Positions 1 to 64,000 of a stretch of DNA of 64,000 nt are shown in pieces (the first letter of the stretch is position 1; every line of letters begins with the position of its first letter). Below the pieces are notes generated by a model. It saw only the letters and a list, made by a program, of their open reading frames with translations. It was not told the origin of the DNA and did not search any database. The DNA comes from an uncultured Sterolibacterium sp. (GTDB lineage Bacteria; Pseudomonadota; Gammaproteobacteria; Burkholderiales; Rhodocyclaceae): positions 1 through 64,000 of the forward strand of contig CAILCO010000041.1 in assembly GCA_903832735.1 (NCBI GenBank). Reading direction: 5' to 3'. Made by a program: the position numbers and the translations under genes.

Positions 1-248
1 AATGTCCCGATGAGCCTTGCCAATTCTCTCGTCCTCATTTTGCATCTCCTGGCTCCAGCGCCCGTGCGCTATGTAGCCAGTATCCACTTCCACAGGCTCG
101 CTAGATGAGCCAGCCACGTTATTCGCTAAATGAGCCTAAAAGAAATAGTATGTTCATTACAGTCTATTAGATAGCGACGAGGGCAAGCCTTGGAAGCAAA
201 GTCCAAGTTTGTTGCTGTGTGCGCAAATCAACTTCGGTAGCCACAGTT

Positions 249-1166
249 ATGAATACGGATCTCCATAACATCGACCTCAATCTGCTGACCGTATTCGTGC
301 AGATTTATCAAGATCGCAAGGTGTCTGTGGCAGCCGACAATCTAGGCCTGTCTCAACCGACCATCAGCAACGCCCTTAGTCGCTTGCGCCGTCTCCTCGA
401 TGACGAGGTATTTCTACGTACGGCAAGAGGAATGCAGCCGACGCCGCTCGCAGATCAACTCGCACTGCCGATAGCAAATGCTTTAACAGCGATCCGCGAA
501 GCCCTGGCCAGGCAGTTGGTATTTGACGCGACGACCAGTACCCGCCAGTTCACCATGGCCATGACCGATATCGGCGAATTTCACTTTCTGCCGCGCTTGA
601 TGAAAAGCCTGGAGTTGGCAGCGCCGGGCGTCAGCATAAGCACCATTCGCAGCACGGCGGTGAATCTGAAATTTGAAATGGAATCGGGCAAGGTGGATCT
701 GGCACTCGGGCACCTTCCCGATCTGACCACGGACTTTCATCGTCGAAAGCTCTTTTCTCAGCGCTACGTATGCCTTTTCCGTAAAGGGCACGCGATGGAC
801 TGCAAAACCCCCTCGCTCGATGCATTCTCGATCGCAGAGCACGCGGTCGTTATTTCTGCCGGCACCGGTCACGGTCGCGCAGACGATCTTATCGAAGATG
901 CCGGCATCAAGCGCCGTATCCGCTTGCACGTGCCTCACTTCGTCGCGCTGGCGGACATCCTCGAATCGTCAGACCTTATTGCTACCGTACCCGAGGCATT
1001 CGCCATTCGCAGCGTCAAACATTTCTCATTGACTTATGTGCCCCATCCAGTCGATTTGCCGAAGATAGATATCGGTCTTTTTTGGCATGCCAGATACCAC
1101 CGCGATCCAGCCAATCGGTGGTTACGAGACCAGGTAGTTAGTCACTTTCGGAGTGGCGATGCCTAG
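249..1166 (+). CDS. LysR-family transcriptional regulator (NodD/NahR-like)
   Basis: N-terminal HTH 'DLNLLTVFVQIYQDRKVSVAADNLGLSQPTISNALSRLRRLLDDEVFLRTARGMQPT' typical of LysR; start placed at internal ATG (MNTDLHNIDLN). Confidence 0.9.
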   Translation: MNTDLHNIDLNLLTVFVQIYQDRKVSVAADNLGLSQPTISNALSRLRRLLDDEVFLRTARGMQPTPLADQLALPIANALTAIREALARQLVFDATTSTRQFTMAMTDIGEFHFLPRLMKSLELAAPGVSISTIRSTAVNLKFEMESGKVDLALGHLPDLTTDFHRRKLFSQRYVCLFRKGHAMDCKTPSLDAFSIAEHAVVISAGTGHGRADDLIEDAGIKRRIRLHVPHFVALADILESSDLIATVPEAFAIRSVKHFSLTYVPHPVDLPKIDIGLFWHARYHRDPANRWLRDQVVSHFRSGDA

Positions 1167-1633
1167 CTCAGTTACGAACGGTCCGGCGCGAATGTTGGCC
1201 ACATTCGAGATGGATTGATCCTGTCCGCGGGCACGATCCCGGCACCCGGTGTTTTCGCCAGCGGTCCGTCGAACCGGGCGGTTGCACCTCGGCGCCATTA
1301 ACCTCCGGGGCTAGGAGCTTGCGCAGCTGCGCCGGATTTTTCTTGCATCCGGCATTGGCGATCAACTTCAGGAGTTGACGCAAATCAAACAATGAATAGA
1401 TAGATGCCGATGGATACCCAATTGGGATATGAATCTGTGCTTATGAGGCGCATGATAGGCGGAGAGTAATCTCGTCGTGTCACTGATGCTGGCGCTGAAC
1501 TTCGTTGTAGTGGATTGGCTGAATCGCCGGTGGTCTTGCGAACGATGGCTTGTTCCGCAATGCATGACCGCGACAGTTCTCGACAGGTGCTCATCATTAC
1601 CCGATTCGCCGATTGCTATAACAGTTGAAAAGG

Positions 1634-2110
1634 ATGTCCATGTTCATCGAGCAACTCAGTGTCGGCGAGACTGCCGAAAGCCTGAATACGGTTACTCTAG
1701 CCCATATTCATGCCTTCGCCGGTGTATCGGGCGACCACAACCCGGTGCACCTCGATGCCGCCTTCGCGGCCACCTCCGTCTTCAAGGGCGTAATCGCTCA
1801 CGGTATGCTCTCCGCTTCGTTTATTTCCGCCATCATCGGGACCAGGTTGCCCGGAGCGGGCACCATTTACATGGGCCAAAGTCTTAAGTTCCTGGCCCCT
1901 GTGCGCCCGGGCGATCAGGTCAGAACCGTGGTTACGGTCAAGGAGATCATTCCGGAAAAGCGCCGCGTCGTCTGTCGCACGCTCTGCTACGTAGACGAAA
2001 CTCTGGTCATCGATGGTGACGCCACGCTGATGGTGCCGACGCGACAGGCCAAAGCGCAAGCCTTCTTCGCGCCTGCAGCCGTGCCCAGCGGATTGGCAGC
2101 TGCGCTGTAA
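1634..2110 (+). CDS. MaoC-like (R)-specific enoyl-CoA hydratase / dehydratase
   Basis: Hotdog/MaoC motif 'FAGVSGDHNPVHLDAAFAA...GVIAHGMLSASFIS'. Confidence 0.88.
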   Translation: MSMFIEQLSVGETAESLNTVTLAHIHAFAGVSGDHNPVHLDAAFAATSVFKGVIAHGMLSASFISAIIGTRLPGAGTIYMGQSLKFLAPVRPGDQVRTVVTVKEIIPEKRRVVCRTLCYVDETLVIDGDATLMVPTRQAKAQAFFAPAAVPSGLAAAL

Positions 2111-2240
2111 ATGCCCCGACTCCCTTTGAGGGCCGCCTGAGCGACAGAGCGAATGCCGCCGCCAACCAAACTTAACTCCTGTACATCCGCGACACAGGTC
2201 CGCCTTGACGTGGATTCATCGAAATGAGGGAGCAAGCGCC

Positions 2241-2513
2241 ATGTACTTATCACTCCAAGACTGCATCGACATGTCGGATCTGACCGAGGAGGAAATCCTC
2301 GCGATCGCCGAACATGAAGACTTATCCGAAATTCTTGCCCTGGAATTAGGCAGCTATCTGGTCCATACACCGCGCGGCGAAAAGCGCATCAAGCGCATGA
2401 TTCAAGATGATATCAAGCACGCTCAAGAGCAAGGGGACCATCGCCGCTCGCGGTTGCTCAAGAGTGTCCTGCGGCATTATTTGGAGCATCACGCGACATT
2501 AATGGAGCCCTAG
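2241..2513 (+). CDS. small conserved-looking hypothetical protein
   Basis: ORF with start MYLSLQDCIDMSDLTEEEILAIAEHE, natural composition, purine-rich RBS upstream. Confidence 0.65.
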   Translation: MYLSLQDCIDMSDLTEEEILAIAEHEDLSEILALELGSYLVHTPRGEKRIKRMIQDDIKHAQEQGDHRRSRLLKSVLRHYLEHHATLMEP

Positions 2514-2652
2514 TTGGTGCGCGGAATTTCGCGGCGCGAATTATCTCGACGCGACGTTCATATCGTTGCGATGGACATGCCCGGGACAGTAGATTTTGGC
2601 GAGTTACTCCACAGCTGCTGCGATATTTCGTGCGCAGCCGGGCCAAGGTGCC

Positions 2653-3639
2653 TTATCCCGCCACGTCGAGCTTGAACAACTTGGCGGCGTTGCTCCGGCC
2701 AATCTTGATGCGGTCCGCCTCGCTGATACTGGCAGCGTCGAACCAGTCGGCCGCGTGATCGACGTTTTCGAATGGCCAGTCGGTTGAGAACATGATGCGG
2801 TCGGCGCCGATCTCGAGGATCGCGTCGATCAGCGTCTGGGTGCGAAAGTTGCCTGAGGTGGTTAGATAAAAATTCTCCTGGAAGTATTCGCCCAACTTGC
2901 GCTTGGCCGGGTAGCTCGGCGGGGTCTTGACCCAGCCGTTGCGGTGATCGACTCGCCACATGCTATATGGCAGGCCCTCGCCCATGTGGCCGAGGACGAT
3001 TTTTAATTCGGGGAATTGGTCGAACAGGCCGCTGGCCATCAGGCGCAGCGCGTGCACCGCGGTCTCCTGGCCAAAGGCCCAGGTCGGCCCCATCAACCAG
3101 GGATGTCCGCCATAGATTTGCGACCAGGCAGCGGTAGGATTGCGCGGGTGCAGGTAAAACGGCACGTCGAGCTTTTGCACCACGGACCAGAAATCGCGGT
3201 ATTGCGGCAGGTCGTAATAGAGAATGTTGTCCTCGCTGTTGGCCTGCGAAAAACCATTGACCAATGCACCCTTGAACTTCAGGTCATGGATGCAGCGCTC
3301 GAGTTCGCGCGAGGCCAGGTCGGCGTCCTGCAGCGGCAATGCGGCCAGACCCTGGAAGCGGTCGGGGCGCTTGGCGACTTCATTGGCCAGAAAGTCGTTG
3401 GCCCGAATCGCCATTTCATGCGCGCGCTTGACGTCGTGGATCGCCTGCACCGTAGGCGCATTGAGCGAGAGCAGCATCATTTCCATGCCGTGCGCGTCCA
3501 TCAGGCGCAGACGGTTGTCCTGGATGTCGAGCAGGCGCGCGCGCAGTTCCGGCCAAACTTCGGGAGCGAGAAATCCGTTTGAATCTTCGATGGTTTCTTC
3601 GATCGCGAAATGTTCTTCGAGTCCGATTTTTCCTCGCAT
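2653..3639 (-). CDS. amidohydrolase family protein, gamma-resorcylate decarboxylase-like
   Basis: 'MRGKIGLEEHFAIEETIEDSNGFLAP...FYLHPRNP...GHMGEGLPYSMWRVDHR...FSTDWPFE' matches ACMSD/2,6-dihydroxybenzoate decarboxylase family. Confidence 0.85.
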   Translation of the reverse strand: MRGKIGLEEHFAIEETIEDSNGFLAPEVWPELRARLLDIQDNRLRLMDAHGMEMMLLSLNAPTVQAIHDVKRAHEMAIRANDFLANEVAKRPDRFQGLAALPLQDADLASRELERCIHDLKFKGALVNGFSQANSEDNILYYDLPQYRDFWSVVQKLDVPFYLHPRNPTAAWSQIYGGHPWLMGPTWAFGQETAVHALRLMASGLFDQFPELKIVLGHMGEGLPYSMWRVDHRNGWVKTPPSYPAKRKLGEYFQENFYLTTSGNFRTQTLIDAILEIGADRIMFSTDWPFENVDHAADWFDAASISEADRIKIGRSNAAKLFKLDVAG

Positions 3640-3832
3640 GAAGTGCTCCGATATAAGGGGTGGTAAAACGAAAATGCGCCGGCCTGATAGTGGAGTTGCG
3701 GTCGATTCCGGCATTCTACTGAAGGCCGGGGCTATTCATAAGACACAGAGCATCGCGTCATGAAGCGCCGCTTCGGACGGTCTTCGGATACCGCCAATCT
3801 CCGGTTGACAGAAATCCGGGTTGGCTAGACTT

Positions 3833-3945
3833 GGCTTGATGATCGCCGCCTTGCCGGCGGTGCGCAGCGAGTATTATCGTGAACCGCCGGCGGATCATCG
3901 TGGACCCGCCCGGGCGTATCTGGTCCGGGTCGAATTCAACCGTTG
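3833..3945 (+). pseudogene. Fossil of tonB 3' end (C-terminal ~35 codons)
   Basis: Frame at 3839: MIAALPAVRSEYYREPPADHRGPARAYLVRVEFNR*; compare intact TonB end at 13270-13947: IDGAALQAVRSARYPEPPAEMRGADRVYQVWVEFNR*. Nucleotide identity strong at gtcgaattcaaccgttga. Confidence 0.8.
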
Positions 3946-3956
3946 AGGAGGTCGTT

Positions 3957-5351
3957 GTGTCGTTGCTGAAAACCGTTGCCAGGGTTGCCCTGTTCGCGTT
4001 GCCGCTGATGCTGTCCGCCGTTGCCGGCGCCGAGCCGGAGTTGAAGGCCGCATGGGTGGTTCTCGGCGTGAACGGCCTAGCGGTCGCCAGAGTGGTCAGC
4101 GCGGATGGCAACTGTCCGAAGATCCTGATCGACGGCAAGTCGTATCCGATGAGCCTGCGCGCCAGGGCCGAAACGATCGCGCTGCGGCCGACGGCGAGCG
4201 CTCCTTCCGACTCCAAGCCCTCGTCCTTCCCTTTCAGCACCTGCGAATATCCGCTGCCCGACAAGGTCACGCGCGCCTCGGTAGGTTCGCACAACCTGCC
4301 CGTGCCCAAGACGAGCCCGCAACGCATCGTGGTCATCGGCGACAGCGGTTGCCGGATGAAGCAGGCCGACGACATTTGGCAGGACTGCGCCGATCCGAAT
4401 GCCTGGCCGTTCGCGCAGATTGCCCGCGCCGCCGCCAGTTTCAATCCTGATCTCGTCGTCCATGTCGGCGACTATCACTACCGGGAGAATCCCTGTCTTG
4501 CCGGTGGCTGCCAGGGCAGTCCCTGGGGTTATGGCTGGGATGCCTGGGACGCCGATCTGTTCGAGCCGGCGGCGCCGCTCTTCGCCGCCGCGCCCTGGGT
4601 GGTGTTGCGCGGCAATCACGAAACATGCGCCCGCGCCGGCCAGGGCTGGTTCCGCTTCCTCGATCCGCGCCCGTACAGCGCCGCCCGCTCATGCGACGAT
4701 CCGGCCAGCGACAACGCTGCCGACTATTCCGAACCTTATGCCGTGCCTATCGGCCCCGACGCGCAGATCATCGTCTTCGATTCCGCGAATGCCGGCAGAT
4801 CGCCGCTCCGAGAGAGCAATGTCCAGGATGCCGCGCTCTTCGCCAAGTACCGTGCGCAGTTCCGGAGGGTCGCCGAACTCGCCGGCAAGCCGGGTATCCT
4901 GAGCATGTTCGCCGACCACCATCCGCTGCTCGGCTTGTCGCCCCAGGACGATAATTCGGTGCTCGGCGGCAATCCCGCATTGCTCTCGGTGCTGCTGGCG
5001 GACTATGGCCCAGCCTACTATCCGCCGGGAATTCAGGTTGCCCTGCACGGCCACACGCACTTGTTCGAGGCGATCAGTTTCGCCTCTGATCATCCGGCCG
5101 TCTTTCTCTCCGGTAACGCCGGCGACAAGCTCGACAGCCCTCTGCCCGATCCCCTGCCAGCGGACGCAGCCCCGGCCGCAGGCGTTGTGGTCGAGCGGAT
5201 CACCCAGAGCAATAGCTTCGGCTTTCTGCTCCTCGATCGCCTGGAGGAAGGCTGGGCCTTCAAGGCCTACCGGCGCGACGGCAGCCTGATGGCGACTTGC
5301 CTGCTGAAGCAGGGCAAGATAGCTTGCGACCGGACCGGCTCGATCAACTAG
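3957..5351 (+). CDS. secreted calcineurin-like metallophosphoesterase, copy 1
   Basis: Motifs 'VVIGDSGCR', 'VVHVGDYHYR', 'VLRGNHETC', 'ADHHP', 'VALHGHTHLFE'; signal peptide; GTG start preceded by GAGGAGG. Long near-identical stretches shared with 13959-15368. Confidence 0.9.
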   Translation: MSLLKTVARVALFALPLMLSAVAGAEPELKAAWVVLGVNGLAVARVVSADGNCPKILIDGKSYPMSLRARAETIALRPTASAPSDSKPSSFPFSTCEYPLPDKVTRASVGSHNLPVPKTSPQRIVVIGDSGCRMKQADDIWQDCADPNAWPFAQIARAAASFNPDLVVHVGDYHYRENPCLAGGCQGSPWGYGWDAWDADLFEPAAPLFAAAPWVVLRGNHETCARAGQGWFRFLDPRPYSAARSCDDPASDNAADYSEPYAVPIGPDAQIIVFDSANAGRSPLRESNVQDAALFAKYRAQFRRVAELAGKPGILSMFADHHPLLGLSPQDDNSVLGGNPALLSVLLADYGPAYYPPGIQVALHGHTHLFEAISFASDHPAVFLSGNAGDKLDSPLPDPLPADAAPAAGVVVERITQSNSFGFLLLDRLEEGWAFKAYRRDGSLMATCLLKQGKIACDRTGSIN

Positions 5352-5450
5352 TGCCCGTCGTTGTCTGAAAGACAACCCAGGGCTCTTGTGCCAGCCCAGC
5401 AGGTGCTAGTGCCCGTCGTTGTCTGAAAGACAACACAGGGCACTTGTGCC
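5349..5450 (+). repeat. Tandem copies (about 1.75 units, 58-bp period) of a dispersed hairpin element
   Basis: tagtgcccgtcgttgtctgaaagacaac... at 5349 and again at 5407; a third copy inverted at 55255-55312. Confidence 0.85.
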
Positions 5451-5562
5451 GGGTAGACATACCTTGTTACGACAATGGCTGCTTTTGACATACGCCCGAT
5501 ACCCGCTTCTGTTCCAATGGCCATGAGCTTCAAAAGTTCCAGAACCTGAAGGGAGTCATGCC

Positions 5563-5934
5563 ATGAAAAAGACCTTGCTGATTTTGTCTCTTGCGATTTT
5601 ATCCGCCTCGCCGGCCTATGCCGACCGTGGCCGGGGTGGCGGTTGGGGCCACGGCGGCTGGGGTTGGGGCGGTGCCTGGATCGTTCCGGCGGTAATCGGC
5701 AGCGCCATCGTTTATGACCTGACCCGGCCGCAACCCTACTATGTGCAACCGACGCCGGTCTACGCACCGGCTTATGCCCCGGTGATGGTGTCGCCCGCTC
5801 CTCAATCCTGGTATTTTTGTGCCGCCGCCAACGCCTACTATCCCTATGTGACCTCGTGCCCGAGCGGCTGGCAGGCGGTGTCGGCGACGCCGCCCGCGAT
5901 GCCGTCTGCGCCTTACGCACCGCCGCCGAGATAA
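5563..5934 (+). CDS. small secreted Gly/Trp/Tyr/Pro-rich protein
   Basis: Signal peptide MKKTLLILSLAILSASPAYA followed by RGRGGGWGHGGWGWGG and P/Y-rich tail; strong RBS (gaagggagtc). Confidence 0.8.
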   Translation: MKKTLLILSLAILSASPAYADRGRGGGWGHGGWGWGGAWIVPAVIGSAIVYDLTRPQPYYVQPTPVYAPAYAPVMVSPAPQSWYFCAAANAYYPYVTSCPSGWQAVSATPPAMPSAPYAPPPR

Positions 5935-6026
5935 TGCCCGGAGCCGAGTTCCTGCATGCCAGCTATCAATACCGCATCCTGGCGATGGACGTGATCGCCT
6001 TTCGGTAGCGGCAAAGTCCGCGCAGA

Positions 6027-7394
6027 TTAAAATTCCGCATGCAGACGCACGCCATAGATCGAGACCGGGCCGCGATCCTGGTTGTAGGCGGGATGATCGA
6101 CATGCTGATAGTCCAGGGTGACGGTCGAGTGCGGGCTGCTGCGCCAGGAATAATAGGTTTCCTGAATCTGTTCCGGCGCATAGTTCATGCGCCCGTCACC
6201 GACCTGCACGCCCAGGCCGCCCGCCGCAAAATAGGCTTGCGCGGCGCCCGATATCCGGTTGACTGCTGCGGCTATTCCTAGAGTGTCGTCATGACGTCCC
6301 CAGGCGTCGCCCTGAATCGACAAGCCGGCGGAAACGGCTTGATTGATGTCGGCGAACTCGAAGGTCTCCTTGCCGCCCCTGTTGCTGCTCAGGCGCGCAA
6401 AGGCGCCGATGGCCGAGGTCAATTCCTGTTCGACATTGAGGACTAAGCCGGGCCGCGAACTGAAGCGGCGGACCAGCGCGACGTCGGGTGTGCTAGTAGT
6501 CGCGAGGCCCAGGTGGACGGCATCGGCGTAGCCGGCCATGTCACCGCGATTGACGAAGGCCAGCAGTTTCACTTTGCCGGGATGTCCCCGCCATTGATGC
6601 CGTTGCTCCGCTTCGAGGATGACGGAATTTTGTCGAAAATCGAAACCCACGACCTTGCCGTTGGGCACGGCAGAGAGGCGGAACACGCCGCCGCGCAGCG
6701 TCCACCAATCCTGCGTCCATTCGGCCGCCGCACCCAGGGTATAGCCCCATGAGTCGGCGGCATAGTCGAACGCGCCGCCCTCGATAATCGCCCAGTTGAG
6801 GAAGTCCGCGCGGGGATCGTGGGCATAGCGGTTGGTGTCGAAGACATCGACCACGGCGAATTTGCCTACGGTCAGAGTGAGATTATTGACGCTCTGGCTG
6901 CCGGCCAACTGGTTAGCCGCCGCTTCGCGTATTTCTTCCGCATCGCCCAGAGAAATCGCCTGCCGGATGAACGCCCGCGGGATGCGCAGGTAGGGCAGAT
7001 TGGCGCCCACTTTATAGGCGCCGCCATTGGGAAAGCCGGCCATCCCGACGGTATTGTCGAAGCCAAAGCCCTGGTCGATTTCCGGATTCAGCCAGAGTTC
7101 CGCGCCGCGCCAAAGGCTCACGCCTGCGAACAGGGTCAGATCCGTCGTTTCCTCGTTCCGGCCGTTGGTGGACAGGCTGTTCTTGCCGCTGTACGCGGCA
7201 GCAAAGTGCGGATGCCCCTGGGTGATGTTGGTGAATTGTCCATGGATCGCCCATGTCTCGTCAGCAGGCGCGTCCTGCGCGAAGGCCGACGGTGAGCTCA
7301 TGAACACTAGCGTGCACCATGTTATGGCGATAGCCCCTATGCGGGACGAGAAAGCCCAAACGGATGTGAGGTGATGCAACCGTAGCGTATTCAT
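6027..7394 (-). CDS. carbohydrate-selective porin, OprB family
   Basis: 'ETWAIHGQFTNITQGHPHFAAAYSGKNSLS...TLFAGVSLWRGAELWLNPEIDQGFG...AEF' beta-barrel pattern, C-terminal Phe. Confidence 0.85.
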   Translation of the reverse strand: MNTLRLHHLTSVWAFSSRIGAIAITWCTLVFMSSPSAFAQDAPADETWAIHGQFTNITQGHPHFAAAYSGKNSLSTNGRNEETTDLTLFAGVSLWRGAELWLNPEIDQGFGFDNTVGMAGFPNGGAYKVGANLPYLRIPRAFIRQAISLGDAEEIREAAANQLAGSQSVNNLTLTVGKFAVVDVFDTNRYAHDPRADFLNWAIIEGGAFDYAADSWGYTLGAAAEWTQDWWTLRGGVFRLSAVPNGKVVGFDFRQNSVILEAEQRHQWRGHPGKVKLLAFVNRGDMAGYADAVHLGLATTSTPDVALVRRFSSRPGLVLNVEQELTSAIGAFARLSSNRGGKETFEFADINQAVSAGLSIQGDAWGRHDDTLGIAAAVNRISGAAQAYFAAGGLGVQVGDGRMNYAPEQIQETYYSWRSSPHSTVTLDYQHVDHPAYNQDRGPVSIYGVRLHAEF

Positions 7395-7470
7395 TGTTAT
7401 TTCCCGATCATCGGACGACAAGCGCCCCTCTGACGCCCGTCAGGGCATTAGTCATTGGCTAACAGGGTTC

Positions 7471-9108
7471 CTAGAGCGCAGTCCCGTCGGTTGCCATGTG
7501 AAACAGCTTGAACAGCAACAAGCCGGCCGCAATGAGCAGATACGCCCGCAGCACGCCCATCCAGACACGGCTCATCAGCGTGAGACTGGCCGGTGGCAGT
7601 TGCTCCAATGGCGGCATGCGCCACTGCACCCGCAGCGCCGGGGCTATCAGGTCGTCGGCAACGGGCTGGATGCCCTTGGCCTTCTCGTAGAAACGCACCG
7701 CGAGGGTGATGACGATGCCCAAGGCGCTACCGCCAACGAGAACACCGAGTATCTGCGCATCGCTGATGTCCGGGAACAACACCGCGGCTGTCAGGATCAC
7801 CGACAACATGACCAGCACCGCAATGATCGCGGCGGTGAATATGTTGACGGAACGCTTATTGACCCAGGGGCCGAGCACGGCCTGGTCATTGCATAGCAGC
7901 AGCAGGAATACCGTGGCACTCGGCAGCAGGACGCCGGCCAGGGTCTGGACCATGTTGGTCAAGAGGCCCAGTGGCGTTCCCGGCGTGAGCACGAGCGCCG
8001 CCGCAATGACGATCAGCCCGAAGAACAATGCGTAAAAGGCCAGCGCCTCGGTTGGCTTGCGATGCAGGGAGTGCTTGATCGAGAGTACGTCACCCAGCGC
8101 ATAGGCGGTCGACAGCGACACCGCCGCTGCGCCGATGATGCAGGCGTCAATCAGCGCCACGGCAAACAGCACGCCGGGCAGGCGACCGACGTACTTCTCT
8201 ATCCCCAAGGCCACGGCACCGGCATCGGCGAAATTGCCGAACTCGGGCCGTCCGGCGAACGTCGCGGAGGTAAACCCCATCATGGCGACGGCGCCGACCA
8301 CGACGAGCACGATGCCGAGCCAGAGATCGATGCGCTCGTATTTCATGAAGCGCGGCGTGATGCGCTTGTCGATGACATAGCTTTGCTGGAAGAACAACTG
8401 CCAGGGCGCGACCGTGGTGCCGACGATGGCGATGATCAGCAGCATGACTTCGGAGAGCTTGCCGCCTATGGGCATCTGCGGGATAAAGAAATTCCGGGTC
8501 AGTTCGCCCATAGCCGGATGGGCGACCAGGAACACCGGCACGAGCAGCAGGCTGCCGAACACCAGGAACATGGCGAAGCGCTCGAAACGGCGAAAATCTC
8601 CGGTGCTGGCGGCTGCCATGATGATGAATGCGGCAATCGACACGCCCAGGATCTTGGAAATGCCCAGGTACTCAAGACCGAGCGCGATTCCGATGAACTC
8701 GGTGACGATGGTCAGGGCGTTGAGGATGAACAGGTCGATGACGCTGAAGGCGCCCCAGAATTTGCCGAAACGCTCGAAGATCAGGCGCGCATGACCGACG
8801 CCGGTGACGGCGCCCAGGCGCAGCACCATCTCCTGATTGACATAGAGCACCGGCACCAGCAGGAACAAGGTCCACAGCAAGCTGGTGCCATAGTTCTGTC
8901 CGGCCTGGGTGTATGTGCCGAAAGCGCCCGCATCGTTGTCGCCGACCATGACGATCAGGCCGGGGCCGAGTATCGCCAGCAGCGTCTTGAAGCGATGCCA
9001 CAGCCCGGTCCTGGGGCCGACATCGCCATGGCGTATCGTGCCGAAGGCGCCGCGGATGTCGCCGATGTGGGCGCGGTCGAGCACGGCGGATTGCGAATGG
9101 CTGGTCAT
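7471..9108 (-). CDS. NRAMP-family divalent metal transporter
   Basis: 'ILGPGLIVMVGDNDAGAFGTYTQAG', 'GTTVAPWQLFFQQS', multiple TM segments. Confidence 0.9.
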   Translation of the reverse strand: MTSHSQSAVLDRAHIGDIRGAFGTIRHGDVGPRTGLWHRFKTLLAILGPGLIVMVGDNDAGAFGTYTQAGQNYGTSLLWTLFLLVPVLYVNQEMVLRLGAVTGVGHARLIFERFGKFWGAFSVIDLFILNALTIVTEFIGIALGLEYLGISKILGVSIAAFIIMAAASTGDFRRFERFAMFLVFGSLLLVPVFLVAHPAMGELTRNFFIPQMPIGGKLSEVMLLIIAIVGTTVAPWQLFFQQSYVIDKRITPRFMKYERIDLWLGIVLVVVGAVAMMGFTSATFAGRPEFGNFADAGAVALGIEKYVGRLPGVLFAVALIDACIIGAAAVSLSTAYALGDVLSIKHSLHRKPTEALAFYALFFGLIVIAAALVLTPGTPLGLLTNMVQTLAGVLLPSATVFLLLLCNDQAVLGPWVNKRSVNIFTAAIIAVLVMLSVILTAAVLFPDISDAQILGVLVGGSALGIVITLAVRFYEKAKGIQPVADDLIAPALRVQWRMPPLEQLPPASLTLMSRVWMGVLRAYLLIAAGLLLFKLFHMATDGTAL

Positions 9109-9169
9109 AGCTTGCTCCCTCGAATGTCAGCTTGCGGGAGGCAGCACCTGGCCGCCTCCCGGTCCGTCT

Positions 9170-9367
9170 TTAGAACCACTGTCCCCGGGGGGAGGAGCCG
9201 CCGGAGACCAGCAGGCCGTAGATGCCGCTGCCGCCCCGGGTGCCTTGCTGTTGGCCGATGGCCGCAAGCTTAGCGGTACCTCGTGCCGTGGACAGCCAAC
9301 CGGAAGCCGGGACGTTGCGGCCGGTGGAAACGGCTGCTGCTTTGTTCACAGCGAAATTGAAGATCAT
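9170..9367 (-). CDS. small Gly/Ala/Ser-rich protein, probably co-transcribed with the NRAMP gene
   Basis: MIFNFAVNKAAAVSTGRNVPASGWLSTARGTAKLAAIGQQQGTRGGSGIYGLLVSGGSSPRGQWF; RBS GAGGTGTCATC-ATG; 61 bp upstream of the NRAMP start, same strand. Confidence 0.6.
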   Translation of the reverse strand: MIFNFAVNKAAAVSTGRNVPASGWLSTARGTAKLAAIGQQQGTRGGSGIYGLLVSGGSSPRGQWF

Positions 9368-9539
9368 GATGACACCTCGCATGTATGCGTCCGCCACTTA
9401 GGGCAAACAGGCATTGCGTTGATCGAAATGCCGTGCCGCCGCCTGACCGAAATCAGGCAACATAGCCAATATCGCTAAGCAGCAAGGCTGCTACGACATC
9501 GGAAAGACACGACGGATTACAAACGACCGTGAGGAGGTG

Positions 9540-9720
9540 GCTAGGAGCAACCCGCTTGCTGCGGGTTAAGAAGATTTGCTGCTGGCGCACCGTCCCGCTG
9601 TAGCAGCGGAACGGCGGCGGGAGTCTAAGACAGTGCCTGGGGTTTCGCTGAATCAGCTGACGCGGTTTGAGCTACTAGGGCAACAGTCCAAGATGCCTCC
9701 CTGGAAACGAAGAGGGGCGC
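9540..9720. other. Structured intergenic region, candidate cis-regulatory RNA, strand unresolved
   Basis: Hairpins AACCCGC-TTGCT-GCGGGTT and CCGTCCCGCTG-TAG-CAGCGGAACGG (minus strand gives an 11-bp stem with one G-U). Confidence 0.4.
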
Positions 9721-9802
9721 ATTGTTAAACTTTTCACCAGCAGAGTCAACATCTTCATCGGCCTTCAAGCCTTTCGATAGGCCTCGTGGAGATATCATAT
9801 TT

Positions 9803-9836
9803 CGGTAACGGCGCTGTAATACGGCGACTGTCTAAT
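9803..9836 (+). promoter_or_regulatory. Candidate Pho box plus -10 upstream of the TonB receptor
   Basis: CGGTAAC-GGCG-CTGTAAT-ACGG-CGACTG-TCTAAT, 11-bp phasing. Confidence 0.7.
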
Positions 9837-9873
9837 GGCGACTTTTCCGCTTGTCCAACCATTAGGGGTTTCC

Positions 9874-12135
9874 ATGTCCGTGCCAACTCTCAAGCCGCAT
9901 CGCGCTCGCCAGGCAGCCATTGCCACCCTCTTCGCCGTGTCGGCGATCGCCCTCGCGGTATCCCAGGCCTATGCCGCGGATGCCACAGACTTGGGCTCGG
10001 TGGGCACCTCGGGCGGCAGTGCCGGCGCGGTTCCCGCGGCAGCAAAGAACGCGCTTTCGCAAAGTTCCCTGGATGCGCGTTCGGCGCAGTCGGAGATCAG
10101 CGACGAGTTCATCCGCAATTTCACTTCGCCGGTCGCGGACTACAGCCAGATTCTGCAGATGGCGCCGGGCATGTTCAGCTACAGCCCGAACGGCCCCGGC
10201 CTCGGCGACACCAAGACCTCGATGCGCGGCCTTACGGACAGCAATGCGGTGATCTCCTTCGACGGCATCCCGTTCAACGACACCAACGGCGTCAGCCATC
10301 ACTCCTGGGTGTTTTTCCCCAGCCAGTTCGTCGGCGGCGCGGTGATCGACCGCAGCCCCGGTTCTGCCGCGACGATAGGCCAGGCGACTTTCGCCGGCTC
10401 GATCAACCTGCTCTCGCGCAATCTGGAGCCGGCCAAGCGGACCAGCGTCGAAGGCTCGTACGGCACCTGGAACACCTCGCTCGTCGGCATCGAACACGAG
10501 ACCGGCCAGTTCGGCGCGGACGGCGCTTCGAACCTCTTGTTCAACGTCCATGAGATGAAGTCGGACGGTTACGAAACCTTCAACAAGCAGAAGCGCGACG
10601 CCTTGTCGCTCAAGTATCAGTACGCCGTCTCGGCCGACACGGCGGTGACCGCCTTCGCTTCCTATCTCAACCTGAAGTCCAACACGCCGGCGGTCAAGGG
10701 GGTTTCGCGCGCCAACGTCAATCTGGGCAACTATGACTTACTGCTCAGCGGCGTCCCGAACACGCCCGCCTATTACGGCTACAACTTCTACGACGTCTCG
10801 ACCGACTTCAACTACCTCGGCGTCAGCTCCAATCTCGGCAACGGCTGGAAGCTGGAAGACAAGGTTTATGTCTATCGCTACTGGAACAAGCAGAATTACA
10901 ACAATTTCAAGTATGACGCGACCGGCCTGGTGCCGACCTCCCTGACCACCACCAGCGCCGTCGACAAGCTTAATTCCTACGTCACCAAGGGCAACCTGCT
11001 GCGCCTGTCACAGGAGTCTTCCCTGGGAACCTTTCGCACCGGACTGTGGTATGACGTGGCTGACAGCTACCGCTATCAGGTGAAATCCGATCCGCGAACC
11101 TGGATCGATACGCCATTGCCCAACTTCAGCGAGACCTACCGCACGACCACGATACAGCCCTATGTCGAATACGAATTCAAGGTCGCCAAGGATCTGAAAG
11201 TCACGCCCGGCGTCAAGTACGCTTCCTACAAGCAGGCCTTCAACCACTTGCAGGACTGCGCCACTATCGGCGGACTGGGCGCCACGGTGAACGCCGCCAC
11301 TTGCGCCATTACTTTGCCCGGCACCGGTCTTGGCCAGCCGAGCGTCTCCAATTCCGTCAGTTACAGCGACGTGCTGCCGTCACTGGACGTGCATTACCAG
11401 ATGCAGCCGAACTGGTCCGTTTACGGCCAATATGCCATCGGCGACCAGATTCCCGATACCGGGGTGTTCGACGTGAAGAACGCCCAGATCCTGAGCAAGC
11501 CGAAGCCGACGAAATCGACCACCTTCCAGTTCGGCTCGGTGTGGAAGTCCGACAAGTACACCCTGGATGCGGACATCTACCACAGCAAGCTGGACAATGC
11601 CTATACGGTCAGCGTCGATCCCGTCACCCTGCTGAATTTCTACCCGCTGATCGGCAATCAGATCATCCAGGGCATCGAAGCGGAGAGCAATATCCTCTTG
11701 GGCAGCGGCTTCAGCCTGTATCTCAACGGCACCTTCGGCAGCGCCAAGTACGACACCGGCAAATGGATCTCCGGCGCTCCCGCCGATACCGAAACGCTGG
11801 GCCTCAACTACCAGGCCTCCGGCTGGAACACCGGCCTGTTCGCCAAGCGCGTCGGCAAGATGTACAACGACAATGCCAGCGTACATGAGGCCTTCACGAT
11901 CGACCCGGTGGTGATGACCAACCTGTTCGTCAACTACACGCTGAAGACGCCGTCGAGTTTCACCAAGCAGGCCAAGATCCAGTTGGCCATCAACAATCTT
12001 TTCGATCGCCACAACGTCGTCGGCGTCGCCGGTGCGGGGACGGCTGCGAGCACGAGCGCGGCGCCTTCGCCGGCCGATTTGCTCACCGTGTTGCCGGCGC
12101 GCAGCGTATCCGCCACCGTGACGCTGGATTTCTGA
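9874..12135 (+). CDS. TonB-dependent outer-membrane receptor
   Basis: Plug domain 'DYSQILQMAPGMFSYSPNGPGLGDTKTSMRGL...', barrel, C-terminal 'VSATVTLDF'; start at 9874 (RBS aggggttt), since the ATG at 9835 overlaps the predicted -10. Confidence 0.93.
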   Translation: MSVPTLKPHRARQAAIATLFAVSAIALAVSQAYAADATDLGSVGTSGGSAGAVPAAAKNALSQSSLDARSAQSEISDEFIRNFTSPVADYSQILQMAPGMFSYSPNGPGLGDTKTSMRGLTDSNAVISFDGIPFNDTNGVSHHSWVFFPSQFVGGAVIDRSPGSAATIGQATFAGSINLLSRNLEPAKRTSVEGSYGTWNTSLVGIEHETGQFGADGASNLLFNVHEMKSDGYETFNKQKRDALSLKYQYAVSADTAVTAFASYLNLKSNTPAVKGVSRANVNLGNYDLLLSGVPNTPAYYGYNFYDVSTDFNYLGVSSNLGNGWKLEDKVYVYRYWNKQNYNNFKYDATGLVPTSLTTTSAVDKLNSYVTKGNLLRLSQESSLGTFRTGLWYDVADSYRYQVKSDPRTWIDTPLPNFSETYRTTTIQPYVEYEFKVAKDLKVTPGVKYASYKQAFNHLQDCATIGGLGATVNAATCAITLPGTGLGQPSVSNSVSYSDVLPSLDVHYQMQPNWSVYGQYAIGDQIPDTGVFDVKNAQILSKPKPTKSTTFQFGSVWKSDKYTLDADIYHSKLDNAYTVSVDPVTLLNFYPLIGNQIIQGIEAESNILLGSGFSLYLNGTFGSAKYDTGKWISGAPADTETLGLNYQASGWNTGLFAKRVGKMYNDNASVHEAFTIDPVVMTNLFVNYTLKTPSSFTKQAKIQLAINNLFDRHNVVGVAGAGTAASTSAAPSPADLLTVLPARSVSATVTLDF

Positions 12136-12153
12136 TTCCTTAGTCCGACTTAT

Positions 12154-12181
12154 CGGGGGTGTTCGCACCCCCGCTTTTTTT
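12154..12181 (+). terminator. Rho-independent terminator/attenuator between receptor and exbB
   Basis: CGGGGGTG-TTCG-CACCCCCG followed by CTTTTTTT. Confidence 0.88.
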
Positions 12182-12191
12182 GCGAGAGACC

Positions 12192-12863
12192 ATGAATATT
12201 CCCCGCTTGCTCGAACTTGCCAACGACTCCGGCGGCACGCTCTACCTGATGCTGCTCCTGCTTCTGGTCGCGCTGACCGTGATCATCGAACGCAGCCGCT
12301 TCCTCTCCAACATGCAGGAAGGCGGTGCCCGGCTGATCGCGTTGCTGAAGCAGGAAGGCGGGCAGATAGCCGACCTGGCGTTGCCCGGCAAACTCGCGCA
12401 ACTGCCGCATGCCCGGCTCTTCGCCATCGTCCAGACCGAGCCGGCCGGCGTCGACCGCAACAGCCTGGACGGCCATCTGGAAGAAGCGGTGATGCATGAA
12501 GTGCCCAGCCTGGATCGTTCGCTCTGGATGCTCGACACGGTGATCACCCTGGCGCCGTTGCTCGGTCTGTTCGGCACCATCGTCGGCATGTTCAACGCCT
12601 TTCATGCGCTGGGCGATGTTCAGAACGGCGCCACGCAGATCACCGGCGGCATTGCCGAGGCTTTGATCGCCACGGCGTCCGGCCTGTTCATTGCGATGAT
12701 CGGACTGGTCTTCTTCAATGCCCTGCATACCCGCGTCCGGCTGATCGTGCACCAACTCGAAACGCTCAAGGTCATGCTGGTCAACCGCCATCACCGGCTG
12801 GGATCGCCGCCAACATCGAGCCGCGTGCCGGTCGAACTGATCCGTACCCAGGCGAGGGCCTGA
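12192..12863 (+). CDS. exbB: MotA/TolQ/ExbB proton channel protein
   Basis: 'LDTVITLAPLLGLFGTIVGMFNAFHALG...GGIAEALIATASGLFIAMIGLVFFN'. Confidence 0.92.
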   Translation: MNIPRLLELANDSGGTLYLMLLLLLVALTVIIERSRFLSNMQEGGARLIALLKQEGGQIADLALPGKLAQLPHARLFAIVQTEPAGVDRNSLDGHLEEAVMHEVPSLDRSLWMLDTVITLAPLLGLFGTIVGMFNAFHALGDVQNGATQITGGIAEALIATASGLFIAMIGLVFFNALHTRVRLIVHQLETLKVMLVNRHHRLGSPPTSSRVPVELIRTQARA

Positions 12864-12864
12864 G

Positions 12865-13263
12865 ATGCGCTATCTGGAAACGCGCAAGGCCAGGATCGAG
12901 ATCATTCCGATGATCGACATCATGCTCTTCCTGCTGGTCTTCTTCGCCATGCTGACCCTGCGCATGATCCCGACTTCCGGCCATGTCACCAAACTGCCGA
13001 CCAGTTCCAGCGCGGCGACCATTCCGCCGCCGAAACTGCTGGTCGAAATCAGCGCCGATGGCAGCCTGCTGGTCGAGAACCGCTCGCTGACCCCGGCGCA
13101 ACTCACCGAATTGCTGAAGAGCCGCGGCAGCAGCAAGACCGCCGTGACCATCGCCGGCAACCAGACCGCGACCTTGCAGCAGGTGATGAGCGTGATCGAT
13201 GCGATCAAGGCCGGCGGCGCGACCGAAATCGGCCTGGCCACGCGCATCAAGGCCGGCAGCTAG
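12865..13263 (+). CDS. exbD: ExbD/TolR biopolymer transport protein
   Basis: 'RKARIEIIPMIDIMLFLLVFFAMLTLRM'. Confidence 0.92.
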   Translation: MRYLETRKARIEIIPMIDIMLFLLVFFAMLTLRMIPTSGHVTKLPTSSSAATIPPPKLLVEISADGSLLVENRSLTPAQLTELLKSRGSSKTAVTIAGNQTATLQQVMSVIDAIKAGGATEIGLATRIKAGS

Positions 13264-13269
13264 TACGGC

Positions 13270-13947
13270 ATGTCATTTTCAGACCCAGCCAGGCAGCTGC
13301 AGGCCATAGTCCTGGCGCTGCTCCTCGAGGCCGTGCTGCTCGGCGCCGCCGGCGTCGTGCTGGCCGGCGCCTTGCAGGCCAAGCCGGCGATCGCCGAGCC
13401 GGTGACGATCACCTTGCTCAGCGACGAATCGTCGTCACCCCCGCCGCCGCCCCCGCCGTCACCTCCACCCCCGCCGCCCAAGCCCAAGCCCAAGCCGCCG
13501 GAGCCCAGGCCCAAGCAGCAGTTGCTACCTCAGCTGCCGCCTCCGCCGACGCCGCTAGCGCCGCTGCCAATTCCGCTTCCCCAGGTGGCGGCGCCGACCG
13601 CCTTTAGCGAACCGGTCAAGCCGCCGCTGCCGCCGCCGCCCGCTCCTGCGGTGACCAGCCGGCCGGACCAGAGTCTCGAATATGCCGCCAAGGTGCGTGC
13701 GGCCGTTCAGGCGGCGGTGTTCTATCCGACGGCCGCGGCCGCGCTGCGCTTTTCCGGACGGGTGCGGCTGGAGTTTCATCTTCGGGACGGTGTCCCGGGC
13801 GAAGCGCAGGTGCTGGTCGCTAGCGGCATAGGCTTCATCGACGGCGCCGCCTTGCAGGCAGTGCGCAGTGCCCGTTATCCTGAACCGCCAGCGGAGATGC
13901 GCGGAGCCGACCGGGTATATCAGGTGTGGGTCGAATTCAACCGTTGA
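13270..13947 (+). CDS. tonB: TonB-family energy transducer with polyproline segment
   Basis: TM, P/K-rich spacer (PPPPPPSPPPPPPKPKPKPPEPRPK), C-terminal TonB domain ending VYQVWVEFNR. Confidence 0.92.
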   Translation: MSFSDPARQLQAIVLALLLEAVLLGAAGVVLAGALQAKPAIAEPVTITLLSDESSSPPPPPPPSPPPPPPKPKPKPPEPRPKQQLLPQLPPPPTPLAPLPIPLPQVAAPTAFSEPVKPPLPPPPAPAVTSRPDQSLEYAAKVRAAVQAAVFYPTAAAALRFSGRVRLEFHLRDGVPGEAQVLVASGIGFIDGAALQAVRSARYPEPPAEMRGADRVYQVWVEFNR

Positions 13948-13958
13948 AAGGGGCGATC

Positions 13959-15368
13959 TTGGCGCATCCGAGCCATGTAGTTGCGGTATGCGCTGTATGC
14001 GCTTGTCTGACCTTGCTGATGCAGCCGCTGCACGCCGTTGGTGCTGCCGAGGCGGAGGTCAAAGCGGCATGGGTAGTGCTCGGCGAGGATGGAGCAGCGG
14101 TCGCAAGAATCGTCAGCGCGGATGGCAACTGTCCGAACATCCTGATCGACGGCAAGTCGTATCCGATGAGCCTGCGCGCCAGGGCCGAAACGATCGCGTT
14201 GCGGCCGACGGCGAGCAGCATCGCAGATTCCAAGCCCTCGTCCTTCCCTTTCAGCACCTGCGAATATCCGCTGCCCGGCAACGCCACGCGCGCCTCGGTC
14301 GGATCGCACAACTTGCCCGTGCCCAAGACCAGTCCGCAGCGCATCGTGGTCATCGGCGACAGCGGCTGCCGGATGAAGAAGGCCGACAATGCCTGGCAGG
14401 ACTGTGCCGATCCGAATGCCTGGCCGTTCGCGCAGATCGCCCGCGTTGCCGCCAGCTTCAATCCGGATCTGGTGGTCCATGTCGGCGACTATCATTACCG
14501 GGAGAATCCCTGTCTTGCCGGTGGCTGCCAGGGCAGTCCCTGGGGTTACGGCTGGGATACCTGGGACGCCGATCTGTTCACCCCGGCGGCGCCGCTCTTC
14601 GCCGCCGCGCCCTGGATCGTGGCGCGCGGCAACCACGAGGAATGCGCCCGCGCCGGCCAGGGCTGGTTCCGCTTCCTCGATCCGCGTCCCTACGCTGCCG
14701 GCCGCTCGTGCAACGATCCGGCCCGGGACGGGGAGGGCAACAGTTCCGAACCCTACGCGGTGCCCCTTGGCGCCGACGCCCAGATCATCGTCTTCGATTC
14801 CGCGAAAGTCAGCGGTTCGCCGCTGGATCCGGCAAGCGCCAAGGACGCGCCGATGCTTGCAAGGTTCCAGGCGCAGTTCCGGCGGGTCGCCGAACTCGCC
14901 GCAAAGCCGGGAACCCTGAGTCTGTTCACCAACCATCATCCCATCCTGGGCCTGACGCCCAAGGCCGCCAACTCAGTAATCGGCGGCAACCGGGCGCTGC
15001 TCTCGGCGATGCAGGCGGACTATGGCACGGCCTACTATCCGCCCGGCATCCAGGTTGCGCTGCACGGCCACACCCACCTGTTCGAGGCAATCAACTTCGC
15101 CTCGGATCATCCGGCCACTTTCCTCTCCGGCAATTCGGGCGACAATGTCGATCAGAGCCTGCCCGATCCCCTGCCCGCGGATAGCTCACCGGCCGCAGGC
15201 GTTGTCATAGACCAGATCACCCAGAGCAATACGTTCGGCTTCCTGGTCCTCGATCGCCTGCAGGAAGGCTGGGCCTTCAAGGCCTACCGGCGCGACGGTA
15301 CGCTGATGACGACTTGCCTGCTGAACAAGAGCAAGATCAATTGCAATCGGACGGGCTTGATCAAATAG
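13959..15368 (+). CDS. secreted calcineurin-like metallophosphoesterase, copy 2
   Basis: Same motifs as copy 1; TTG start preceded by AAAGGGG; immediately follows tonB. Confidence 0.88.
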   Translation: MAHPSHVVAVCAVCACLTLLMQPLHAVGAAEAEVKAAWVVLGEDGAAVARIVSADGNCPNILIDGKSYPMSLRARAETIALRPTASSIADSKPSSFPFSTCEYPLPGNATRASVGSHNLPVPKTSPQRIVVIGDSGCRMKKADNAWQDCADPNAWPFAQIARVAASFNPDLVVHVGDYHYRENPCLAGGCQGSPWGYGWDTWDADLFTPAAPLFAAAPWIVARGNHEECARAGQGWFRFLDPRPYAAGRSCNDPARDGEGNSSEPYAVPLGADAQIIVFDSAKVSGSPLDPASAKDAPMLARFQAQFRRVAELAAKPGTLSLFTNHHPILGLTPKAANSVIGGNRALLSAMQADYGTAYYPPGIQVALHGHTHLFEAINFASDHPATFLSGNSGDNVDQSLPDPLPADSSPAAGVVIDQITQSNTFGFLVLDRLQEGWAFKAYRRDGTLMTTCLLNKSKINCNRTGLIK

Positions 15369-15389
15369 CTGGCTCGCCTACTTCGCCGC

Positions 15390-17228
15390 CTACTTCGTCA
15401 GTTGCCGGCGCTCGACGAACAGAGAACTGCCGGCGGTCTTTTTCGCCTGCTTCTTGGCGTAGCTGACGGCGACCGAGATCTCGTGGTGCGATGAAAACAG
15501 GTGCGCATCGACGCGCACGCAGCCGATCGACAGCGCCGGAAACGGATGGAAGGCCGGTTGCCCCCGTCTGTCCTCGCTGACCAGGCCGCCGCGCTCCAGA
15601 TCTTCGGCAGGCAGCAGGGCTTCCATTTGCTCGTCGAACTTGACCAGCATGCGCTCGCAACGGGCTTCCCAATCCTCGCTTTGCAAGAGCAGCATGAAAT
15701 CGTCGCCGCCGATGTGACCGACGAAATCGGACTGCAGGTCGACCAGGCCGGAGAGCAGCTTGCCCATCATCAGGATCACATCGTCGCCCTTGCGGTAGCC
15801 GTAGGCGTCGTTGAAGGGCTTGAAATGGTCGATGTCGCAATAGCAGGCAACGAAGCTGGCGCCGCGCGCCAGCAGTCGCTCCATGTGCTCGTTGATCGGC
15901 ACATTGCCGGGCAGCTGGGTCAGCGGGTTGGCGTAGCGGGCGGCGTGGATCTGCATGTCGGTGATCAGGGCCATCAGGTCCTGGCTGTTGCCGACGCCGA
16001 TATAACGGCCCTGCTCGGTGATGATAAAACCGTCGAAGATGTGATGCTTGGCGGAGCCGCTTAACAGGCGCCCGACTTCCTGTACCGACGTTTTATGGTC
16101 GACGATCAGCGGCGTGGCATCCATGAAATGCGTGCACGGCTTCTTGCCGAAAATCTCCCGCTGGAAAGGACGCGCAAAGCGATCGATCAGGCTATGGCGG
16201 TTGACCATGCCCAGGGGCATGCCATCCTTGACCACGGGCAGCACCTGCAGCTCCGGATTCTGCTCGAAATGGGCATAGACCTTGTCGTTCTCCATGCTTG
16301 GCGCCAGCGGCGTGATCTGGCGCAATAGCTTGCGGATGACCGTCGCCTGCGAGCGTTCGTGCGGGAAGATGATGACGCTGCTCTCCTCGATCAGGGCGCG
16401 TATGCCGTCGCCCAGGCTGCATCCGGGATCGGCCTCGGGGCGGCAGATACGGTAGCCCTGGCCGAGTTCTATCCCCAGGTCGCGCACCGTGGCGAATTCG
16501 GCATCGGTTTCTATGCCTTCGGCGATGATCCGGGAATTGCAGGTCTCGGCGATGTCATGCATGGCGCGCACCAGCTGGAACTTCAGCGCATCCTTCTCGA
16601 TGCCGCTGATGAAGTGGCGGTCGATCTTGACGAATTCCGGCCTGAGCTCGGACCACATGCGCAGGTTGGAGAAGCCCTCTCCGAGATCGTCGATGGCGAT
16701 CTGGTAGCCCTGGCTACGGTAGGCCTTGAGGGTGTCGCGCAGCGCCGAGAAGTCGCTGATGTGCTGGTTTTCGGTCAGCTCGATGACGATCCGGCTGGTC
16801 TTCAGGCCGAGACTGCCGAGCAGGGTCGCGGTCTCGCCGTTCATGAAGGTAGGGTCGCGCAGACAGCTTGGGCTGACGTTGATGAAGAGCTTTTCCGGAA
16901 CGTTCAGGGCCGCGAAGCCGCTCAGCACGACGCGCCGGCATAACCGCTCGAACTCCATGGTCAGGCCGGCGTGACTCGCCAGGCCGAATAGCGCCAGGGG
17001 AGAGTGCAGGGGCGTGCCGGCCGGCCCGCGGATCAGCCCCTCGTAGCCGAGATAGCGCCGCGCCTTGAAGTCGAGGATCGGCTGAAATACCGCGCTCAAG
17101 CCGGGGCCCTGCAGCAGTTCGTGGAAGCGGCGCAGATTGGCCTCGCTGAGCCAGTCCGGCGCATCGTTGTCGATGACCATTTTCAGGGGAGTGTTCGCTA
17201 GCCTTAGGTGTACAGCTGAAGTGGACAT
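15390..17228 (-). CDS. EAL - CBS - GGDEF cyclic-di-GMP protein
   Basis: EAL 'YEGLIRG...IVIELTENQ...IAIDDLGEGFSN...IKIDRHFISGI', CBS-like middle, degenerate GGDEF 'GHIGGDDFMLLLQ'. Confidence 0.9.
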   Translation of the reverse strand: MSTSAVHLRLANTPLKMVIDNDAPDWLSEANLRRFHELLQGPGLSAVFQPILDFKARRYLGYEGLIRGPAGTPLHSPLALFGLASHAGLTMEFERLCRRVVLSGFAALNVPEKLFINVSPSCLRDPTFMNGETATLLGSLGLKTSRIVIELTENQHISDFSALRDTLKAYRSQGYQIAIDDLGEGFSNLRMWSELRPEFVKIDRHFISGIEKDALKFQLVRAMHDIAETCNSRIIAEGIETDAEFATVRDLGIELGQGYRICRPEADPGCSLGDGIRALIEESSVIIFPHERSQATVIRKLLRQITPLAPSMENDKVYAHFEQNPELQVLPVVKDGMPLGMVNRHSLIDRFARPFQREIFGKKPCTHFMDATPLIVDHKTSVQEVGRLLSGSAKHHIFDGFIITEQGRYIGVGNSQDLMALITDMQIHAARYANPLTQLPGNVPINEHMERLLARGASFVACYCDIDHFKPFNDAYGYRKGDDVILMMGKLLSGLVDLQSDFVGHIGGDDFMLLLQSEDWEARCERMLVKFDEQMEALLPAEDLERGGLVSEDRRGQPAFHPFPALSIGCVRVDAHLFSSHHEISVAVSYAKKQAKKTAGSSLFVERRQLTK

Positions 17229-17270
17229 GATGACGAGCCGGGACAATTGCAGAGCGTAGAATCTAAGCGT

Positions 17271-17285
17271 CCTGTGTTACACAGG
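17271..17285. promoter_or_regulatory. Perfect 15-bp palindrome in a divergent intergenic region
   Basis: CCTGTGT-T-ACACAGG. Confidence 0.5.
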
Positions 17286-17375
17286 CATGACCGCGACTAA
17301 AACTGATGCCATATTTATTCGCTGTGAGGTCTTCAAGTTGACGATGTGCAAGTTCACCGTAGGTGCTCATAGGAC

Positions 17376-18635
17376 ATGGCCTTGAACTATTTCGAGTGGC
17401 TGCCCCCTGAAGGGGCGCATATCCTCTTCGTGCTGTTCCTTTCCTTCATCATCGGGCTGGAGCGGGAAGAGCGCAAAGCCAGCGACGACCACTACGCCTT
17501 CGGCGGCGTTCGCACTTTTCCGCTGATCGGGCTGATCGGCTATGCCATGGCCCTGCTCTCCGACGGCGAACTCCTGCCGCAAGCGCTGGGCTTTGCCGTG
17601 GTCGGGGGGTTCCTGTTGATGTCGTACTGGCACAAGATTTCTACCTCCGGCTATTCCGGCGTCACTTCCGAAATGTCCGGCCTGGCCACCTATCTGGTCG
17701 GTGCGCTGATCTATCGCGAGATGTTCTGGATCGCCACCACGCTCACCGTGTCGAGCATCCTCCTGCTGGAACTCAAGGTCGGGCTGGAAGGATTGGCCAA
17801 GCGCATCGAGACCACAGATATCCTTACCTTCGCCAAGTTCCTGCTGCTCTCCGCCGTGATTCTCCCGGTCTTGCCCAACGAGCCGTACGGTCAATTCCAG
17901 ATCAATCCCTTCAAGACCTGGCTGGTCGTGGTCGCGGTGAGCGCGGTTTCGTACGGCAGCTATGTGCTGCAGCGATTGACCAGGGATCAAGGCGTGATCC
18001 TGGCGGCATTGCTCGGCGGCGCCTATTCCTCGACGGTGACGACCGTGGTGCTGGCCCGGCGGTCGACGCGCGAGCCGGCATCGCGGTTGTATGCGGCCGG
18101 GATTCTGCTGGCCTCGGGGATGATGTACCTGCGCCTGGCGATCCTCCTGGCGCTGTTCAACCGGGATCTGATGATCCGCCTGGCGCTGCCCTTCGTCCTG
18201 CTGGCTGCTCTGGCGATCGCCTTCGCCTGGCTGTGGTCGCGCCGGGGCGAGGCGCCTGCGCCCGATCAAGGCGGCGGGTTCGAACCCAGGAACCCGCTGG
18301 AAATAAGCGCGGCGCTGCTCTTCGCCTTGCTCTTTGTCGCCATGCTGGCGGCGACTCACCTGGCTATCGCCTATCTCGGGACATCCGGTGTCTATACACT
18401 CGCCGCGATCATGGGAGTCACCGATGTGGATCCCTTCATCATGGGCATCACCCAGGCCTCGCCGACGCTCACCTCCTTGCCCGTGGCCTCTTCGGCAATC
18501 CTGATCGCCGCGTCCAGCAACAACCTGGCCAAGGGCATTTATGCCTATGCGCTGTGTTCACGGCAGAGCGGCAGGCAGAGCCTGTGTTTCCTGCTGGTGC
18601 TGGCGCTGCTGGGCCTGCTCCCCCTGCTCTGGTGA
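17376..18635 (+). CDS. MgtC/DUF4010-type integral membrane protein
   Basis: 'LFLSFIIGLEREERKASDDHYAFGGVRTFPLIGLIGY...', many TM helices; paralogous pattern to 21642-22895. Confidence 0.85.
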   Translation: MALNYFEWLPPEGAHILFVLFLSFIIGLEREERKASDDHYAFGGVRTFPLIGLIGYAMALLSDGELLPQALGFAVVGGFLLMSYWHKISTSGYSGVTSEMSGLATYLVGALIYREMFWIATTLTVSSILLLELKVGLEGLAKRIETTDILTFAKFLLLSAVILPVLPNEPYGQFQINPFKTWLVVVAVSAVSYGSYVLQRLTRDQGVILAALLGGAYSSTVTTVVLARRSTREPASRLYAAGILLASGMMYLRLAILLALFNRDLMIRLALPFVLLAALAIAFAWLWSRRGEAPAPDQGGGFEPRNPLEISAALLFALLFVAMLAATHLAIAYLGTSGVYTLAAIMGVTDVDPFIMGITQASPTLTSLPVASSAILIAASSNNLAKGIYAYALCSRQSGRQSLCFLLVLALLGLLPLLW

Positions 18636-18690
18636 AACCTGCAGCTTGTCGGTCTGAGAGCAGATCGCTAAACAGTCGACCAGCGCAGGA

Positions 18691-18891
18691 TCATGCCGCG
18701 CCTTGGGCCAGGCCCGACGCCGTGCGCTTGGCCGGGTCGGCGGAGCGTCCCTGGCCCAAGCCGTCTTCCGAGCGCTGGAACTCGTCGCCATCGAATTGAT
18801 TGATGGTCCGGGTCACCTCGCTGCGCTTCGGGTGCGCCTTGAAGCACTGGGGATAAAGGACTTCACGTAATGCCGGCCGTTTGCTATCCAT
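18691..18891 (-). CDS. small hypothetical protein
   Basis: 66-aa ORF MDSKRPALREVLYPQCFKAHPKRSEVTRTINQFDGDEF...; hydrophilic, plausible composition. Confidence 0.4.
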   Translation of the reverse strand: MDSKRPALREVLYPQCFKAHPKRSEVTRTINQFDGDEFQRSEDGLGQGRSADPAKRTASGLAQGAA

Positions 18892-19002
18892 GTCCTGGGC
18901 TCCTGAAGATATTGACTCGCAGTGTAGGCGCGAGCTTATGCGGAAATGTGACAGCCGATGGCGAATTTGTAAGCAGATTTTCCCTGGCCCAAGCCACGGG
19001 GA

Positions 19003-19036
19003 TTTTAACGAGAGCGCAACATTCGCCGGCTAGAAT
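19003..19036 (+). promoter_or_regulatory. Candidate (degenerate) Pho box plus -10 upstream of alkaline phosphatase
   Basis: TTTTAAC-GAGA-GCGCAAC-ATTC-GCCGGC-TAGAAT. Confidence 0.5.
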
Positions 19037-19069
19037 GCGCCGACGTCGACTCTGCCGGTTACTTCTCCC

Positions 19070-21253
19070 ATGGCTATTGCAAAATCACCGCTCTGCTGGC
19101 TCGGACTCGTTCTGCTGGCCATCGTTCCGATCCATGCCGCAGCCGACACCGGGCTGAGAATACTGCCGCCGACCGGGACGCAACTGATTGCCGGCCAGCG
19201 CTTCGACCTGCGCGTCGAGACCCAATTGCCGGCGACTGCACCGCCCGAACTGGTGCGTCTGAATATCAACGGCCGGGATGTCAGCGAGCGCTTCAGGAAG
19301 CGCATCGCCGCCCAGGGGCCGGGCCTGGAAAGCGGCACGCCGAACTCGCCCTTGCTCTATGGCGCGACTGCGCGCAATCTCAGCTTCGGCCGGCCGGGCA
19401 TCTGGAAGGTCGAGGCGGTGGTCGAGGTCGATGGTGTCCTGCGCACGATAGCGAATACCTACCCGGTCGCCCAGTCGCCCTTCGACGGCGTCAAGCCGGG
19501 GGCCGGTCCGCAGCACGTGGTGTTCTTCCTCGGCGACGGCATGGGCCTGCCGATCCGCACCGCGGCGCGCATCGTCGGCCGCGGCTTGGCCGAAGGACAT
19601 GACCGGGGGCGTTTGCAGATGGATGCCATGGACGATTACGCGATGATCCACACCGCGTCCTTCGACAGCATCATCACCGACTCCGCGCCGGGCATGGCAA
19701 ACTATGTCACGGGCATGAAACAGGCGAACAATGCCCTGAACGTCTCGGTCGACAACACGCCGGAAAGCAATCTCGACAACCCGCGCATCGAAACCCTGTG
19801 GGAGTTCCTGAAGCGCACCCGGGGCTGGAAGACCGGCGTCGTCACCGACGCCTTCGCCACCGATGCCACGCCCGCCGCCGTCGCCGCGCACAGCCGGGCG
19901 CGCTCGGCCAGGAGCGCAATCGCCCAGCAGATGATCGGCTACTACCAGGACGGCACGGCGCAGCCGAAGACTGGCTACGCCGGGCTGGCGGCATTGACCC
20001 AGCCGCTCGACGTGATCCTGGGCTCCGGCGGTCGCGACTGGCTGCTCAAGACCAATCCGGCAGCCAGGACGTTCTACCAGTACCAGGATCAGGGCAGGGC
20101 GGACGTCGATCTCTTCGCCAGCGTCGCCCCCGGCCTGGGTTTTGCCACCGTGAAGAATCTCGCCGAACTCCAGGCGGCCCCCGACGACCGCCGCCTGCTC
20201 GGGATCTTCAGCGGCGAATTCCGGACGACGTCCTCGGGCCTGGGCGCCGACAACATCCCGGCGGTGCTCGATCGCCGCGTCGCCCGCGGCCTGGCGACGA
20301 TCCGCGGCAAGGACGCGACGGCCGACGAGATCGGCATGAACGTCGCCCCGCCCTATGGCGACGGCTGCGGTGCGACGGTCGCCGACTGCTTCCGCGCGGT
20401 GCCCTCGAAGCTGGAAATGCTGACCAAGGCGGTCTCCGTCCTGAACCGCCTGGCCGGCAAGGACCACGGCTGGATCCTCCTGGTCGAGCAATCGCAGACC
20501 GACAAGCTCGGCCATATCCTCGAATACGACAGAGTCATCTACGAGGCGCTGGAACTGGACGAAAGCGTCGCCTGGGCCATCAAGCATGTCCAGGATGCGC
20601 TGGTTATCGTCACCGCCGATCACGCCCAGCCCGAGACCATCATCGGTGTGGCCATGCCCGGCGCGGTCAAGGCCACGCCCGGCGGCTGCTTTTCCGGCGC
20701 CAGCTATCCGCTCAGCCTGGGCAATGCTGCCGACCTCGATCGCCCTTGCGCGCTGCAGGATGCGATCGGCACATTCAACGACGCGAGTTTTCCGACCTAC
20801 GTCAGCAGCCGGCATGACGGTTACCCGGACGACCCGGATCCCCTGGTCAAGCTGGTGCTCGAAGACGGCGGGCGGCCGACCTACAGCACCAATTACCTGA
20901 GCAACTTCCAGCCGCTCGAGCCCTCGGCCAGGAACGCCGCGCTGCCCAACCCGAAACGCGCCCCCGACGGCCTGCTGATGACCGGCAACATGCCGACGCG
21001 CAGCGTCGCCGAAGGGGCGAACAAGACCGAGGGCAACGTCAGCATCGCCCCGCACTCGGGCGACGATGTGCTGCTTTCCGCATCCGGTCGCGGCGCCGGC
21101 CTGTTCGGCGGCAGCTACGAGAATTCCGAACTGCAGGTGCGCATCGCCGCCGCGCTGCGCGGTGCTTCGCGCCGTGAGCAACTGAAACTTGGTTCGGACT
21201 ATCCCGGGGTGCCGGCCAACTCGCCTTCCGCGGACCATGTCGGAGGCCTTTAA
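19070..21253 (+). CDS. alkaline phosphatase (PhoA-type fold)
   Basis: 'HVVFFLGDGMGLPIRTAARI', 'DYAMIHTASFDSIITDSAPGMANYVTG', 'GWILLVEQSQTDKLGH', 'VTADHAQPET', 'SGDDVLL'. Confidence 0.9.
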   Translation: MAIAKSPLCWLGLVLLAIVPIHAAADTGLRILPPTGTQLIAGQRFDLRVETQLPATAPPELVRLNINGRDVSERFRKRIAAQGPGLESGTPNSPLLYGATARNLSFGRPGIWKVEAVVEVDGVLRTIANTYPVAQSPFDGVKPGAGPQHVVFFLGDGMGLPIRTAARIVGRGLAEGHDRGRLQMDAMDDYAMIHTASFDSIITDSAPGMANYVTGMKQANNALNVSVDNTPESNLDNPRIETLWEFLKRTRGWKTGVVTDAFATDATPAAVAAHSRARSARSAIAQQMIGYYQDGTAQPKTGYAGLAALTQPLDVILGSGGRDWLLKTNPAARTFYQYQDQGRADVDLFASVAPGLGFATVKNLAELQAAPDDRRLLGIFSGEFRTTSSGLGADNIPAVLDRRVARGLATIRGKDATADEIGMNVAPPYGDGCGATVADCFRAVPSKLEMLTKAVSVLNRLAGKDHGWILLVEQSQTDKLGHILEYDRVIYEALELDESVAWAIKHVQDALVIVTADHAQPETIIGVAMPGAVKATPGGCFSGASYPLSLGNAADLDRPCALQDAIGTFNDASFPTYVSSRHDGYPDDPDPLVKLVLEDGGRPTYSTNYLSNFQPLEPSARNAALPNPKRAPDGLLMTGNMPTRSVAEGANKTEGNVSIAPHSGDDVLLSASGRGAGLFGGSYENSELQVRIAAALRGASRREQLKLGSDYPGVPANSPSADHVGGL

Positions 21254-21599
21254 AACGGCCTGCAGGCGAATTTTGCCTGCCGCCCTTATCCTATCCTCGC
21301 TTTGCTCCCCGGCGGCCGCTGCGGACGTCTATGGACGTGTCTATGACACATTGCGGGGCAGTACCTATCCCGGGGTCCGCGTCCGGATCGACACCGAACC
21401 GGCGCGCGAGACCGTCAGCGACGGCCAGGCGCAATACTGGTTCCGCGATGTCCCGCCCGGCGTCTATCTGGTTCATCTCGCGCTGCCCGGGCGCGACGCC
21501 GTCACCGGTCGCCTGCTGGTCGCGGAGAGCCGGGCGGCGACGATCGCCAATCTCGACCTGGCGAAGATCGCGCCGCCCGAGGAAGACGACGAATACTGA
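21237..21599 (+). CDS. secreted small protein with carboxypeptidase regulatory-like (Ig-like) domain
   Basis: Signal peptide, 'DVYGRVYDTLRGSTYPGVRVRIDTEPARETVSDGQAQYWFRDVPPGVYLVHLALPG'; overlaps phosphatase 3' end by 17 nt. Confidence 0.78.
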   Translation: MSEAFKTACRRILPAALILSSLCSPAAAADVYGRVYDTLRGSTYPGVRVRIDTEPARETVSDGQAQYWFRDVPPGVYLVHLALPGRDAVTGRLLVAESRAATIANLDLAKIAPPEEDDEY

Positions 21600-21641
21600 G
21601 GGAACCCGGAGAACGAACTTTCCGGCGGCGATCGCTAGCGC

Positions 21642-22895
21642 TCAGCCGCCCCAGGCACCCAGCCAGAGCGCGCCGGTCATGAAGGCCAGTCCCGGGACGA
21701 TACGGACGGCATACCTGGCGCCGCCCGAGTTGAACGCGACGAGCGCCTTCATCGCCGAGTTCGTCGTCAGCCCCGCAAGAATCGCCTGCAGCGCATCTGC
21801 CGGCGGCACCTTGCCGGCGGCCACCAGGGAAGCCACCGCAGCCGCGGTCGCGTGAGGATCGACCAGCCCGGTCAGCGCCGCCCCCAACAACATGCCGCGG
21901 GAACCCAGCCAGGCATTCAGTCCGGCGGAAAGCAACAGCACGAAACTGACGATCGCGGCGAAGGCTAGCGCCGTTTTCAGATCAACGGCATGACCCAGGT
22001 TTTCCATGCGCCGCTCGTCGGGGGCGCGCACCGACCTGAAGATCGGCACGATGCCATAGGCGCAGGCCGCCAGGCCACTCGCTGCCAGCGGTACGACGAG
22101 CGCACGTAGCAAGGCTGGCTGGACCAGGGTAACGACGATGGCCAGCTGGATGATCGTGGCCACAGAGGAGAGGACCGCGCCGGCCACCGCTCCGGTGATC
22201 TGCGACGGCTGTTTCGCTGCCAGTTCGCCCATGGAGTGGATGGTGGCCGTGCTCGAGATGAAGCCGGCGGCAAACCCCGCCAGGGGTAGTCCATAGCGCG
22301 GTCCCAGAGAGCGCAGGGCAATATGGCCGAGAGCGCCGATCGCCATCACCAGCGTGATCAGACGGGCGACGGCGCGTGGATTGATGGCATCGAACGGGCC
22401 CATGAAACGGTCCGGTGCCAAAGGCAACACGATCAACGCGACCGCCGAAAAAAGGATCAGGTCGTGCAGTTCCGGCTCGGTCAGGACGCCGCTGACAAAG
22501 TAGTGCAGACGGTTGCGCACAGCCAGCAACGCGGTCAGCGCGGTTCCCACGGCGGCGGCCAGGATAGCCTGACGCACCGCCAGGCCGCCGAGGAGGCAGG
22601 TCACCAGCAAGGCGATCTCGGTCGTGATGCCCGGATCCTTGTCGCGCTTCCGCTGGTAGGCAATTGCCCCGAGCACGCCGACCAGCAGCAAAGCCGCCGC
22701 CAGCACCACGCCACCGCCCATCAGGACGGAGACAGCGCCAAGCAGGGCGGTCGCGCTGAAGGTGCGAATGCCCGCGGCGCCGCGCGTCGCTCCGCTGCCT
22801 TTGCGGCGTTCGCGTTCCGCACCGATCAGCAGGCCGACGCCGACTGCCACGCAAAGGCCTAACAGTTCGCTTGGATCGGCAGGCATCTCGACCAT
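21642..22895 (-). CDS. MgtC/DUF4010-type integral membrane protein
   Basis: 'LGLCVAVGVGLLIGAERERRKGSGATRGAAGIRTFSATALLGA'. Confidence 0.85.
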   Translation of the reverse strand: MVEMPADPSELLGLCVAVGVGLLIGAERERRKGSGATRGAAGIRTFSATALLGAVSVLMGGGVVLAAALLLVGVLGAIAYQRKRDKDPGITTEIALLVTCLLGGLAVRQAILAAAVGTALTALLAVRNRLHYFVSGVLTEPELHDLILFSAVALIVLPLAPDRFMGPFDAINPRAVARLITLVMAIGALGHIALRSLGPRYGLPLAGFAAGFISSTATIHSMGELAAKQPSQITGAVAGAVLSSVATIIQLAIVVTLVQPALLRALVVPLAASGLAACAYGIVPIFRSVRAPDERRMENLGHAVDLKTALAFAAIVSFVLLLSAGLNAWLGSRGMLLGAALTGLVDPHATAAAVASLVAAGKVPPADALQAILAGLTTNSAMKALVAFNSGGARYAVRIVPGLAFMTGALWLGAWGG

Positions 22896-22950
22896 TCTCG
22901 CTGCTGTCCGTCAAATGAATTTGACATGCTACTCTTTCCCACCGACCGGC

Positions 22951-22984
22951 CTGTAATGCCAGGGTCACACGGCGCCGGTATCCT
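22951..22984 (+). promoter_or_regulatory. Candidate Pho box plus -10 upstream of btaA
   Basis: CTGTAAT-GCCA-GGGTCAC-ACGG-CGCCGG-TATCCT. Confidence 0.68.
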
Positions 22985-23014
22985 GGCCCGACTCCGTGAC
23001 CAGCCGAGGATGCC

Positions 23015-24217
23015 TTGATTCGCAAACCCAGCCTTGCCGACAAATTCGACCAGAAAATTTTCAACGCCATCTATTCCCGCTCCCTGGTCTACAACACCTG
23101 CTGGGAAGATCCGGCGGTCGACCGGCTGGCGCTCGATCTGCGGCCGGACGATACCGTCCTGGCGATCACCAGCGCCGGTTGCAACGTTCTCGATTACGCC
23201 CTGGCCGGGGCCAAGCGCATTCACGCGGTGGACGCCAATCCGCGCCAGACGGCCTTGCTCGAACTGAAGCTGGCGGCGATACGGCGGCTCGATCATGGCG
23301 ACTTCTTCCAGATCTTCGGCCACGGCTATCATCCGCGCTTCCGCGAGATCTACCGCGATCTGCTCAGGGATGAACTGGAGGGTTTCAGCCGCGACTACTG
23401 GGATGCTCAGGCGCACTGGTTCACCAGCCGGGCCGGCAGCTTTTACTACCACGGACTTGCCGGCCTGGTCGCGCGCTGCTTTCGCACTTATCTGAGACTG
23501 CGGCCGCGACTGGCCGAATCGATCGCGGCGCTGTTCCAGGCCAACAGCCTGGCCGAGCAGCGCGATTTGTACGATCGCCGTATCCTGCCGCTGATGTGGA
23601 GCCGGGGCATGAACTGGACCCTGTCGCGGCAGATCACCATGAGCCTGCTCGGCGTGCCCTATCCGCAGCGCAAGGAGGTCCAGGCCCAGCATGCCGGGGG
23701 AGTCGCCGGCTTCATCAGGGAATCCGTCGAATACGTCTTCCGCCATCTGCCCGCCTGGAACAATTATTTCTGGCGAGTCTATGTCCTGGGCAGTTACAGC
23801 CTGAGCTGCAGCCCGGAATATCTCAAGCCGGCCGGCTTTCTCGCGTTGAAGCACGGCCTCGCGGAACGCATCCTGGCGCACACCGGCACCGTTACCGAGT
23901 TCTTGAAAAGCGGCGACGAAAAGATTTCGAAATTCGTCCTTCTCGATCACATGGACTGGATGGGCGCTTACCATCCGCAGGCCCTGCTCGAAGAATGGAC
24001 GGCCCTGCTGGTGCGCGCGGCGCCCGGCGCCCGGGTCATCTTCCGCAGCGCCCACGCCCAGCCGGCCTATCTCGACTGGGTGACGGTCGAGGTCGCCGGC
24101 GCCCAGCGCCGCCTGCGCGATGCCATGGCTTTCCAGGATGGCCTGGCGGGCGAACTGTCACAGCTGGACCGGGTGCATACCTATGCCGGCTTCCACATCG
24201 CCGACCTGCCCGCCTGA
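23015..24217 (+). CDS. btaA: BtaA-like S-adenosylmethionine:diacylglycerol 3-amino-3-carboxypropyl transferase (DUF3419)
   Basis: 'KIFNAIYSRSLVYNTCWEDPAVDRLALDL...DTVLAITSAGCNVLDYALAGAKRIHAVDANPRQTALLELKLAAI' typical of DUF3419/BtaA. Confidence 0.88.
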   Translation: MIRKPSLADKFDQKIFNAIYSRSLVYNTCWEDPAVDRLALDLRPDDTVLAITSAGCNVLDYALAGAKRIHAVDANPRQTALLELKLAAIRRLDHGDFFQIFGHGYHPRFREIYRDLLRDELEGFSRDYWDAQAHWFTSRAGSFYYHGLAGLVARCFRTYLRLRPRLAESIAALFQANSLAEQRDLYDRRILPLMWSRGMNWTLSRQITMSLLGVPYPQRKEVQAQHAGGVAGFIRESVEYVFRHLPAWNNYFWRVYVLGSYSLSCSPEYLKPAGFLALKHGLAERILAHTGTVTEFLKSGDEKISKFVLLDHMDWMGAYHPQALLEEWTALLVRAAPGARVIFRSAHAQPAYLDWVTVEVAGAQRRLRDAMAFQDGLAGELSQLDRVHTYAGFHIADLPA

Positions 24218-24939
24218 TGCCGATAAGCGCAGCCCGGTTCGGCACCCTGATGCAGCTGCTGCGCGGTCAGCGGCGCCACGGCGATCATGCCGGCAGGCTG
24301 CAGGCCTTCTATGCGCCGCAGGCCGACGGCTACGATGACTTCCGCGAGCGGCTGCTGCATGGCCGGCAGGAACTGGTCGCCGGCCTGCTGGCCAATCTGG
24401 CGCAGACGAACCGGCCGATTCTCGCGGAACTCGGCGCCGGCACCGGGAAAAACCTCGACTATATCGGTCGCGAAGTGGCGCGCTTCAAGCGCATCGATCT
24501 CGTCGATCTTTGTCCGGCCTTGCTCGCGATCGCCCGGCGCCGCGCCGCTTCGCTCGCCAACGTCAAGGTGATCGAGGCCGACGTGCGCCGCTATCGGCCG
24601 GCCGCAGCGCTCGATGCCGTGCTCTGCTCCTATTCCCTGAGCATGATGCCGGAGTGGCGCGAAGTGCTCGACCTAGCCCTGGCGCTGCTCAAACCCGGCG
24701 GCACGATGGCGGTCGTCGACTTCACCGTCACGGCCGGTCAAAGCCGCTTCGCCCGCCGCTTCTGGCAGGCCTGGTTCGGCCACGACGGGGTGCGTCTGTC
24801 GCCCGAGCACCTGGCCCTGCTGCGCCGCCATTTTCCCGAGCACCGTTACCAGGAGCGGCGCTGCGCTGTGCCCTACCTGCCCGGCCTGACGGTTCCCTAC
24901 TATCTGTTCATCGGCCGCAAGACTGCAGGAAATGCGTAA
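24217..24939 (+). CDS. btaB: BtaB-like SAM-dependent methyltransferase
   Basis: 'ILAELGAGTGKNLDYIGREVARFKRIDLVDLCPALLAIARRRAA...LKPGGTMAVVDFTVT' directly after btaA. Confidence 0.82.
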   Translation: MPISAARFGTLMQLLRGQRRHGDHAGRLQAFYAPQADGYDDFRERLLHGRQELVAGLLANLAQTNRPILAELGAGTGKNLDYIGREVARFKRIDLVDLCPALLAIARRRAASLANVKVIEADVRRYRPAAALDAVLCSYSLSMMPEWREVLDLALALLKPGGTMAVVDFTVTAGQSRFARRFWQAWFGHDGVRLSPEHLALLRRHFPEHRYQERRCAVPYLPGLTVPYYLFIGRKTAGNA

Positions 24940-24998
24940 TGGATATGTAATGCTGTTGTGATATCTTGATCCGCCCTGTCCAACGAGTTGAGTTTCCC

Positions 24999-25364
24999 AT
25001 GCCATTGTCAGATCGCCGTCGCCATCCGCGTTTTCCTTTTCACACCCGAGGCAGCCTGCTGCTCGATGGCTGCAGCCATCAAGGCACGCTCCTGGATATT
25101 TCCCTGAAGGGCGGGCTGTTCGTCCCGGATGCCAACCCGGCAGTGCCGGTCGGGCGGGATTGCCTGCTCAGGGTATTCCATGGCGGCAAGGAAAAATTCG
25201 TCGAACTGCCAGGCAGCGTCGTCTATATCCACGCGCACCTGATCGGGATCGACTTCGATCCGGTCAGCGAGGATGCGTTGCGCTGGTTTCAGCAGGTCAT
25301 TCTGCTCAATCTGGCAATACCCGCGCTGTTGCATCGGGATCTGCCGGCGCTGCTCAGCCGATGA
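24999..25364 (+). CDS. PilZ-domain protein
   Basis: 'DRRRHPRFPFHTRGSLLLDG...GTLLDISLKGGLF...GIDF' PilZ (RxxxR, DxSxxG). Confidence 0.85.
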   Translation: MPLSDRRRHPRFPFHTRGSLLLDGCSHQGTLLDISLKGGLFVPDANPAVPVGRDCLLRVFHGGKEKFVELPGSVVYIHAHLIGIDFDPVSEDALRWFQQVILLNLAIPALLHRDLPALLSR

Positions 25365-25549
25365 GCAGCGCCAACACGGTCAGGCAAATCCTGCCGCCGG
25401 GCGCGGAGGATCTGTCCCTGTTCGCGCTGACCGCGCTGCTGCTCTGGCGCTACGCCACGCTGTTTTTTCCGCTGCTGCTAGGCGCTTTGAGCATGGTCAT
25501 GCTGACTTACGGCGGCATGACCAGGGCGGCGACCGAATGCCGAACCTGA
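25361..25549 (+). CDS. small membrane protein, translationally coupled to PilZ
   Basis: ATGA overlap with the PilZ stop; MSSANTVRQILPPGAEDLSLFALTALLLWRYATLFFPLLLGALSMVMLTYGG... Confidence 0.65.
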   Translation: MSSANTVRQILPPGAEDLSLFALTALLLWRYATLFFPLLLGALSMVMLTYGGMTRAATECRT

Positions 25550-25573
25550 ACGGTTTCTCACTAGGGATAAGTC

Positions 25574-26341
25574 ATGACTATTTCCTCCAGAGGGCAGAGT
25601 ATTGCCGGCATCTCCTGCGTGATCTGCGCTTACAACGAGGCGCCGAGAATCGCCGCCGTGCTGTCGGTGGCCGCGATCCATCCGCTGCTCTCCGAGGTCA
25701 TCGTGGTGGACGATGGCTCCACCGACGATACCGCCGAGGTCGTCCGGCGCTTTCCCTCGGTCAAGCTGATCTCCTATCCGTTGAATCGGGGCAAGAGCCA
25801 TGCGATGGCGACGGGCGTCGCGGCGGCGCAGGGCGAACTCCTGATGCTCCTCGATGCCGACCTGAGCGGCCTTGCCGCCGAGCATATTTCGGCCCTGGCG
25901 GCGCCGGTCCTGTCGGGCTTCAGCGAGGTCAGCCTGAGCCTGAGGCAGAACAGCCTGCTGCTGTTCCGGGCCATCGGCCTGGATTTCGTTTCCGGCGAGC
26001 GGGTCATCCGCAAGGAGCTCCTGAGCCGGGCGCTGGAAGAGATTTACCGGCTGCCGCGGTTCGGCATAGAAGTATTCATGAATCGGGAGATCATCGCGCG
26101 CCAACTTTCCATCTCGGTTACGCGCTGGCCCACGGTCACGCAATCGCGAAAAACGGAAAAGCTCGGCTACTGGAAAGGCCTGCGGGCCGAATGGCGGATG
26201 ATCACCGATCTGTTGCAGGTGACGTATCCCGTCCTGCTGATCCTGCAAACCTATCATTTGCTCGGCTTGCGCAGAGATCACCACGGCGCCGTCGCGTCGG
26301 CAAAAAAATATCTCCGGCTGCTGTTTGCCGGGTCGTCTTAG
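25574..26341 (+). CDS. GT2-family glycosyltransferase
   Basis: 'GISCVICAYNEAPRIAAVL...EVIVVDDGSTDDTAEVVRRF...LLMLLDADLSGL'. Confidence 0.88.
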   Translation: MTISSRGQSIAGISCVICAYNEAPRIAAVLSVAAIHPLLSEVIVVDDGSTDDTAEVVRRFPSVKLISYPLNRGKSHAMATGVAAAQGELLMLLDADLSGLAAEHISALAAPVLSGFSEVSLSLRQNSLLLFRAIGLDFVSGERVIRKELLSRALEEIYRLPRFGIEVFMNREIIARQLSISVTRWPTVTQSRKTEKLGYWKGLRAEWRMITDLLQVTYPVLLILQTYHLLGLRRDHHGAVASAKKYLRLLFAGSS

Positions 26342-26394
26342 CATGCTCGGCGTGATCAGTGCGATCACGCCGAGCCGAGTGTCAGGCTTCGGAC

Positions 26395-26943
26395 TTACGC
26401 AGCCTTCCTGCTCTTGTTGGCATTGCCCGCTGCCTTGGTCGGGGCGGTAGCGGCGAAGCTGGCTTCGGCGATTTCGGCAGCCTGTTTGTTGGCGTTGCTG
26501 AAATTTTCGTACGCCGTGCTGGCCGAGGCGATGGCCGATTTGACCGCGGCGATGGCCACATCGGAACCTGCGGGGGCATGTTTCGCGGCGCTATCCAGGG
26601 CCTCGGAGACATTTTTGTTGATTTCGACAAAGTGCGCCTCGGCGACTTTGGTCATCGCGCCCTGAAACTGGGCGGTAATCTCATAGAGGCTGCGCGTGTA
26701 GGCGACCAGCTTTTCCACCATGGATTGCGACTGAGACAGGCGCAGGGCGAAATATTGCTGCGCATCCTTCGCCTCGTGCAGTGCCTGGACATTGCGAATC
26801 TCTTCTTCCAGCAGGGTGCGGGCAAGATTCAAGTTCAGGCTGCTCAAGTCCTCCTGACGGGTCAAGGCATTGCTGGCGAGCGCGAAGAAGGTTTCGGCGG
26901 CGGCCTGACTGGCTGAGGCCAGATGTTCTGCGGTGCTGTTCAT
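26395..26943 (-). CDS. phaP: phasin family protein
   Basis: 'MNSTAEHLASASQAAAETFFALASNALTRQEDLSSLNLNLARTLLEEEIRNVQALHEAKDAQQYFALRLSQSQ...' with K/A-rich tail. Confidence 0.85.
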   Translation of the reverse strand: MNSTAEHLASASQAAAETFFALASNALTRQEDLSSLNLNLARTLLEEEIRNVQALHEAKDAQQYFALRLSQSQSMVEKLVAYTRSLYEITAQFQGAMTKVAEAHFVEINKNVSEALDSAAKHAPAGSDVAIAAVKSAIASASTAYENFSNANKQAAEIAEASFAATAPTKAAGNANKSRKAA

Positions 26944-27032
26944 GGTGATTTCTCCTGATAGGGCTGGTTGGCAAGGGGATATTCAAGATCTCGCGGCGGA
27001 CAGCCAGGACGAAGCCGGCTGGGCAGGAATGC

Positions 27033-27066
27033 AATGTACCCACCGAACATGACGGCGCCATGTCGG
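27033..27066 (-). promoter_or_regulatory. Candidate Pho box plus -10 upstream of the phasin
   Basis: Minus strand CCGACAT-GGCG-CCGTCAT-GTTC-GGTGGG-TACATT. Confidence 0.55.
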
Positions 27067-27274
27067 AAATGTGAATTCCGCTTCTTTAATGCCAGTGAAA
27101 TATTGCCGTAATACCCTGCAGGTTTTGAGCATAGGCTCGGCAGGCAGGTTATCTGGTGCTGAGCTGCGCTTCCCGCTGGTCATGGCGAATTCCTGGTGCG
27201 GCGAGCACCAGTGCGCGCAAACGCGGACCGATGCGCGAAGCTCATGAACCGACGCCGTGCCGGCCCAGGAGCGA

Positions 27275-27502
27275 TTACTCCTGGTTTTGCGCGCGCAGTT
27301 CCGCCATTCTTTCGCGCCATTCCTGCAGTTGCTTGTCTTCCAGCTCGAGTTGCAGGGCGACGGCTTCAAGCGGGATGAGCTTTTCATCTTCCAGCCGGCG
27401 CATCAACTTGCCGCGCAGCCGCGACAAGATCCGCTCAGCATCACTCTTCGACAAACGCTTCGCTTGTTCGATATAGCGTTCAGATGGGGTTTTCAATGCC
27501 AT
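27275..27502 (-). CDS. small hypothetical coiled-coil protein
   Basis: MALKTPSERYIEQAKRLSKSDAERILSRLRGKLMRRLEDEKLIPLEAVALQLELEDKQLQEWRERMAELRAQNQE; RBS GAAAGGAAG. Confidence 0.75.
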   Translation of the reverse strand: MALKTPSERYIEQAKRLSKSDAERILSRLRGKLMRRLEDEKLIPLEAVALQLELEDKQLQEWRERMAELRAQNQE

Positions 27503-27515
27503 TGCGAACTTCCTT

Positions 27516-29798
27516 TCATGATGAAATCTGCTCAATTATTTCATATCTCAGCGCATAGGCTTCGAAGTGCGCCAGCGGCAACGGCCGGCTGAACAGAAAC
27601 CCCTGATAGGCATGGCAGCCGTGGCGGGCCAGGAACTGACGCTGCGCCTCCAGTTCCACGCCCTCGGCGATCACCATCAAGCCCAGGCTCTCGGCCAGCG
27701 CCACGATCATCTTGGCGATGGCGGCATCGTTCGGGTCGGTGAGCACGTCCCTGACGAACGACTGATCGATCTTCAGCTGATCCAGCGGCATCAGCTTCAG
27801 GTAGGCGAGCGAAGAGTAGCCCGTGCCGAAATCGTCGAGCGAGAAGCCCACGCCCCTGGCCTTGAGCGCCAGCATCTTGGCGATGATGTCCTCGACGTTG
27901 TCGATCAATTGGCTCTCGGTCAGTTCCAGCTTGAGCCGGTGCGGATTGGCGCCGGTATCGTCGATGACCGCCAGGACCTGATCGACAAAGTCGGCCTGAT
28001 GGAACTGCTGGGCGCTGACATTCACCGCGATCGTCAGGTGGCTCATCTCCGGGCGAGTCGCCCAGGCCGCCAACTGGGCGCAGGCGCAGGCCAGCACCCA
28101 GTGACCCAGGGGCAGGATCAGGCCGGTCTCCTCGGCCAACGCTATAAACTCGGCAGGCGACACCATGCCGCGCAGCGGATGGCGCCAGCGCACCAGGGCT
28201 TCGGCGCCGGTCAGACGCCCTTCCTCGCCGATCACCTGCGGCTGGTAGTGAAGGATAAATTGTTCCTTCTGGACGGCTTCGCGCAGTTCGGCCTCCAGCG
28301 CGACGCGTATCGACACCGTGGCCTGCATGTCCGGGTCGAAGAAACGGATGGCGTTGCGGCCCGAGTCCTTCGCCTGGTACATCGACAGATCGGCCTGCTT
28401 GAGCAATTCATCGACGCTGTCCCGGCGCGCGCCGAACAGGGTGACGCCGATGCTTGCGCTGCAGTGGTGCAAGATGCAGTCGTGCCCTTCGCTGCCGCCG
28501 CTGACCTGCAAGCGGTACGGCTGGTCTAGCGCGGCGCGGATCTTCTCCGCCACGCCCTCCACTTGCACCGCGACCGGGCCGTCGGCTTCGAGGTTTTCCA
28601 GCATCACGACGAATTCGTCGCCACCCAGACGGGCCACCGTGTCGCCCTGGCGAACCGTGGCTTGCAGCCGCTGCGCGGCCTCGATGAGCAGTCGGTCGCC
28701 GGTCTCGTGTCCCTGGGTGTCGTTGAGCGTCTTGAAATCATCCAGGTCGATCAGCATGATCGCACCCTGATGCTGGCTGCGCTCGCTGCCGGCCAGAGCA
28801 TGGCCCAGTCGCTCGAGCAGCAGTCTGCGGTTGGGCAAACCGGTCAGCGGGTCGAAGCAGGCCAGTTTGTGCAACCTGTCCTCCACGGCCTTGCGCTGCG
28901 TGATGTTGATATGGCTGGCGACAAAATGGCTGACCGAACCGTCGTTTCTTCTCACCGCGGTGATGGTCAGCCAGTTCGGATAGACCTCGCCGTTCTTGCG
29001 CCGGTCCCAGATCTCACCCTGCCAGGTCCCGGCGTTCAGGCTGGACGCCCACATGGCGGCATAAAAGCCGGCGTCGTGACGTCCGGACTTGAGCAAACGC
29101 GGCGTTTGGCCCACGGCTTCCTCGGCCGTGTAGCCGGTATTTTCCGTGAAGGTGCGATTGACCCGCAGGATCACCCCATCGACATCGGTGATGATCATGC
29201 TCGCCTGCGATTCGAAGGCAATCGCGGCGATGCGCTGCTGGGTTTCGGCTTCCTTGCGCAAGCTGATGTCCCTGAACGAGGTCACCACCGCGTCAGGCAA
29301 CTCTTTACCGACGCGCTCTATCGGCCTGGTGTTGAGCGAAATCCAGGTAAGCGCACCGTCCTGCTTGTGGATGCCCATGACGGCGTCGGCCACGGCGCGG
29401 CCCGTGCGCAAGGTCACTCTGACGGGGTGCCGGTCTTCCGGCCAGGGCTTGCCGTCTTCATCGACGGTTTGCCAGCGCGGATCGTCGAGACTGAGTCCGC
29501 GCAGTTGCGCCAGTGGCCAGCCGAGAATGGCCGCCGCGGCGTTATTGGCGGCCAGGACTTCACCGCCGCTGCCCTGGATCACGACCCCTTCGGAAAGCGC
29601 GGACAGGGCCGAGCGGTAACGGGTCTCCTTGTTGCGCAAGGCATCGCGCGCTTGGCGCAGTTCGACGAAGGCCGTCCTGATGCGCCATGACACGGTCACG
29701 ACCAGCGTTGCCAGGATTGCGCCGAACAGTTCCAGCAGCGGATTTCCGGAGAGCATGCCGCTGCTGTCAGTCGCCGGTGATCCGCTGGTCGGCGGCAT
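27516..29798 (-). CDS. PAS-GGDEF-EAL cyclic-di-GMP protein
   Basis: PAS repeats, GGDEF region 'RLGGDEFVVMLE', EAL 'GAEALVRW...LKLELTESQL...FSLDDFGTGYSS'. Confidence 0.92.
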   Translation of the reverse strand: MPPTSGSPATDSSGMLSGNPLLELFGAILATLVVTVSWRIRTAFVELRQARDALRNKETRYRSALSALSEGVVIQGSGGEVLAANNAAAAILGWPLAQLRGLSLDDPRWQTVDEDGKPWPEDRHPVRVTLRTGRAVADAVMGIHKQDGALTWISLNTRPIERVGKELPDAVVTSFRDISLRKEAETQQRIAAIAFESQASMIITDVDGVILRVNRTFTENTGYTAEEAVGQTPRLLKSGRHDAGFYAAMWASSLNAGTWQGEIWDRRKNGEVYPNWLTITAVRRNDGSVSHFVASHINITQRKAVEDRLHKLACFDPLTGLPNRRLLLERLGHALAGSERSQHQGAIMLIDLDDFKTLNDTQGHETGDRLLIEAAQRLQATVRQGDTVARLGGDEFVVMLENLEADGPVAVQVEGVAEKIRAALDQPYRLQVSGGSEGHDCILHHCSASIGVTLFGARRDSVDELLKQADLSMYQAKDSGRNAIRFFDPDMQATVSIRVALEAELREAVQKEQFILHYQPQVIGEEGRLTGAEALVRWRHPLRGMVSPAEFIALAEETGLILPLGHWVLACACAQLAAWATRPEMSHLTIAVNVSAQQFHQADFVDQVLAVIDDTGANPHRLKLELTESQLIDNVEDIIAKMLALKARGVGFSLDDFGTGYSSLAYLKLMPLDQLKIDQSFVRDVLTDPNDAAIAKMIVALAESLGLMVIAEGVELEAQRQFLARHGCHAYQGFLFSRPLPLAHFEAYALRYEIIEQISS

Positions 29799-31599
29799 AG
29801 ATCCGCCGATTCACGTAAAGGCTGTTGCCGGGCATGGCCTTGGCGCGCTTCTTCACTTCGGCGGCGATCTTGGAAATCTGCAGGTGGTTCTGGAACAGGC
29901 CCGGCGGCGCCTCGACGGCCCCGATGGAGAGCGAGGTGAGGTGATGAAACTCCAGTTCGCCGTTGCGGTTCTCGGTGATGTAACCGCCGCGGGCAATGTC
30001 GTCGGCGCTAAAGAACCCCAGAATTTCCGCACCGAAACGCTCCAGCGCCTGCTCACAGCGCTGGATCCAGTTTTCGCTGCGGAAGATCAGCATGAAGTCG
30101 TCGCCGCCGATGTGGCCGAAGAAGTCGCGTTCCGGGTCGCAGAATTCCGCCAGGACGCGCGCCGTGTGCTGGATGACTTGATCGCCCTTGGCATAGCCAT
30201 AGACGTCGTTGAACGGCTTGAAGTGGTCGAGGTCGCAATAAGCGATGCAGCAGGCCTCGCCGGCGGACAACAGGTTGTCGATATGCTGATTGATCGGCAC
30301 GTTGCCCGGCAACTGGGTCAGCGGGTTGGCGTACTTCGCCGCCTCCATCTGCATCGCGGTGACCTCGCGCACCAGATCCTGCACCGAACCCATGCCGAGG
30401 TAAGCGCCGCGGTCGGTGATGATGAAGCCGCTGATCAAGTGGTGCGGATCGGCGCTGACGACAATCTCGGTGAGTTCTTGCAGCGAGACGCCGATGTCCA
30501 CCACCAGAGGCTGCGGATCCATGAACCGGGTGCAGGGTTTGCGGCCATAAACTTCATGTCGATAGGGGCGCGACATGTTGTCGCCCATCTCGTAGCGCGA
30601 GATCAGGCCGCGTGGCTGGGTGCCTTCGACCACGGCGATGGCGCGCAGTCCGGGTGTCCCTTCGAACAGGGCGAACACCGCGTTGGCACTGGATGTCGGC
30701 GCAACGCTGGCCGCCTTGATCAGCAGTCGCTCCAGGACGGCACCGGGCGCCGCGCGCCCGGGCTTGCGCTCCTCGGTGCATTCCGAGCAGGTTGCGGCGA
30801 TCGCCTTGTGCGCGGCGGCCGACATGGCTTGCGTCGGCACGGGATTTGCCCGGCCGATGAAGTCGCCGGTGCCGTAGTTGATGCCCATCTGTTTCAGGGC
30901 GCGAAAGTCGTTGCTGCTGCCGATGCCGCTGGCCACGACACTGCGGCTCCCGGCGAGTTCCGCTGCGATGCCCTCGACGAAACTGTCGCTGGGAGCGGTC
31001 GCGAGATTGACGCCGTCGAACATGTGTTCTTCGAGGAACACGAAGTCGGGTGCCATTTCCGACCAGAGATGCTGCTCGGCGAGGCCGCAGCCGAAATCCT
31101 GCGAGGCGATCTGGAAACCGGCTCTGCGCATGGTGCTGATCCAGTCGACGCCGCGACCCGGATTATCGGAATCGCTTTCCGGCAACTGCAGGACCAGTCG
31201 TTCGGGGGGGAAGCCGCGCGCCTCGATGATGCTGCTGATTGCCTCGGCAAGAGCTGGTCCGCCGACTTCGATGGCACCTGCCAGAATCGGCACGAAGAGC
31301 AGTCCCTTGCCCTGGCTGTCGACGAAGGCCGAAACGATGGTGGTTATCGCCGCGCCACTGAATTCATGCAGCCGTCCCTGGTGGCGGGCAGTCCGGGCCA
31401 GGCGTTGGAAAGACCCGTGGAGCATGCCCAGCGGACCGCGCACGGCGCTGAGATAGCCGAGTATGGTGCAATGGGCGAAGTCCGCGATTGGGCGGAAACT
31501 GGCCTGGAGAGAGCGATTGGCCAGGATGGAAGCGAGTTCCCGGGCGCAGGCGTTGCAGGCCGGTTGTTGGCTTACCGCTGTGATCAAAGTTCTCCGCAT
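29767..31599 (-). CDS. EAL-like (degenerate) - CBS - GGDEF protein
   Basis: Same architecture as 15390-17228; shared 'KYANPLTQLPGNVPINQHIDNLL', 'DLDHFKPFNDVYGYAKGDQVI', 'GHIGGDDFMLIF'. Confidence 0.88.
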   Translation of the reverse strand: MRRTLITAVSQQPACNACARELASILANRSLQASFRPIADFAHCTILGYLSAVRGPLGMLHGSFQRLARTARHQGRLHEFSGAAITTIVSAFVDSQGKGLLFVPILAGAIEVGGPALAEAISSIIEARGFPPERLVLQLPESDSDNPGRGVDWISTMRRAGFQIASQDFGCGLAEQHLWSEMAPDFVFLEEHMFDGVNLATAPSDSFVEGIAAELAGSRSVVASGIGSSNDFRALKQMGINYGTGDFIGRANPVPTQAMSAAAHKAIAATCSECTEERKPGRAAPGAVLERLLIKAASVAPTSSANAVFALFEGTPGLRAIAVVEGTQPRGLISRYEMGDNMSRPYRHEVYGRKPCTRFMDPQPLVVDIGVSLQELTEIVVSADPHHLISGFIITDRGAYLGMGSVQDLVREVTAMQMEAAKYANPLTQLPGNVPINQHIDNLLSAGEACCIAYCDLDHFKPFNDVYGYAKGDQVIQHTARVLAEFCDPERDFFGHIGGDDFMLIFRSENWIQRCEQALERFGAEILGFFSADDIARGGYITENRNGELEFHHLTSLSIGAVEAPPGLFQNHLQISKIAAEVKKRAKAMPGNSLYVNRRIYAADQRITGD

Positions 31600-31660
31600 G
31601 GGACCCTCCGAGGATAACCAGCATCCTAAGGGCAGGGCGTTACAGTCTGATGACCGCGCC

Positions 31661-31694
31661 CTGTCACGCAGCTGCAATGTTGCACTGCGAGAAT
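31661..31694 (+). promoter_or_regulatory. Weak candidate Pho box plus -10 upstream of the receptor-kinase
   Basis: CTGTCAC-GCAG-CTGCAAT-GTTG-CACTGC-GAGAAT. Confidence 0.4.
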
Positions 31695-31784
31695 ATCGCC
31701 TAAGTTAGATCCTGGCGTCGCCGTTCCAGCCCGAACCGGGCTAGCGGCTAGTGTATTCATCGCCGTTCCTGAGAGGTTTCCAAA

Positions 31785-34202
31785 ATGACTATCCGTCAAC
31801 GCATGACCTTGCTGATCATCCTGACCTTCCTCGCCATTTCGTCGATCGGCGGCTACGCCGTGTTCCAGTCGCGCGGCAGCGCCGCGGCGGTCAAGCAGGT
31901 CACCGAGGGCGTCGTGCCCAGCGCGCTGGCTTCCGCGGATCTGGTCGCGCAGTTGAAGGAAGTGCAATTGGCGACACTGGCCCTGGTCTTCGAGCCGGAC
32001 CCCAAGCTCGTGGCCCAGTCCAGGGACAAGCTGACGGCCAGGAAGGCGCTGCTCAAGGACGCCCTCGACCTGCAGGCCCGGCAGGCCGACGGCGCTGCCC
32101 AGCGCGGCCTGGTGGAGCAGGCCAAAGAGAGCCTGGCCAACTACTTTGCCGCCATCGACGAAACGACCAAGTTCAAGCTCGCCGCTCAGGCAGACATGGC
32201 CCAGGCCTACCTGTTCGCCAGCGTCGCCATGTACCAGGCCGAACTGGAGGTCATCGTCGAGACCCTGCGCATCGAGAAGAACCGCAGCAAGGACGCCGCG
32301 ATTAGCGGCTTGAATGCGAGCCTGGCGACGACCACGGCCGCGCTCACGGCGGTAACCGTCGTTGCCGTCATCCTGCTGAGTCTGATCGGCACCCTGCTGT
32401 ATCGTCAGATCACCCGGCCGATCAGCCGGATGCAACTGATGATGAGCGAGATTGCCGCAAGCCAGGACTTCACGCGCCGCGTGCCGGTCGATCGGATGGA
32501 TGAGATCGGCCGTTCCATCGTCGCCTTCAACGCCATGATCGCGAAGATCCAGGAAAGCTCGGCGCAACTCAGGCAAAAGACCGCCGATATCCAGACCATG
32601 CTGCAAAACATGCCGCAGGGCATCCTGACGGTCACCGAGGGCAGCAGGATACATCCGGAATACTCGGCCTACCTCGAAACCATCCTCGAGACCCGGGACA
32701 TCGTCGGTCGCGACCTGATGGATCTGCTTTTCTCCGACAGCCATCTCGGCGGCGACAGCCTCGCGCAGATCGCGGCGGCGGTCAGCGCCTGCATCGGCGA
32801 AGATGTCATGAACTTTGCATTCAACGAGCACCTGATGGTCGGCGAGATCGAAAAGACCATGGCCGACGGCCGCGTCAAGATCCTCGATCTGAACTGGTCG
32901 CCGATCAGCGACGAAGCCGGTACGACGGTGCGCCTGATGCTCTGCCTGCGCGACGTCACCGAACTGCGCAAGCTGGCCGCCGAGGCCAATGAACAGAAGC
33001 GCGAACTGGCGATCATCGGCGAGATCCTGGCCGTCTCCCAGGAAAAGTTCCACGAATTCCTGGCCGGCGCGATGAAGCTCATCGACGAAAACGAACAGAC
33101 CATACGCCTGCTGCCGCAGTCGAACGCCTTCGCCGTCGCGCAACTGTTCCGCAACATGCACACCCTCAAGGGCAACGCCCGGACCTACGGGCTGCTGCAC
33201 CTGAGCAATATCGTCCATGCCGCCGAGCATAGTTACGCGGAATTGCGCAAGCCCGAGCCGGCGCTGGCCTGGGACCAACGCCGGCTGCTGGAAGAACTGG
33301 CCGAGGTCAAGGCGGTGGTCGATCGCTATGCCCGGATCAACGAAGTCAGCCTCGGTCGCAAGGGACCGGGCCGCCGCGGCAACGCGGAGCGCTACCTGAT
33401 GGTCGACAAGGAACATATCCAGGAGAGCCTGCACCGCCTGGAAACGGTGAATACCGGCAATCTCCACGAACTGGTCACGGTGCGCGACGCGGTGCGCAGG
33501 ACGCTGCGCCTGCTCGGCACCGAGAAGATTGCCGAGACCCTGTCTCCGCTGATCGAGTCGCTGCCTTCGCTGGCGAAACAACTAGGCAAGGCGGCGCCGG
33601 CGGTCAGAATCGAGGATGGCGGCTATGTCGTGCACAACCAGGCGAGCAGCGTGCTCAGGAACGTGTTCACCCATCTCCTGCGCAATGCCCTGGACCACGG
33701 CCTGGAAACGCCCGCGCAACGCCTTGCCTTGGGCAAAGCGGCGGCCGGCACGATCCGCCTCCAGGTCGGCCGCGATGCCGGCATGCTGCAGATCGTGCTC
33801 AGCGACGATGGCTGGGGTCTGGCGCTGGAGCGCATCCGCGGCATCGCCATCGAGAATGGTCTGATCGCCGCCGAAGATCCGCTAGCCGACGAAGAGATCG
33901 CGCGACTCGTCTTCCGTTCCGGCTTCTCGACGGCGGCCAGCGTCACCGAGGTTTCCGGGCGCGGCGTCGGCATGGACGCGGTACAGGACTTGGTCAAGCG
34001 CGAGGGCGGGGGGGTGGTCATCGAATTTTCCGATAGCGCCGTCGGCGCGGAATTCCGCCAGTTCAGGGTGGTGGTTTCCCTGCCGGCCAGCTACGCGGTG
34101 GATGTCGACGGCGACGACGCGGATCTTGCCTACCGGGCCGACCAGCCGCTGCTGGCACCCATCGAAGCGGGCGGCGGCGCCACCGAGCGGCAGGTCGCCT
34201 GA
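31785..34202 (+). CDS. Transmembrane HAMP - Hpt - HATPase CheA-like histidine kinase
   Basis: Two TM segments, HAMP 'RQITRPISRMQLMMSEIAASQDFTRRV', Hpt-like 'FRNMHTLKGNARTYGLLHLSNIVHAAEHSY', HATPase 'LRNALDHGLETPAQR...GVGMDAVQDLV'. Confidence 0.85.
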   Translation: MTIRQRMTLLIILTFLAISSIGGYAVFQSRGSAAAVKQVTEGVVPSALASADLVAQLKEVQLATLALVFEPDPKLVAQSRDKLTARKALLKDALDLQARQADGAAQRGLVEQAKESLANYFAAIDETTKFKLAAQADMAQAYLFASVAMYQAELEVIVETLRIEKNRSKDAAISGLNASLATTTAALTAVTVVAVILLSLIGTLLYRQITRPISRMQLMMSEIAASQDFTRRVPVDRMDEIGRSIVAFNAMIAKIQESSAQLRQKTADIQTMLQNMPQGILTVTEGSRIHPEYSAYLETILETRDIVGRDLMDLLFSDSHLGGDSLAQIAAAVSACIGEDVMNFAFNEHLMVGEIEKTMADGRVKILDLNWSPISDEAGTTVRLMLCLRDVTELRKLAAEANEQKRELAIIGEILAVSQEKFHEFLAGAMKLIDENEQTIRLLPQSNAFAVAQLFRNMHTLKGNARTYGLLHLSNIVHAAEHSYAELRKPEPALAWDQRRLLEELAEVKAVVDRYARINEVSLGRKGPGRRGNAERYLMVDKEHIQESLHRLETVNTGNLHELVTVRDAVRRTLRLLGTEKIAETLSPLIESLPSLAKQLGKAAPAVRIEDGGYVVHNQASSVLRNVFTHLLRNALDHGLETPAQRLALGKAAAGTIRLQVGRDAGMLQIVLSDDGWGLALERIRGIAIENGLIAAEDPLADEEIARLVFRSGFSTAASVTEVSGRGVGMDAVQDLVKREGGGVVIEFSDSAVGAEFRQFRVVVSLPASYAVDVDGDDADLAYRADQPLLAPIEAGGGATERQVA

Positions 34203-34245
34203 GGCGTGGTGAGCTTGCGCTACGGATCCGGGGAAGGGCTGCGCC

Positions 34246-35022
34246 TTGTTTGAGTTCATCATCGCCGCGGTCTTCGCCGGCGCCGCCGCTACGACCGTGC
34301 TGATCCGCCTGCTGGCGGCGCGCAACTCGCGTGCGCTGAGGCGATTGGAGAGCGAGTTGAATGGCGAGATTGCGGCACTACAGGAGACCGTGGCCCGCCA
34401 GGGCGCGGCGCTGGCCGGCGCCATGGCGCGCCGGAGCGCGCTGGAATCCGGGCACCAGGCTTTGAGCGCGCAACTGGCCGAACAGCGCGCGCTCCTGGAA
34501 AAATCGCGCGCCGCGCTGGCCGAGGCCCGTGCCGCAGAGCTGAAGGCATCCCAAGAGGCGCTTCAGGCCGAGGCCGGGCGCAGCGCGCAGCTGCGTCAAC
34601 AGGCCCTAAAAATCGCCGCCGAGTCGTCCCGGTTGAAGAGCATGGCGCTGACCTTCGAGCGCTGGCATGAGGCGATGAATGTCCTGATGGAGCAGAACCG
34701 CGAAATGCATGTAAAGAACCGCGAGTTTTCCGCCATCGTCAAGCATGTGCTGATCGTCTCGCTCAATGCCTCGATCGAGGCGGCCCGCGCCGGCGAGGCC
34801 GGGCGCGGTTTCGCCGTCGTCGCCGACGAGGTGCGCACCCTGGCATCGCGCTCGGACGTGCTTTCCAAAGACTACGGCAACAGGCTGGACCGCAACGACA
34901 TGACGACGACCGCGACCTTCCAGGACATTCAGGCCGGCGGCAAGATGATCATGGCCGCGATCAGCGGCATCGAAGCCCTGACCCGGCAGTTGCAGGCCAC
35001 GGTCGAGCAGGCGGCAAGATGA
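34246..35022 (+). CDS. membrane-anchored coiled-coil protein with truncated MCP signalling tip
   Basis: '[35 protein letters not shown]' MCP tip; single N-terminal TM; no periplasmic sensor region. Confidence 0.82.
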
Positions 35023-35558
35023 TCAGCGATCAGGCCAGGCGGAGCGTCGAGCAGATCTTCATCAAGGCGGCCAAGGCCAGGCTGATCCTGGACTCCGGCG
35101 ACTTCTGCGATGTCGCGCCACTGGGCGGGGACAAGGCCGGTGAAATGCCGGAAAAGAACATCGTCGTCCTGACCATCTCCTCGATCCTGTTCAGGCTCCT
35201 GCTGATCTTTCATATCGACGAGAGCCCGACGACGCGGGCCTACTTCGTCAGGGACGCGGGTGACAAGTCCTTCGCCGAGGTTTTCTCGGAAATCGGCAAC
35301 CTCTGCTGCGGCGCCATGAACCGGGAATTGCTCAACCACTTTCCGGACCTGGGGATGTCCACCCCGACGCTCCTGAGCAGCCGCTGTGTGTCCTTCCTCG
35401 GCGAGTTGCAGCCGGGCTATCTGGCCCGCTTTGCGATCACCATCAACGGCGCCGTGGAACTGCATGCGAGCATTTGTCTCTCCGGCTATGCGCCGCTCGA
35501 TTTCGCCGTCGACTTGTGCGTCGCCGAAGAGGAAACCGGCGTGCTGGAGATGTTCTGA
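35019..35558 (+). CDS. CheX/CheC-like domain protein
   Basis: '[26 protein letters not shown]...[35 protein letters not shown]' resembles CheC/CheX phosphatase fold; ATGA overlap with upstream gene. Confidence 0.6.
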
Positions 35559-35591
35559 AAGTCGTTCGCAGTGATCACAGGGATTTGAAAC

Positions 35592-36545
35592 ATGAATGAA
35601 AAACCCGTCTGTAAAGTTCTCGTGCTCGACGACAGCCCGGACCATGCCGAAGCGCTCAAACGCATCTGCGACGACAACCACCTGGTCGGCCTCAAGGTGC
35701 GCAAGAACCGGCTGATGTCGGTGCTGCGCTCGAACATCGATCTGGGCGCCATCCTCTTTGCCGATGATTACGGCGGCTCGGCCGAGGCGAGCGCGGAGAT
35801 CGCCCTGAAGATCCACGCCGTGCGGCCCGAATTGCCGATCATCATACGCCGGCAGCGCGCGGCAACGCTGGACGATCTGCCGGAGAGCATGCGCCGGGTC
35901 CTTTGCGCCGCCTACGTCGGCAGCGACATGGCGCTGCTGCAGCAGCTCATCGACCAATACATCTTCAGCCTGGAGTACCCGAACGCGCTGGTGCGCGGCA
36001 TTGCCGAGATCACCGAAACCGTGCTGGCCGGGCAGTTCAGGAATTTGGCCGTGACTTGCGATACGCCCACCATCGTTCGCGACCGGATCATTTTCAGCGA
36101 GGTGTTCAGCCTGATTCCGCTGGAAAGCAACTGGTGCCGCGGTTACATGATGCTGCAGAGCGAAGAGGACCCGATCCTCGATCTGCTCGACGAAGACCGG
36201 CCGGCCGACTCCTCAGGCGATTTCCGGCTGGTCAATAGCCTGCTCGGCGAAATCACCAACCTGATCTGGGGATCCTTCAGGAACCGTTTCGTCGGCGCCG
36301 CCGCGGCGTCCTCCAACAGCCATGTCCAAGTGCCTCTGGTGGTCAATCACAAACACAAGTACATCTCCTTCGGCACGGAAAATCCCCAGCTGTGTTTCTG
36401 CTACACCTTGTCCGACGAAGACGCCGGATTCTCGGTGAAGCTCTATCAGCGCTTCATTTTCAATCTCAGCTGGTCGCCGGAAGACTTCAAGGAAATCGAG
36501 GACATCGACGAGATGGTCGAGTCGGGTGAATTGGAATTGTTTTAA
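35592..36545 (+). CDS. degenerate receiver-like domain fused to CheX-like domain
   Basis: 'CKVLVLDDSPDHAEALKRICDDN' receiver start; C-terminal 'LVNSLLGEITNLIWGSFRNRF' CheX-like. Confidence 0.6.
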   Translation: MNEKPVCKVLVLDDSPDHAEALKRICDDNHLVGLKVRKNRLMSVLRSNIDLGAILFADDYGGSAEASAEIALKIHAVRPELPIIIRRQRAATLDDLPESMRRVLCAAYVGSDMALLQQLIDQYIFSLEYPNALVRGIAEITETVLAGQFRNLAVTCDTPTIVRDRIIFSEVFSLIPLESNWCRGYMMLQSEEDPILDLLDEDRPADSSGDFRLVNSLLGEITNLIWGSFRNRFVGAAAASSNSHVQVPLVVNHKHKYISFGTENPQLCFCYTLSDEDAGFSVKLYQRFIFNLSWSPEDFKEIEDIDEMVESGELELF

Positions 36546-36568
36546 TCAACTCATTGAGGTAAGAAGAC

Positions 36569-36934
36569 ATGGCAAAGATACTGGTCGTAGATGATTCCAG
36601 CACGGTGCGCGACGAGGTCGCGGGCTTCCTGAAGAAGCACGGTCTGGATGTGGCGACCGCGGTGGACGGCAAGGACGGCCTGGCCAAGGTGAAGGCCGAT
36701 CCCGGTCTGAAACTCGTGGTTTGCGACGTCAACATGCCCAACATGGACGGGCTGACCATGGTCGAGAAGGTTCGCGGCGAACTGGGCAACGCGGCCATCA
36801 ACGTGATCATGCTGACCACCGAAAGCAGCCCGGCCATGAAGGAGCGCGGCAAGGCTGCCGGCATCAAGGGCTGGATCGTCAAGCCGTTCAAGGGCGAGGC
36901 GGTGCTGGAAACCTTCAGGAAACTCGCCGGCTGA
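36569..36934 (+). CDS. CheY-like single-domain response regulator
   Basis: 'KILVVDDSSTVRDEVAGFLKKHG...LVVCDVNMPNMDGLTMVEKVR...MLTTESS...KGWIVKPF'. Confidence 0.92.
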   Translation: MAKILVVDDSSTVRDEVAGFLKKHGLDVATAVDGKDGLAKVKADPGLKLVVCDVNMPNMDGLTMVEKVRGELGNAAINVIMLTTESSPAMKERGKAAGIKGWIVKPFKGEAVLETFRKLAG

Positions 36935-37040
36935 GATTTCTGATTACTGGAACGCGGGGCCATGCGCTGCGGTACAATTTTGCCGATGAATCCCGATTCA
37001 TCTCGCCATCTTGTGAATGGCCGGGCAGCTGCAGCCTGAC

Positions 37041-38546
37041 ATGTCTAACGAAATCGAGCTCAAGCTCGCCCTGCCGGAAGACGCGCTGCCCCTGCTGCAG
37101 CGCCAGTCGCTGCTGCGTCGGGCGGTTTCGCGGAAAACCGAGCAGTTGGTCAATCTTTATTACGACACGCCGGCGCTGGCTTTGCACCAGCGGGGCATCG
37201 CCCTGCGCCTGCGCAAGCAGGGCAGGATCTGGCTGCAGACGGTGAAATGCGCGGGCAGTTCGTCGGCCGGCCTGTCCAATCGACCGGAGTGGGAAGCGCC
37301 GTACAACCACTATTTCGATTTCGCCGCCATCGACGACCCCAAGGTGCGCCGCTGGCTCGACAGGCCGATGCTGAAGCGGGCGATCCTGCCCTTGTTCGAG
37401 ACCAGTTTCCGCCGCACCACCTGGCGCTTCGAACCGGCCCCAGGCTGCGTCGTCCTGATGATGCAGGACCGCGGCTGGGTCGCCGCGGCGGGCCGGCGCG
37501 AGACGATCTCGGAACTGGAACTGGAGTTGGCCAGCGGCGACATCGAGGAGCTGTTCAAACTGGCGCAGACGCTGGCCGAGCGTTTGCCGCTGGTACCGCT
37601 GCTCCTGAGCAAGGCCGAGCGCGGCTACCGCCTGTACCGCAAGGTTCGCCCCGCTCCGGTCAAGGGGGAGCCCGTTGCCCTTGATCCTGCTGGTCCGCCG
37701 CTCGCGGCTTTTCGCAGCATCGCCCTGTCCTGCCTGGAGCATCAGCAAGGCAACCGCGACGGCGTATTGACCGGCGATGATCCCGAATACATCCACCAGA
37801 TGCGCGTGGCGACGCGCCGTCTGCGAGCCGCCATGCGCCTGTTCGGGCCGCGCCTGCCGCCGGGTTTCGACGACCAGTTGCTGCCGGCGCTGCGCCAGTT
37901 GATGGACAAACTCGGTCGGGTGCGCGACCTCGATGTCCTGCTCGCGGAGATCACCCTGCCGGTGATGCGCGCGCTGCCCGACGAGCCGCGCCTGGTGACC
38001 CTGGTCGGCGCCGTGACCGCCCGCCAGTACGCGGTGCGCGAGGTCGCCATTCGCTATCTGCGTTCGTCGGCATACGGCCGCCTGATGCTTCAGGCCAGCG
38101 CGCAGCTCCATCGCCCGCCGTTCATCGAGCCGCCGGCGGAGGAAACCATCGTCGCTTTCGCCGACGACAGGCTGAAGCGGCTGAGGAAGAAGGTGCGCGA
38201 GCTGGCCGAGGCGGCGAGCACGGAAGATCCGTCCTCGCTGCACCGCTTGCGCATCGCGATCAAGCGGCTGCGCTATGCCCTGGAGTTCTTCGCGCCGCTG
38301 TGTTCCGGACGGCCGCTCACAAGGCTGCTGAAGAAACTCGGCTTGCTCCAGGACGAACTCGGACAGTTGAACGACCTGGCCAATGCCGGCGTGCTCCTGA
38401 TGCATTGCGCCGGCGACGATCCGCGTTTGCGCGAGGCGGTGTCCCTGGTCGGTGGCTGGCACGCCGCGCGCCACAGCGAACTGCTGGCGTGCATACCCGG
38501 GCGCCTGAAAGAACTGCGCCGCTTCTCTCTGCCCGCTTTGGGCTGA
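37041..38546 (+). CDS. CYTH-CHAD domain protein (triphosphatase/polyphosphate-associated)
   Basis: CYTH 'NEIELKLALPEDALPLL...YYDTPALALHQRGIALRLRKQG' and CHAD 'EYIHQMRVATRRLRAAMRLF...LHRLRIAIKRLRYALEFF'. Confidence 0.9.
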   Translation: MSNEIELKLALPEDALPLLQRQSLLRRAVSRKTEQLVNLYYDTPALALHQRGIALRLRKQGRIWLQTVKCAGSSSAGLSNRPEWEAPYNHYFDFAAIDDPKVRRWLDRPMLKRAILPLFETSFRRTTWRFEPAPGCVVLMMQDRGWVAAAGRRETISELELELASGDIEELFKLAQTLAERLPLVPLLLSKAERGYRLYRKVRPAPVKGEPVALDPAGPPLAAFRSIALSCLEHQQGNRDGVLTGDDPEYIHQMRVATRRLRAAMRLFGPRLPPGFDDQLLPALRQLMDKLGRVRDLDVLLAEITLPVMRALPDEPRLVTLVGAVTARQYAVREVAIRYLRSSAYGRLMLQASAQLHRPPFIEPPAEETIVAFADDRLKRLRKKVRELAEAASTEDPSSLHRLRIAIKRLRYALEFFAPLCSGRPLTRLLKKLGLLQDELGQLNDLANAGVLLMHCAGDDPRLREAVSLVGGWHAARHSELLACIPGRLKELRRFSLPALG

Positions 38547-38565
38547 GCAGACCCGATCAGGCGGA

Positions 38566-38811
38566 TCAGGCCACTCTTGCGGCTGGAAATTCTGCGAGAC
38601 GGCCGAGTCTGACGGTTCTCGCGTCGTCCGTGCCGGGGTAGCGGATCGCCTCGAAGCCGCCTTCGCCATCGGTCAGGATATACAGCCAGTCGGGATGGTC
38701 GCCCAGGGCGAAGCGATACAGGACCATGCCATCGTTGATCGTCAGCGATCGTGTCAGGTTCAGGGGTTTGCCGGTGACGGTCCTGGCGACGCTGGTGATA
38801 TCGACATTCAT
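38566..38811 (-). CDS. small hypothetical protein
   Basis: MNVDITSVARTVTGKPLNLTRSLTINDGMVLYRFALGDHPDWLYILTDGEGGFEAIRYPGTDDARTVRLGRLAEFPAARVA. Confidence 0.65.
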   Translation of the reverse strand: MNVDITSVARTVTGKPLNLTRSLTINDGMVLYRFALGDHPDWLYILTDGEGGFEAIRYPGTDDARTVRLGRLAEFPAARVA

Positions 38812-38815
38812 TTTC

Positions 38816-39616
38816 CTACTCCTCGTTGTTCTGGATTTGCGCATCGACTCGGCTGGTCGGCGCCGTGACGGATAACTCCCGGAGCCAGGGCGACCAGCGT
38901 GCGGGTGGATTTCCCGCAGCGGATTCCGGCATCAGGTTCAAGGTATGCAACAGGCGCTCGGCGAATGCCTCGGGCGAGGGCGAGATGATTTCGCTCGGCA
39001 CGCCCAGTTGCGTTGTCAGGCGCACGCCGTCCTCGAAGCCATAGGCGACGATGAAGGGATTCATGCCGGCGCCGATCGCCGCGAGATAGTCGCTGTATTC
39101 GTCGCCGCAGGCATAGGACAGCGCCGGATTGATGGCGAAGAATTCGCGCACGCGTTTCAGTTGCGCCAGTTTGTTCTCCTTGAGCGGTATGCAGGCGACG
39201 AAGTCGAAGTCGCCGCTGTCGATGCCGTGGCGCCGAAACAGGCACTTCAGCGTTTCCTCGGGCTCCACCGTGATGTTGCGCGTCACCAGGCCGACGCGGA
39301 CATCCGGCGTCGCGAGCAGGGTGTTGAGCAGGGCGGCGATGCCCGGATACAGGGCGGCTTCATGGCGATAGACTTCGGTCAGCGTCGCGAGCAGCCTTTT
39401 GCGCCGCTGCTTGCCGAACTGGCGGCGCAGATTGGTGGGAAACTCGCGCAGGCCGCCGAGATACTTGAACAGCTTGCGCCGCTTGCGGAAGCGGTCGAGG
39501 TCGCCGATGGCCATGTCATGGCGCAGGAAGGTCTGCTCGATGGCGTGAAACGCGTCGATGATCGTGCCATCGGCGTCCAGGATCACCAAGCGTTCCCTGT
39601 TTGCGTACAGTGCCAT
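38816..39616 (-). CDS. HAD-superfamily hydrolase
   Basis: 'RLVILDADGTIIDAFHAIEQTF', 'VGLVTRN', 'YACGDEYSDYLAA'. Confidence 0.85.
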   Translation of the reverse strand: MALYANRERLVILDADGTIIDAFHAIEQTFLRHDMAIGDLDRFRKRRKLFKYLGGLREFPTNLRRQFGKQRRKRLLATLTEVYRHEAALYPGIAALLNTLLATPDVRVGLVTRNITVEPEETLKCLFRRHGIDSGDFDFVACIPLKENKLAQLKRVREFFAINPALSYACGDEYSDYLAAIGAGMNPFIVAYGFEDGVRLTTQLGVPSEIISPSPEAFAERLLHTLNLMPESAAGNPPARWSPWLRELSVTAPTSRVDAQIQNNEE

Positions 39617-39623
39617 GGCGGCC

Positions 39624-39657
39624 AGCTTAGGCCGCCGGTGTGACAGGGTCATGACAC
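39624..39657 (-). promoter_or_regulatory. Candidate Pho box plus -10 immediately upstream of the HAD gene
   Basis: Minus strand GTGTCAT-GACC-CTGTCAC-ACCG-GCGGCC-TAAGCT. Confidence 0.72.
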
Positions 39658-39669
39658 GGCGGATGCAGC

Positions 39670-41121
39670 TCAGAGATGGTGGTTGGCGAAGTCGGCCAGG
39701 CGGCTGCGCTCGCCGCGCACCAGGGTGATGTGGCCGGCATGCGGCCAGTTCCTGAAGCGTTCGACGGCGGAGGTCAGGCCGGAACTGGCTTCGGTGAGGT
39801 AGGGGGTGTCGATCTGGGCGAGGTTGCCCAGGCAGACCACCTTGGTTCCCGGGCCGGCGCGCGTGACCAGGGTTTTCACCTGTTTCGGCGTGAGGTTCTG
39901 CGCCTCATCGACGACCAGGAATTTCTTCAGGAAAGTGCGGCCGCGCATGAAGCTCATCGACTTGATTTTCACCCGCGAGGAGACGAAGTCCTTGGTGGCG
40001 GCGCGCGAGAAAACGTCGCGGTTGTCGTGCTCGCCCGATTTGGTGACGTTGCCGCCGCCGAGCAGGAATTCCAGGGTGTCCTCGAGGGCACCCATCCAGG
40101 GCTGCATCTTCTCTTCCTCGGTGCCCGGCAGGAAGCCGATTTCATCGCCGATCGGCACGGTCGCCCGGGTCATGATGATTTCGCCGTAGGCATTCTTGTC
40201 GAACACCTGGGCCAGACCGGCGGCGATGGTCAGCAGGGTCTTGCCGGTGCCGGCCGGTCCCAGCAGCGTGACGAAATCGACTTCGGGATCCATCAGCAGG
40301 TTGAGCGCATAGTTCTGCTCTGGATTGCGCGCGACGACGCCCCAGACGGGATTCCTCGGGCTGGAATAATCTTTGATGGTTTCCAGCCGGGCGGTTTTCC
40401 CGGAGACGGCGCGCACCACCAATTGTTGGGCCGCGTCGGCCGGACCTTCGGACTCGCTCTGGACGGACAGGAACTCATTGACCGCCAGGCCCTTGGTGCC
40501 CGATCCGGAGATCTGGTAATGGGCTATGCCCTGGCGCTGCTCGCAGGAAATGATTTTGTTGCGGGTCCAGAAGTCCGCCTTGAAACCCTTGTGGCCCTTG
40601 TGCAGCAGCGAGGCGTCGTCGATCACCTGGTCGTTGAGGTAATCCTCGGCATCGAGGTTGACGGTACGCGCCTTGAGGCGCATGTTGATGTCCTTCGAGA
40701 CCAGGGTGACCCGGCGCTCCGGCTGGGTTTCCTGGAGATGCAGGGCGACGCCGATGATCTGGTTGTCGGCTTTGCCGACCGGAAGGGATTCGGGCAGCCA
40801 GATCGTGAACGACTCGCATTGCAGGAACAGGCGGCCCGTGGCCATCCCGCTGCTAGGCTTGACCAGACTGATCCCGCCTTCCACGCCGTTGTCGTGGCTG
40901 CGCAGGATCTCGTCGATCATCCGCGTCACCTGCCGGGCATTGCGCGCCACATCGGTGGTGCCGCGCTTGTGGTTGTCGAGTTCCTCGAGCACCATGATCG
41001 GCAGGTAGATATCATGTTCCTCGAAGCGGAACAGGGAGGTGGGGTCGTGCAGCAGTACGTTGGTGTCGATGATGAAAAGCTTGTTCGGCAAATTGTTTTC
41101 GCGTACCGCTTTCTTTGACAT
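39670..41121 (-). CDS. phoH: PhoH-family ATPase with PIN domain (PhoH2-like)
   Basis: PIN 'KLFIIDTNVLLHDPTSLFRFEEHDIYLPIMVLEELDNHKRG' and PhoH 'VTLLGPAGTGKTLLTIAAGL...FLVVDEAQNLTPKQVKTLVTRAGPGTKVVCLGNLAQID'. Confidence 0.93.
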   Translation of the reverse strand: MSKKAVRENNLPNKLFIIDTNVLLHDPTSLFRFEEHDIYLPIMVLEELDNHKRGTTDVARNARQVTRMIDEILRSHDNGVEGGISLVKPSSGMATGRLFLQCESFTIWLPESLPVGKADNQIIGVALHLQETQPERRVTLVSKDINMRLKARTVNLDAEDYLNDQVIDDASLLHKGHKGFKADFWTRNKIISCEQRQGIAHYQISGSGTKGLAVNEFLSVQSESEGPADAAQQLVVRAVSGKTARLETIKDYSSPRNPVWGVVARNPEQNYALNLLMDPEVDFVTLLGPAGTGKTLLTIAAGLAQVFDKNAYGEIIMTRATVPIGDEIGFLPGTEEEKMQPWMGALEDTLEFLLGGGNVTKSGEHDNRDVFSRAATKDFVSSRVKIKSMSFMRGRTFLKKFLVVDEAQNLTPKQVKTLVTRAGPGTKVVCLGNLAQIDTPYLTEASSGLTSAVERFRNWPHAGHITLVRGERSRLADFANHHL

Positions 41122-41286
41122 CGAAACTCCTTCATTCAGGTTGTCTTCGGGGCTGCGCCTCCTCATTTGAACTCAGTTGTGTTACGGATTTAAGAAGCTC
41201 GATGTTCACCATGTTCTGCTCCAGCCATCTGCCAGCGCCGCTTCCGGTTTACAATGGGCTGATGAATTCCATTTCGGCGTGCATGT

Positions 41287-41580
41287 ATGGCTGACATGAC
41301 TGGCGCCGATTACGCAAGCATTGCCAGGATTGCCGGTTCGTGGGCAGGAGACCCGGCTCTTCCGGCAGCGAAACGGCGGATGGCCAAAGCGCTGGCCGAA
41401 CTGGCCGGGATCCTGACCGATCCTTACTACGGCTGCCCGTCCGAGGTCGAAGCCCTGCGCTTGATCGGATGCCGTTTGTGCCAGGGACTCAATGCCGACG
41501 TTTGCCGCCAGTCGGGCAATCGCGTGGGCAACTGCGAATGTCCCCTCGGGTTGCATACCGCTGCACCTGATCCAGGCTGA
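41287..41580 (+). CDS. small Cys-containing hypothetical protein
   Basis: MADMTGADYASIARIAGSWAGDPALPAAKRRMAKALAELAGILTDPYYGCPSEVEALRLIGCRLCQGLNADVCRQSGNRVGNCECPLGLHTAAPDPG. Confidence 0.55.
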   Translation: MADMTGADYASIARIAGSWAGDPALPAAKRRMAKALAELAGILTDPYYGCPSEVEALRLIGCRLCQGLNADVCRQSGNRVGNCECPLGLHTAAPDPG

Positions 41581-41739
41581 AATCGGCGGCAGCCGTCCGT
41601 CAGGGGAAGCTTAACCGCCGCAGGTTATAGCTTTGTCACGGCCCCGGGCTGGCGCCGAGCGGTCTGGCGCCACGGCTTGCGAAATCCACTGGGGTTTTCG
41701 CAAGCGGCTATCCCGGTGCGGTTATTTCCGGTTCTGTCC

Positions 41740-42216
41740 TTATTTTTGTCCTTTTGCCGGCCGGCCGGTCTTGATCACTTCGAGACTGCATACCGCGGCA
41801 ATCAGGTCGACATCGCGCAACGCCGAAAGGCTTGCGACGGCGGCGCGCAGGATCTCGCTCTTCTTGGCGGCAACGCCATTCTTCAGGCAGCGCTCCTTCA
41901 GCAACGAGATCGTCCGGTATTCGGGCTCCGGCATGGTGAAGCTGTCCCGCACCAGCTTGACCTTCTTCGCCTTGGCCGCCTTCTCCGCCTTCTCCGCCTT
42001 GGCTAACTTGGCCTTGGCAGGACTGGGCGCGTTTTCGGCCTTGGTTTTCCCGGCTGCCGGCGCCGGCTTTTTCTTGGCCGCCGCGGCGGTGGCGGGTTTT
42101 TTGGCAAGCGGCGGCTTCTCTGCTTTGGCGGTGCGGACCGGCGCCGCCTTTTTTCGGGGTGTTGCCGGTTTTACGTCTGCAACTTCGCTTGCGACCGGGG
42201 TCTTTTCCATGACCAT
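41740..42216 (-). CDS. Lys/Ala-rich histone H1-like protein with RHH-like C-terminal segment
   Basis: K/A/P-rich N-terminal two thirds; C-terminal 'VRDSFTMPEPEYRTISLLKERCLKNGVAAKKSEILRAAVASLSAL'. Confidence 0.78.
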   Translation of the reverse strand: MVMEKTPVASEVADVKPATPRKKAAPVRTAKAEKPPLAKKPATAAAAKKKPAPAAGKTKAENAPSPAKAKLAKAEKAEKAAKAKKVKLVRDSFTMPEPEYRTISLLKERCLKNGVAAKKSEILRAAVASLSALRDVDLIAAVCSLEVIKTGRPAKGQK

Positions 42217-42374
42217 CTCCTGTTGAATTAAACGGTATATTCAGTTTATACGGTTTATCGGAATTCTCAAGCCGCCGGGCCGCGTTGGCGATGGGCTTTC
42301 GTCTGTGGACGGGCATGGGGCTGCCAGGGCAAGGCGCGAGCAGCGCGGTTGGCCTGGGCTGGCAATTCATATTT

Positions 42375-42408
42375 CCGTAACGCCCCGGTAACAACGGCGG
42401 AGTACTTT
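42375..42408 (+). promoter_or_regulatory. Candidate Pho box plus -10 upstream of ferritin-like protein
   Basis: CCGTAAC-GCCC-CGGTAAC-AACG-GCGGAG-TACTTT. Confidence 0.55.
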
Positions 42409-42471
42409 CGCTGCATCAAGCAGCACGCACAGACCTCTGAATGTTTCGCTCTAAGTCGCGGAGAACCGATC

Positions 42472-43113
42472 ATGCAGAACCTAAGTCACTCAGCCCTAGC
42501 TGCCGCCGCCGCACCAGGCCAGTTCCGCTCGATATCGTATGATCCTTCATTTGGCGATTTCGTGGAGCCCGCTCCTTGCCTTGGCGAAGCCAAGAGCATT
42601 TCGCCCGGGCCGGCAAACTCCATGGCGGAACTCTATGCGCATGCCCTGATGGCCGGTGCGCAAGCGATCGCCGCATGCGATGAGATCGCGGAATTCCTCG
42701 AAACGCGCGGTTCGCACGACACCGCCGCCTTGTTTCAAAGGCTGGCCTTTGCGGAAGCGGAGTGCGCCGTCAAACGGGCCCGCCAGACGGACAGTCTGGC
42801 GCTGCCGAAACTGCCCCGGTGGCAATACCACTGGCTCTACGGCGCGCCGCCGGATCAGGCCATGCGCGAAATCGTGGCTCACCTGATGACGCCCCACAGC
42901 GCGATCAGGATTGCGCTGGATGCCGAGTGTCGTTCGCTGGATTTATATGAGCGCATCTCGTTCACCGCCGTCAGTTACAAAGTGCGGGCGCTGGCGCGAG
43001 AACTGGCCGCCGAAAAAATGCAGCATGTGCAGTGGCTGAGCGAGGCTCTGGCGAGAGTTCCTGCGGCCCTCGCCTGGAAGGAAGACGTCGACGATCTGCG
43101 CTCGGCGCAGTAG
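42472..43113 (+). CDS. ferritin-like/rubrerythrin-type helical protein, hypothetical
   Basis: Helical bundle-like sequence 'ACDEIAEFLETRGSHDTAALFQRLAFAEAECAVKRAR...YERISFTAVSYKVRALARELAAEKMQHVQWLSEAL'. Confidence 0.65.
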   Translation: MQNLSHSALAAAAAPGQFRSISYDPSFGDFVEPAPCLGEAKSISPGPANSMAELYAHALMAGAQAIAACDEIAEFLETRGSHDTAALFQRLAFAEAECAVKRARQTDSLALPKLPRWQYHWLYGAPPDQAMREIVAHLMTPHSAIRIALDAECRSLDLYERISFTAVSYKVRALARELAAEKMQHVQWLSEALARVPAALAWKEDVDDLRSAQ

Positions 43114-43155
43114 CCGTCGTTTCCTCGCAAAGGTCATGCGCAGAGCTTCGACAAG

Positions 43156-45231
43156 CTAGCCTGGCAGCGCCAAAGCGGAGAGCAGCAGATCCTGGGCGCA
43201 GATGCGCGAGCGGCGCGAGGGCCGGATGGCGTACTGGCCTTCGGGGTCCATGTCCCAGGCCTGGCAATTGTCGGCGAGATAGGGCCGCAAACCTTCCTTG
43301 ATCACGCGCCGGCGCAGCCTGGGGTCGGCGATCGGAAAGCAGGTCTCGATGCGGCGAAAGAAGTTGCGCTCCATCCAGTCGGCGCTGCAAAGATAGACCG
43401 AGTCTGCACCCTCGGCGTGGAAATAAAAGATCCGCGTATGTTCGAGGAAGCGGCCGATCACCGAGCGCACCCGGATTTTTTCCGAGAGTCCCGCCACCCC
43501 GGGGCGCAGGGCGCAGGCGCCGCGCACCAGGAGATCGATCCTGACCCCGGCCTGCGAAGCCTCGTATAAGGCTTCGATGACCTCGGGTTCGAGCAGGGCG
43601 TTCATCTTGGCGATAATGCGCGCCTTCTGACCCGTGGCGGCCGCGGCGCTCTCGGCCTTGATCAGGGCGACGATGGAACTGTGCAGGGTGAACGGCGCCT
43701 GCAGCAGATGGTGCAGCGGCCGGTGCTGGCCGAGGCCGGTGATCTGCTTGAAGACCTCATTGACGTCGTCGCAGAGCGCTTCCTGGCAGGTGAACAGGCC
43801 GAAATCGGTGTAGATCCGCGTCGTTCGCGGATGGTAGTTGCCGGTGCCCAGATGCACGTAGCGGCGCAGACCGGCTTCTTCGCGGCGCAGCACCATGAGC
43901 ATCTTGGCGTGGGTCTTGTAGCCGACGACGCCATAGACCACGTGGGCGCCGACTTCCTCTAGGCGTTCGGCAATATTCAGGTTCGCCTCCTCGTCGAAGC
44001 GCGCCATCAGTTCCACCACGACCGTCACTTCCTTGCCCTGTCGCGCCGCACGCAGCAGGTGCTCCATCAGCACCGAGTCCGTACCGGTGCGGTACACGGT
44101 CATCCTGATCGCCACCACCTGCGGGTCATCGGCGGCCTGCTGGAGGAACTCGATCACCGGCGCAAACGACTGAAATGGATGATGCAGCAGGATGTCCTGC
44201 TTGCGGATGCGGGCAAAGATGTCATGGCGCTTGGCCATATTCCTGGGCAAGCCCGGGCGGAAAGGCGGATAGAGCAGATCGGCGCGGTCCAGCGCGTCGG
44301 GGACCGAGTTCAGGCGCACCAGATTGACGATGCCCGGCACCCGGTACAGGTCGGTGGAGCTGAGGGCAAACTGCTGCAGCAGGAAATCGCTCATCTCCGG
44401 CGAGCAATTGTCCGCCACCTCGAGGCGCACCGCGTCGCCGAAATTGCGCTGCGGCAATTCGCCCTGCAGCGCCGTGCGCAGATTCTTGACCTCCTCGTCG
44501 TCGACGAACAGATCGGAGTTTCGCGTCACCCGAAACTGGTAGCAGCCGAGTATCTCCATGCCGGAGAACAATTCGCCGACATTCTGGTGCATGATCGAGG
44601 ACAGGAAGACGAAGCTGTCCTGGCCGCCGGAGAGTTCCTTGGGCAGCCGGATCACCCGCGGCAGGGCGCGCGGCGCCTGGACGATCGCAACACCCGAAAC
44701 GCGGCCGAAGGCGTCGGTGCCGTCGAGTTCGATGGCGAAGTTCAGGCTCTTGTTGAGCACGCGCGGAAAGGGGTGGGATGGATCGAGGCCGATCGGGGTC
44801 AACAGCGGCATCACTTCGCGCAGGAAGTAGTCGCGTATCCAGGCGTTCTGCTCTGCGGTCCACAGACTCCGGCGGATGAAGACGATGTTCTCCGCCGCCA
44901 GCGCCGGCAGAATCCGCTCATTGAGCAGCGCGTACTGCAAGGCGATCAGCGTATGCGCCTCCAGGCACACCCGGCGGTAGGCTTCCTGCGGGCTCAGGCC
45001 GTCCGGGCCGGCGCTGGTGCTGCCCAGTTTGATCTGTTCCTTCAGGCCGGCGACGCGGATCTCGAAGAACTCGTCGAGGTTGGACGAGACGATGCAGAGA
45101 AAGCGCAGGCGTTCGAGCAGCGGCGCGGTTTCATCCGCCGCCTGCGCCAGGACTCTGCGATTGAAGGCGAGCAGAGACAACTCGCGATTGAGGAAATGAG
45201 CCGGGGGATAGTGGCGTGGTTGGGTAGCCAT
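43156..45231 (-). CDS. ppk: polyphosphate kinase 1
   Basis: 'FLNRELSLLAFNRRVL', 'HPFQSFAPVIEFLQQAADDPQVVAIRMTVYRTG', 'KTHAKMLMVLR', 'HLGTGNYHPRTTRIYTDF'. Confidence 0.96.
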   Translation of the reverse strand: MATQPRHYPPAHFLNRELSLLAFNRRVLAQAADETAPLLERLRFLCIVSSNLDEFFEIRVAGLKEQIKLGSTSAGPDGLSPQEAYRRVCLEAHTLIALQYALLNERILPALAAENIVFIRRSLWTAEQNAWIRDYFLREVMPLLTPIGLDPSHPFPRVLNKSLNFAIELDGTDAFGRVSGVAIVQAPRALPRVIRLPKELSGGQDSFVFLSSIMHQNVGELFSGMEILGCYQFRVTRNSDLFVDDEEVKNLRTALQGELPQRNFGDAVRLEVADNCSPEMSDFLLQQFALSSTDLYRVPGIVNLVRLNSVPDALDRADLLYPPFRPGLPRNMAKRHDIFARIRKQDILLHHPFQSFAPVIEFLQQAADDPQVVAIRMTVYRTGTDSVLMEHLLRAARQGKEVTVVVELMARFDEEANLNIAERLEEVGAHVVYGVVGYKTHAKMLMVLRREEAGLRRYVHLGTGNYHPRTTRIYTDFGLFTCQEALCDDVNEVFKQITGLGQHRPLHHLLQAPFTLHSSIVALIKAESAAAATGQKARIIAKMNALLEPEVIEALYEASQAGVRIDLLVRGACALRPGVAGLSEKIRVRSVIGRFLEHTRIFYFHAEGADSVYLCSADWMERNFFRRIETCFPIADPRLRRRVIKEGLRPYLADNCQAWDMDPEGQYAIRPSRRSRICAQDLLLSALALPG

Positions 45232-45234
45232 CGT

Positions 45235-48018
45235 TCATTGCCAGCCGTAGCGGCGCGAATAGAAGTTCTTCATCAACTGGGTGAGGACCATGTAGCCGGC
45301 GAGCAGCGCCGCCAGGATCGGGAAGTAACTGATCGGCAGCGCCTGCATCTTGAAGTAGTGGGCGATCGGCCCCATCGGGATGGCGATGCCGACGGCCATT
45401 ATAAGGCCGGTCGTGAGCAGCAGCGGGATACCCGGTTTGCTCTGGATGAACGGGATCTTTTGCGTGCGGATCATGTGCACCACCAGCGTCTGGGTCATCA
45501 GGCCCTCGATGAACCAGCCGGACTGAAACAGGGTCTGTTGTTCCGGCGCGTTCGCGCCGAAGACGAACCACATGACGCAGAAGGTCAGGATGTCGAAAAT
45601 CGAGCTGACCGGTCCGAAGAACAGCATGAAGCGGCCGATCTCGCCGGGATTCCAGCGCTGCGGTGCCCTGACCAGTTCCTCATCGACGTTGTCGAAAGGA
45701 ATGGCGATCTGCGAGATGTCGTAGAGCAGATTCTGCACCAGCAGATGCATCGGCAGCATCGGCAGGAAGGGGATGAAGGCGCTGGCGATCAGCACCGAGA
45801 AGACGTTGCCGAAATTCGAACTGGCCGTCATCTTGATGTACTTGAGCATGTTGGCGAAGGTCTTGCGGCCTTCGATGACGCCCTCTTCGAGGACCATCAG
45901 GCTCTTTTCCATGAGGATGATGTCGGCCGCCTCCTTGGCGATGTCCACCGCCGTGTGCACCGAAATGCCGATGTCGGCGGCGCGCAGCGCCGGGGCGTCG
46001 TTGATGCCGTCGCCCATGAAGCCGACCACGTGGCCGTTGGCTTTCAAGGCCCTGACGATGCGTTCCTTCTGGGCCGGGGTGAGCCGGGCAAAGATGTTGT
46101 GGACTTCCACCGCGCGCGACAATTCCGCGTCGTTCATTTTCGCCACCGCTGGCCCGAGCACGATGCCTTCGTCGGTCAGCCCGACTTCCCGGCAGATTTT
46201 CGCCGTGACCAGTTCGTTGTCGCCGGTCAGCACCTTGACGGCGACGCCATGGACCGCCAGGGCAGCGAGCGCAGGCGCCGTGGTTTCCTTGGGTGGGTCG
46301 AGGAAGGCGACATAGCCGATCAGCGTCAGGCCGGCCTCGTCGGCCACGCCATAGACTTCCCTGTGCGGCGGCAATTCCCTGACGGCGACCGCGACGACGC
46401 GCAGGCCGTCCTCGTTGAGCGAGCCGGTCACCGCGCGGATGCGGGCGAGCGCCTCCGCCGTGAGCGCTTCTTCGGCAGCGCCGTGGCGGACCCGGGTGCA
46501 CACGGCGAGGATCTCCTCGACCGCGCCCTTGCAGATCAGGAGGTGCTGCTCGTCATGTTCGGCGTGTTTGGCGTGTTGGGCAACCACGACCGACATGCGC
46601 CGGCGCTGGAAGTCGAAAGGTACTTCGTCGACCTTGCGGTAGTTGGCGGCCGGATTTAGATTCCGCTGGACATCCGCATGCTCCAGCACGGCGACGTCGA
46701 GCAGGTTCTTCAGGCCCGTCTGATAGTAGCTGTTGAGGTAGGCGTATTCCAGCACGTCATCGGATTCCGTGCCCCAGACGTCGGTATGGTTGGCGAGAAA
46801 TATCCTGTCCTGGGTCAGCGTCCCGGTCTTGTCGGTGCACAGCACATCCATCGCGCCGAAGTTCTGGATGGCGTCCAGGCGCTTGACGATGACCTTGCGT
46901 CGGGACAGGATTACCGCGCCCTTGGCCAGCGTAGACGTGACGATCATCGGCAGCATTTCCGGCGTCAGGCCGACCGCGACCGACATGGCGAAGAGAAAGG
47001 CTTCCAGCCAGTCGCCCTTGGTGAAGCCGTTGATGAACAGGACCAGCGGCGACATCACCAGCATGAAACGGATCAACAGCCAGGCCACCTTGTTGACCCC
47101 GGCCTGGAATTGCGTGGTGACCCGGTCGGTGCTGGTGACGCGCGCCGCCAGGGCGCCGAAATAAGTTCGGCTGCCGGTGGCGACGATGATCGCGGAAGCG
47201 GTGCCGGAGACGACATTGGTGCCCATGAACAGAATGTTGTCGAACTCGAACGGGTTGCTGACATCGCTATTCCGCTGCACGGCATACTTCTCGACGGGCA
47301 GCGATTCGCCGGTCATCGCCGCTTGCGCCACGAACAGGTCCTTGGCGGCGAGCACCCGGCAGTCGGCCGGTATCATGTCGCCGGCCGAGAGCAGGATCAT
47401 GTCGCCGGGCACCAGCAGCCTGAGCGGCACCTCCACCTTGCGTGGTCCCTTGGGATGCAGCTGAACCTGAAAATAGGAGCGCGCTTCGGCCATCGCATCC
47501 TCCGCCGGATCGCGGCGGATGACGGTGGCGGTATTGGTGACCAGGGCCTTCAGCTTTTCGGCGGCGCGATTGGATTTGCGTTCCTGCCAGAAGCGTATGC
47601 ATACCGAGAGCACCACCATGCTGCCGATGACCAGGGTCGCCTTGTAGTCCTCGGTGACATAGGATATCGCCGCCAGGGCGGTCAGCAGGATATCGAAGGG
47701 GGTTTTGTAGCAGTACCAGAGATGCTGCCACCACATGGGCGGCTTCTCATGTTCGACCTCATTCAGGCCGACCCGCTCGCGGATCTTTTCGGCCTGCGAT
47801 TCCGAGCGTCCGTCGGCGTGGGAATCCAGCCGCTTGATCAGGAACTCCGGGCCGCAGGTGGCAGCCGCCGCCAGTTCCAGGGACAGTTCATGCGGAATTT
47901 CCCGGCTGACGGCCGTGCCCGAAAAGCTCTCGAACAGGGCCAGACGGCGGAAGTGCCGGCCTATGCCGCGGCTTTTGACGAAGCGCGCAAAAAAATCTTT
48001 CAGGATATTGCTTGCCAT
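45235..48018 (-). CDS. mgtA: Mg2+-importing P-type ATPase
   Basis: 'VLCTDKTGTLTQDRI', 'GFMGDGINDAPALRAADIGISV', MgtA-like N-terminus 'GLNEVEHEKPPMWWQHLWYCYKTPFDILL'. Confidence 0.95.
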   Translation of the reverse strand: MASNILKDFFARFVKSRGIGRHFRRLALFESFSGTAVSREIPHELSLELAAAATCGPEFLIKRLDSHADGRSESQAEKIRERVGLNEVEHEKPPMWWQHLWYCYKTPFDILLTALAAISYVTEDYKATLVIGSMVVLSVCIRFWQERKSNRAAEKLKALVTNTATVIRRDPAEDAMAEARSYFQVQLHPKGPRKVEVPLRLLVPGDMILLSAGDMIPADCRVLAAKDLFVAQAAMTGESLPVEKYAVQRNSDVSNPFEFDNILFMGTNVVSGTASAIIVATGSRTYFGALAARVTSTDRVTTQFQAGVNKVAWLLIRFMLVMSPLVLFINGFTKGDWLEAFLFAMSVAVGLTPEMLPMIVTSTLAKGAVILSRRKVIVKRLDAIQNFGAMDVLCTDKTGTLTQDRIFLANHTDVWGTESDDVLEYAYLNSYYQTGLKNLLDVAVLEHADVQRNLNPAANYRKVDEVPFDFQRRRMSVVVAQHAKHAEHDEQHLLICKGAVEEILAVCTRVRHGAAEEALTAEALARIRAVTGSLNEDGLRVVAVAVRELPPHREVYGVADEAGLTLIGYVAFLDPPKETTAPALAALAVHGVAVKVLTGDNELVTAKICREVGLTDEGIVLGPAVAKMNDAELSRAVEVHNIFARLTPAQKERIVRALKANGHVVGFMGDGINDAPALRAADIGISVHTAVDIAKEAADIILMEKSLMVLEEGVIEGRKTFANMLKYIKMTASSNFGNVFSVLIASAFIPFLPMLPMHLLVQNLLYDISQIAIPFDNVDEELVRAPQRWNPGEIGRFMLFFGPVSSIFDILTFCVMWFVFGANAPEQQTLFQSGWFIEGLMTQTLVVHMIRTQKIPFIQSKPGIPLLLTTGLIMAVGIAIPMGPIAHYFKMQALPISYFPILAALLAGYMVLTQLMKNFYSRRYGWQ

Positions 48019-48188
48019 CTTCTGGGGCTCCGGACAACGGATGGTCTAGGGGAAACAGCGATAGTCGATTTCATCCGGTGCATTGCCCGGCGGCGGTGTA
48101 AGGATGAGGCGGCTGGCTATTGTCGATCGTAGCCAAGATCGGCTTGCGATCTCAGCGGACACGAGGGACAGTCGAATGAAATCTGTGC

Positions 48189-48210
48189 CCGCTGAAATTC
48201 CGATTTCAGC
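48189..48210. repeat. Perfect hairpin in the mgtA 5' region
   Basis: CGCTGAAAT-TCCG-ATTTCAGCG (9-bp stem). Confidence 0.7.
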
Positions 48211-48454
48211 GATGAGCAGCAGCGTTTCAGCGATGCCAGGACCTTCGCCGGCCGCAGACCGCTTGCCGGCGGTAGTGTGAGACCGTCGCTGAGGACGTCC
48301 AGTTCCCGTAGACGGGATCGGATACCGGAAGACAAGGATTCGATGCCTGACCAGCGCCGGCAATTCTTGGTAATCTGAATCAGTTGGCGGGTGTCAAGCC
48401 TGCTTCGCGCTGGCGGCATAACTGCCTAATCGACCGGTGAAGGAGAGATCTCCG

Positions 48455-48488
48455 ATCTTAGCCAAAAATTGTGACAGCCTTGTGACGC
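48455..48488 (-). promoter_or_regulatory. Candidate Pho box plus -10 reading toward mgtA-ppk
   Basis: Minus strand GCGTCAC-AAGG-CTGTCAC-AATT-TTTGGC-TAAGAT. Confidence 0.75.
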
Positions 48489-48540
48489 AATCACGGCAGG
48501 GGTTCATCAAACCTTCACAGTGCCCGGCTATCATGAATTT

Positions 48541-48690
48541 TCAAGCTGTGGGTGCCTGCGCGGGTTTGCGTTTCCTGCGCTTTTGCCTGCGCAACCGCTG
48601 CAGCGCCAGGAACTCCAGGATTCCCCAGAGGGTGGCGGTGCCCAGGGATATCCAGGGATGGGCGATGGCCTTTTGAATCACGTGATGCAT
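48541..48690 (-). CDS. 49-aa predicted single-TM basic-tailed small protein
   Basis: MHHVIQKAIAHPWISLGTATLWGILEFLALQRLRRQKRRKRKPAQAPTA; RBS GGGAGATCGAAC-ATG; below the ORF-track length cut-off. Confidence 0.55.
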   Translation of the reverse strand: MHHVIQKAIAHPWISLGTATLWGILEFLALQRLRRQKRRKRKPAQAPTA

Positions 48691-48705
48691 GTTCGATCTC
48701 CCGGC

Positions 48706-48795
48706 TCAGAGTCCGTCGAACAGCCAGAGAGTGAACAGGCCGTGCTCGAAGAGTTTGTCGATGATTTCCTGCAGGTTGATATTCCTTACCCTCAT
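48706..48795 (-). CDS. 29-aa candidate small protein upstream of the 49-aa ORF
   Basis: MRVRNINLQEIIDKLFEHGLFTLWLFDGL; RBS ACAGGAGTTCGCC-ATG. Confidence 0.5.
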   Translation of the reverse strand: MRVRNINLQEIIDKLFEHGLFTLWLFDGL

Positions 48796-48863
48796 GGCGA
48801 ACTCCTGTTTTGATGTGCGCGCAGGAACACGATAGCAAAGGCAGGTTAAGGATCTATTTCAGT

Positions 48864-49883
48864 ATGACGACAAATTCAATGATGCCGGAATTGGCCGAAC
48901 TGGAGCGGATCATCGAGGAGGGCGCTGGCTCGATCGCCGCGCGCATCGTCTGCGAGGTGACGGCGAACGAGCGGCGCTTTCCGATCTACGCGGTCACCCT
49001 GGGAAACCCGGACAAGGACGTACCGGGCGTCGGTGTTTTCGGCGGGGTCCATGGCCTCGAACGGATCGGCGCCGAAGTCGTGATGGCGTATTTGAGCAGC
49101 CTGGTGACGCGCCTGAAGTGGGATGGCCTGCTGCATCGTCAGCTGGAATCCGTCCGTCTGGTGTTCATGCCGCTGGTGAACCCCGGCGGCATGTGGCAGG
49201 GCACGCGTGCCAATCCCCAGGGAGTCGACCTGATGCGCAATGCGCCGCTGGAAGCGACGGAAAGGGTGCCCTTCCTGATCGGCGGGCAAAGGATCAGCGC
49301 CGGACTGCCTTGGTACCGCGGCCCGCTTGACGCGCCGATGGAAGCGGAAAGCCAGGCAGTTTGCCGCGTCGTCACGGAGGAATTGCTGGAACGCGATTTC
49401 AGCATCGCCCTGGACTGCCATTCGGGCTTCGGCATCAGCGACCGGATCTGGTTTCCTTATGCCCACACGGCGTTGCCGATCCGCCATTTGCCGGAGATCC
49501 ATGCGCTGAAGGAGATCTTCGACCAGAGCCATGCCCACCACAATTATCTCTTCGAACCGCAAAGCCGCCAGTACCTGACCCACGGCGACCTCTGGGACCA
49601 TCTATATCAGGGCGCCGCGCTGACGTCCGACAGGGTCTTCCTGCCGCTCACCCTGGAGATGGGTTCGTGGCTATGGGTGAAGAAAAATCCGCGGCAGTTT
49701 TTTTCCCGTCAGGGCATCTTCAATCCGCTGATTGCCCATCGCCAGCAACGCGTGCTGCGCCGGCACCTGCCCTGGTTCGATTTTCTCGCCCGGGCGGCAT
49801 CCAGCCATCGGCGCTGGCGGCCCGCCGAAGAGGCGCTGGCCAGCCGGCGTGAGCGGGCATTGGCGCTGTGGTACCGCTCGTGA
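48864..49883 (+). CDS. M14/succinylglutamate desuccinylase-aspartoacylase family protein
   Basis: 'PGVGVFGGVHGLERIGAEVVMAYL...VRLVFMPLVNPGGMWQGTRANPQGVDLMRNAP...SIALDCHSGFG'. Confidence 0.82.
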   Translation: MTTNSMMPELAELERIIEEGAGSIAARIVCEVTANERRFPIYAVTLGNPDKDVPGVGVFGGVHGLERIGAEVVMAYLSSLVTRLKWDGLLHRQLESVRLVFMPLVNPGGMWQGTRANPQGVDLMRNAPLEATERVPFLIGGQRISAGLPWYRGPLDAPMEAESQAVCRVVTEELLERDFSIALDCHSGFGISDRIWFPYAHTALPIRHLPEIHALKEIFDQSHAHHNYLFEPQSRQYLTHGDLWDHLYQGAALTSDRVFLPLTLEMGSWLWVKKNPRQFFSRQGIFNPLIAHRQQRVLRRHLPWFDFLARAASSHRRWRPAEEALASRRERALALWYRS

Positions 49884-50653
49884 GCACCTGGATCTTCCTG
49901 CGCGGCCTGACGCGCGAAGCCCGCCATTGGGGAGATTTTTCCGCGACCTTCCGTGCCGCGTTTCCCGATGCGCAGATTGTCGCCCTGGATCTTCCCGGCA
50001 ATGGTTCTCTGCATACGCTGGCCAGCCCGCTCAGCGTCGAGGCCATGGCGGCATACTGCCGCGCCGAACTCGGCTCACGCGGCATCCCGCCGCCCTACCA
50101 TCTTCTGGCGATGTCGCTGGGCGCGATGGTGGCCGCCGCCTGGGCGGCGGAGCAGCCGCGGGAGATCGCTGCCTGCGTCCTGATCAATACCAGCCTGCGG
50201 CCGTTCAGTCCGTTCTATCACCGGCTCAGGCCGGAGAACTACCTGGCCTTGTGCCAGCGAGCCTTGCTCGGCGGCGACGGGCGCGAGTGGGAGGAACTGA
50301 TCCTCAGGCTGACCAGCCGCGATCCGCAAAAGCATGAGCAGGTGCTCGATTCCTGGCTCGCCTATCGCCGCGAATGCCCGGTATCGGTCGGCAACGCCTT
50401 GCGCCAATTGCTCGCCGCGAGCCGCTATCGCGCAGGCGCCGGCAAGCCGGTGGCGCCCATGCTGATCCTCGCAAGCAGCAACGATGCCCTGGTGAATCCG
50501 CGTTGCTCGCGACGAGTCGCGCTCCATTGGCATGCCGCGATCGTCGAACATCCGACCGCCGGACACGATCTGCCACTCGAAGACGGCCCCTGGGTTGTCG
50601 AGCAAGTCCGCCTTTGGCTGTCATCACGCCGTCACAGTGGGCGGCTACGATAA
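49868..50653 (+). CDS. alpha/beta hydrolase
   Basis: 'IFLRGLTREARHWGDFSATFRAAFPDAQIVALDLPGNG...LLAMSLGAMVAAAWA...HPTAGHDLPLEDG'; overlaps upstream stop. Confidence 0.85.
   Translation: MVPLVSTWIFLRGLTREARHWGDFSATFRAAFPDAQIVALDLPGNGSLHTLASPLSVEAMAAYCRAELGSRGIPPPYHLLAMSLGAMVAAAWAAEQPREIAACVLINTSLRPFSPFYHRLRPENYLALCQRALLGGDGREWEELILRLTSRDPQKHEQVLDSWLAYRRECPVSVGNALRQLLAASRYRAGAGKPVAPMLILASSNDALVNPRCSRRVALHWHAAIVEHPTAGHDLPLEDGPWVVEQVRLWLSSRRHSGRLR
50618..50651 (+). promoter_or_regulatory. Candidate Pho box plus -10 upstream of plcP-like gene, within the 3' end of the hydrolase gene
   Basis: CTGTCAT-CACG-CCGTCAC-AGTG-GGCGGC-TACGAT. Confidence 0.75.
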
Positions 50654-50677
50654 GCGCAACGATCGTTCGCGGCTCCC

Positions 50678-51451
50678 ATGACGAAATACCGCTCCATTTT
50701 TCTCTCAGACATCCACCTCGGCACGCGCGGCTGCCAGGCGGAACGATTGCTGGACTTCCTGCGCGAGCATGAGTCGGAGAAGCTGTTTCTGGTCGGCGAC
50801 ATCATCGATTTCTGGGCCATGAACCGGACCATCCACTGGTCGCCGCTGCAGAACACCCTGGTGCAAAAGGTGTTGCGCCGGGCGCGTCACGGCGATCAGG
50901 TGGTGCTGATTCCGGGCAACCATGACGAGGCTTTGCGCGAATATGTCGACACCTCGTTCGGCGACATCCAGGTGGTCCGCGAACTCATCCATACCGCCGC
51001 CGACGGACGGCGCTACCTGGTGCTCCATGGCGACGAGTTCGATCAGGTGACGCGCCATCACCGCTGGGTGGCGGTGCTCGGCGACATCGCCTACAACTTT
51101 CTGGTGCGACTCAATGCCTGGCTGTCCTGGCTGCGCCGGACCCTGCGCATCCCGGGCTACTGGTCGCTGGCCGGCTATGCCAAGCGACGAATCAAGAGCG
51201 CGGTCAGTTTCATTTTTGATTTCGAGGACTCGGTGATTCATGCCGTTCGCGAGCGCGGCCTCGACGGCGTGATCTGCGGCCATATCCACAGCGCCGCGAT
51301 CCGCGAAGTCGGCGGCCTGACCTACATCAACTGCGGCGACTGGGTGGATAGCTGCACCGCCATCGTCGAGCACGCCGACGGACGAATGGAATTGATCGCC
51401 TGGGGCGCCGTGAAACCGGTCGGCCTGACGCTGGCAGCCGTCGCGGCTTAA
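50678..51451 (+). CDS. plcP: LpxH/PlcP-type metallophosphoesterase (PlcP-like phospholipase C candidate)
   Basis: 'YRSIFLSDIHLGTRGCQAERLLDFLREHESEKLFLVGDIIDFWAM...VLIPGNHDEAL...LHGDEFD...ICGHIHSAAIRE'. Confidence 0.78.
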   Translation: MTKYRSIFLSDIHLGTRGCQAERLLDFLREHESEKLFLVGDIIDFWAMNRTIHWSPLQNTLVQKVLRRARHGDQVVLIPGNHDEALREYVDTSFGDIQVVRELIHTAADGRRYLVLHGDEFDQVTRHHRWVAVLGDIAYNFLVRLNAWLSWLRRTLRIPGYWSLAGYAKRRIKSAVSFIFDFEDSVIHAVRERGLDGVICGHIHSAAIREVGGLTYINCGDWVDSCTAIVEHADGRMELIAWGAVKPVGLTLAAVAA

Positions 51452-51781
51452 GGGGAAATACCTTGCCAAGCGAGCCGGATAGTCGCCTCCCGTGAGGGGC
51501 GGGCCGATCTGCCCGCTTGTGAGGTGTCACGAGGATCCGATTTTTCATGATACGGGGTGGTTCATCGGAGCAATGAAAGTCAGCCCTTTTGCCCCAAGTT
51601 GAGGCGCTCATTGAGTCACGCCCGCTCCACTTCAGTGCCGGACACAGTTGGACTCGCGGCTTGCGCCGGCTGTCTGTTCGTCGCTGTGCCATGGCGTCAA
51701 TCTTGCTAGAGAGATATTAACGAAGCAGCGCTCAACCCGGAGCGTCGGCTGTCGTTAATGGTCATACAGGAGGACGCCATC

Positions 51782-52750
51782 ATGTCTCATAGCGACAGAC
51801 AGATTACTCTGGCCGATGTGCGGGAGATATACCGCGTGACCGATGTCGAGCGGCTGCAGGATGATGCGCCGGCCGGCCGAAGCGAATCGCTCACCGCCAT
51901 TTACGAGAAGATGAAGAAGCTCGGCGGCGACCGTTATCTGGTCAAGCCCTCCTCGACCGATGCGCTGGACAGCCTGTACGACGATTGCCCGAATTTTTCC
52001 GACGTGATCGACGACCTGAAGAAGTATCTGGCGCTGGCGGTGTCGGGTAACGAGCCGGTGCAATTTGCGCCCATCCTGCTGCTCGGTGAACCGGGCATCG
52101 GCAAGACGCATTTCGCCAGATGCCTGTCCGAAGCGCTGGGCACCGGCTACGAATTCGTCTCCATGAGTTCGCTCACGGCCGGCTGGATCCTTTCCGGTGC
52201 GTCGAGCCAATGGACCAACGCGAAACCCGGCAAGGTGGCGGCAACCCTGATCCATGGGGAATATGCCAATCCCCTGATGGTGCTCGACGAGGTGGACAAG
52301 GCTGGCGGCGATAGCCGTTACGACCCTATGGGGCCGCTCTACGGGCTGCTCGAAGGCGACACGGCGAGAAAGTTCAAGGACGAGTTCATCGAAGTGGATA
52401 TCGACGCCAGCCACGTCCTGTGGGTGTCGACGGCCAACGATGAGCGCACCTTGTCGCAACCTATCCTCAACCGGATGAACGTCTATAACGTGCCGCGGCC
52501 GAATGCCGAGCAGGCGTTTGCCATTGCCTGCCGCCTGTACGGGGAAATTGTTGCCGATCACCACTGGGGTTTCCCGGCGCAGCCGCCCGCGAAGGTGATG
52601 GAAGAACTCGCTGACATGCCGCCGCGAGACATGAGAAAGCGCCTGATGGTGGCCTTCGGCAATGCCAAGCTGGATGGCCGCGATGAAATCGAGGTGCGAG
52701 ATCTCGATGCCTCCCGCGTCCTGCGCGGCAAGACCCGGATGGGCTTCTGA
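51782..52750 (+). CDS. AAA-family ATPase (Lon-like AAA module without protease domain)
   Basis: Walker A 'LLLGEPGIGKTHFARCLSEAL', Walker B 'LMVLDEVDKAGG', 'DASHVLWVSTANDERTLSQPILNRM'. Confidence 0.85.
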   Translation: MSHSDRQITLADVREIYRVTDVERLQDDAPAGRSESLTAIYEKMKKLGGDRYLVKPSSTDALDSLYDDCPNFSDVIDDLKKYLALAVSGNEPVQFAPILLLGEPGIGKTHFARCLSEALGTGYEFVSMSSLTAGWILSGASSQWTNAKPGKVAATLIHGEYANPLMVLDEVDKAGGDSRYDPMGPLYGLLEGDTARKFKDEFIEVDIDASHVLWVSTANDERTLSQPILNRMNVYNVPRPNAEQAFAIACRLYGEIVADHHWGFPAQPPAKVMEELADMPPRDMRKRLMVAFGNAKLDGRDEIEVRDLDASRVLRGKTRMGF

Positions 52751-52772
52751 GCGCGCATTCGCCGTTTGTCGG

Positions 52773-52802
52773 CGTTTATTGGCGCTTATTGGCGCTTATT
52801 GG
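52773..52802. repeat. Short ~10-bp tandem repeat at the 3' end of GT4 gene
   Basis: ggcgtttattggcgcttattggcgcttattgg. Confidence 0.7.
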
Positions 52803-53956
52803 TTGAGCAGCGAGCGGTAGATCCCGGCGACTTCGCGGGCGCGTTCCGCGGCGCCCCATTCCCGGGCGAAATCTCGCGCCGCAGGCCTGAGCGCGGCCCG
52901 GCGGGTAGGGTCTTGCAACACCCCGACGAGACTCGCGGCGAAACCGTCGACGTCGTCAGGCGCAGCCACCGCGCCGCGCTCCGGGCCGATGATCTCGCGT
53001 GTGCCCATGGCCGCGAGTCCGACCACGGGTACGCCCTGGGCCATGGCCTCGAGCAGCACCAGACCCTGCGTCTCGGTGCGCGAGGCGAAGACGAAGGCGT
53101 CGGCGGCGTGATAGCAGTCGCGCAGTCCGCTGTTGCGATCGAGATAGCCGACGAAATTCACCTGTTCCGCGAGGCCGAGCTTCTCCGCTTGCGTGCGCAA
53201 TGACGGCAGGGCCGGGCCTTCGCCGGCCACGACCAGGAGCAGATCGGGGAGGCTGCGCCTGGCCCGGTCGATCACTTCGAGCAGGAAGCCGATGTTTTTT
53301 TCGAAGGCGATGCGGCCGACGAAGAGCGCCATCGGACGGTCGCGGGCAATGCCGTGTTCGGCGCGGAAGCGTGCGCCGTCGCCGGACGTGAAGAAATCCT
53401 CGGGGATCCCGGTCGGCAGCACGGTCAGCGGCCGGCTCACGCCGTAAGCTTCGAGCACCAGGCGCATGGCTGCCGAGGGCACCAGAACCGCATCGAGGTC
53501 ATTGCACTGGGCCCGCGAGAAACGCCGCGCCGCTGCGCGGACCCAGGAACCTGGAAGGAAGGGCAAATAATGGCCGAGGTATTCCTCGAAGTAGGTATGG
53601 TAGGTCGCCACGCAGGGCACGCCGAGCGCTCGCGCCAATGCCAGGCCGGCATAATGGGCAACGAAGGGCGTGTGGATATGCACCAGGTCGATGTTTTTGT
53701 GGCGCAGTTCCCCGAGCAGTTTCAGCGTGGCGCGATAGCTCATCAGGCGGTCTTCGGGGTCGCGCGGCACCGGGCGCGAGGGGATCCGGTAGATGCCGTT
53801 CGCCTCGAGCAGCACTTCTTTCGCCGGCAGGTAATGCGGCGCGATCAGCGTGACCGCGTGGCCGGCAGCGATGAGTTCGCCGCGAAAGGTTTCGATCGAG
53901 GTCGATACGCCATTGATGCGCGGGAAGTAGACATCGGAAACGTAGAGGATGTGCAT
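52796..53956 (-). CDS. GT4-family glycosyltransferase (lipid glycosyltransferase candidate)
   Basis: 'MHILYVSDVYFPRINGVSTSIETFRGELIAAGHAVTLIAPHY...VHIHTPFVAHYAGLALARALGVPCVATYHTYFEEYLGHY...ASRTETQGLVLLEAMAQGVPVVG'. Confidence 0.88.
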   Translation of the reverse strand: MHILYVSDVYFPRINGVSTSIETFRGELIAAGHAVTLIAPHYLPAKEVLLEANGIYRIPSRPVPRDPEDRLMSYRATLKLLGELRHKNIDLVHIHTPFVAHYAGLALARALGVPCVATYHTYFEEYLGHYLPFLPGSWVRAAARRFSRAQCNDLDAVLVPSAAMRLVLEAYGVSRPLTVLPTGIPEDFFTSGDGARFRAEHGIARDRPMALFVGRIAFEKNIGFLLEVIDRARRSLPDLLLVVAGEGPALPSLRTQAEKLGLAEQVNFVGYLDRNSGLRDCYHAADAFVFASRTETQGLVLLEAMAQGVPVVGLAAMGTREIIGPERGAVAAPDDVDGFAASLVGVLQDPTRRAALRPAARDFAREWGAAERAREVAGIYRSLLNQ

Positions 53957-53961
53957 CGAAC

Positions 53962-55191
53962 TTAGCGGGAACTCTCCGTTGCCAGGATCACGCCCTTTTC
54001 GGCTTGATGCGTCCTGAGGCGGCTGTGTACGATTTGCCCGAGGATGCGCGCGAAATTGTCGTGGATATGTTCCCAGTCGTGATCGGCAATGCTGGCCACG
54101 GCGCGGCTTCTCATGTGCGCGAGCGTTTCGCGATCGGCGGCGGCAGTCAGCAGGGCTGCGGCGATGAAGTCCGACTCGTCGCCAGCCTCGGCAAGCACGC
54201 CGTTGTCGCCGTCGCGGATCAACTCGGCCGCCGCGGCGTGACGGTAGGCGACGACGCAAAGGCCGCTTGCCAGTGCCTCCAGGGTGACGTTGCCAAAGGT
54301 TTCGGTGAGGCTGGGAAAGAGGAACAAATCGGCCGAGGCATAGTGGCAGGCAAGCTCTTCGCCGCTGCGCATGCCGCAATAGACATGCTCGGGATGCGTC
54401 TGCTGCAGCCGCGCCCGCTCCGGTCCGTCGCCGACGAAGATCAGTCTGGCGCGCGGCACCCGGGCGCGGATGGCGGCGAAGGCGCGAATCACCAGGGGCA
54501 GATTTTTCTCCGCCGCCATGCGCCCGACGTTGATCACCGCAAGGTCATCGTCATACACGCCCCAGTTCGCCCGCAACGCCTGCGAGCGCCGCCCCGGATG
54601 GTAGAGTTGGCGATCGACGCCCCGGGCCAGCACCTCGATGTTTTGATACGCCTGGCGGAGCAATTCCTGGCGTAGCGATTCGGTAGGAACCAGACTCAAA
54701 TCGGTGCTGTTGTGAAATTTGCGCAGGTAGGCGGTAATCGGACGCTTCAGCCAGGCAAAGCCGTAATGGCGGCTGTAATGATCGAACTTGGTGTGGAAGT
54801 CCGAACTGACCGGCAGCTTCAGCAAGCGGGCCGCGGCTATGGCCGACCAACCGAGCGGCCCCTCGGTGGCCACATGCACCAGGTCCGGCCGTTGCTCGCG
54901 CCACAATCGGGCCAGAATCCGCTTGGCCGGCAGCCCCATCTTCAGGCCCGGATAGCTCGGGATCGGCACGCCGCGCGTCAGTTTGTCGGCGGCGATCGGC
55001 GCATCGGTCGGCGATTGGCGCGGCCGCACCAACTGGACGAAATGGCCGCGCGCTCGCAATCCTTCGACCATGCGCCCCAGGGTCATGGCCACGCCGTTGA
55101 TCTCGGGCGGATAGGTTTCGGTCACCAGGGCAATGCGCAGCGGCAACTTGCCCGATGGATAGTCTTCGATCAGCAGTGGGTGTTCATCCAT
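53962..55191 (-). CDS. GT4-family glycosyltransferase (SqdX/MgtA-like)
   Basis: 'RIALVTETYPPEINGVAMTLGRMVEGLRARGHFVQLVRPRQ...FPSLTETFGNVTLEALASGLCVVAY'. Confidence 0.87.
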   Translation of the reverse strand: MDEHPLLIEDYPSGKLPLRIALVTETYPPEINGVAMTLGRMVEGLRARGHFVQLVRPRQSPTDAPIAADKLTRGVPIPSYPGLKMGLPAKRILARLWREQRPDLVHVATEGPLGWSAIAAARLLKLPVSSDFHTKFDHYSRHYGFAWLKRPITAYLRKFHNSTDLSLVPTESLRQELLRQAYQNIEVLARGVDRQLYHPGRRSQALRANWGVYDDDLAVINVGRMAAEKNLPLVIRAFAAIRARVPRARLIFVGDGPERARLQQTHPEHVYCGMRSGEELACHYASADLFLFPSLTETFGNVTLEALASGLCVVAYRHAAAAELIRDGDNGVLAEAGDESDFIAAALLTAAADRETLAHMRSRAVASIADHDWEHIHDNFARILGQIVHSRLRTHQAEKGVILATESSR

Positions 55192-55213
55192 GCCCCGATG
55201 ATGAACGGGTCAG

Positions 55214-55253
55214 GCGACAAAATGATGACGCCCGAATGACAGTTTCGTGACGG
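55214..55253 (-). promoter_or_regulatory. Four phased Pho half-sites upstream of the GT4 pair
   Basis: Minus strand CCGTCAC-GAAA-CTGTCAT-TCGG-GCGTCAT-CATT-TTGTCGC. Confidence 0.8.
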
Positions 55254-55254
55254 C

Positions 55255-55312
55255 TAGCACCTACTGCGCTGGCACAAGAGCCCTGGGTTGCCCTTCGGAC
55301 AACTACGGGCCG
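55255..55312 (-). repeat. Third copy of the dispersed hairpin element, overlapping the dagK stop codon
   Basis: Minus strand ggcccgtagttgtccgaagggcaacccagggctcttgtgccagcgcagtaggtgctag; about 51 of 58 positions match unit at 5352. Confidence 0.85.
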
Positions 55313-55674
55313 AGCAACACCAGAGTCCAGACCGCCGCGACATTGAGCAGCGAGATCAGCACTGCGGCGCTGCCGATGTCCTTGGCCCGCTTGGCGAGTT
55401 GATGGTCATCCAGGGAGATGCGGTCGACCGTCGCCTCGATGGCCGAGTTGAGGAGTTCGACGATGATCACCAGGAGGATGCTGGCGACCATCAAGGCGCG
55501 TCCGATCCCGGAGACCGGCAGGAACAGGGCCAGGGGGATCAGGACGGCGGCGAGCAGCGCCTCCTGGCGGAAGGCGTCCTCGTGGCGATAGGCGGCGGCT
55601 AGACCGGCGATGGAATAATGGCAGGCATTCCACAGGCGCTTTAAGCCGGTCTTGCCTTTATAGGGACTTTCCAT
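55303..55674 (-). CDS. dgkA: diacylglycerol kinase (prokaryotic DgkA type)
   Basis: 'MESPYKGKTGLKRLWNACHYSIAGLAAAYRHEDAFRQEALLAAVLIPLALFL...ILLVIIVELLNSAIEATVDRIS'. Confidence 0.92.
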   Translation of the reverse strand: MESPYKGKTGLKRLWNACHYSIAGLAAAYRHEDAFRQEALLAAVLIPLALFLPVSGIGRALMVASILLVIIVELLNSAIEATVDRISLDDHQLAKRAKDIGSAAVLISLLNVAAVWTLVLLGP

Positions 55675-55688
55675 GGATCTCCCGGTAT

Positions 55689-56450
55689 TCAGTTCTGGCG
55701 CTCCACGAAATGTCGGGCATAGCGTTCGTTGATCCGCGACATTGGCAGCAACAACAGCAGGTCGGCGGTATTGAAATCCGGATCCCAGGCCGGCTCGCCG
55801 CAAACCCAGGCGCCGGCGCGAAAGTAACCCTTCAGGAGCGGCGGCAAACAGGCCTCGGTGTCGGCGTTGCTGCTCAATTGTGCCAGCGGCAGCGGGCAGC
55901 GGGGGAAAACGCGGTATTCCAGCGGCGCGAGCTGTTCCGATAGGCCATTGTAGATCGCCGCGGCATTGTAGCCGCCGTCATTCATGCCGATGCTGGCGCA
56001 GCCGATCAGATAGTCGTGGCCGTTGGCCAGCATGTAGCGGGTGAGTCCGGCCCAGAGCAGGGTGATGACGGCGCCGCTGCGATAGTCCGGATCGATGCAG
56101 GAGCGGCCGACTTCGACGGTGCGCGGCCGCAGATGGGCGAGGCGGGTGAGGTCGAATTCGCTCTCCGAATAATAGCTGCCGACGCTGCGCGCCGCTTCCG
56201 GCGAGAGGATGCGGTAAGTGCCGACGATGCGTCCCTGCTCCTCGTCGCGCACGATCAGGTGCTCGCAGTAGGGATCGTAGTGGTCGCGATCGACGCCCGG
56301 CGTGCGCGTCGCAAGACGGGCGCCGAGCTCCTCGGCGAAGACCCGGTAGCGCAGTTTCTGCGCTTCGAGGATTTCGCTTGCGCTCGCGGCAAGACCGACA
56401 TGGAGCTTGAGACGGCTGCGGCGCTGTTCGCTGCTGTGAAGTTGCGTCAT
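55689..56450 (-). CDS. olsB: OlsB-like N-acyltransferase (ornithine lipid biosynthesis)
   Basis: 'EILEAQKLRYRVFAEELGARL...DHYDPYCEHLIVRDEEQGRIVGTYRIL...SEFDLTRLAHLRPRTVEVGRSCIDPDYRSGAVITLLWAGLTRYM'. Confidence 0.83.
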   Translation of the reverse strand: MTQLHSSEQRRSRLKLHVGLAASASEILEAQKLRYRVFAEELGARLATRTPGVDRDHYDPYCEHLIVRDEEQGRIVGTYRILSPEAARSVGSYYSESEFDLTRLAHLRPRTVEVGRSCIDPDYRSGAVITLLWAGLTRYMLANGHDYLIGCASIGMNDGGYNAAAIYNGLSEQLAPLEYRVFPRCPLPLAQLSSNADTEACLPPLLKGYFRAGAWVCGEPAWDPDFNTADLLLLLPMSRINERYARHFVERQN

Positions 56451-56479
56451 GAACTTTCCCCCGGTGGTTGGCTGGAGGC

Positions 56480-56535
56480 ACTTTAGGCAGGCAGCGTTGC
56501 ACCAGGGTTGCAGCGACGTTAAGTTTGCATGACAA
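56480..56535 (-). promoter_or_regulatory. Four phased Pho-like half-sites plus -10 upstream of olsB
   Basis: Minus strand TTGTCAT-GCAA-ACTTAAC-GTCG-CTGCAAC-CCTG-GTGCAAC-GCTG-CCTGCC-TAAAGT. Confidence 0.65.
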
Positions 56536-56659
56536 GGAAGGGATCTGCGCTCCGGCGCAGCACGATCGCGCCGCGCTTAATTGAACCCTAAGCATTTAAG
56601 ATCTATACACAAACAGCTTAAAGATGTGCTAGCGTTACGCGAGCTGAGCTTCGGAGGCA

Positions 56660-57175
56660 ATGATGATCAATACCCGCACGGCACGGATGCTGACGCGTTA
56701 CAACGCCTGGTCGAACAAGATATGGTTTGACGCCATCGCCGCGCTGCCGCCGGGCGAAGCCACGAAGGAGCGCAACAGCCTGTTCAAGAACATGGTGCAC
56801 ACGCTGAACCACATCTATGTCATCGACCTGATCTGGCAGGCGCACCTGGAGGGCAGGGATCATGGCCTCACGGCGCGCAACACCCCGGACCATCCGCCGC
56901 TCGAAGAGTTGTGGCGCATCCAGCAGGCAATCGACGCCTGGTATGTCGCCTGGAGCGATGCGCAGAGCGATGCGGCACTCGACGAACGCAGGACCGTGAT
57001 CCTGATCGGCGGCAACCCGGTATCGATGTCGCGCGGCGAAATGCTCCTGCATCTGTATCATCACACCGCCTATCACCGGGGTTTCGTCGGCGACATGCTC
57101 TATCAGGTTCCGGGCTGCCGCCCGCCGGTGACGGACATGCCGGTATTCCTGAATGAAGTGCGTAGCGATGTTTAA
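56660..57175 (+). CDS. DinB-family protein
   Basis: 'MLTRYNAWSNKIWFDAIAALP...VHTLNHIYVIDLIWQAHLEG...LLHLYHHTAYHRGFVGDMLYQ'. Confidence 0.88.
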   Translation: MMINTRTARMLTRYNAWSNKIWFDAIAALPPGEATKERNSLFKNMVHTLNHIYVIDLIWQAHLEGRDHGLTARNTPDHPPLEELWRIQQAIDAWYVAWSDAQSDAALDERRTVILIGGNPVSMSRGEMLLHLYHHTAYHRGFVGDMLYQVPGCRPPVTDMPVFLNEVRSDV

Positions 57176-57276
57176 CTGAACTATTGAGGTTGCCATCCTG
57201 GATCGCCACGCTGCGCTCGCGAAGACCCCCTAGGGTCTTTGCGAGGAGTTCAGCGACGCGGCAATCCAGCCTTTCG

Positions 57277-58353
57277 TCAGCCGCCTCTATCGCCGCTCAA
57301 CACCCCGACGGCGCCAAACAGCGCCTCGATGGCCGGTCGCGGGATATTCCTGACGATGAAGACGATGCGCGAGCGGCGTTCATCGCTGTTCCAGCGGTCC
57401 ATTTTCACCGGCGGGTGGAAGATATGCTGGACGCCATGGATGGCCACCGGCCCGGCTTCGCCCGCGACGTTGACGATGCCCTTGACGCGCAGCAGGTCCG
57501 GGCCGCGCAGCGCGGTGAGCACCTGCAGCGAGGCGGTGAGCGTCTCCCAGGTGAAGGGCTGGTCGAACCAGAGGCAGAACGATTGGATGGCCGCATCGTG
57601 TGCACTGCGCGCGCCCGGGTTCGTGCCATGCCCGCCGTCTGCAACCGACGACAATGCCGCCTCGCTGACGGAGAGCCAGCGGTTCGGCTGCGCGGAGAGC
57701 GCCACCACGCTGGCCGGCGCGATATTCATCAACTGTTCGGGGTCCAGTTCGCCGGCCACGGCGATGGCAATGACCGCGTAGGGATTCATTGCCTCCAGGC
57801 GTTGCCGCAGGCGATCGACCACGCCAGCCGGGGCGATGTCGCTCTTGGTGATGACCAGACGGTCGGCGACGGCCGCCTGCTTCGCCGCTTCGGGCATGGT
57901 GTCGAGCGAGGCGATGGCGTTCACTGCATCGACCAGGGTCACCACGCCGTTCAAGCGGTATTGCGCGCCGAGCAGGCCGTCGCTGGCCAGCGAATGCAGC
58001 ACCGGCGCGGGATCGGCGAGACCCGTGGTCTCGATGAAGACGCGGTCGAAGTCGATGACCTCCCCTCTTCGCCGCCTGACAAACAACTCGCGCAGCGTGT
58101 CCTGCAGGTCGGTGCGCACGGTGCAGCACAGGCAGCCGTTGGCGAGCAGCATCATCTGCTCGCTCGATGCCTCGACCAGTTCGTGGTCCAGGCCCACTTC
58201 GCCGAATTCATTGATGATCACCGCCGCGCGATTCATCGCCGGATGGCGCAGCAGCCGGGACAGCAGCGTCGTCTTGCCGCTGCCCAGGAAGCCGGTGATG
58301 ATGGTGATCGGCAGGCGGCTGGCAAAGGGGTCCAGGCCGGTGGCGGAGATCAA
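57277..58353 (-). CDS. CobW/G3E-family GTP-binding metallochaperone
   Basis: 'PITIITGFLGSGKTTLLSRLLRHP', 'NGCLCCTVR', 'IETTGLADPAPV', 'ITKSD'; TTG start overlapping upstream stop by 4 nt. Confidence 0.9.
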   Translation of the reverse strand: MISATGLDPFASRLPITIITGFLGSGKTTLLSRLLRHPAMNRAAVIINEFGEVGLDHELVEASSEQMMLLANGCLCCTVRTDLQDTLRELFVRRRRGEVIDFDRVFIETTGLADPAPVLHSLASDGLLGAQYRLNGVVTLVDAVNAIASLDTMPEAAKQAAVADRLVITKSDIAPAGVVDRLRQRLEAMNPYAVIAIAVAGELDPEQLMNIAPASVVALSAQPNRWLSVSEAALSSVADGGHGTNPGARSAHDAAIQSFCLWFDQPFTWETLTASLQVLTALRGPDLLRVKGIVNVAGEAGPVAIHGVQHIFHPPVKMDRWNSDERRSRIVFIVRNIPRPAIEALFGAVGVLSGDRGG

Positions 58354-59600
58354 ATGGTCATCTCCAGGATATACAGGCCGCCGACGAAGCGATCGACGGT
58401 ATAGACAATGCGCCTGTCGTCCACATAGACGTCGTTCAGCTGCACCGCGCCCGCCGGCGACAGCGGCGGCGCGCCGGGGACGAAGTAGGCGACTTCCTCC
58501 GGGCGGTAGGGGTCGGAGATGTCGTAGGCGCGCACGCCGCCGTTGAAGAAGGTGCCGACGATGATCTGATCGGATTTCCAGGACGCCGGGACCGGCAGAT
58601 TTTCGTGCAGGTTGTGCGCGCCGGAACGCCCGCCGCGATGCGCGAAGGCATCGTATGGCGGCAGCGGGAAGGTGCTGATCGGAACGAGGTTGGTCTCCAG
58701 GCGGGCGTCGACCACCCGGACCAGTTTCGGCCAGTCGGCGCCGTCGTCCAGGACGCATTCGTCGCTGACGATCAACAGGCCGCGCTCGAACAGCGGCAGG
58801 ACGGTGTGGCAGAAGCCGTTGAACGGCGGCGAATAACGCCACAGGCTGACGAGTTTGGGATTGGCCTTGTCGGCGATGTCGAGGATCACCGCGCCGCCGT
58901 CGAGGTAGCCGACATAGGCGCGGTCGGGCCGTTCAGGGAAGACGTTGGTGTTGTGCGCGCGAAAGCCCATGTCGAACTTCGGCTCCAAACGCGCAGGCGG
59001 CGGAGCACTGTCGCCCTCGCGCGTGCCGGGGTACCACCAGCGGCCCGCCTCCACCGGCCGGGAGGGGTTGCGCACGTCGATGATGCGATAACACTGGTCG
59101 TCGTAGGGATGGGTCGGCTTGAAGTCCGCGGCGCCCGAGGCCATATGCACATATTCGCCGTCGACGAACCAGACGGCATGGACGCCGCGGGAGTACGGTC
59201 CGGAAGCGTCGAAGTGGGAAATCAGGCGCGGCGTTTCCGGCCGACTGATATCGAAGATGTCGAAGCCGGCCGGCGTCAGGCCGACGACCTGGGTCTGGTA
59301 GGCGACGATCATGGTGTCGCCGACGATGTCGAGCGAGTTCGAGCGCACCTTGGCGTGCGGCAGCTCGGTCTGCACCACCACTTTCGGCGCGCGCGGGTCG
59401 GTCACATCGACGCCGGTGAAGTTCTTCGGCGCGGACTCGTGCGCCAGCCAGAGGATGCGCCGCCCGTCGCCGGCGATCTGCATCCCCATGCCTTCGCCGA
59501 TGCCGCCATAGCCCTGCAGGTCGTGATGCGCCAGCAGCTTCATGTTCAGCGCGAGCGTCTGCTCGGGGCGGGGGCCGCTGCCGAATATCCTGGATGCCAT
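58350..59600 (-). CDS. LVIVD-repeat beta-propeller-like hypothetical protein
   Basis: 'FTGVDVTDPRAPKVVVQTELPH...FDIFDISRPETPRLISHF...RAYDISDPYRPEEVAYFVPG'. Confidence 0.82.
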   Translation of the reverse strand: MASRIFGSGPRPEQTLALNMKLLAHHDLQGYGGIGEGMGMQIAGDGRRILWLAHESAPKNFTGVDVTDPRAPKVVVQTELPHAKVRSNSLDIVGDTMIVAYQTQVVGLTPAGFDIFDISRPETPRLISHFDASGPYSRGVHAVWFVDGEYVHMASGAADFKPTHPYDDQCYRIIDVRNPSRPVEAGRWWYPGTREGDSAPPPARLEPKFDMGFRAHNTNVFPERPDRAYVGYLDGGAVILDIADKANPKLVSLWRYSPPFNGFCHTVLPLFERGLLIVSDECVLDDGADWPKLVRVVDARLETNLVPISTFPLPPYDAFAHRGGRSGAHNLHENLPVPASWKSDQIIVGTFFNGGVRAYDISDPYRPEEVAYFVPGAPPLSPAGAVQLNDVYVDDRRIVYTVDRFVGGLYILEMTI

Positions 59601-59782
59601 GTTGCTCCTTTCGTGATCTTGCCTGCGCGAGCCGTGCCGCGCACCGCGATTCGGGCGGCGAATTATAACGTGCGCTCCCGCCAGCGATTACCCTCCGACT
59701 GCATCCCGCTCTGGTAAGATCCACGGCTGCGGCGCGGGCACGACCAGCGGCGAATTCGGCGGCACCATCACGAGGAGAAGAC

Positions 59783-60754
59783 ATGCGCAGATTCCTGATT
59801 CCGGCGGTCGCGGTGGTCGGGCTGATCGCGGCACTGATGCACGGTGCCGCTCTGGCCCAGAGCTATCCCAACAAGCTGGTCAAGCTGGTCGTCACCTATC
59901 CGGCCGGCGGCAGTTCGGATCTGATGGCGCGCCTGCTCGCCCACAAGCTTGCGGAACTCTGGAACCAGGCGGTGATCGTCGAGAACAAGCCCGGCGCCGC
60001 CGGCTCCATCGGCATGGATTACGCCGCCAAGCTGCCGCCCGACGGCTACAGCTTCGTCATCGGCAATATCGGGCCGGCGGCGGTCAATCTGCTGCTGACC
60101 AAGGTGCCCTACAACGTCGAGCGCGATTTCGTCGCGATTTCGCTGATTTCCACCGGGCCCAACGTCCTGATCGTCAATCCCAAGGTGTCGGCCAAGTCGC
60201 TGCGCGAACTGACCGATCTCGCGAAATCGGGCGGCGACAAACTCAACTACGGCACCAGCGGCCCGGGCAGCGTTTCCCAGCTTGCCGGCGAAATGTACCG
60301 GAACCTCACCGGCGTCAATGCCACCGAGATTCCCTACAAGGGCGGCATACTCGGCGTGCAGGACCTGATCGCGGGACATATCCAGTACATCTTCTCCGAC
60401 TCGCTGCCGGCGATGCAGTTCATCAAGAGCGGCCGGGCGCGGGCGCTGTGCGTCACCAGCGCCGAGCGCAGCCAGGTGCTGCCGGAAATACCGCCCTGCG
60501 CTGAAGCCGTACCCGGCCTGGTGGCGCTGAACTGGTGGGGCGTGTTCATGCCCAAGGGAACGCCGAAGGCAATCACCGACAAATTCCACGCCGACATCGT
60601 CAAGGTGCTGCAGGACCCCGAGATCAAGAGCAAATTCGCCGGACTGGGCGTGGACGCGGTGAGCAGCACGCCGGAACAGTTCGCCGGCTTCATCCGCACC
60701 GAAACCACGAAGTACGCGAAACTGATCAAGGAAACCGGGATCAAGGCGGAATGA
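59783..60754 (+). CDS. Bug/TctC-family tripartite tricarboxylate transporter binding protein
   Basis: 'YPNKLVKLVVTYPAGGSSDLMARLLAHKLAELWNQAVIVENKPGAAGSIGMDYAAK'. Confidence 0.93.
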   Translation: MRRFLIPAVAVVGLIAALMHGAALAQSYPNKLVKLVVTYPAGGSSDLMARLLAHKLAELWNQAVIVENKPGAAGSIGMDYAAKLPPDGYSFVIGNIGPAAVNLLLTKVPYNVERDFVAISLISTGPNVLIVNPKVSAKSLRELTDLAKSGGDKLNYGTSGPGSVSQLAGEMYRNLTGVNATEIPYKGGILGVQDLIAGHIQYIFSDSLPAMQFIKSGRARALCVTSAERSQVLPEIPPCAEAVPGLVALNWWGVFMPKGTPKAITDKFHADIVKVLQDPEIKSKFAGLGVDAVSSTPEQFAGFIRTETTKYAKLIKETGIKAE

Positions 60755-60779
60755 TCCTCCGGGGCTGGGAGAACGATGC

Positions 60780-60813
60780 CTGTCACGCAGTTGTCACATT
60801 GCCTGGCTAGAAT
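60780..60813 (+). promoter_or_regulatory. Pho box plus -10 upstream of pstS
   Basis: CTGTCAC-GCAG-TTGTCAC-ATTG-CCTGGC-TAGAAT. Confidence 0.85.
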
Positions 60814-60847
60814 CCGCCGGTCTAGAAACCACCCTGTCGAGGTCAAT

Positions 60848-61894
60848 ATGATGTTCAAGCAGATCAAGCGTATTTCACTGCCCGTCGCGGCACTTTTCTC
60901 GGCCTTCGGCTTCGCCCAGGTGCAGGCGGCCGAGATCACCGGCGCCGGCGCCACCTTCCCGGCGCCGATCTACGGCAAATGGGCCGAGGCCTACCAGAAG
61001 GCCACGGGTAACAAGATCAATTACCAGTCGATCGGCTCCGGCGGCGGCATCAAGCAGATCACCGCCAAGACCGTGGATTTCGGCGCCTCCGACATGCCCC
61101 TGACGCCTGCCGAGCTCGACAAGGGTGGCTTGATGCAGTTTCCCGCGGTGATCGGCGGCGAAGTCATCGTGGTCAATATCGCCGGCGTCAAGCCGGGCGA
61201 GATGCGCCTGACGCCGACCGTGCTGGCCGATATCTATCTCGGCAAGATCACCAAGTGGAACGACAAACTGATCGCCGATCTCAATCCCAAGCTCTCCCTG
61301 CCGGACCAGTTGATCGCCGTGGTGCGCCGCGCCGACGGTTCGGGCACGACCTTCATCTTCACCAACTACCTGTCCAAGGTCAGCCCCGAGTGGAAGCAGA
61401 AGGTCGGTGAAGGCACCGCCGTGCAATGGCCGCTGGGCCTGGGCGGCAAGGGCAACGAGGGCGTCTCGGCCTTCGTTCAGCGCATTCCCGGCGCCATCGG
61501 CTACGTCGAGTATGCCTATTCCAAGCAGAACAAGATGACCTACACGCTGTTGCAGAACGCCGACGGCAACTATCCCCATCCCGACGACGTGAGCTTCAAG
61601 GTCGCCGCCGCCAAGGCCGACTGGACCAAGTCGGCATTCTACGAGATCCTCACCAACGAGCCGGGCAAGGATGCCTGGCCGATCACCGGCGCCACCTTCA
61701 TCCTGATGCACAAGTCGCAGGACAAGCCGGCGCAAGCTGCGGAAGTGCTGAAGTTCTTCGATTGGGCCTACAAGAACGGCGGCAAGCTGGCCGACGAACT
61801 CGACTATGTCGCTTTGCCGGAGAGTCTGGTCAAGCTGATCCACAGCTCCTGGGTCAACATCAAGGATGCTTCCGGCAAGCCGGTCTATAAGTAA
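60848..61894 (+). CDS. pstS: phosphate ABC transporter substrate-binding protein
   Basis: '[58 protein letters not shown]'. Confidence 0.97.
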
Positions 61895-61909
61895 ATATTT
61901 TGAGCTATC

Positions 61910-61944
61910 ATCCGCGCCGGGCGAGCACGTCCGGCGCGGATTTT
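61910..61944 (+). terminator. GC-rich stem-loop plus T-run between pstS and pstC (attenuator or mRNA stabiliser)
   Basis: ATCCGCGCCGG-GCGAGCACGT-CCGGCGCGGAT-TTT. Confidence 0.75.
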
Positions 61945-61970
61945 CATCACCGTTAAGCTGACCGCGAATC

Positions 61971-62951
61971 ATGGCCGATAGCAGGACCAAGCCGAACTCG
62001 AATCTGGGTGCGAATCTGGGTGCGAATCTGGGTGAGTGGATCTTTCACAACGTGACGCGTTTGTTCGCGCTGCTCACGCTGCTGCTCCTGGCCGGCATCA
62101 TCGCTTCTTTGGTCTATGGCGCGCTGCCGTCGCTGGCCAAGTTCGGCCCGAGTTTCCTCTGGAGCAGCGGCTGGAATCCGCCGATGGAAGAATTCGGCGG
62201 CCTGGTGCCGATCTACGGCACCCTGGTGACCTCGCTGATCGCCCTCGCCATCGCGGTGCCGGTGTCCTTCGGCATTGCCCTGTTCCTCACCGAGTTGTCG
62301 CCGGCCTGGCTGCGCCGCCCGCTGGGCGTGGCCATAGAGCTGCTGGCGGGGATTCCGAGCATCGTCTACGGCATGTGGGGCCTGCTGGTTTTCGCGCCCC
62401 TGTTCGGCCAGTATATCCAGCCCTTTCTCGCCGCCACGCTGGGCCGCATCCCCTTCCTGGGCCAGCTGTTTCAGGGCGCGCCTATGGGTATCGGCCTGCT
62501 TTCCGCCGGCGTGATCCTCTCGATCATGATCATTCCCTTCATCGCTTCGGTGATGCGCGACGTGTTCGAGGTGACGCCGGCGATCCTGAAGGAATCGGCC
62601 TACGCCGTCGGCGCCACCACCTGGGAGGTGGTCTGGAACGTGGTGCTGCCGTTCACCCGGGTCGGCGTCATCGGCGGCATCATGCTCGGCCTGGGCCGGG
62701 CGCTCGGCGAAACCATGGCGGTGACTTTCGTGATCGGCAATTCCGACCAGCTCGACACCTCTTCCCTGTTCGCGGCCGGCAATTCCATCGCCTCGGCACT
62801 GGCCAACGAATTCACTGAAGCAGTCTCGCCGATGCACACCTCGGCCCTGATCGAACTGGGTCTGGTGCTGTTCCTGATCACCTTCACCGTGCTGGTGTTC
62901 TCCAAACTGCTATTGATGCAACTCGCCAGGCAGCAAGGGAAGAAGACCTGA
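61971..62951 (+). CDS. pstC: phosphate ABC transporter permease PstC
   Basis: '[20 protein letters not shown]...[16 protein letters not shown]', follows pstS. Confidence 0.96.
62001..62034 (+). repeat. 12-bp tandem repeat within the pstC 5' coding region
   Basis: aatctgggtgcg x about 3, encoding [12 protein letters not shown]. Confidence 0.85.
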
Positions 62952-62953
62952 TC

Positions 62954-63787
62954 ATGGACCTCCGGCTGCGGCGCAAGCTGACCAACATTGTCGCCCTGTT
63001 CCTGTCCATGCTGGCCGTGGCCTTCGGCCTGTTCTGGCTGTTCTGGATCTTGATCGATGTATTCAAGCTCGGCGTGAATGCCATCCAGTTGAGTCTGTTT
63101 ACCCAGATGACGCCGCCGCCGGGCAGCGAAGGCGGCCTGCTCAACGCCATCGTCGGCAGCCTGGTCCAGGTCGGCCTCGCGACCCTGATCGGCACCCCGT
63201 TCGGCGTGCTCGCCGGCGTCTATCTGGCGGAATACGGCGGCCATACCTGGCTGGGTAAAACGACGCTGTTCATCAACGACATCCTGCTCTCGGCGCCGTC
63301 GATCGTCGTCGGCCTGTTCGTCTATGCCGTGTATGTCGCCCAGGTCGGCCACTTCTCGGCGTTCGCCGGCGTGCTCGCCCTGGCGCTCCTGGTCATCCCG
63401 GTGGTCATTAGAACCACCGAGAACATGCTGGTGCTGGTGCCCGACAGTTTGCGCGAGGCGGTGTTCGCGCTGGGCACGCCGAAATGGAAAGTGATCACCA
63501 GAGTGACGCTGCGTGCTTCCATGGCCGGCATCGTCACCGGCATCCTGCTCGCCGTGGCGAGAGTCTCCGGCGAGACGGCGCCGTTGTTGTTCACCGCCTT
63601 GTCGAATCAGTTCTGGACGCTGGATCTCGACAAACCGATGGCGACCCTGCCGGTGACCATCTTCAAGTTCGCCATGAGTCCGTTCGCCGACTGGCAGCGG
63701 ATGGCCTGGGCCGGCGTCTTCCTGATCACGCTCGGCGTGCTCGGCCTGAACATCCTGGCGCGCATCCTGTTCCGCCAGAAGCACTGA
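62954..63787 (+). CDS. pstA: phosphate ABC transporter permease PstA
   Basis: '[18 protein letters not shown]...[16 protein letters not shown]...[11 protein letters not shown]'. Confidence 0.96.
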
Positions 63788-63816
63788 TGCCTGGACTATC
63801 GAAAAGCGAGTTGCGC

Positions 63817-64000
<184 letters not shown>

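Follow-up and report, generated by a model that had tools for sequence, protein, structure and literature searches.

An uncultured member of the Rhodocyclaceae with a probable native PhoB regulon island of ~55 kb

We propose, with high confidence, that an uncultured Rhodocyclaceae bacterium carries a native PhoB regulon island of ~55 kb, for which PhoB binding and a response to phosphate (Pi) are predicted from the DNA sequence. The island runs from 9.8 kb of the window (the whole analysed stretch of 64,000 nucleotides) to ~64.6 kb of the contig, and ~17 of its transcription units are preceded by a Pho box, a pair of half-sites at 11-bp spacing with a -10 element at a fixed distance downstream. 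Its uptake genes are pstSCAB and TonB/ExbBD, and it also holds phosphatases, lipid-remodelling genes (PlcP, two GT4 glycosyltransferases, DgkA, OlsB and BtaAB), a second ppk1 paralogue, mgtA, c-di-GMP proteins and a chemosensory-like operon. No box was found at several genes within the island, namely mgtC-like, DinB, CobW, LVIVD and TctC. PhoB and PhoR are encoded outside it, on contig C46 (matches to PF00486 and PF11808 (PhoR)).

The boxes were scored against a strict pattern, BGTMAY-N5-BGTMAY-N10-TANNNT, and against a family matrix, and were compared with a sister genome, G003, and the relatives G004 and G001. The sites, their positions and their conservation, and the gene families downstream, were read directly and are as follows.

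9803..9836, +, Pho box and -10, TonB receptor operon; 1 mismatch to strict, also found by the family matrix, conserved in G003
9874..15368, +, TonB-dependent receptor, exbB, exbD, tonB, metallophosphatase (Pfam)
15390..17228, -, EAL/CBS/GGDEF protein, c-di-GMP (Pfam)
17260..17293, -, Pho box and -10, EAL-CBS-GGDEF protein; exact strict match, conserved in G003
19003..19036, +, Pho box and -10, alkaline phosphatase; family-matrix score 21.1
19070..21253, +, alkaline-phosphatase-family protein (PF00245; Pfam)
22951..22984, +, Pho box and -10, btaAB; exact strict match, conserved in G003
23015..24939, +, btaA (DUF3419) and btaB (methyltransferase), predicted betaine lipid synthesis (domain matches)
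24934..24967, +, Pho box and -10, PilZ protein and GT2; exact strict match
24999..26341, +, PilZ protein and family-2 glycosyltransferase (domain matches)
27033..27066, -, weaker Pho box, phasin; 1 mismatch, family-matrix score 18.9
31623..31656, -, Pho box and -10, two EAL/GGDEF genes (27516-31677); exact strict match
31661..31694, +, Pho box, chemosensory-like operon, divergent from the preceding box; score 17.0, conserved in G003 and other genera/families
31785..36934, +, HAMP-Hpt-HATPase kinase, MCP-like stub, CheX-fold protein (35019-35558), CheX protein, CheY (Pfam; structure for the CheX fold)
37017..38546, +, CYTH-CHAD protein, probably part of the chemosensory-like operon (Pfam)
39624..39657, -, Pho box and -10, HAD phosphatase; exact strict match, 32/34 identical in G003
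41165..41198, -, weak Pho-like box, phoH; family-matrix score 11.0, 29/34 identical in G003
42375..42408, +, Pho box and -10, protein without family match; exact strict match, conserved in G003
43156..48018, -, mgtA (Mg2+ P-type ATPase) and ppk1 (island-specific paralogue) (domain matches)
48455..48488, -, Pho box and -10, mgtA-ppk1 operon; exact strict match, conserved in G003
48501..48534, +, Pho box and -10, M14 peptidase-hydrolase operon, divergent from mgtA; score 17.4, conserved in G003
48810..50653, +, M14 peptidase-like protein and alpha/beta hydrolase (domain matches)
50618..50651, +, Pho box and -10, plcP; exact strict match, conserved in G003, G004 and G001
50678..51451, +, plcP-like metallophosphoesterase, predicted to convert phospholipid to diacylglycerol (domain matches, neighbourhood)
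52796..55191, -, two family-4 glycosyltransferases (domain matches)
55220..55253, -, tandem Pho half-sites at 11-bp spacing, GT4 operon; 1 mismatch, also found by the E. coli box and family matrix
55303..56450, -, dgkA (diacylglycerol kinase) and olsB-like acyltransferase (domain matches)
56480..56513, -, Pho box, olsB-dgkA; family-matrix score 15.8
60780..60813, +, Pho box and -10, pstSCAB; exact strict match, top score, conserved in G003, G004 and G001
60848..63787, +, pstS, pstC, pstA (domain matches); pstB follows, ending near 64.6 kb

The six 34-mers quoted in the preliminary description (pstS, plcP, mgtA, HAD, btaA and TonB receptor) were recovered letter for letter, and a matrix built from these six led to further sites before other genes (48501+, 31623-, 17260-, 42375+, 19003+, 31661+ and 56480-). 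At 10 of the 17 sites, 26-43 nt separate the end of the site from the start codon. Several overlap the first in-frame ATG of the raw ORFs, so that their earlier designation as intergenic fails on raw calls, but the starts placed from protein N-termini lie downstream of them; the TonB receptor start was re-set in this way to 9874 from its signal peptide. A third half-site is seen 11 bp upstream of the box at 9803..9836. The proposed lineage-specific GGCTAnnAT at the -10 did not survive, since GGCTA occurs in only 5/17 sites and its columns before the -10 carry almost no information in the family matrix.

The strict pattern was scanned over the whole draft genome (176 contigs, 4.33 Mb), of which the window makes up 1.5%, and gave 10 exact matches, 9 of them in the window (binomial p ~3e-16), although looser Pho boxes may occur elsewhere. 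The remaining match lies at the phoB-phoR promoter, on a different contig; the rest of the genome thus does not show a comparable density of sites. The reversed pattern had no exact match in the whole genome, and shifting the pattern one base out of register reduced it to background (5 matches at 1 mismatch against 5 in the control). The strict pattern was derived in part from the quoted sites, which is partly answered by held-out and independent tests: with the quoted sites omitted, 4 of the 5 remaining strict sites fall in the window (p ~2e-7), and an a-priori E. coli box (CTGTCAT-N4-CTGTMAY, up to 2 mismatches) occurs there at 8 places (7 independent) against ~0.34 expected from the reversed control (Poisson p ~1e-7). 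A leave-genus-out matrix, trained on 98 family sites from outside the genus and run over sampled stretches of ~0.41 Mb, gave 20 matches with a score >14 within the 55 kb of the island, where a background of 409 kb predicts 0.54.

An island in the sister genome is largely syntenic with the one studied here, and its orthologs show normal divergence. Eleven orthologous boxes are 20-32/34 identical in G003, compared with 7-16/34 for the adjacent upstream 34 bp, and the footprint follows the elements of the box, with 88% identity in half-sites and -10 versus 67% in the spacers. At the pstS promoter, exactly 126 bp are common to contigs C16 and C23 of G003. This is a junction of the assembly, and the G003 island may therefore not be contiguous on its pstS side. 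The interpretation as a PhoB regulon put forward in the preliminary description is supported by a layout that matches a PhoB box in place of the -35 element, by genes that fit phosphate starvation and by boxes conserved at sister-genome orthologous promoters. The strict box lies upstream of both pstS and phoB.

As in the E. coli-type PhoB/PhoR regulon, the half-sites are spaced 11 bp apart with a fixed-distance -10, the members include pst, phosphatase and phoB genes, and phoBR appears autoregulated, whereas here the strong sites are almost all in one 55-kb stretch. Many members, such as btaAB, plcP, olsB and the chemosensory-like operon, are not known to belong to the E. coli PhoB regulon. 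The plcP region resembles PlcP lipid-remodelling loci, in which plcP lies near glycosyltransferases with upstream Pho boxes (PMC4796936), and it too has a PlcP-type phosphoesterase under a Pho box with a lipid glycosyltransferase nearby, from which PlcP lipid remodelling is predicted; unlike those loci, it is joined with BtaAB, OlsB, DgkA, pst, ppk1 and mgtA in one betaproteobacterial locus. The island ppk1 belongs to a separate paralogue lineage, the other ppk1 of the genome being on C102, and no box was found near the housekeeping ppk1 copies on C102/C17. The leader between the mgtA promoter and the gene, checked for repeats in this genome, holds only short inverted repeats. Low phosphate induces a c-di-GMP phosphodiesterase in the RapA/Lap pathway of Pseudomonas fluorescens (PMC3032545), whereas here other EAL proteins and a chemosensory-like operon share an island; the EAL/CBS/GGDEF gene is often close to plcP in relatives.

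The chemosensory-like operon shares an Hpt and CheA-type ATPase, an MCP-like signalling domain, CheX phosphatases and CheY with CheA/CheY/CheX systems (PMC10782961), but its kinase has a HAMP domain and a membrane-type N-terminus, and a Pho box lies upstream. A CheA is expected to have a C-terminal CheW domain and no sensor domain of its own (PMC10782961); Pfam gives only HAMP, Hpt and HATPase for the kinase, with no CheW or P3 domain found, and it thus departs from CheA as so defined. Its Hpt histidine is conserved. The model of orf 35019 (pLDDT 85) matches solved CheX structures (E ~1e-7, modest TM-scores of 0.5-0.66), and residues E91 and N94 of its E-x2-N motif are invariant; the modelled CheX/CheC fold and the motif together mark it as a predicted CheX phosphatase. 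Outside the genus, a Pho-like box precedes 13/17 kinase orthologues and 0/7 weaker kinase matches. Our tentative proposal, which we hold to be somewhat less probable than its opposite, is that 31785-36934 encodes a previously undescribed chemosensory-like system for phosphate starvation, made up of a membrane CheA-like kinase, a receptor stub, CheY and two CheX-type phosphatases. PhoB would control this system in many Burkholderiales (in one genus it lies beside pstSCAB), and the system would relay a second signal, acting after PhoB, to either motility or c-di-GMP output; the genus would have gathered its Pho regulon around this operon and pst. The literature searched held nothing relevant on Pho-controlled CheX/CheA-like operons, and no description of this conserved Pho-marked one.

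A degenerate motif read generously in a GC-rich genome could yield such sites by chance, and the weaker ones (phoH, phasin, olsB), taken one by one, could be chance matches; phoH and phasin would not stand alone. We consider this account of the whole negligible because the genome-wide scan refutes it, and the reversed controls, the independent motif, the footprint and the start-codon spacing also speak against it. The boxes could also be real but read by another OmpR-family regulator, making a co-regulated island that does not answer phosphate via PhoB. Many regulators of this family bind direct repeats at 10-11 bp spacing and the box is somewhat degenerate (GTMAY), but the same strict box stands at phoB-phoR and pstS, it fits the consensus for PhoB of E. 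coli and phosphate genes lie downstream, which makes this very unlikely.

A rival on origin only, compatible with PhoB control, is a flexible island as in HIMB59 or Prochlorococcus, clustered because the cassette moves horizontally. Flexible phosphate islands of HIMB59, marine Alphaproteobacteria, span up to 18.5 kb and 19 genes, with phoBR inside most versions, and likewise bring together a pst operon, ppk, alkaline phosphatase, diacylglycerol kinase, glycosyltransferase and an LpxH-like gene (PMC10734472); the present island differs in its ~55 kb, its ~17 boxed units and its phoBR elsewhere, and the term 'Pho box' is absent from that paper. Clustering of phosphate genes is therefore not unprecedented, which qualifies the earlier statement that it is unusual. 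The counts otherwise agree with that statement: among 81 family genomes, those from other genera have at most 6 strict sites each, and the densest other clusters, among class-level genomes with positions listed, hold 5 sites within 21 kb and 4 within 45 kb. Gene content varies among G003, G004, G001 and the present genome, and the left flanks of the latter and G003 differ, as mobility would predict; the pst/tpiA side recurs in relatives. The plcP/GT/dgkA/olsB/pst core neighbourhood recurs in many of 80 loci. Against mobility, this core adjoins tpiA in many relatives, the two sister islands are largely syntenic at normal divergence, a tRNA scan of the window found nothing (nor did an Rfam scan), and no integrase or transposase is among its annotated genes. 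Horizontal acquisition judged by composition is unsupported, the island GC being that of the genome. We regard a mobile origin as unlikely and favour a native island.

Under a native PhoB regulon, scarce phosphate would lead PhoR to phosphorylate PhoB, both from the autoregulated operon outside the island, and PhoB would occupy each box in place of the -35 element so that the island blocks come on together. With functions of each gene product predicted from its family, PstSCAB would import phosphate while the TonB system and phosphatases take up and cleave phosphate esters; phospholipids would be replaced via PlcP, the glycosyltransferases, DgkA, OlsB and BtaAB; a dedicated second polyphosphate kinase may work with the Mg2+ pump under starvation; and signalling would be reset by the EAL/GGDEF/PilZ proteins and the chemosensory-like kinase operon. 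The island may have accreted around an old betaproteobacterial core, plcP-GT-dgkA-olsB adjoining pst.

Taken together, these data suggest that a freshwater-type betaproteobacterium holds almost all of its strongly marked phosphate-starvation genes within one 55-kb stretch, an extreme natural example of a regulon gathered at one chromosomal place. Since the regulator gene lies elsewhere, the island can be used to test why co-regulated operons cluster, whether by joint inheritance, by local regulator supply or by an old core growing by accretion. For the organism, it would mean that phosphate import, phospholipid replacement, polyphosphate synthesis and signalling are packed into one response, within which a second ppk1 may be reserved for starvation.

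The six promoters quoted in the preliminary description (pstS, plcP, mgtA, HAD, btaA and the TonB receptor) are all exact in the sequence, and from them a strict pattern was built for the predicted PhoB site (BGTMAY, 5 nt, BGTMAY, 10 nt, TANNNT). In the draft genome (4.33 Mb, 176 contigs; the window is the initial 64 kb of the 124-kb contig C41), this pattern has 10 exact matches and the reversed control pattern none. Nine of the 10 lie inside the window, confirming the proposed clustering of Pho-box promoters, and the tenth is on contig C46 at a phoB-phoR pair, ending ~29 nt before the probable phoB start. Since the strict pattern owes something to the quoted sites, three further tests were made. 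With those sites omitted, 4 of the 5 remaining strict sites fall in the window (p ~2e-7); an E. coli-only consensus finds 8 places (7 independent) there versus 0.34 expected; and a matrix built from 98 sites of the family's other genera gives 20 hits scoring >14 in the 55-kb island (9.8 to ~64.6 kb), where a 409-kb background from this genome predicts 0.54. One Pho-like site outside the island also scores high, 21.1 (L140:7965, minus strand; G000:C58:52964).

Among 81 genomes of the family, this genome has 10 strict sites and its sister genome G003 has 9, with at most 6 in those outside the genus. Across the class (275 genomes) one other genome also has 10, with sites spread over 3.7 Mb, and a genome with 9 has them distributed over 8 contigs. 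Site positions were inspected for the genomes listed in the large surveys and for ten more queried individually; the densest other groups among genomes with positions listed have 5 sites within 21 kb and 4 within 45 kb. A cluster of similar type but smaller than the island, five strict sites in 21 kb, is present in another gammaproteobacterial genome (G246:C159:4217-25498).

Start codons were placed by protein N-termini, using signal peptides (pstS, TonB receptor) and homology (phoH, HAD). The distance from site end to start codon is 26-43 nt in 10 of 17 sites; it is 7 nt for HAD, ~90 nt for the kinase and phasin genes and hundreds of nt for M14 and mgtA, and the last two sites precede genes with an uncertain start. 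Divergent units have back-to-back sites at 31623 (-)/31661 (+) and 48455 (-)/48501 (+). Individual features around the sites are as follows.

48018-48455, Pho promoter to mgtA, ~430 nt here versus ~20 nt in the sister genome; an inserted leader or element is possible, and Rfam gave no match
27084-27117 (+), Pho-like site scoring 18.9; no clear plus-strand gene follows, and the site may serve a small RNA or short ORF
48829-48862 (-), Pho-like site antisense within the M14 gene start, with a similar one in L136 at 3248 (-)
41740-42216 (-), lysine/alanine/proline-rich, histone-H1-like protein between phoH and ppk1, with no family match, possibly binding polyphosphate
42375-43113 (+), boxed gene kept in G003 at 53% identity, its product without a match in Pfam or NCBIfam

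Predicted roles of the island genes
Phosphate import: pstSCAB
Uptake: TonB-driven, with phosphatases
Lipid remodelling, in which phospholipids are broken down and glycolipids, ornithine and betaine lipids take their place: PlcP, two GT4, DgkA, OlsB, BtaAB
Polyphosphate: ppk1, CYTH-CHAD
Mg2+ import: mgtA (TIGR01524)
Signalling: EAL/GGDEF proteins, PilZ, chemosensory-like operon

In G003 the following island genes share a single 59.7-kb contig, ordered almost as here apart from local insertions and losses: olsB-dgkA-GT4-GT4-plcP ... hydrolase-M14-mgtA-ppk1 ... phoH-HAD ... CYTH/CHAD-cheY-cheX-orf-mcp-kinase-btaBA-EAL-metallophosphatase-tonB-exbDB-receptor. At 11 orthologous promoters the 34-bp sites are identical at 20-32 of 34 positions and the upstream-adjoining 34 bp at 7-16, the downstream flank, which includes coding sequence, being more similar. 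Identity is 88% for half-sites and -10 and 67% for spacers. Two other genomes of the genus, G004 and G001, have a smaller boxed core, plcP-GT-GT4-dgkA-pst, and in 80 related loci the most frequent neighbours of plcP are one GT4 (62), the other GT4 (49), dgkA (40), olsB (31) and pstB (25). The island therefore looks like an old core enlarged within this genus. The G003 island also has an extra lipoprotein-like gene (L129:1922-4066), preceded by a Pho-like site of its own (1822, plus strand); judged by its N-terminus, the product is probably a phosphodiesterase/phosphatase.

In addition to the island ppk1, this genome (G000) and G003 each have a housekeeping copy (G000:C102:3589-5646; G003:C17:89840-91894; 80% identical to the island copy). 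The housekeeping copies of G000, G003, G004 and G001 form one group (87-93% mutual identity), and the surrounding sequence that was fetched has no Pho box; the island copies form a separate group (88% mutual, ~80% to the housekeeping group). In both G000 and G003, mgtA and ppk1 form a single boxed operon.

Within the island, the chemosensory-like operon is the least understood component and the most novel one; a literature search found no paper describing it.

31785-36934 (+), the operon in this genome; further loci, L178, L181 and L154-L169
Kinase, first gene: HAMP, Hpt, CheA-type ATPase; no CheW domain in the domain search
Further products: short MCP-signalling protein, CheX-fold protein, second CheX, CheY

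The CheX-fold assignment comes from an AlphaFold model matching solved CheX structures (E ~1e-7, TM ~0.5-0.66), and the Hpt histidine motif is invariant across four aligned kinases. Orthologues of the kinase are present in 7 of 121 genomes of the family and 18 of 399 of the order. Of 17 orthologues from other genera, 13 are preceded by a Pho-like site (p <0.01 against a first-order Markov null), and only 0.4% of other windows of the same loci score as high; none of seven matches starting within the query (N-terminus different or truncated) has one. In one genus (L178) the operon and pstSCAB are divergent, each side having its own box, and in another the operon lies close to EAL-GT-plcP, in a region where 4 kb hold four boxes.

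The boxes, their geometry, clustering and conservation, and the gene families are read directly from the genomes. The Pho-regulon interpretation is supported, except for the proposed lineage-specific -10 motif, GGCTAnnAT. By analogy with E. coli, PhoR-PhoB would activate the boxed units, the box being used instead of a -35 element; low-phosphate induction and PhoB binding are predicted. Phosphate islands as such are already known: HIMB59 has a variable pst-centred one, at most 18.5 kb long, that carries ppk, alkaline phosphatase, DGK, glycosyltransferase and LpxH-like genes (PMC10734472), and plcP with glycosyltransferases and Pho boxes has been described (PMC4796936). The present island is a variant of such islands.
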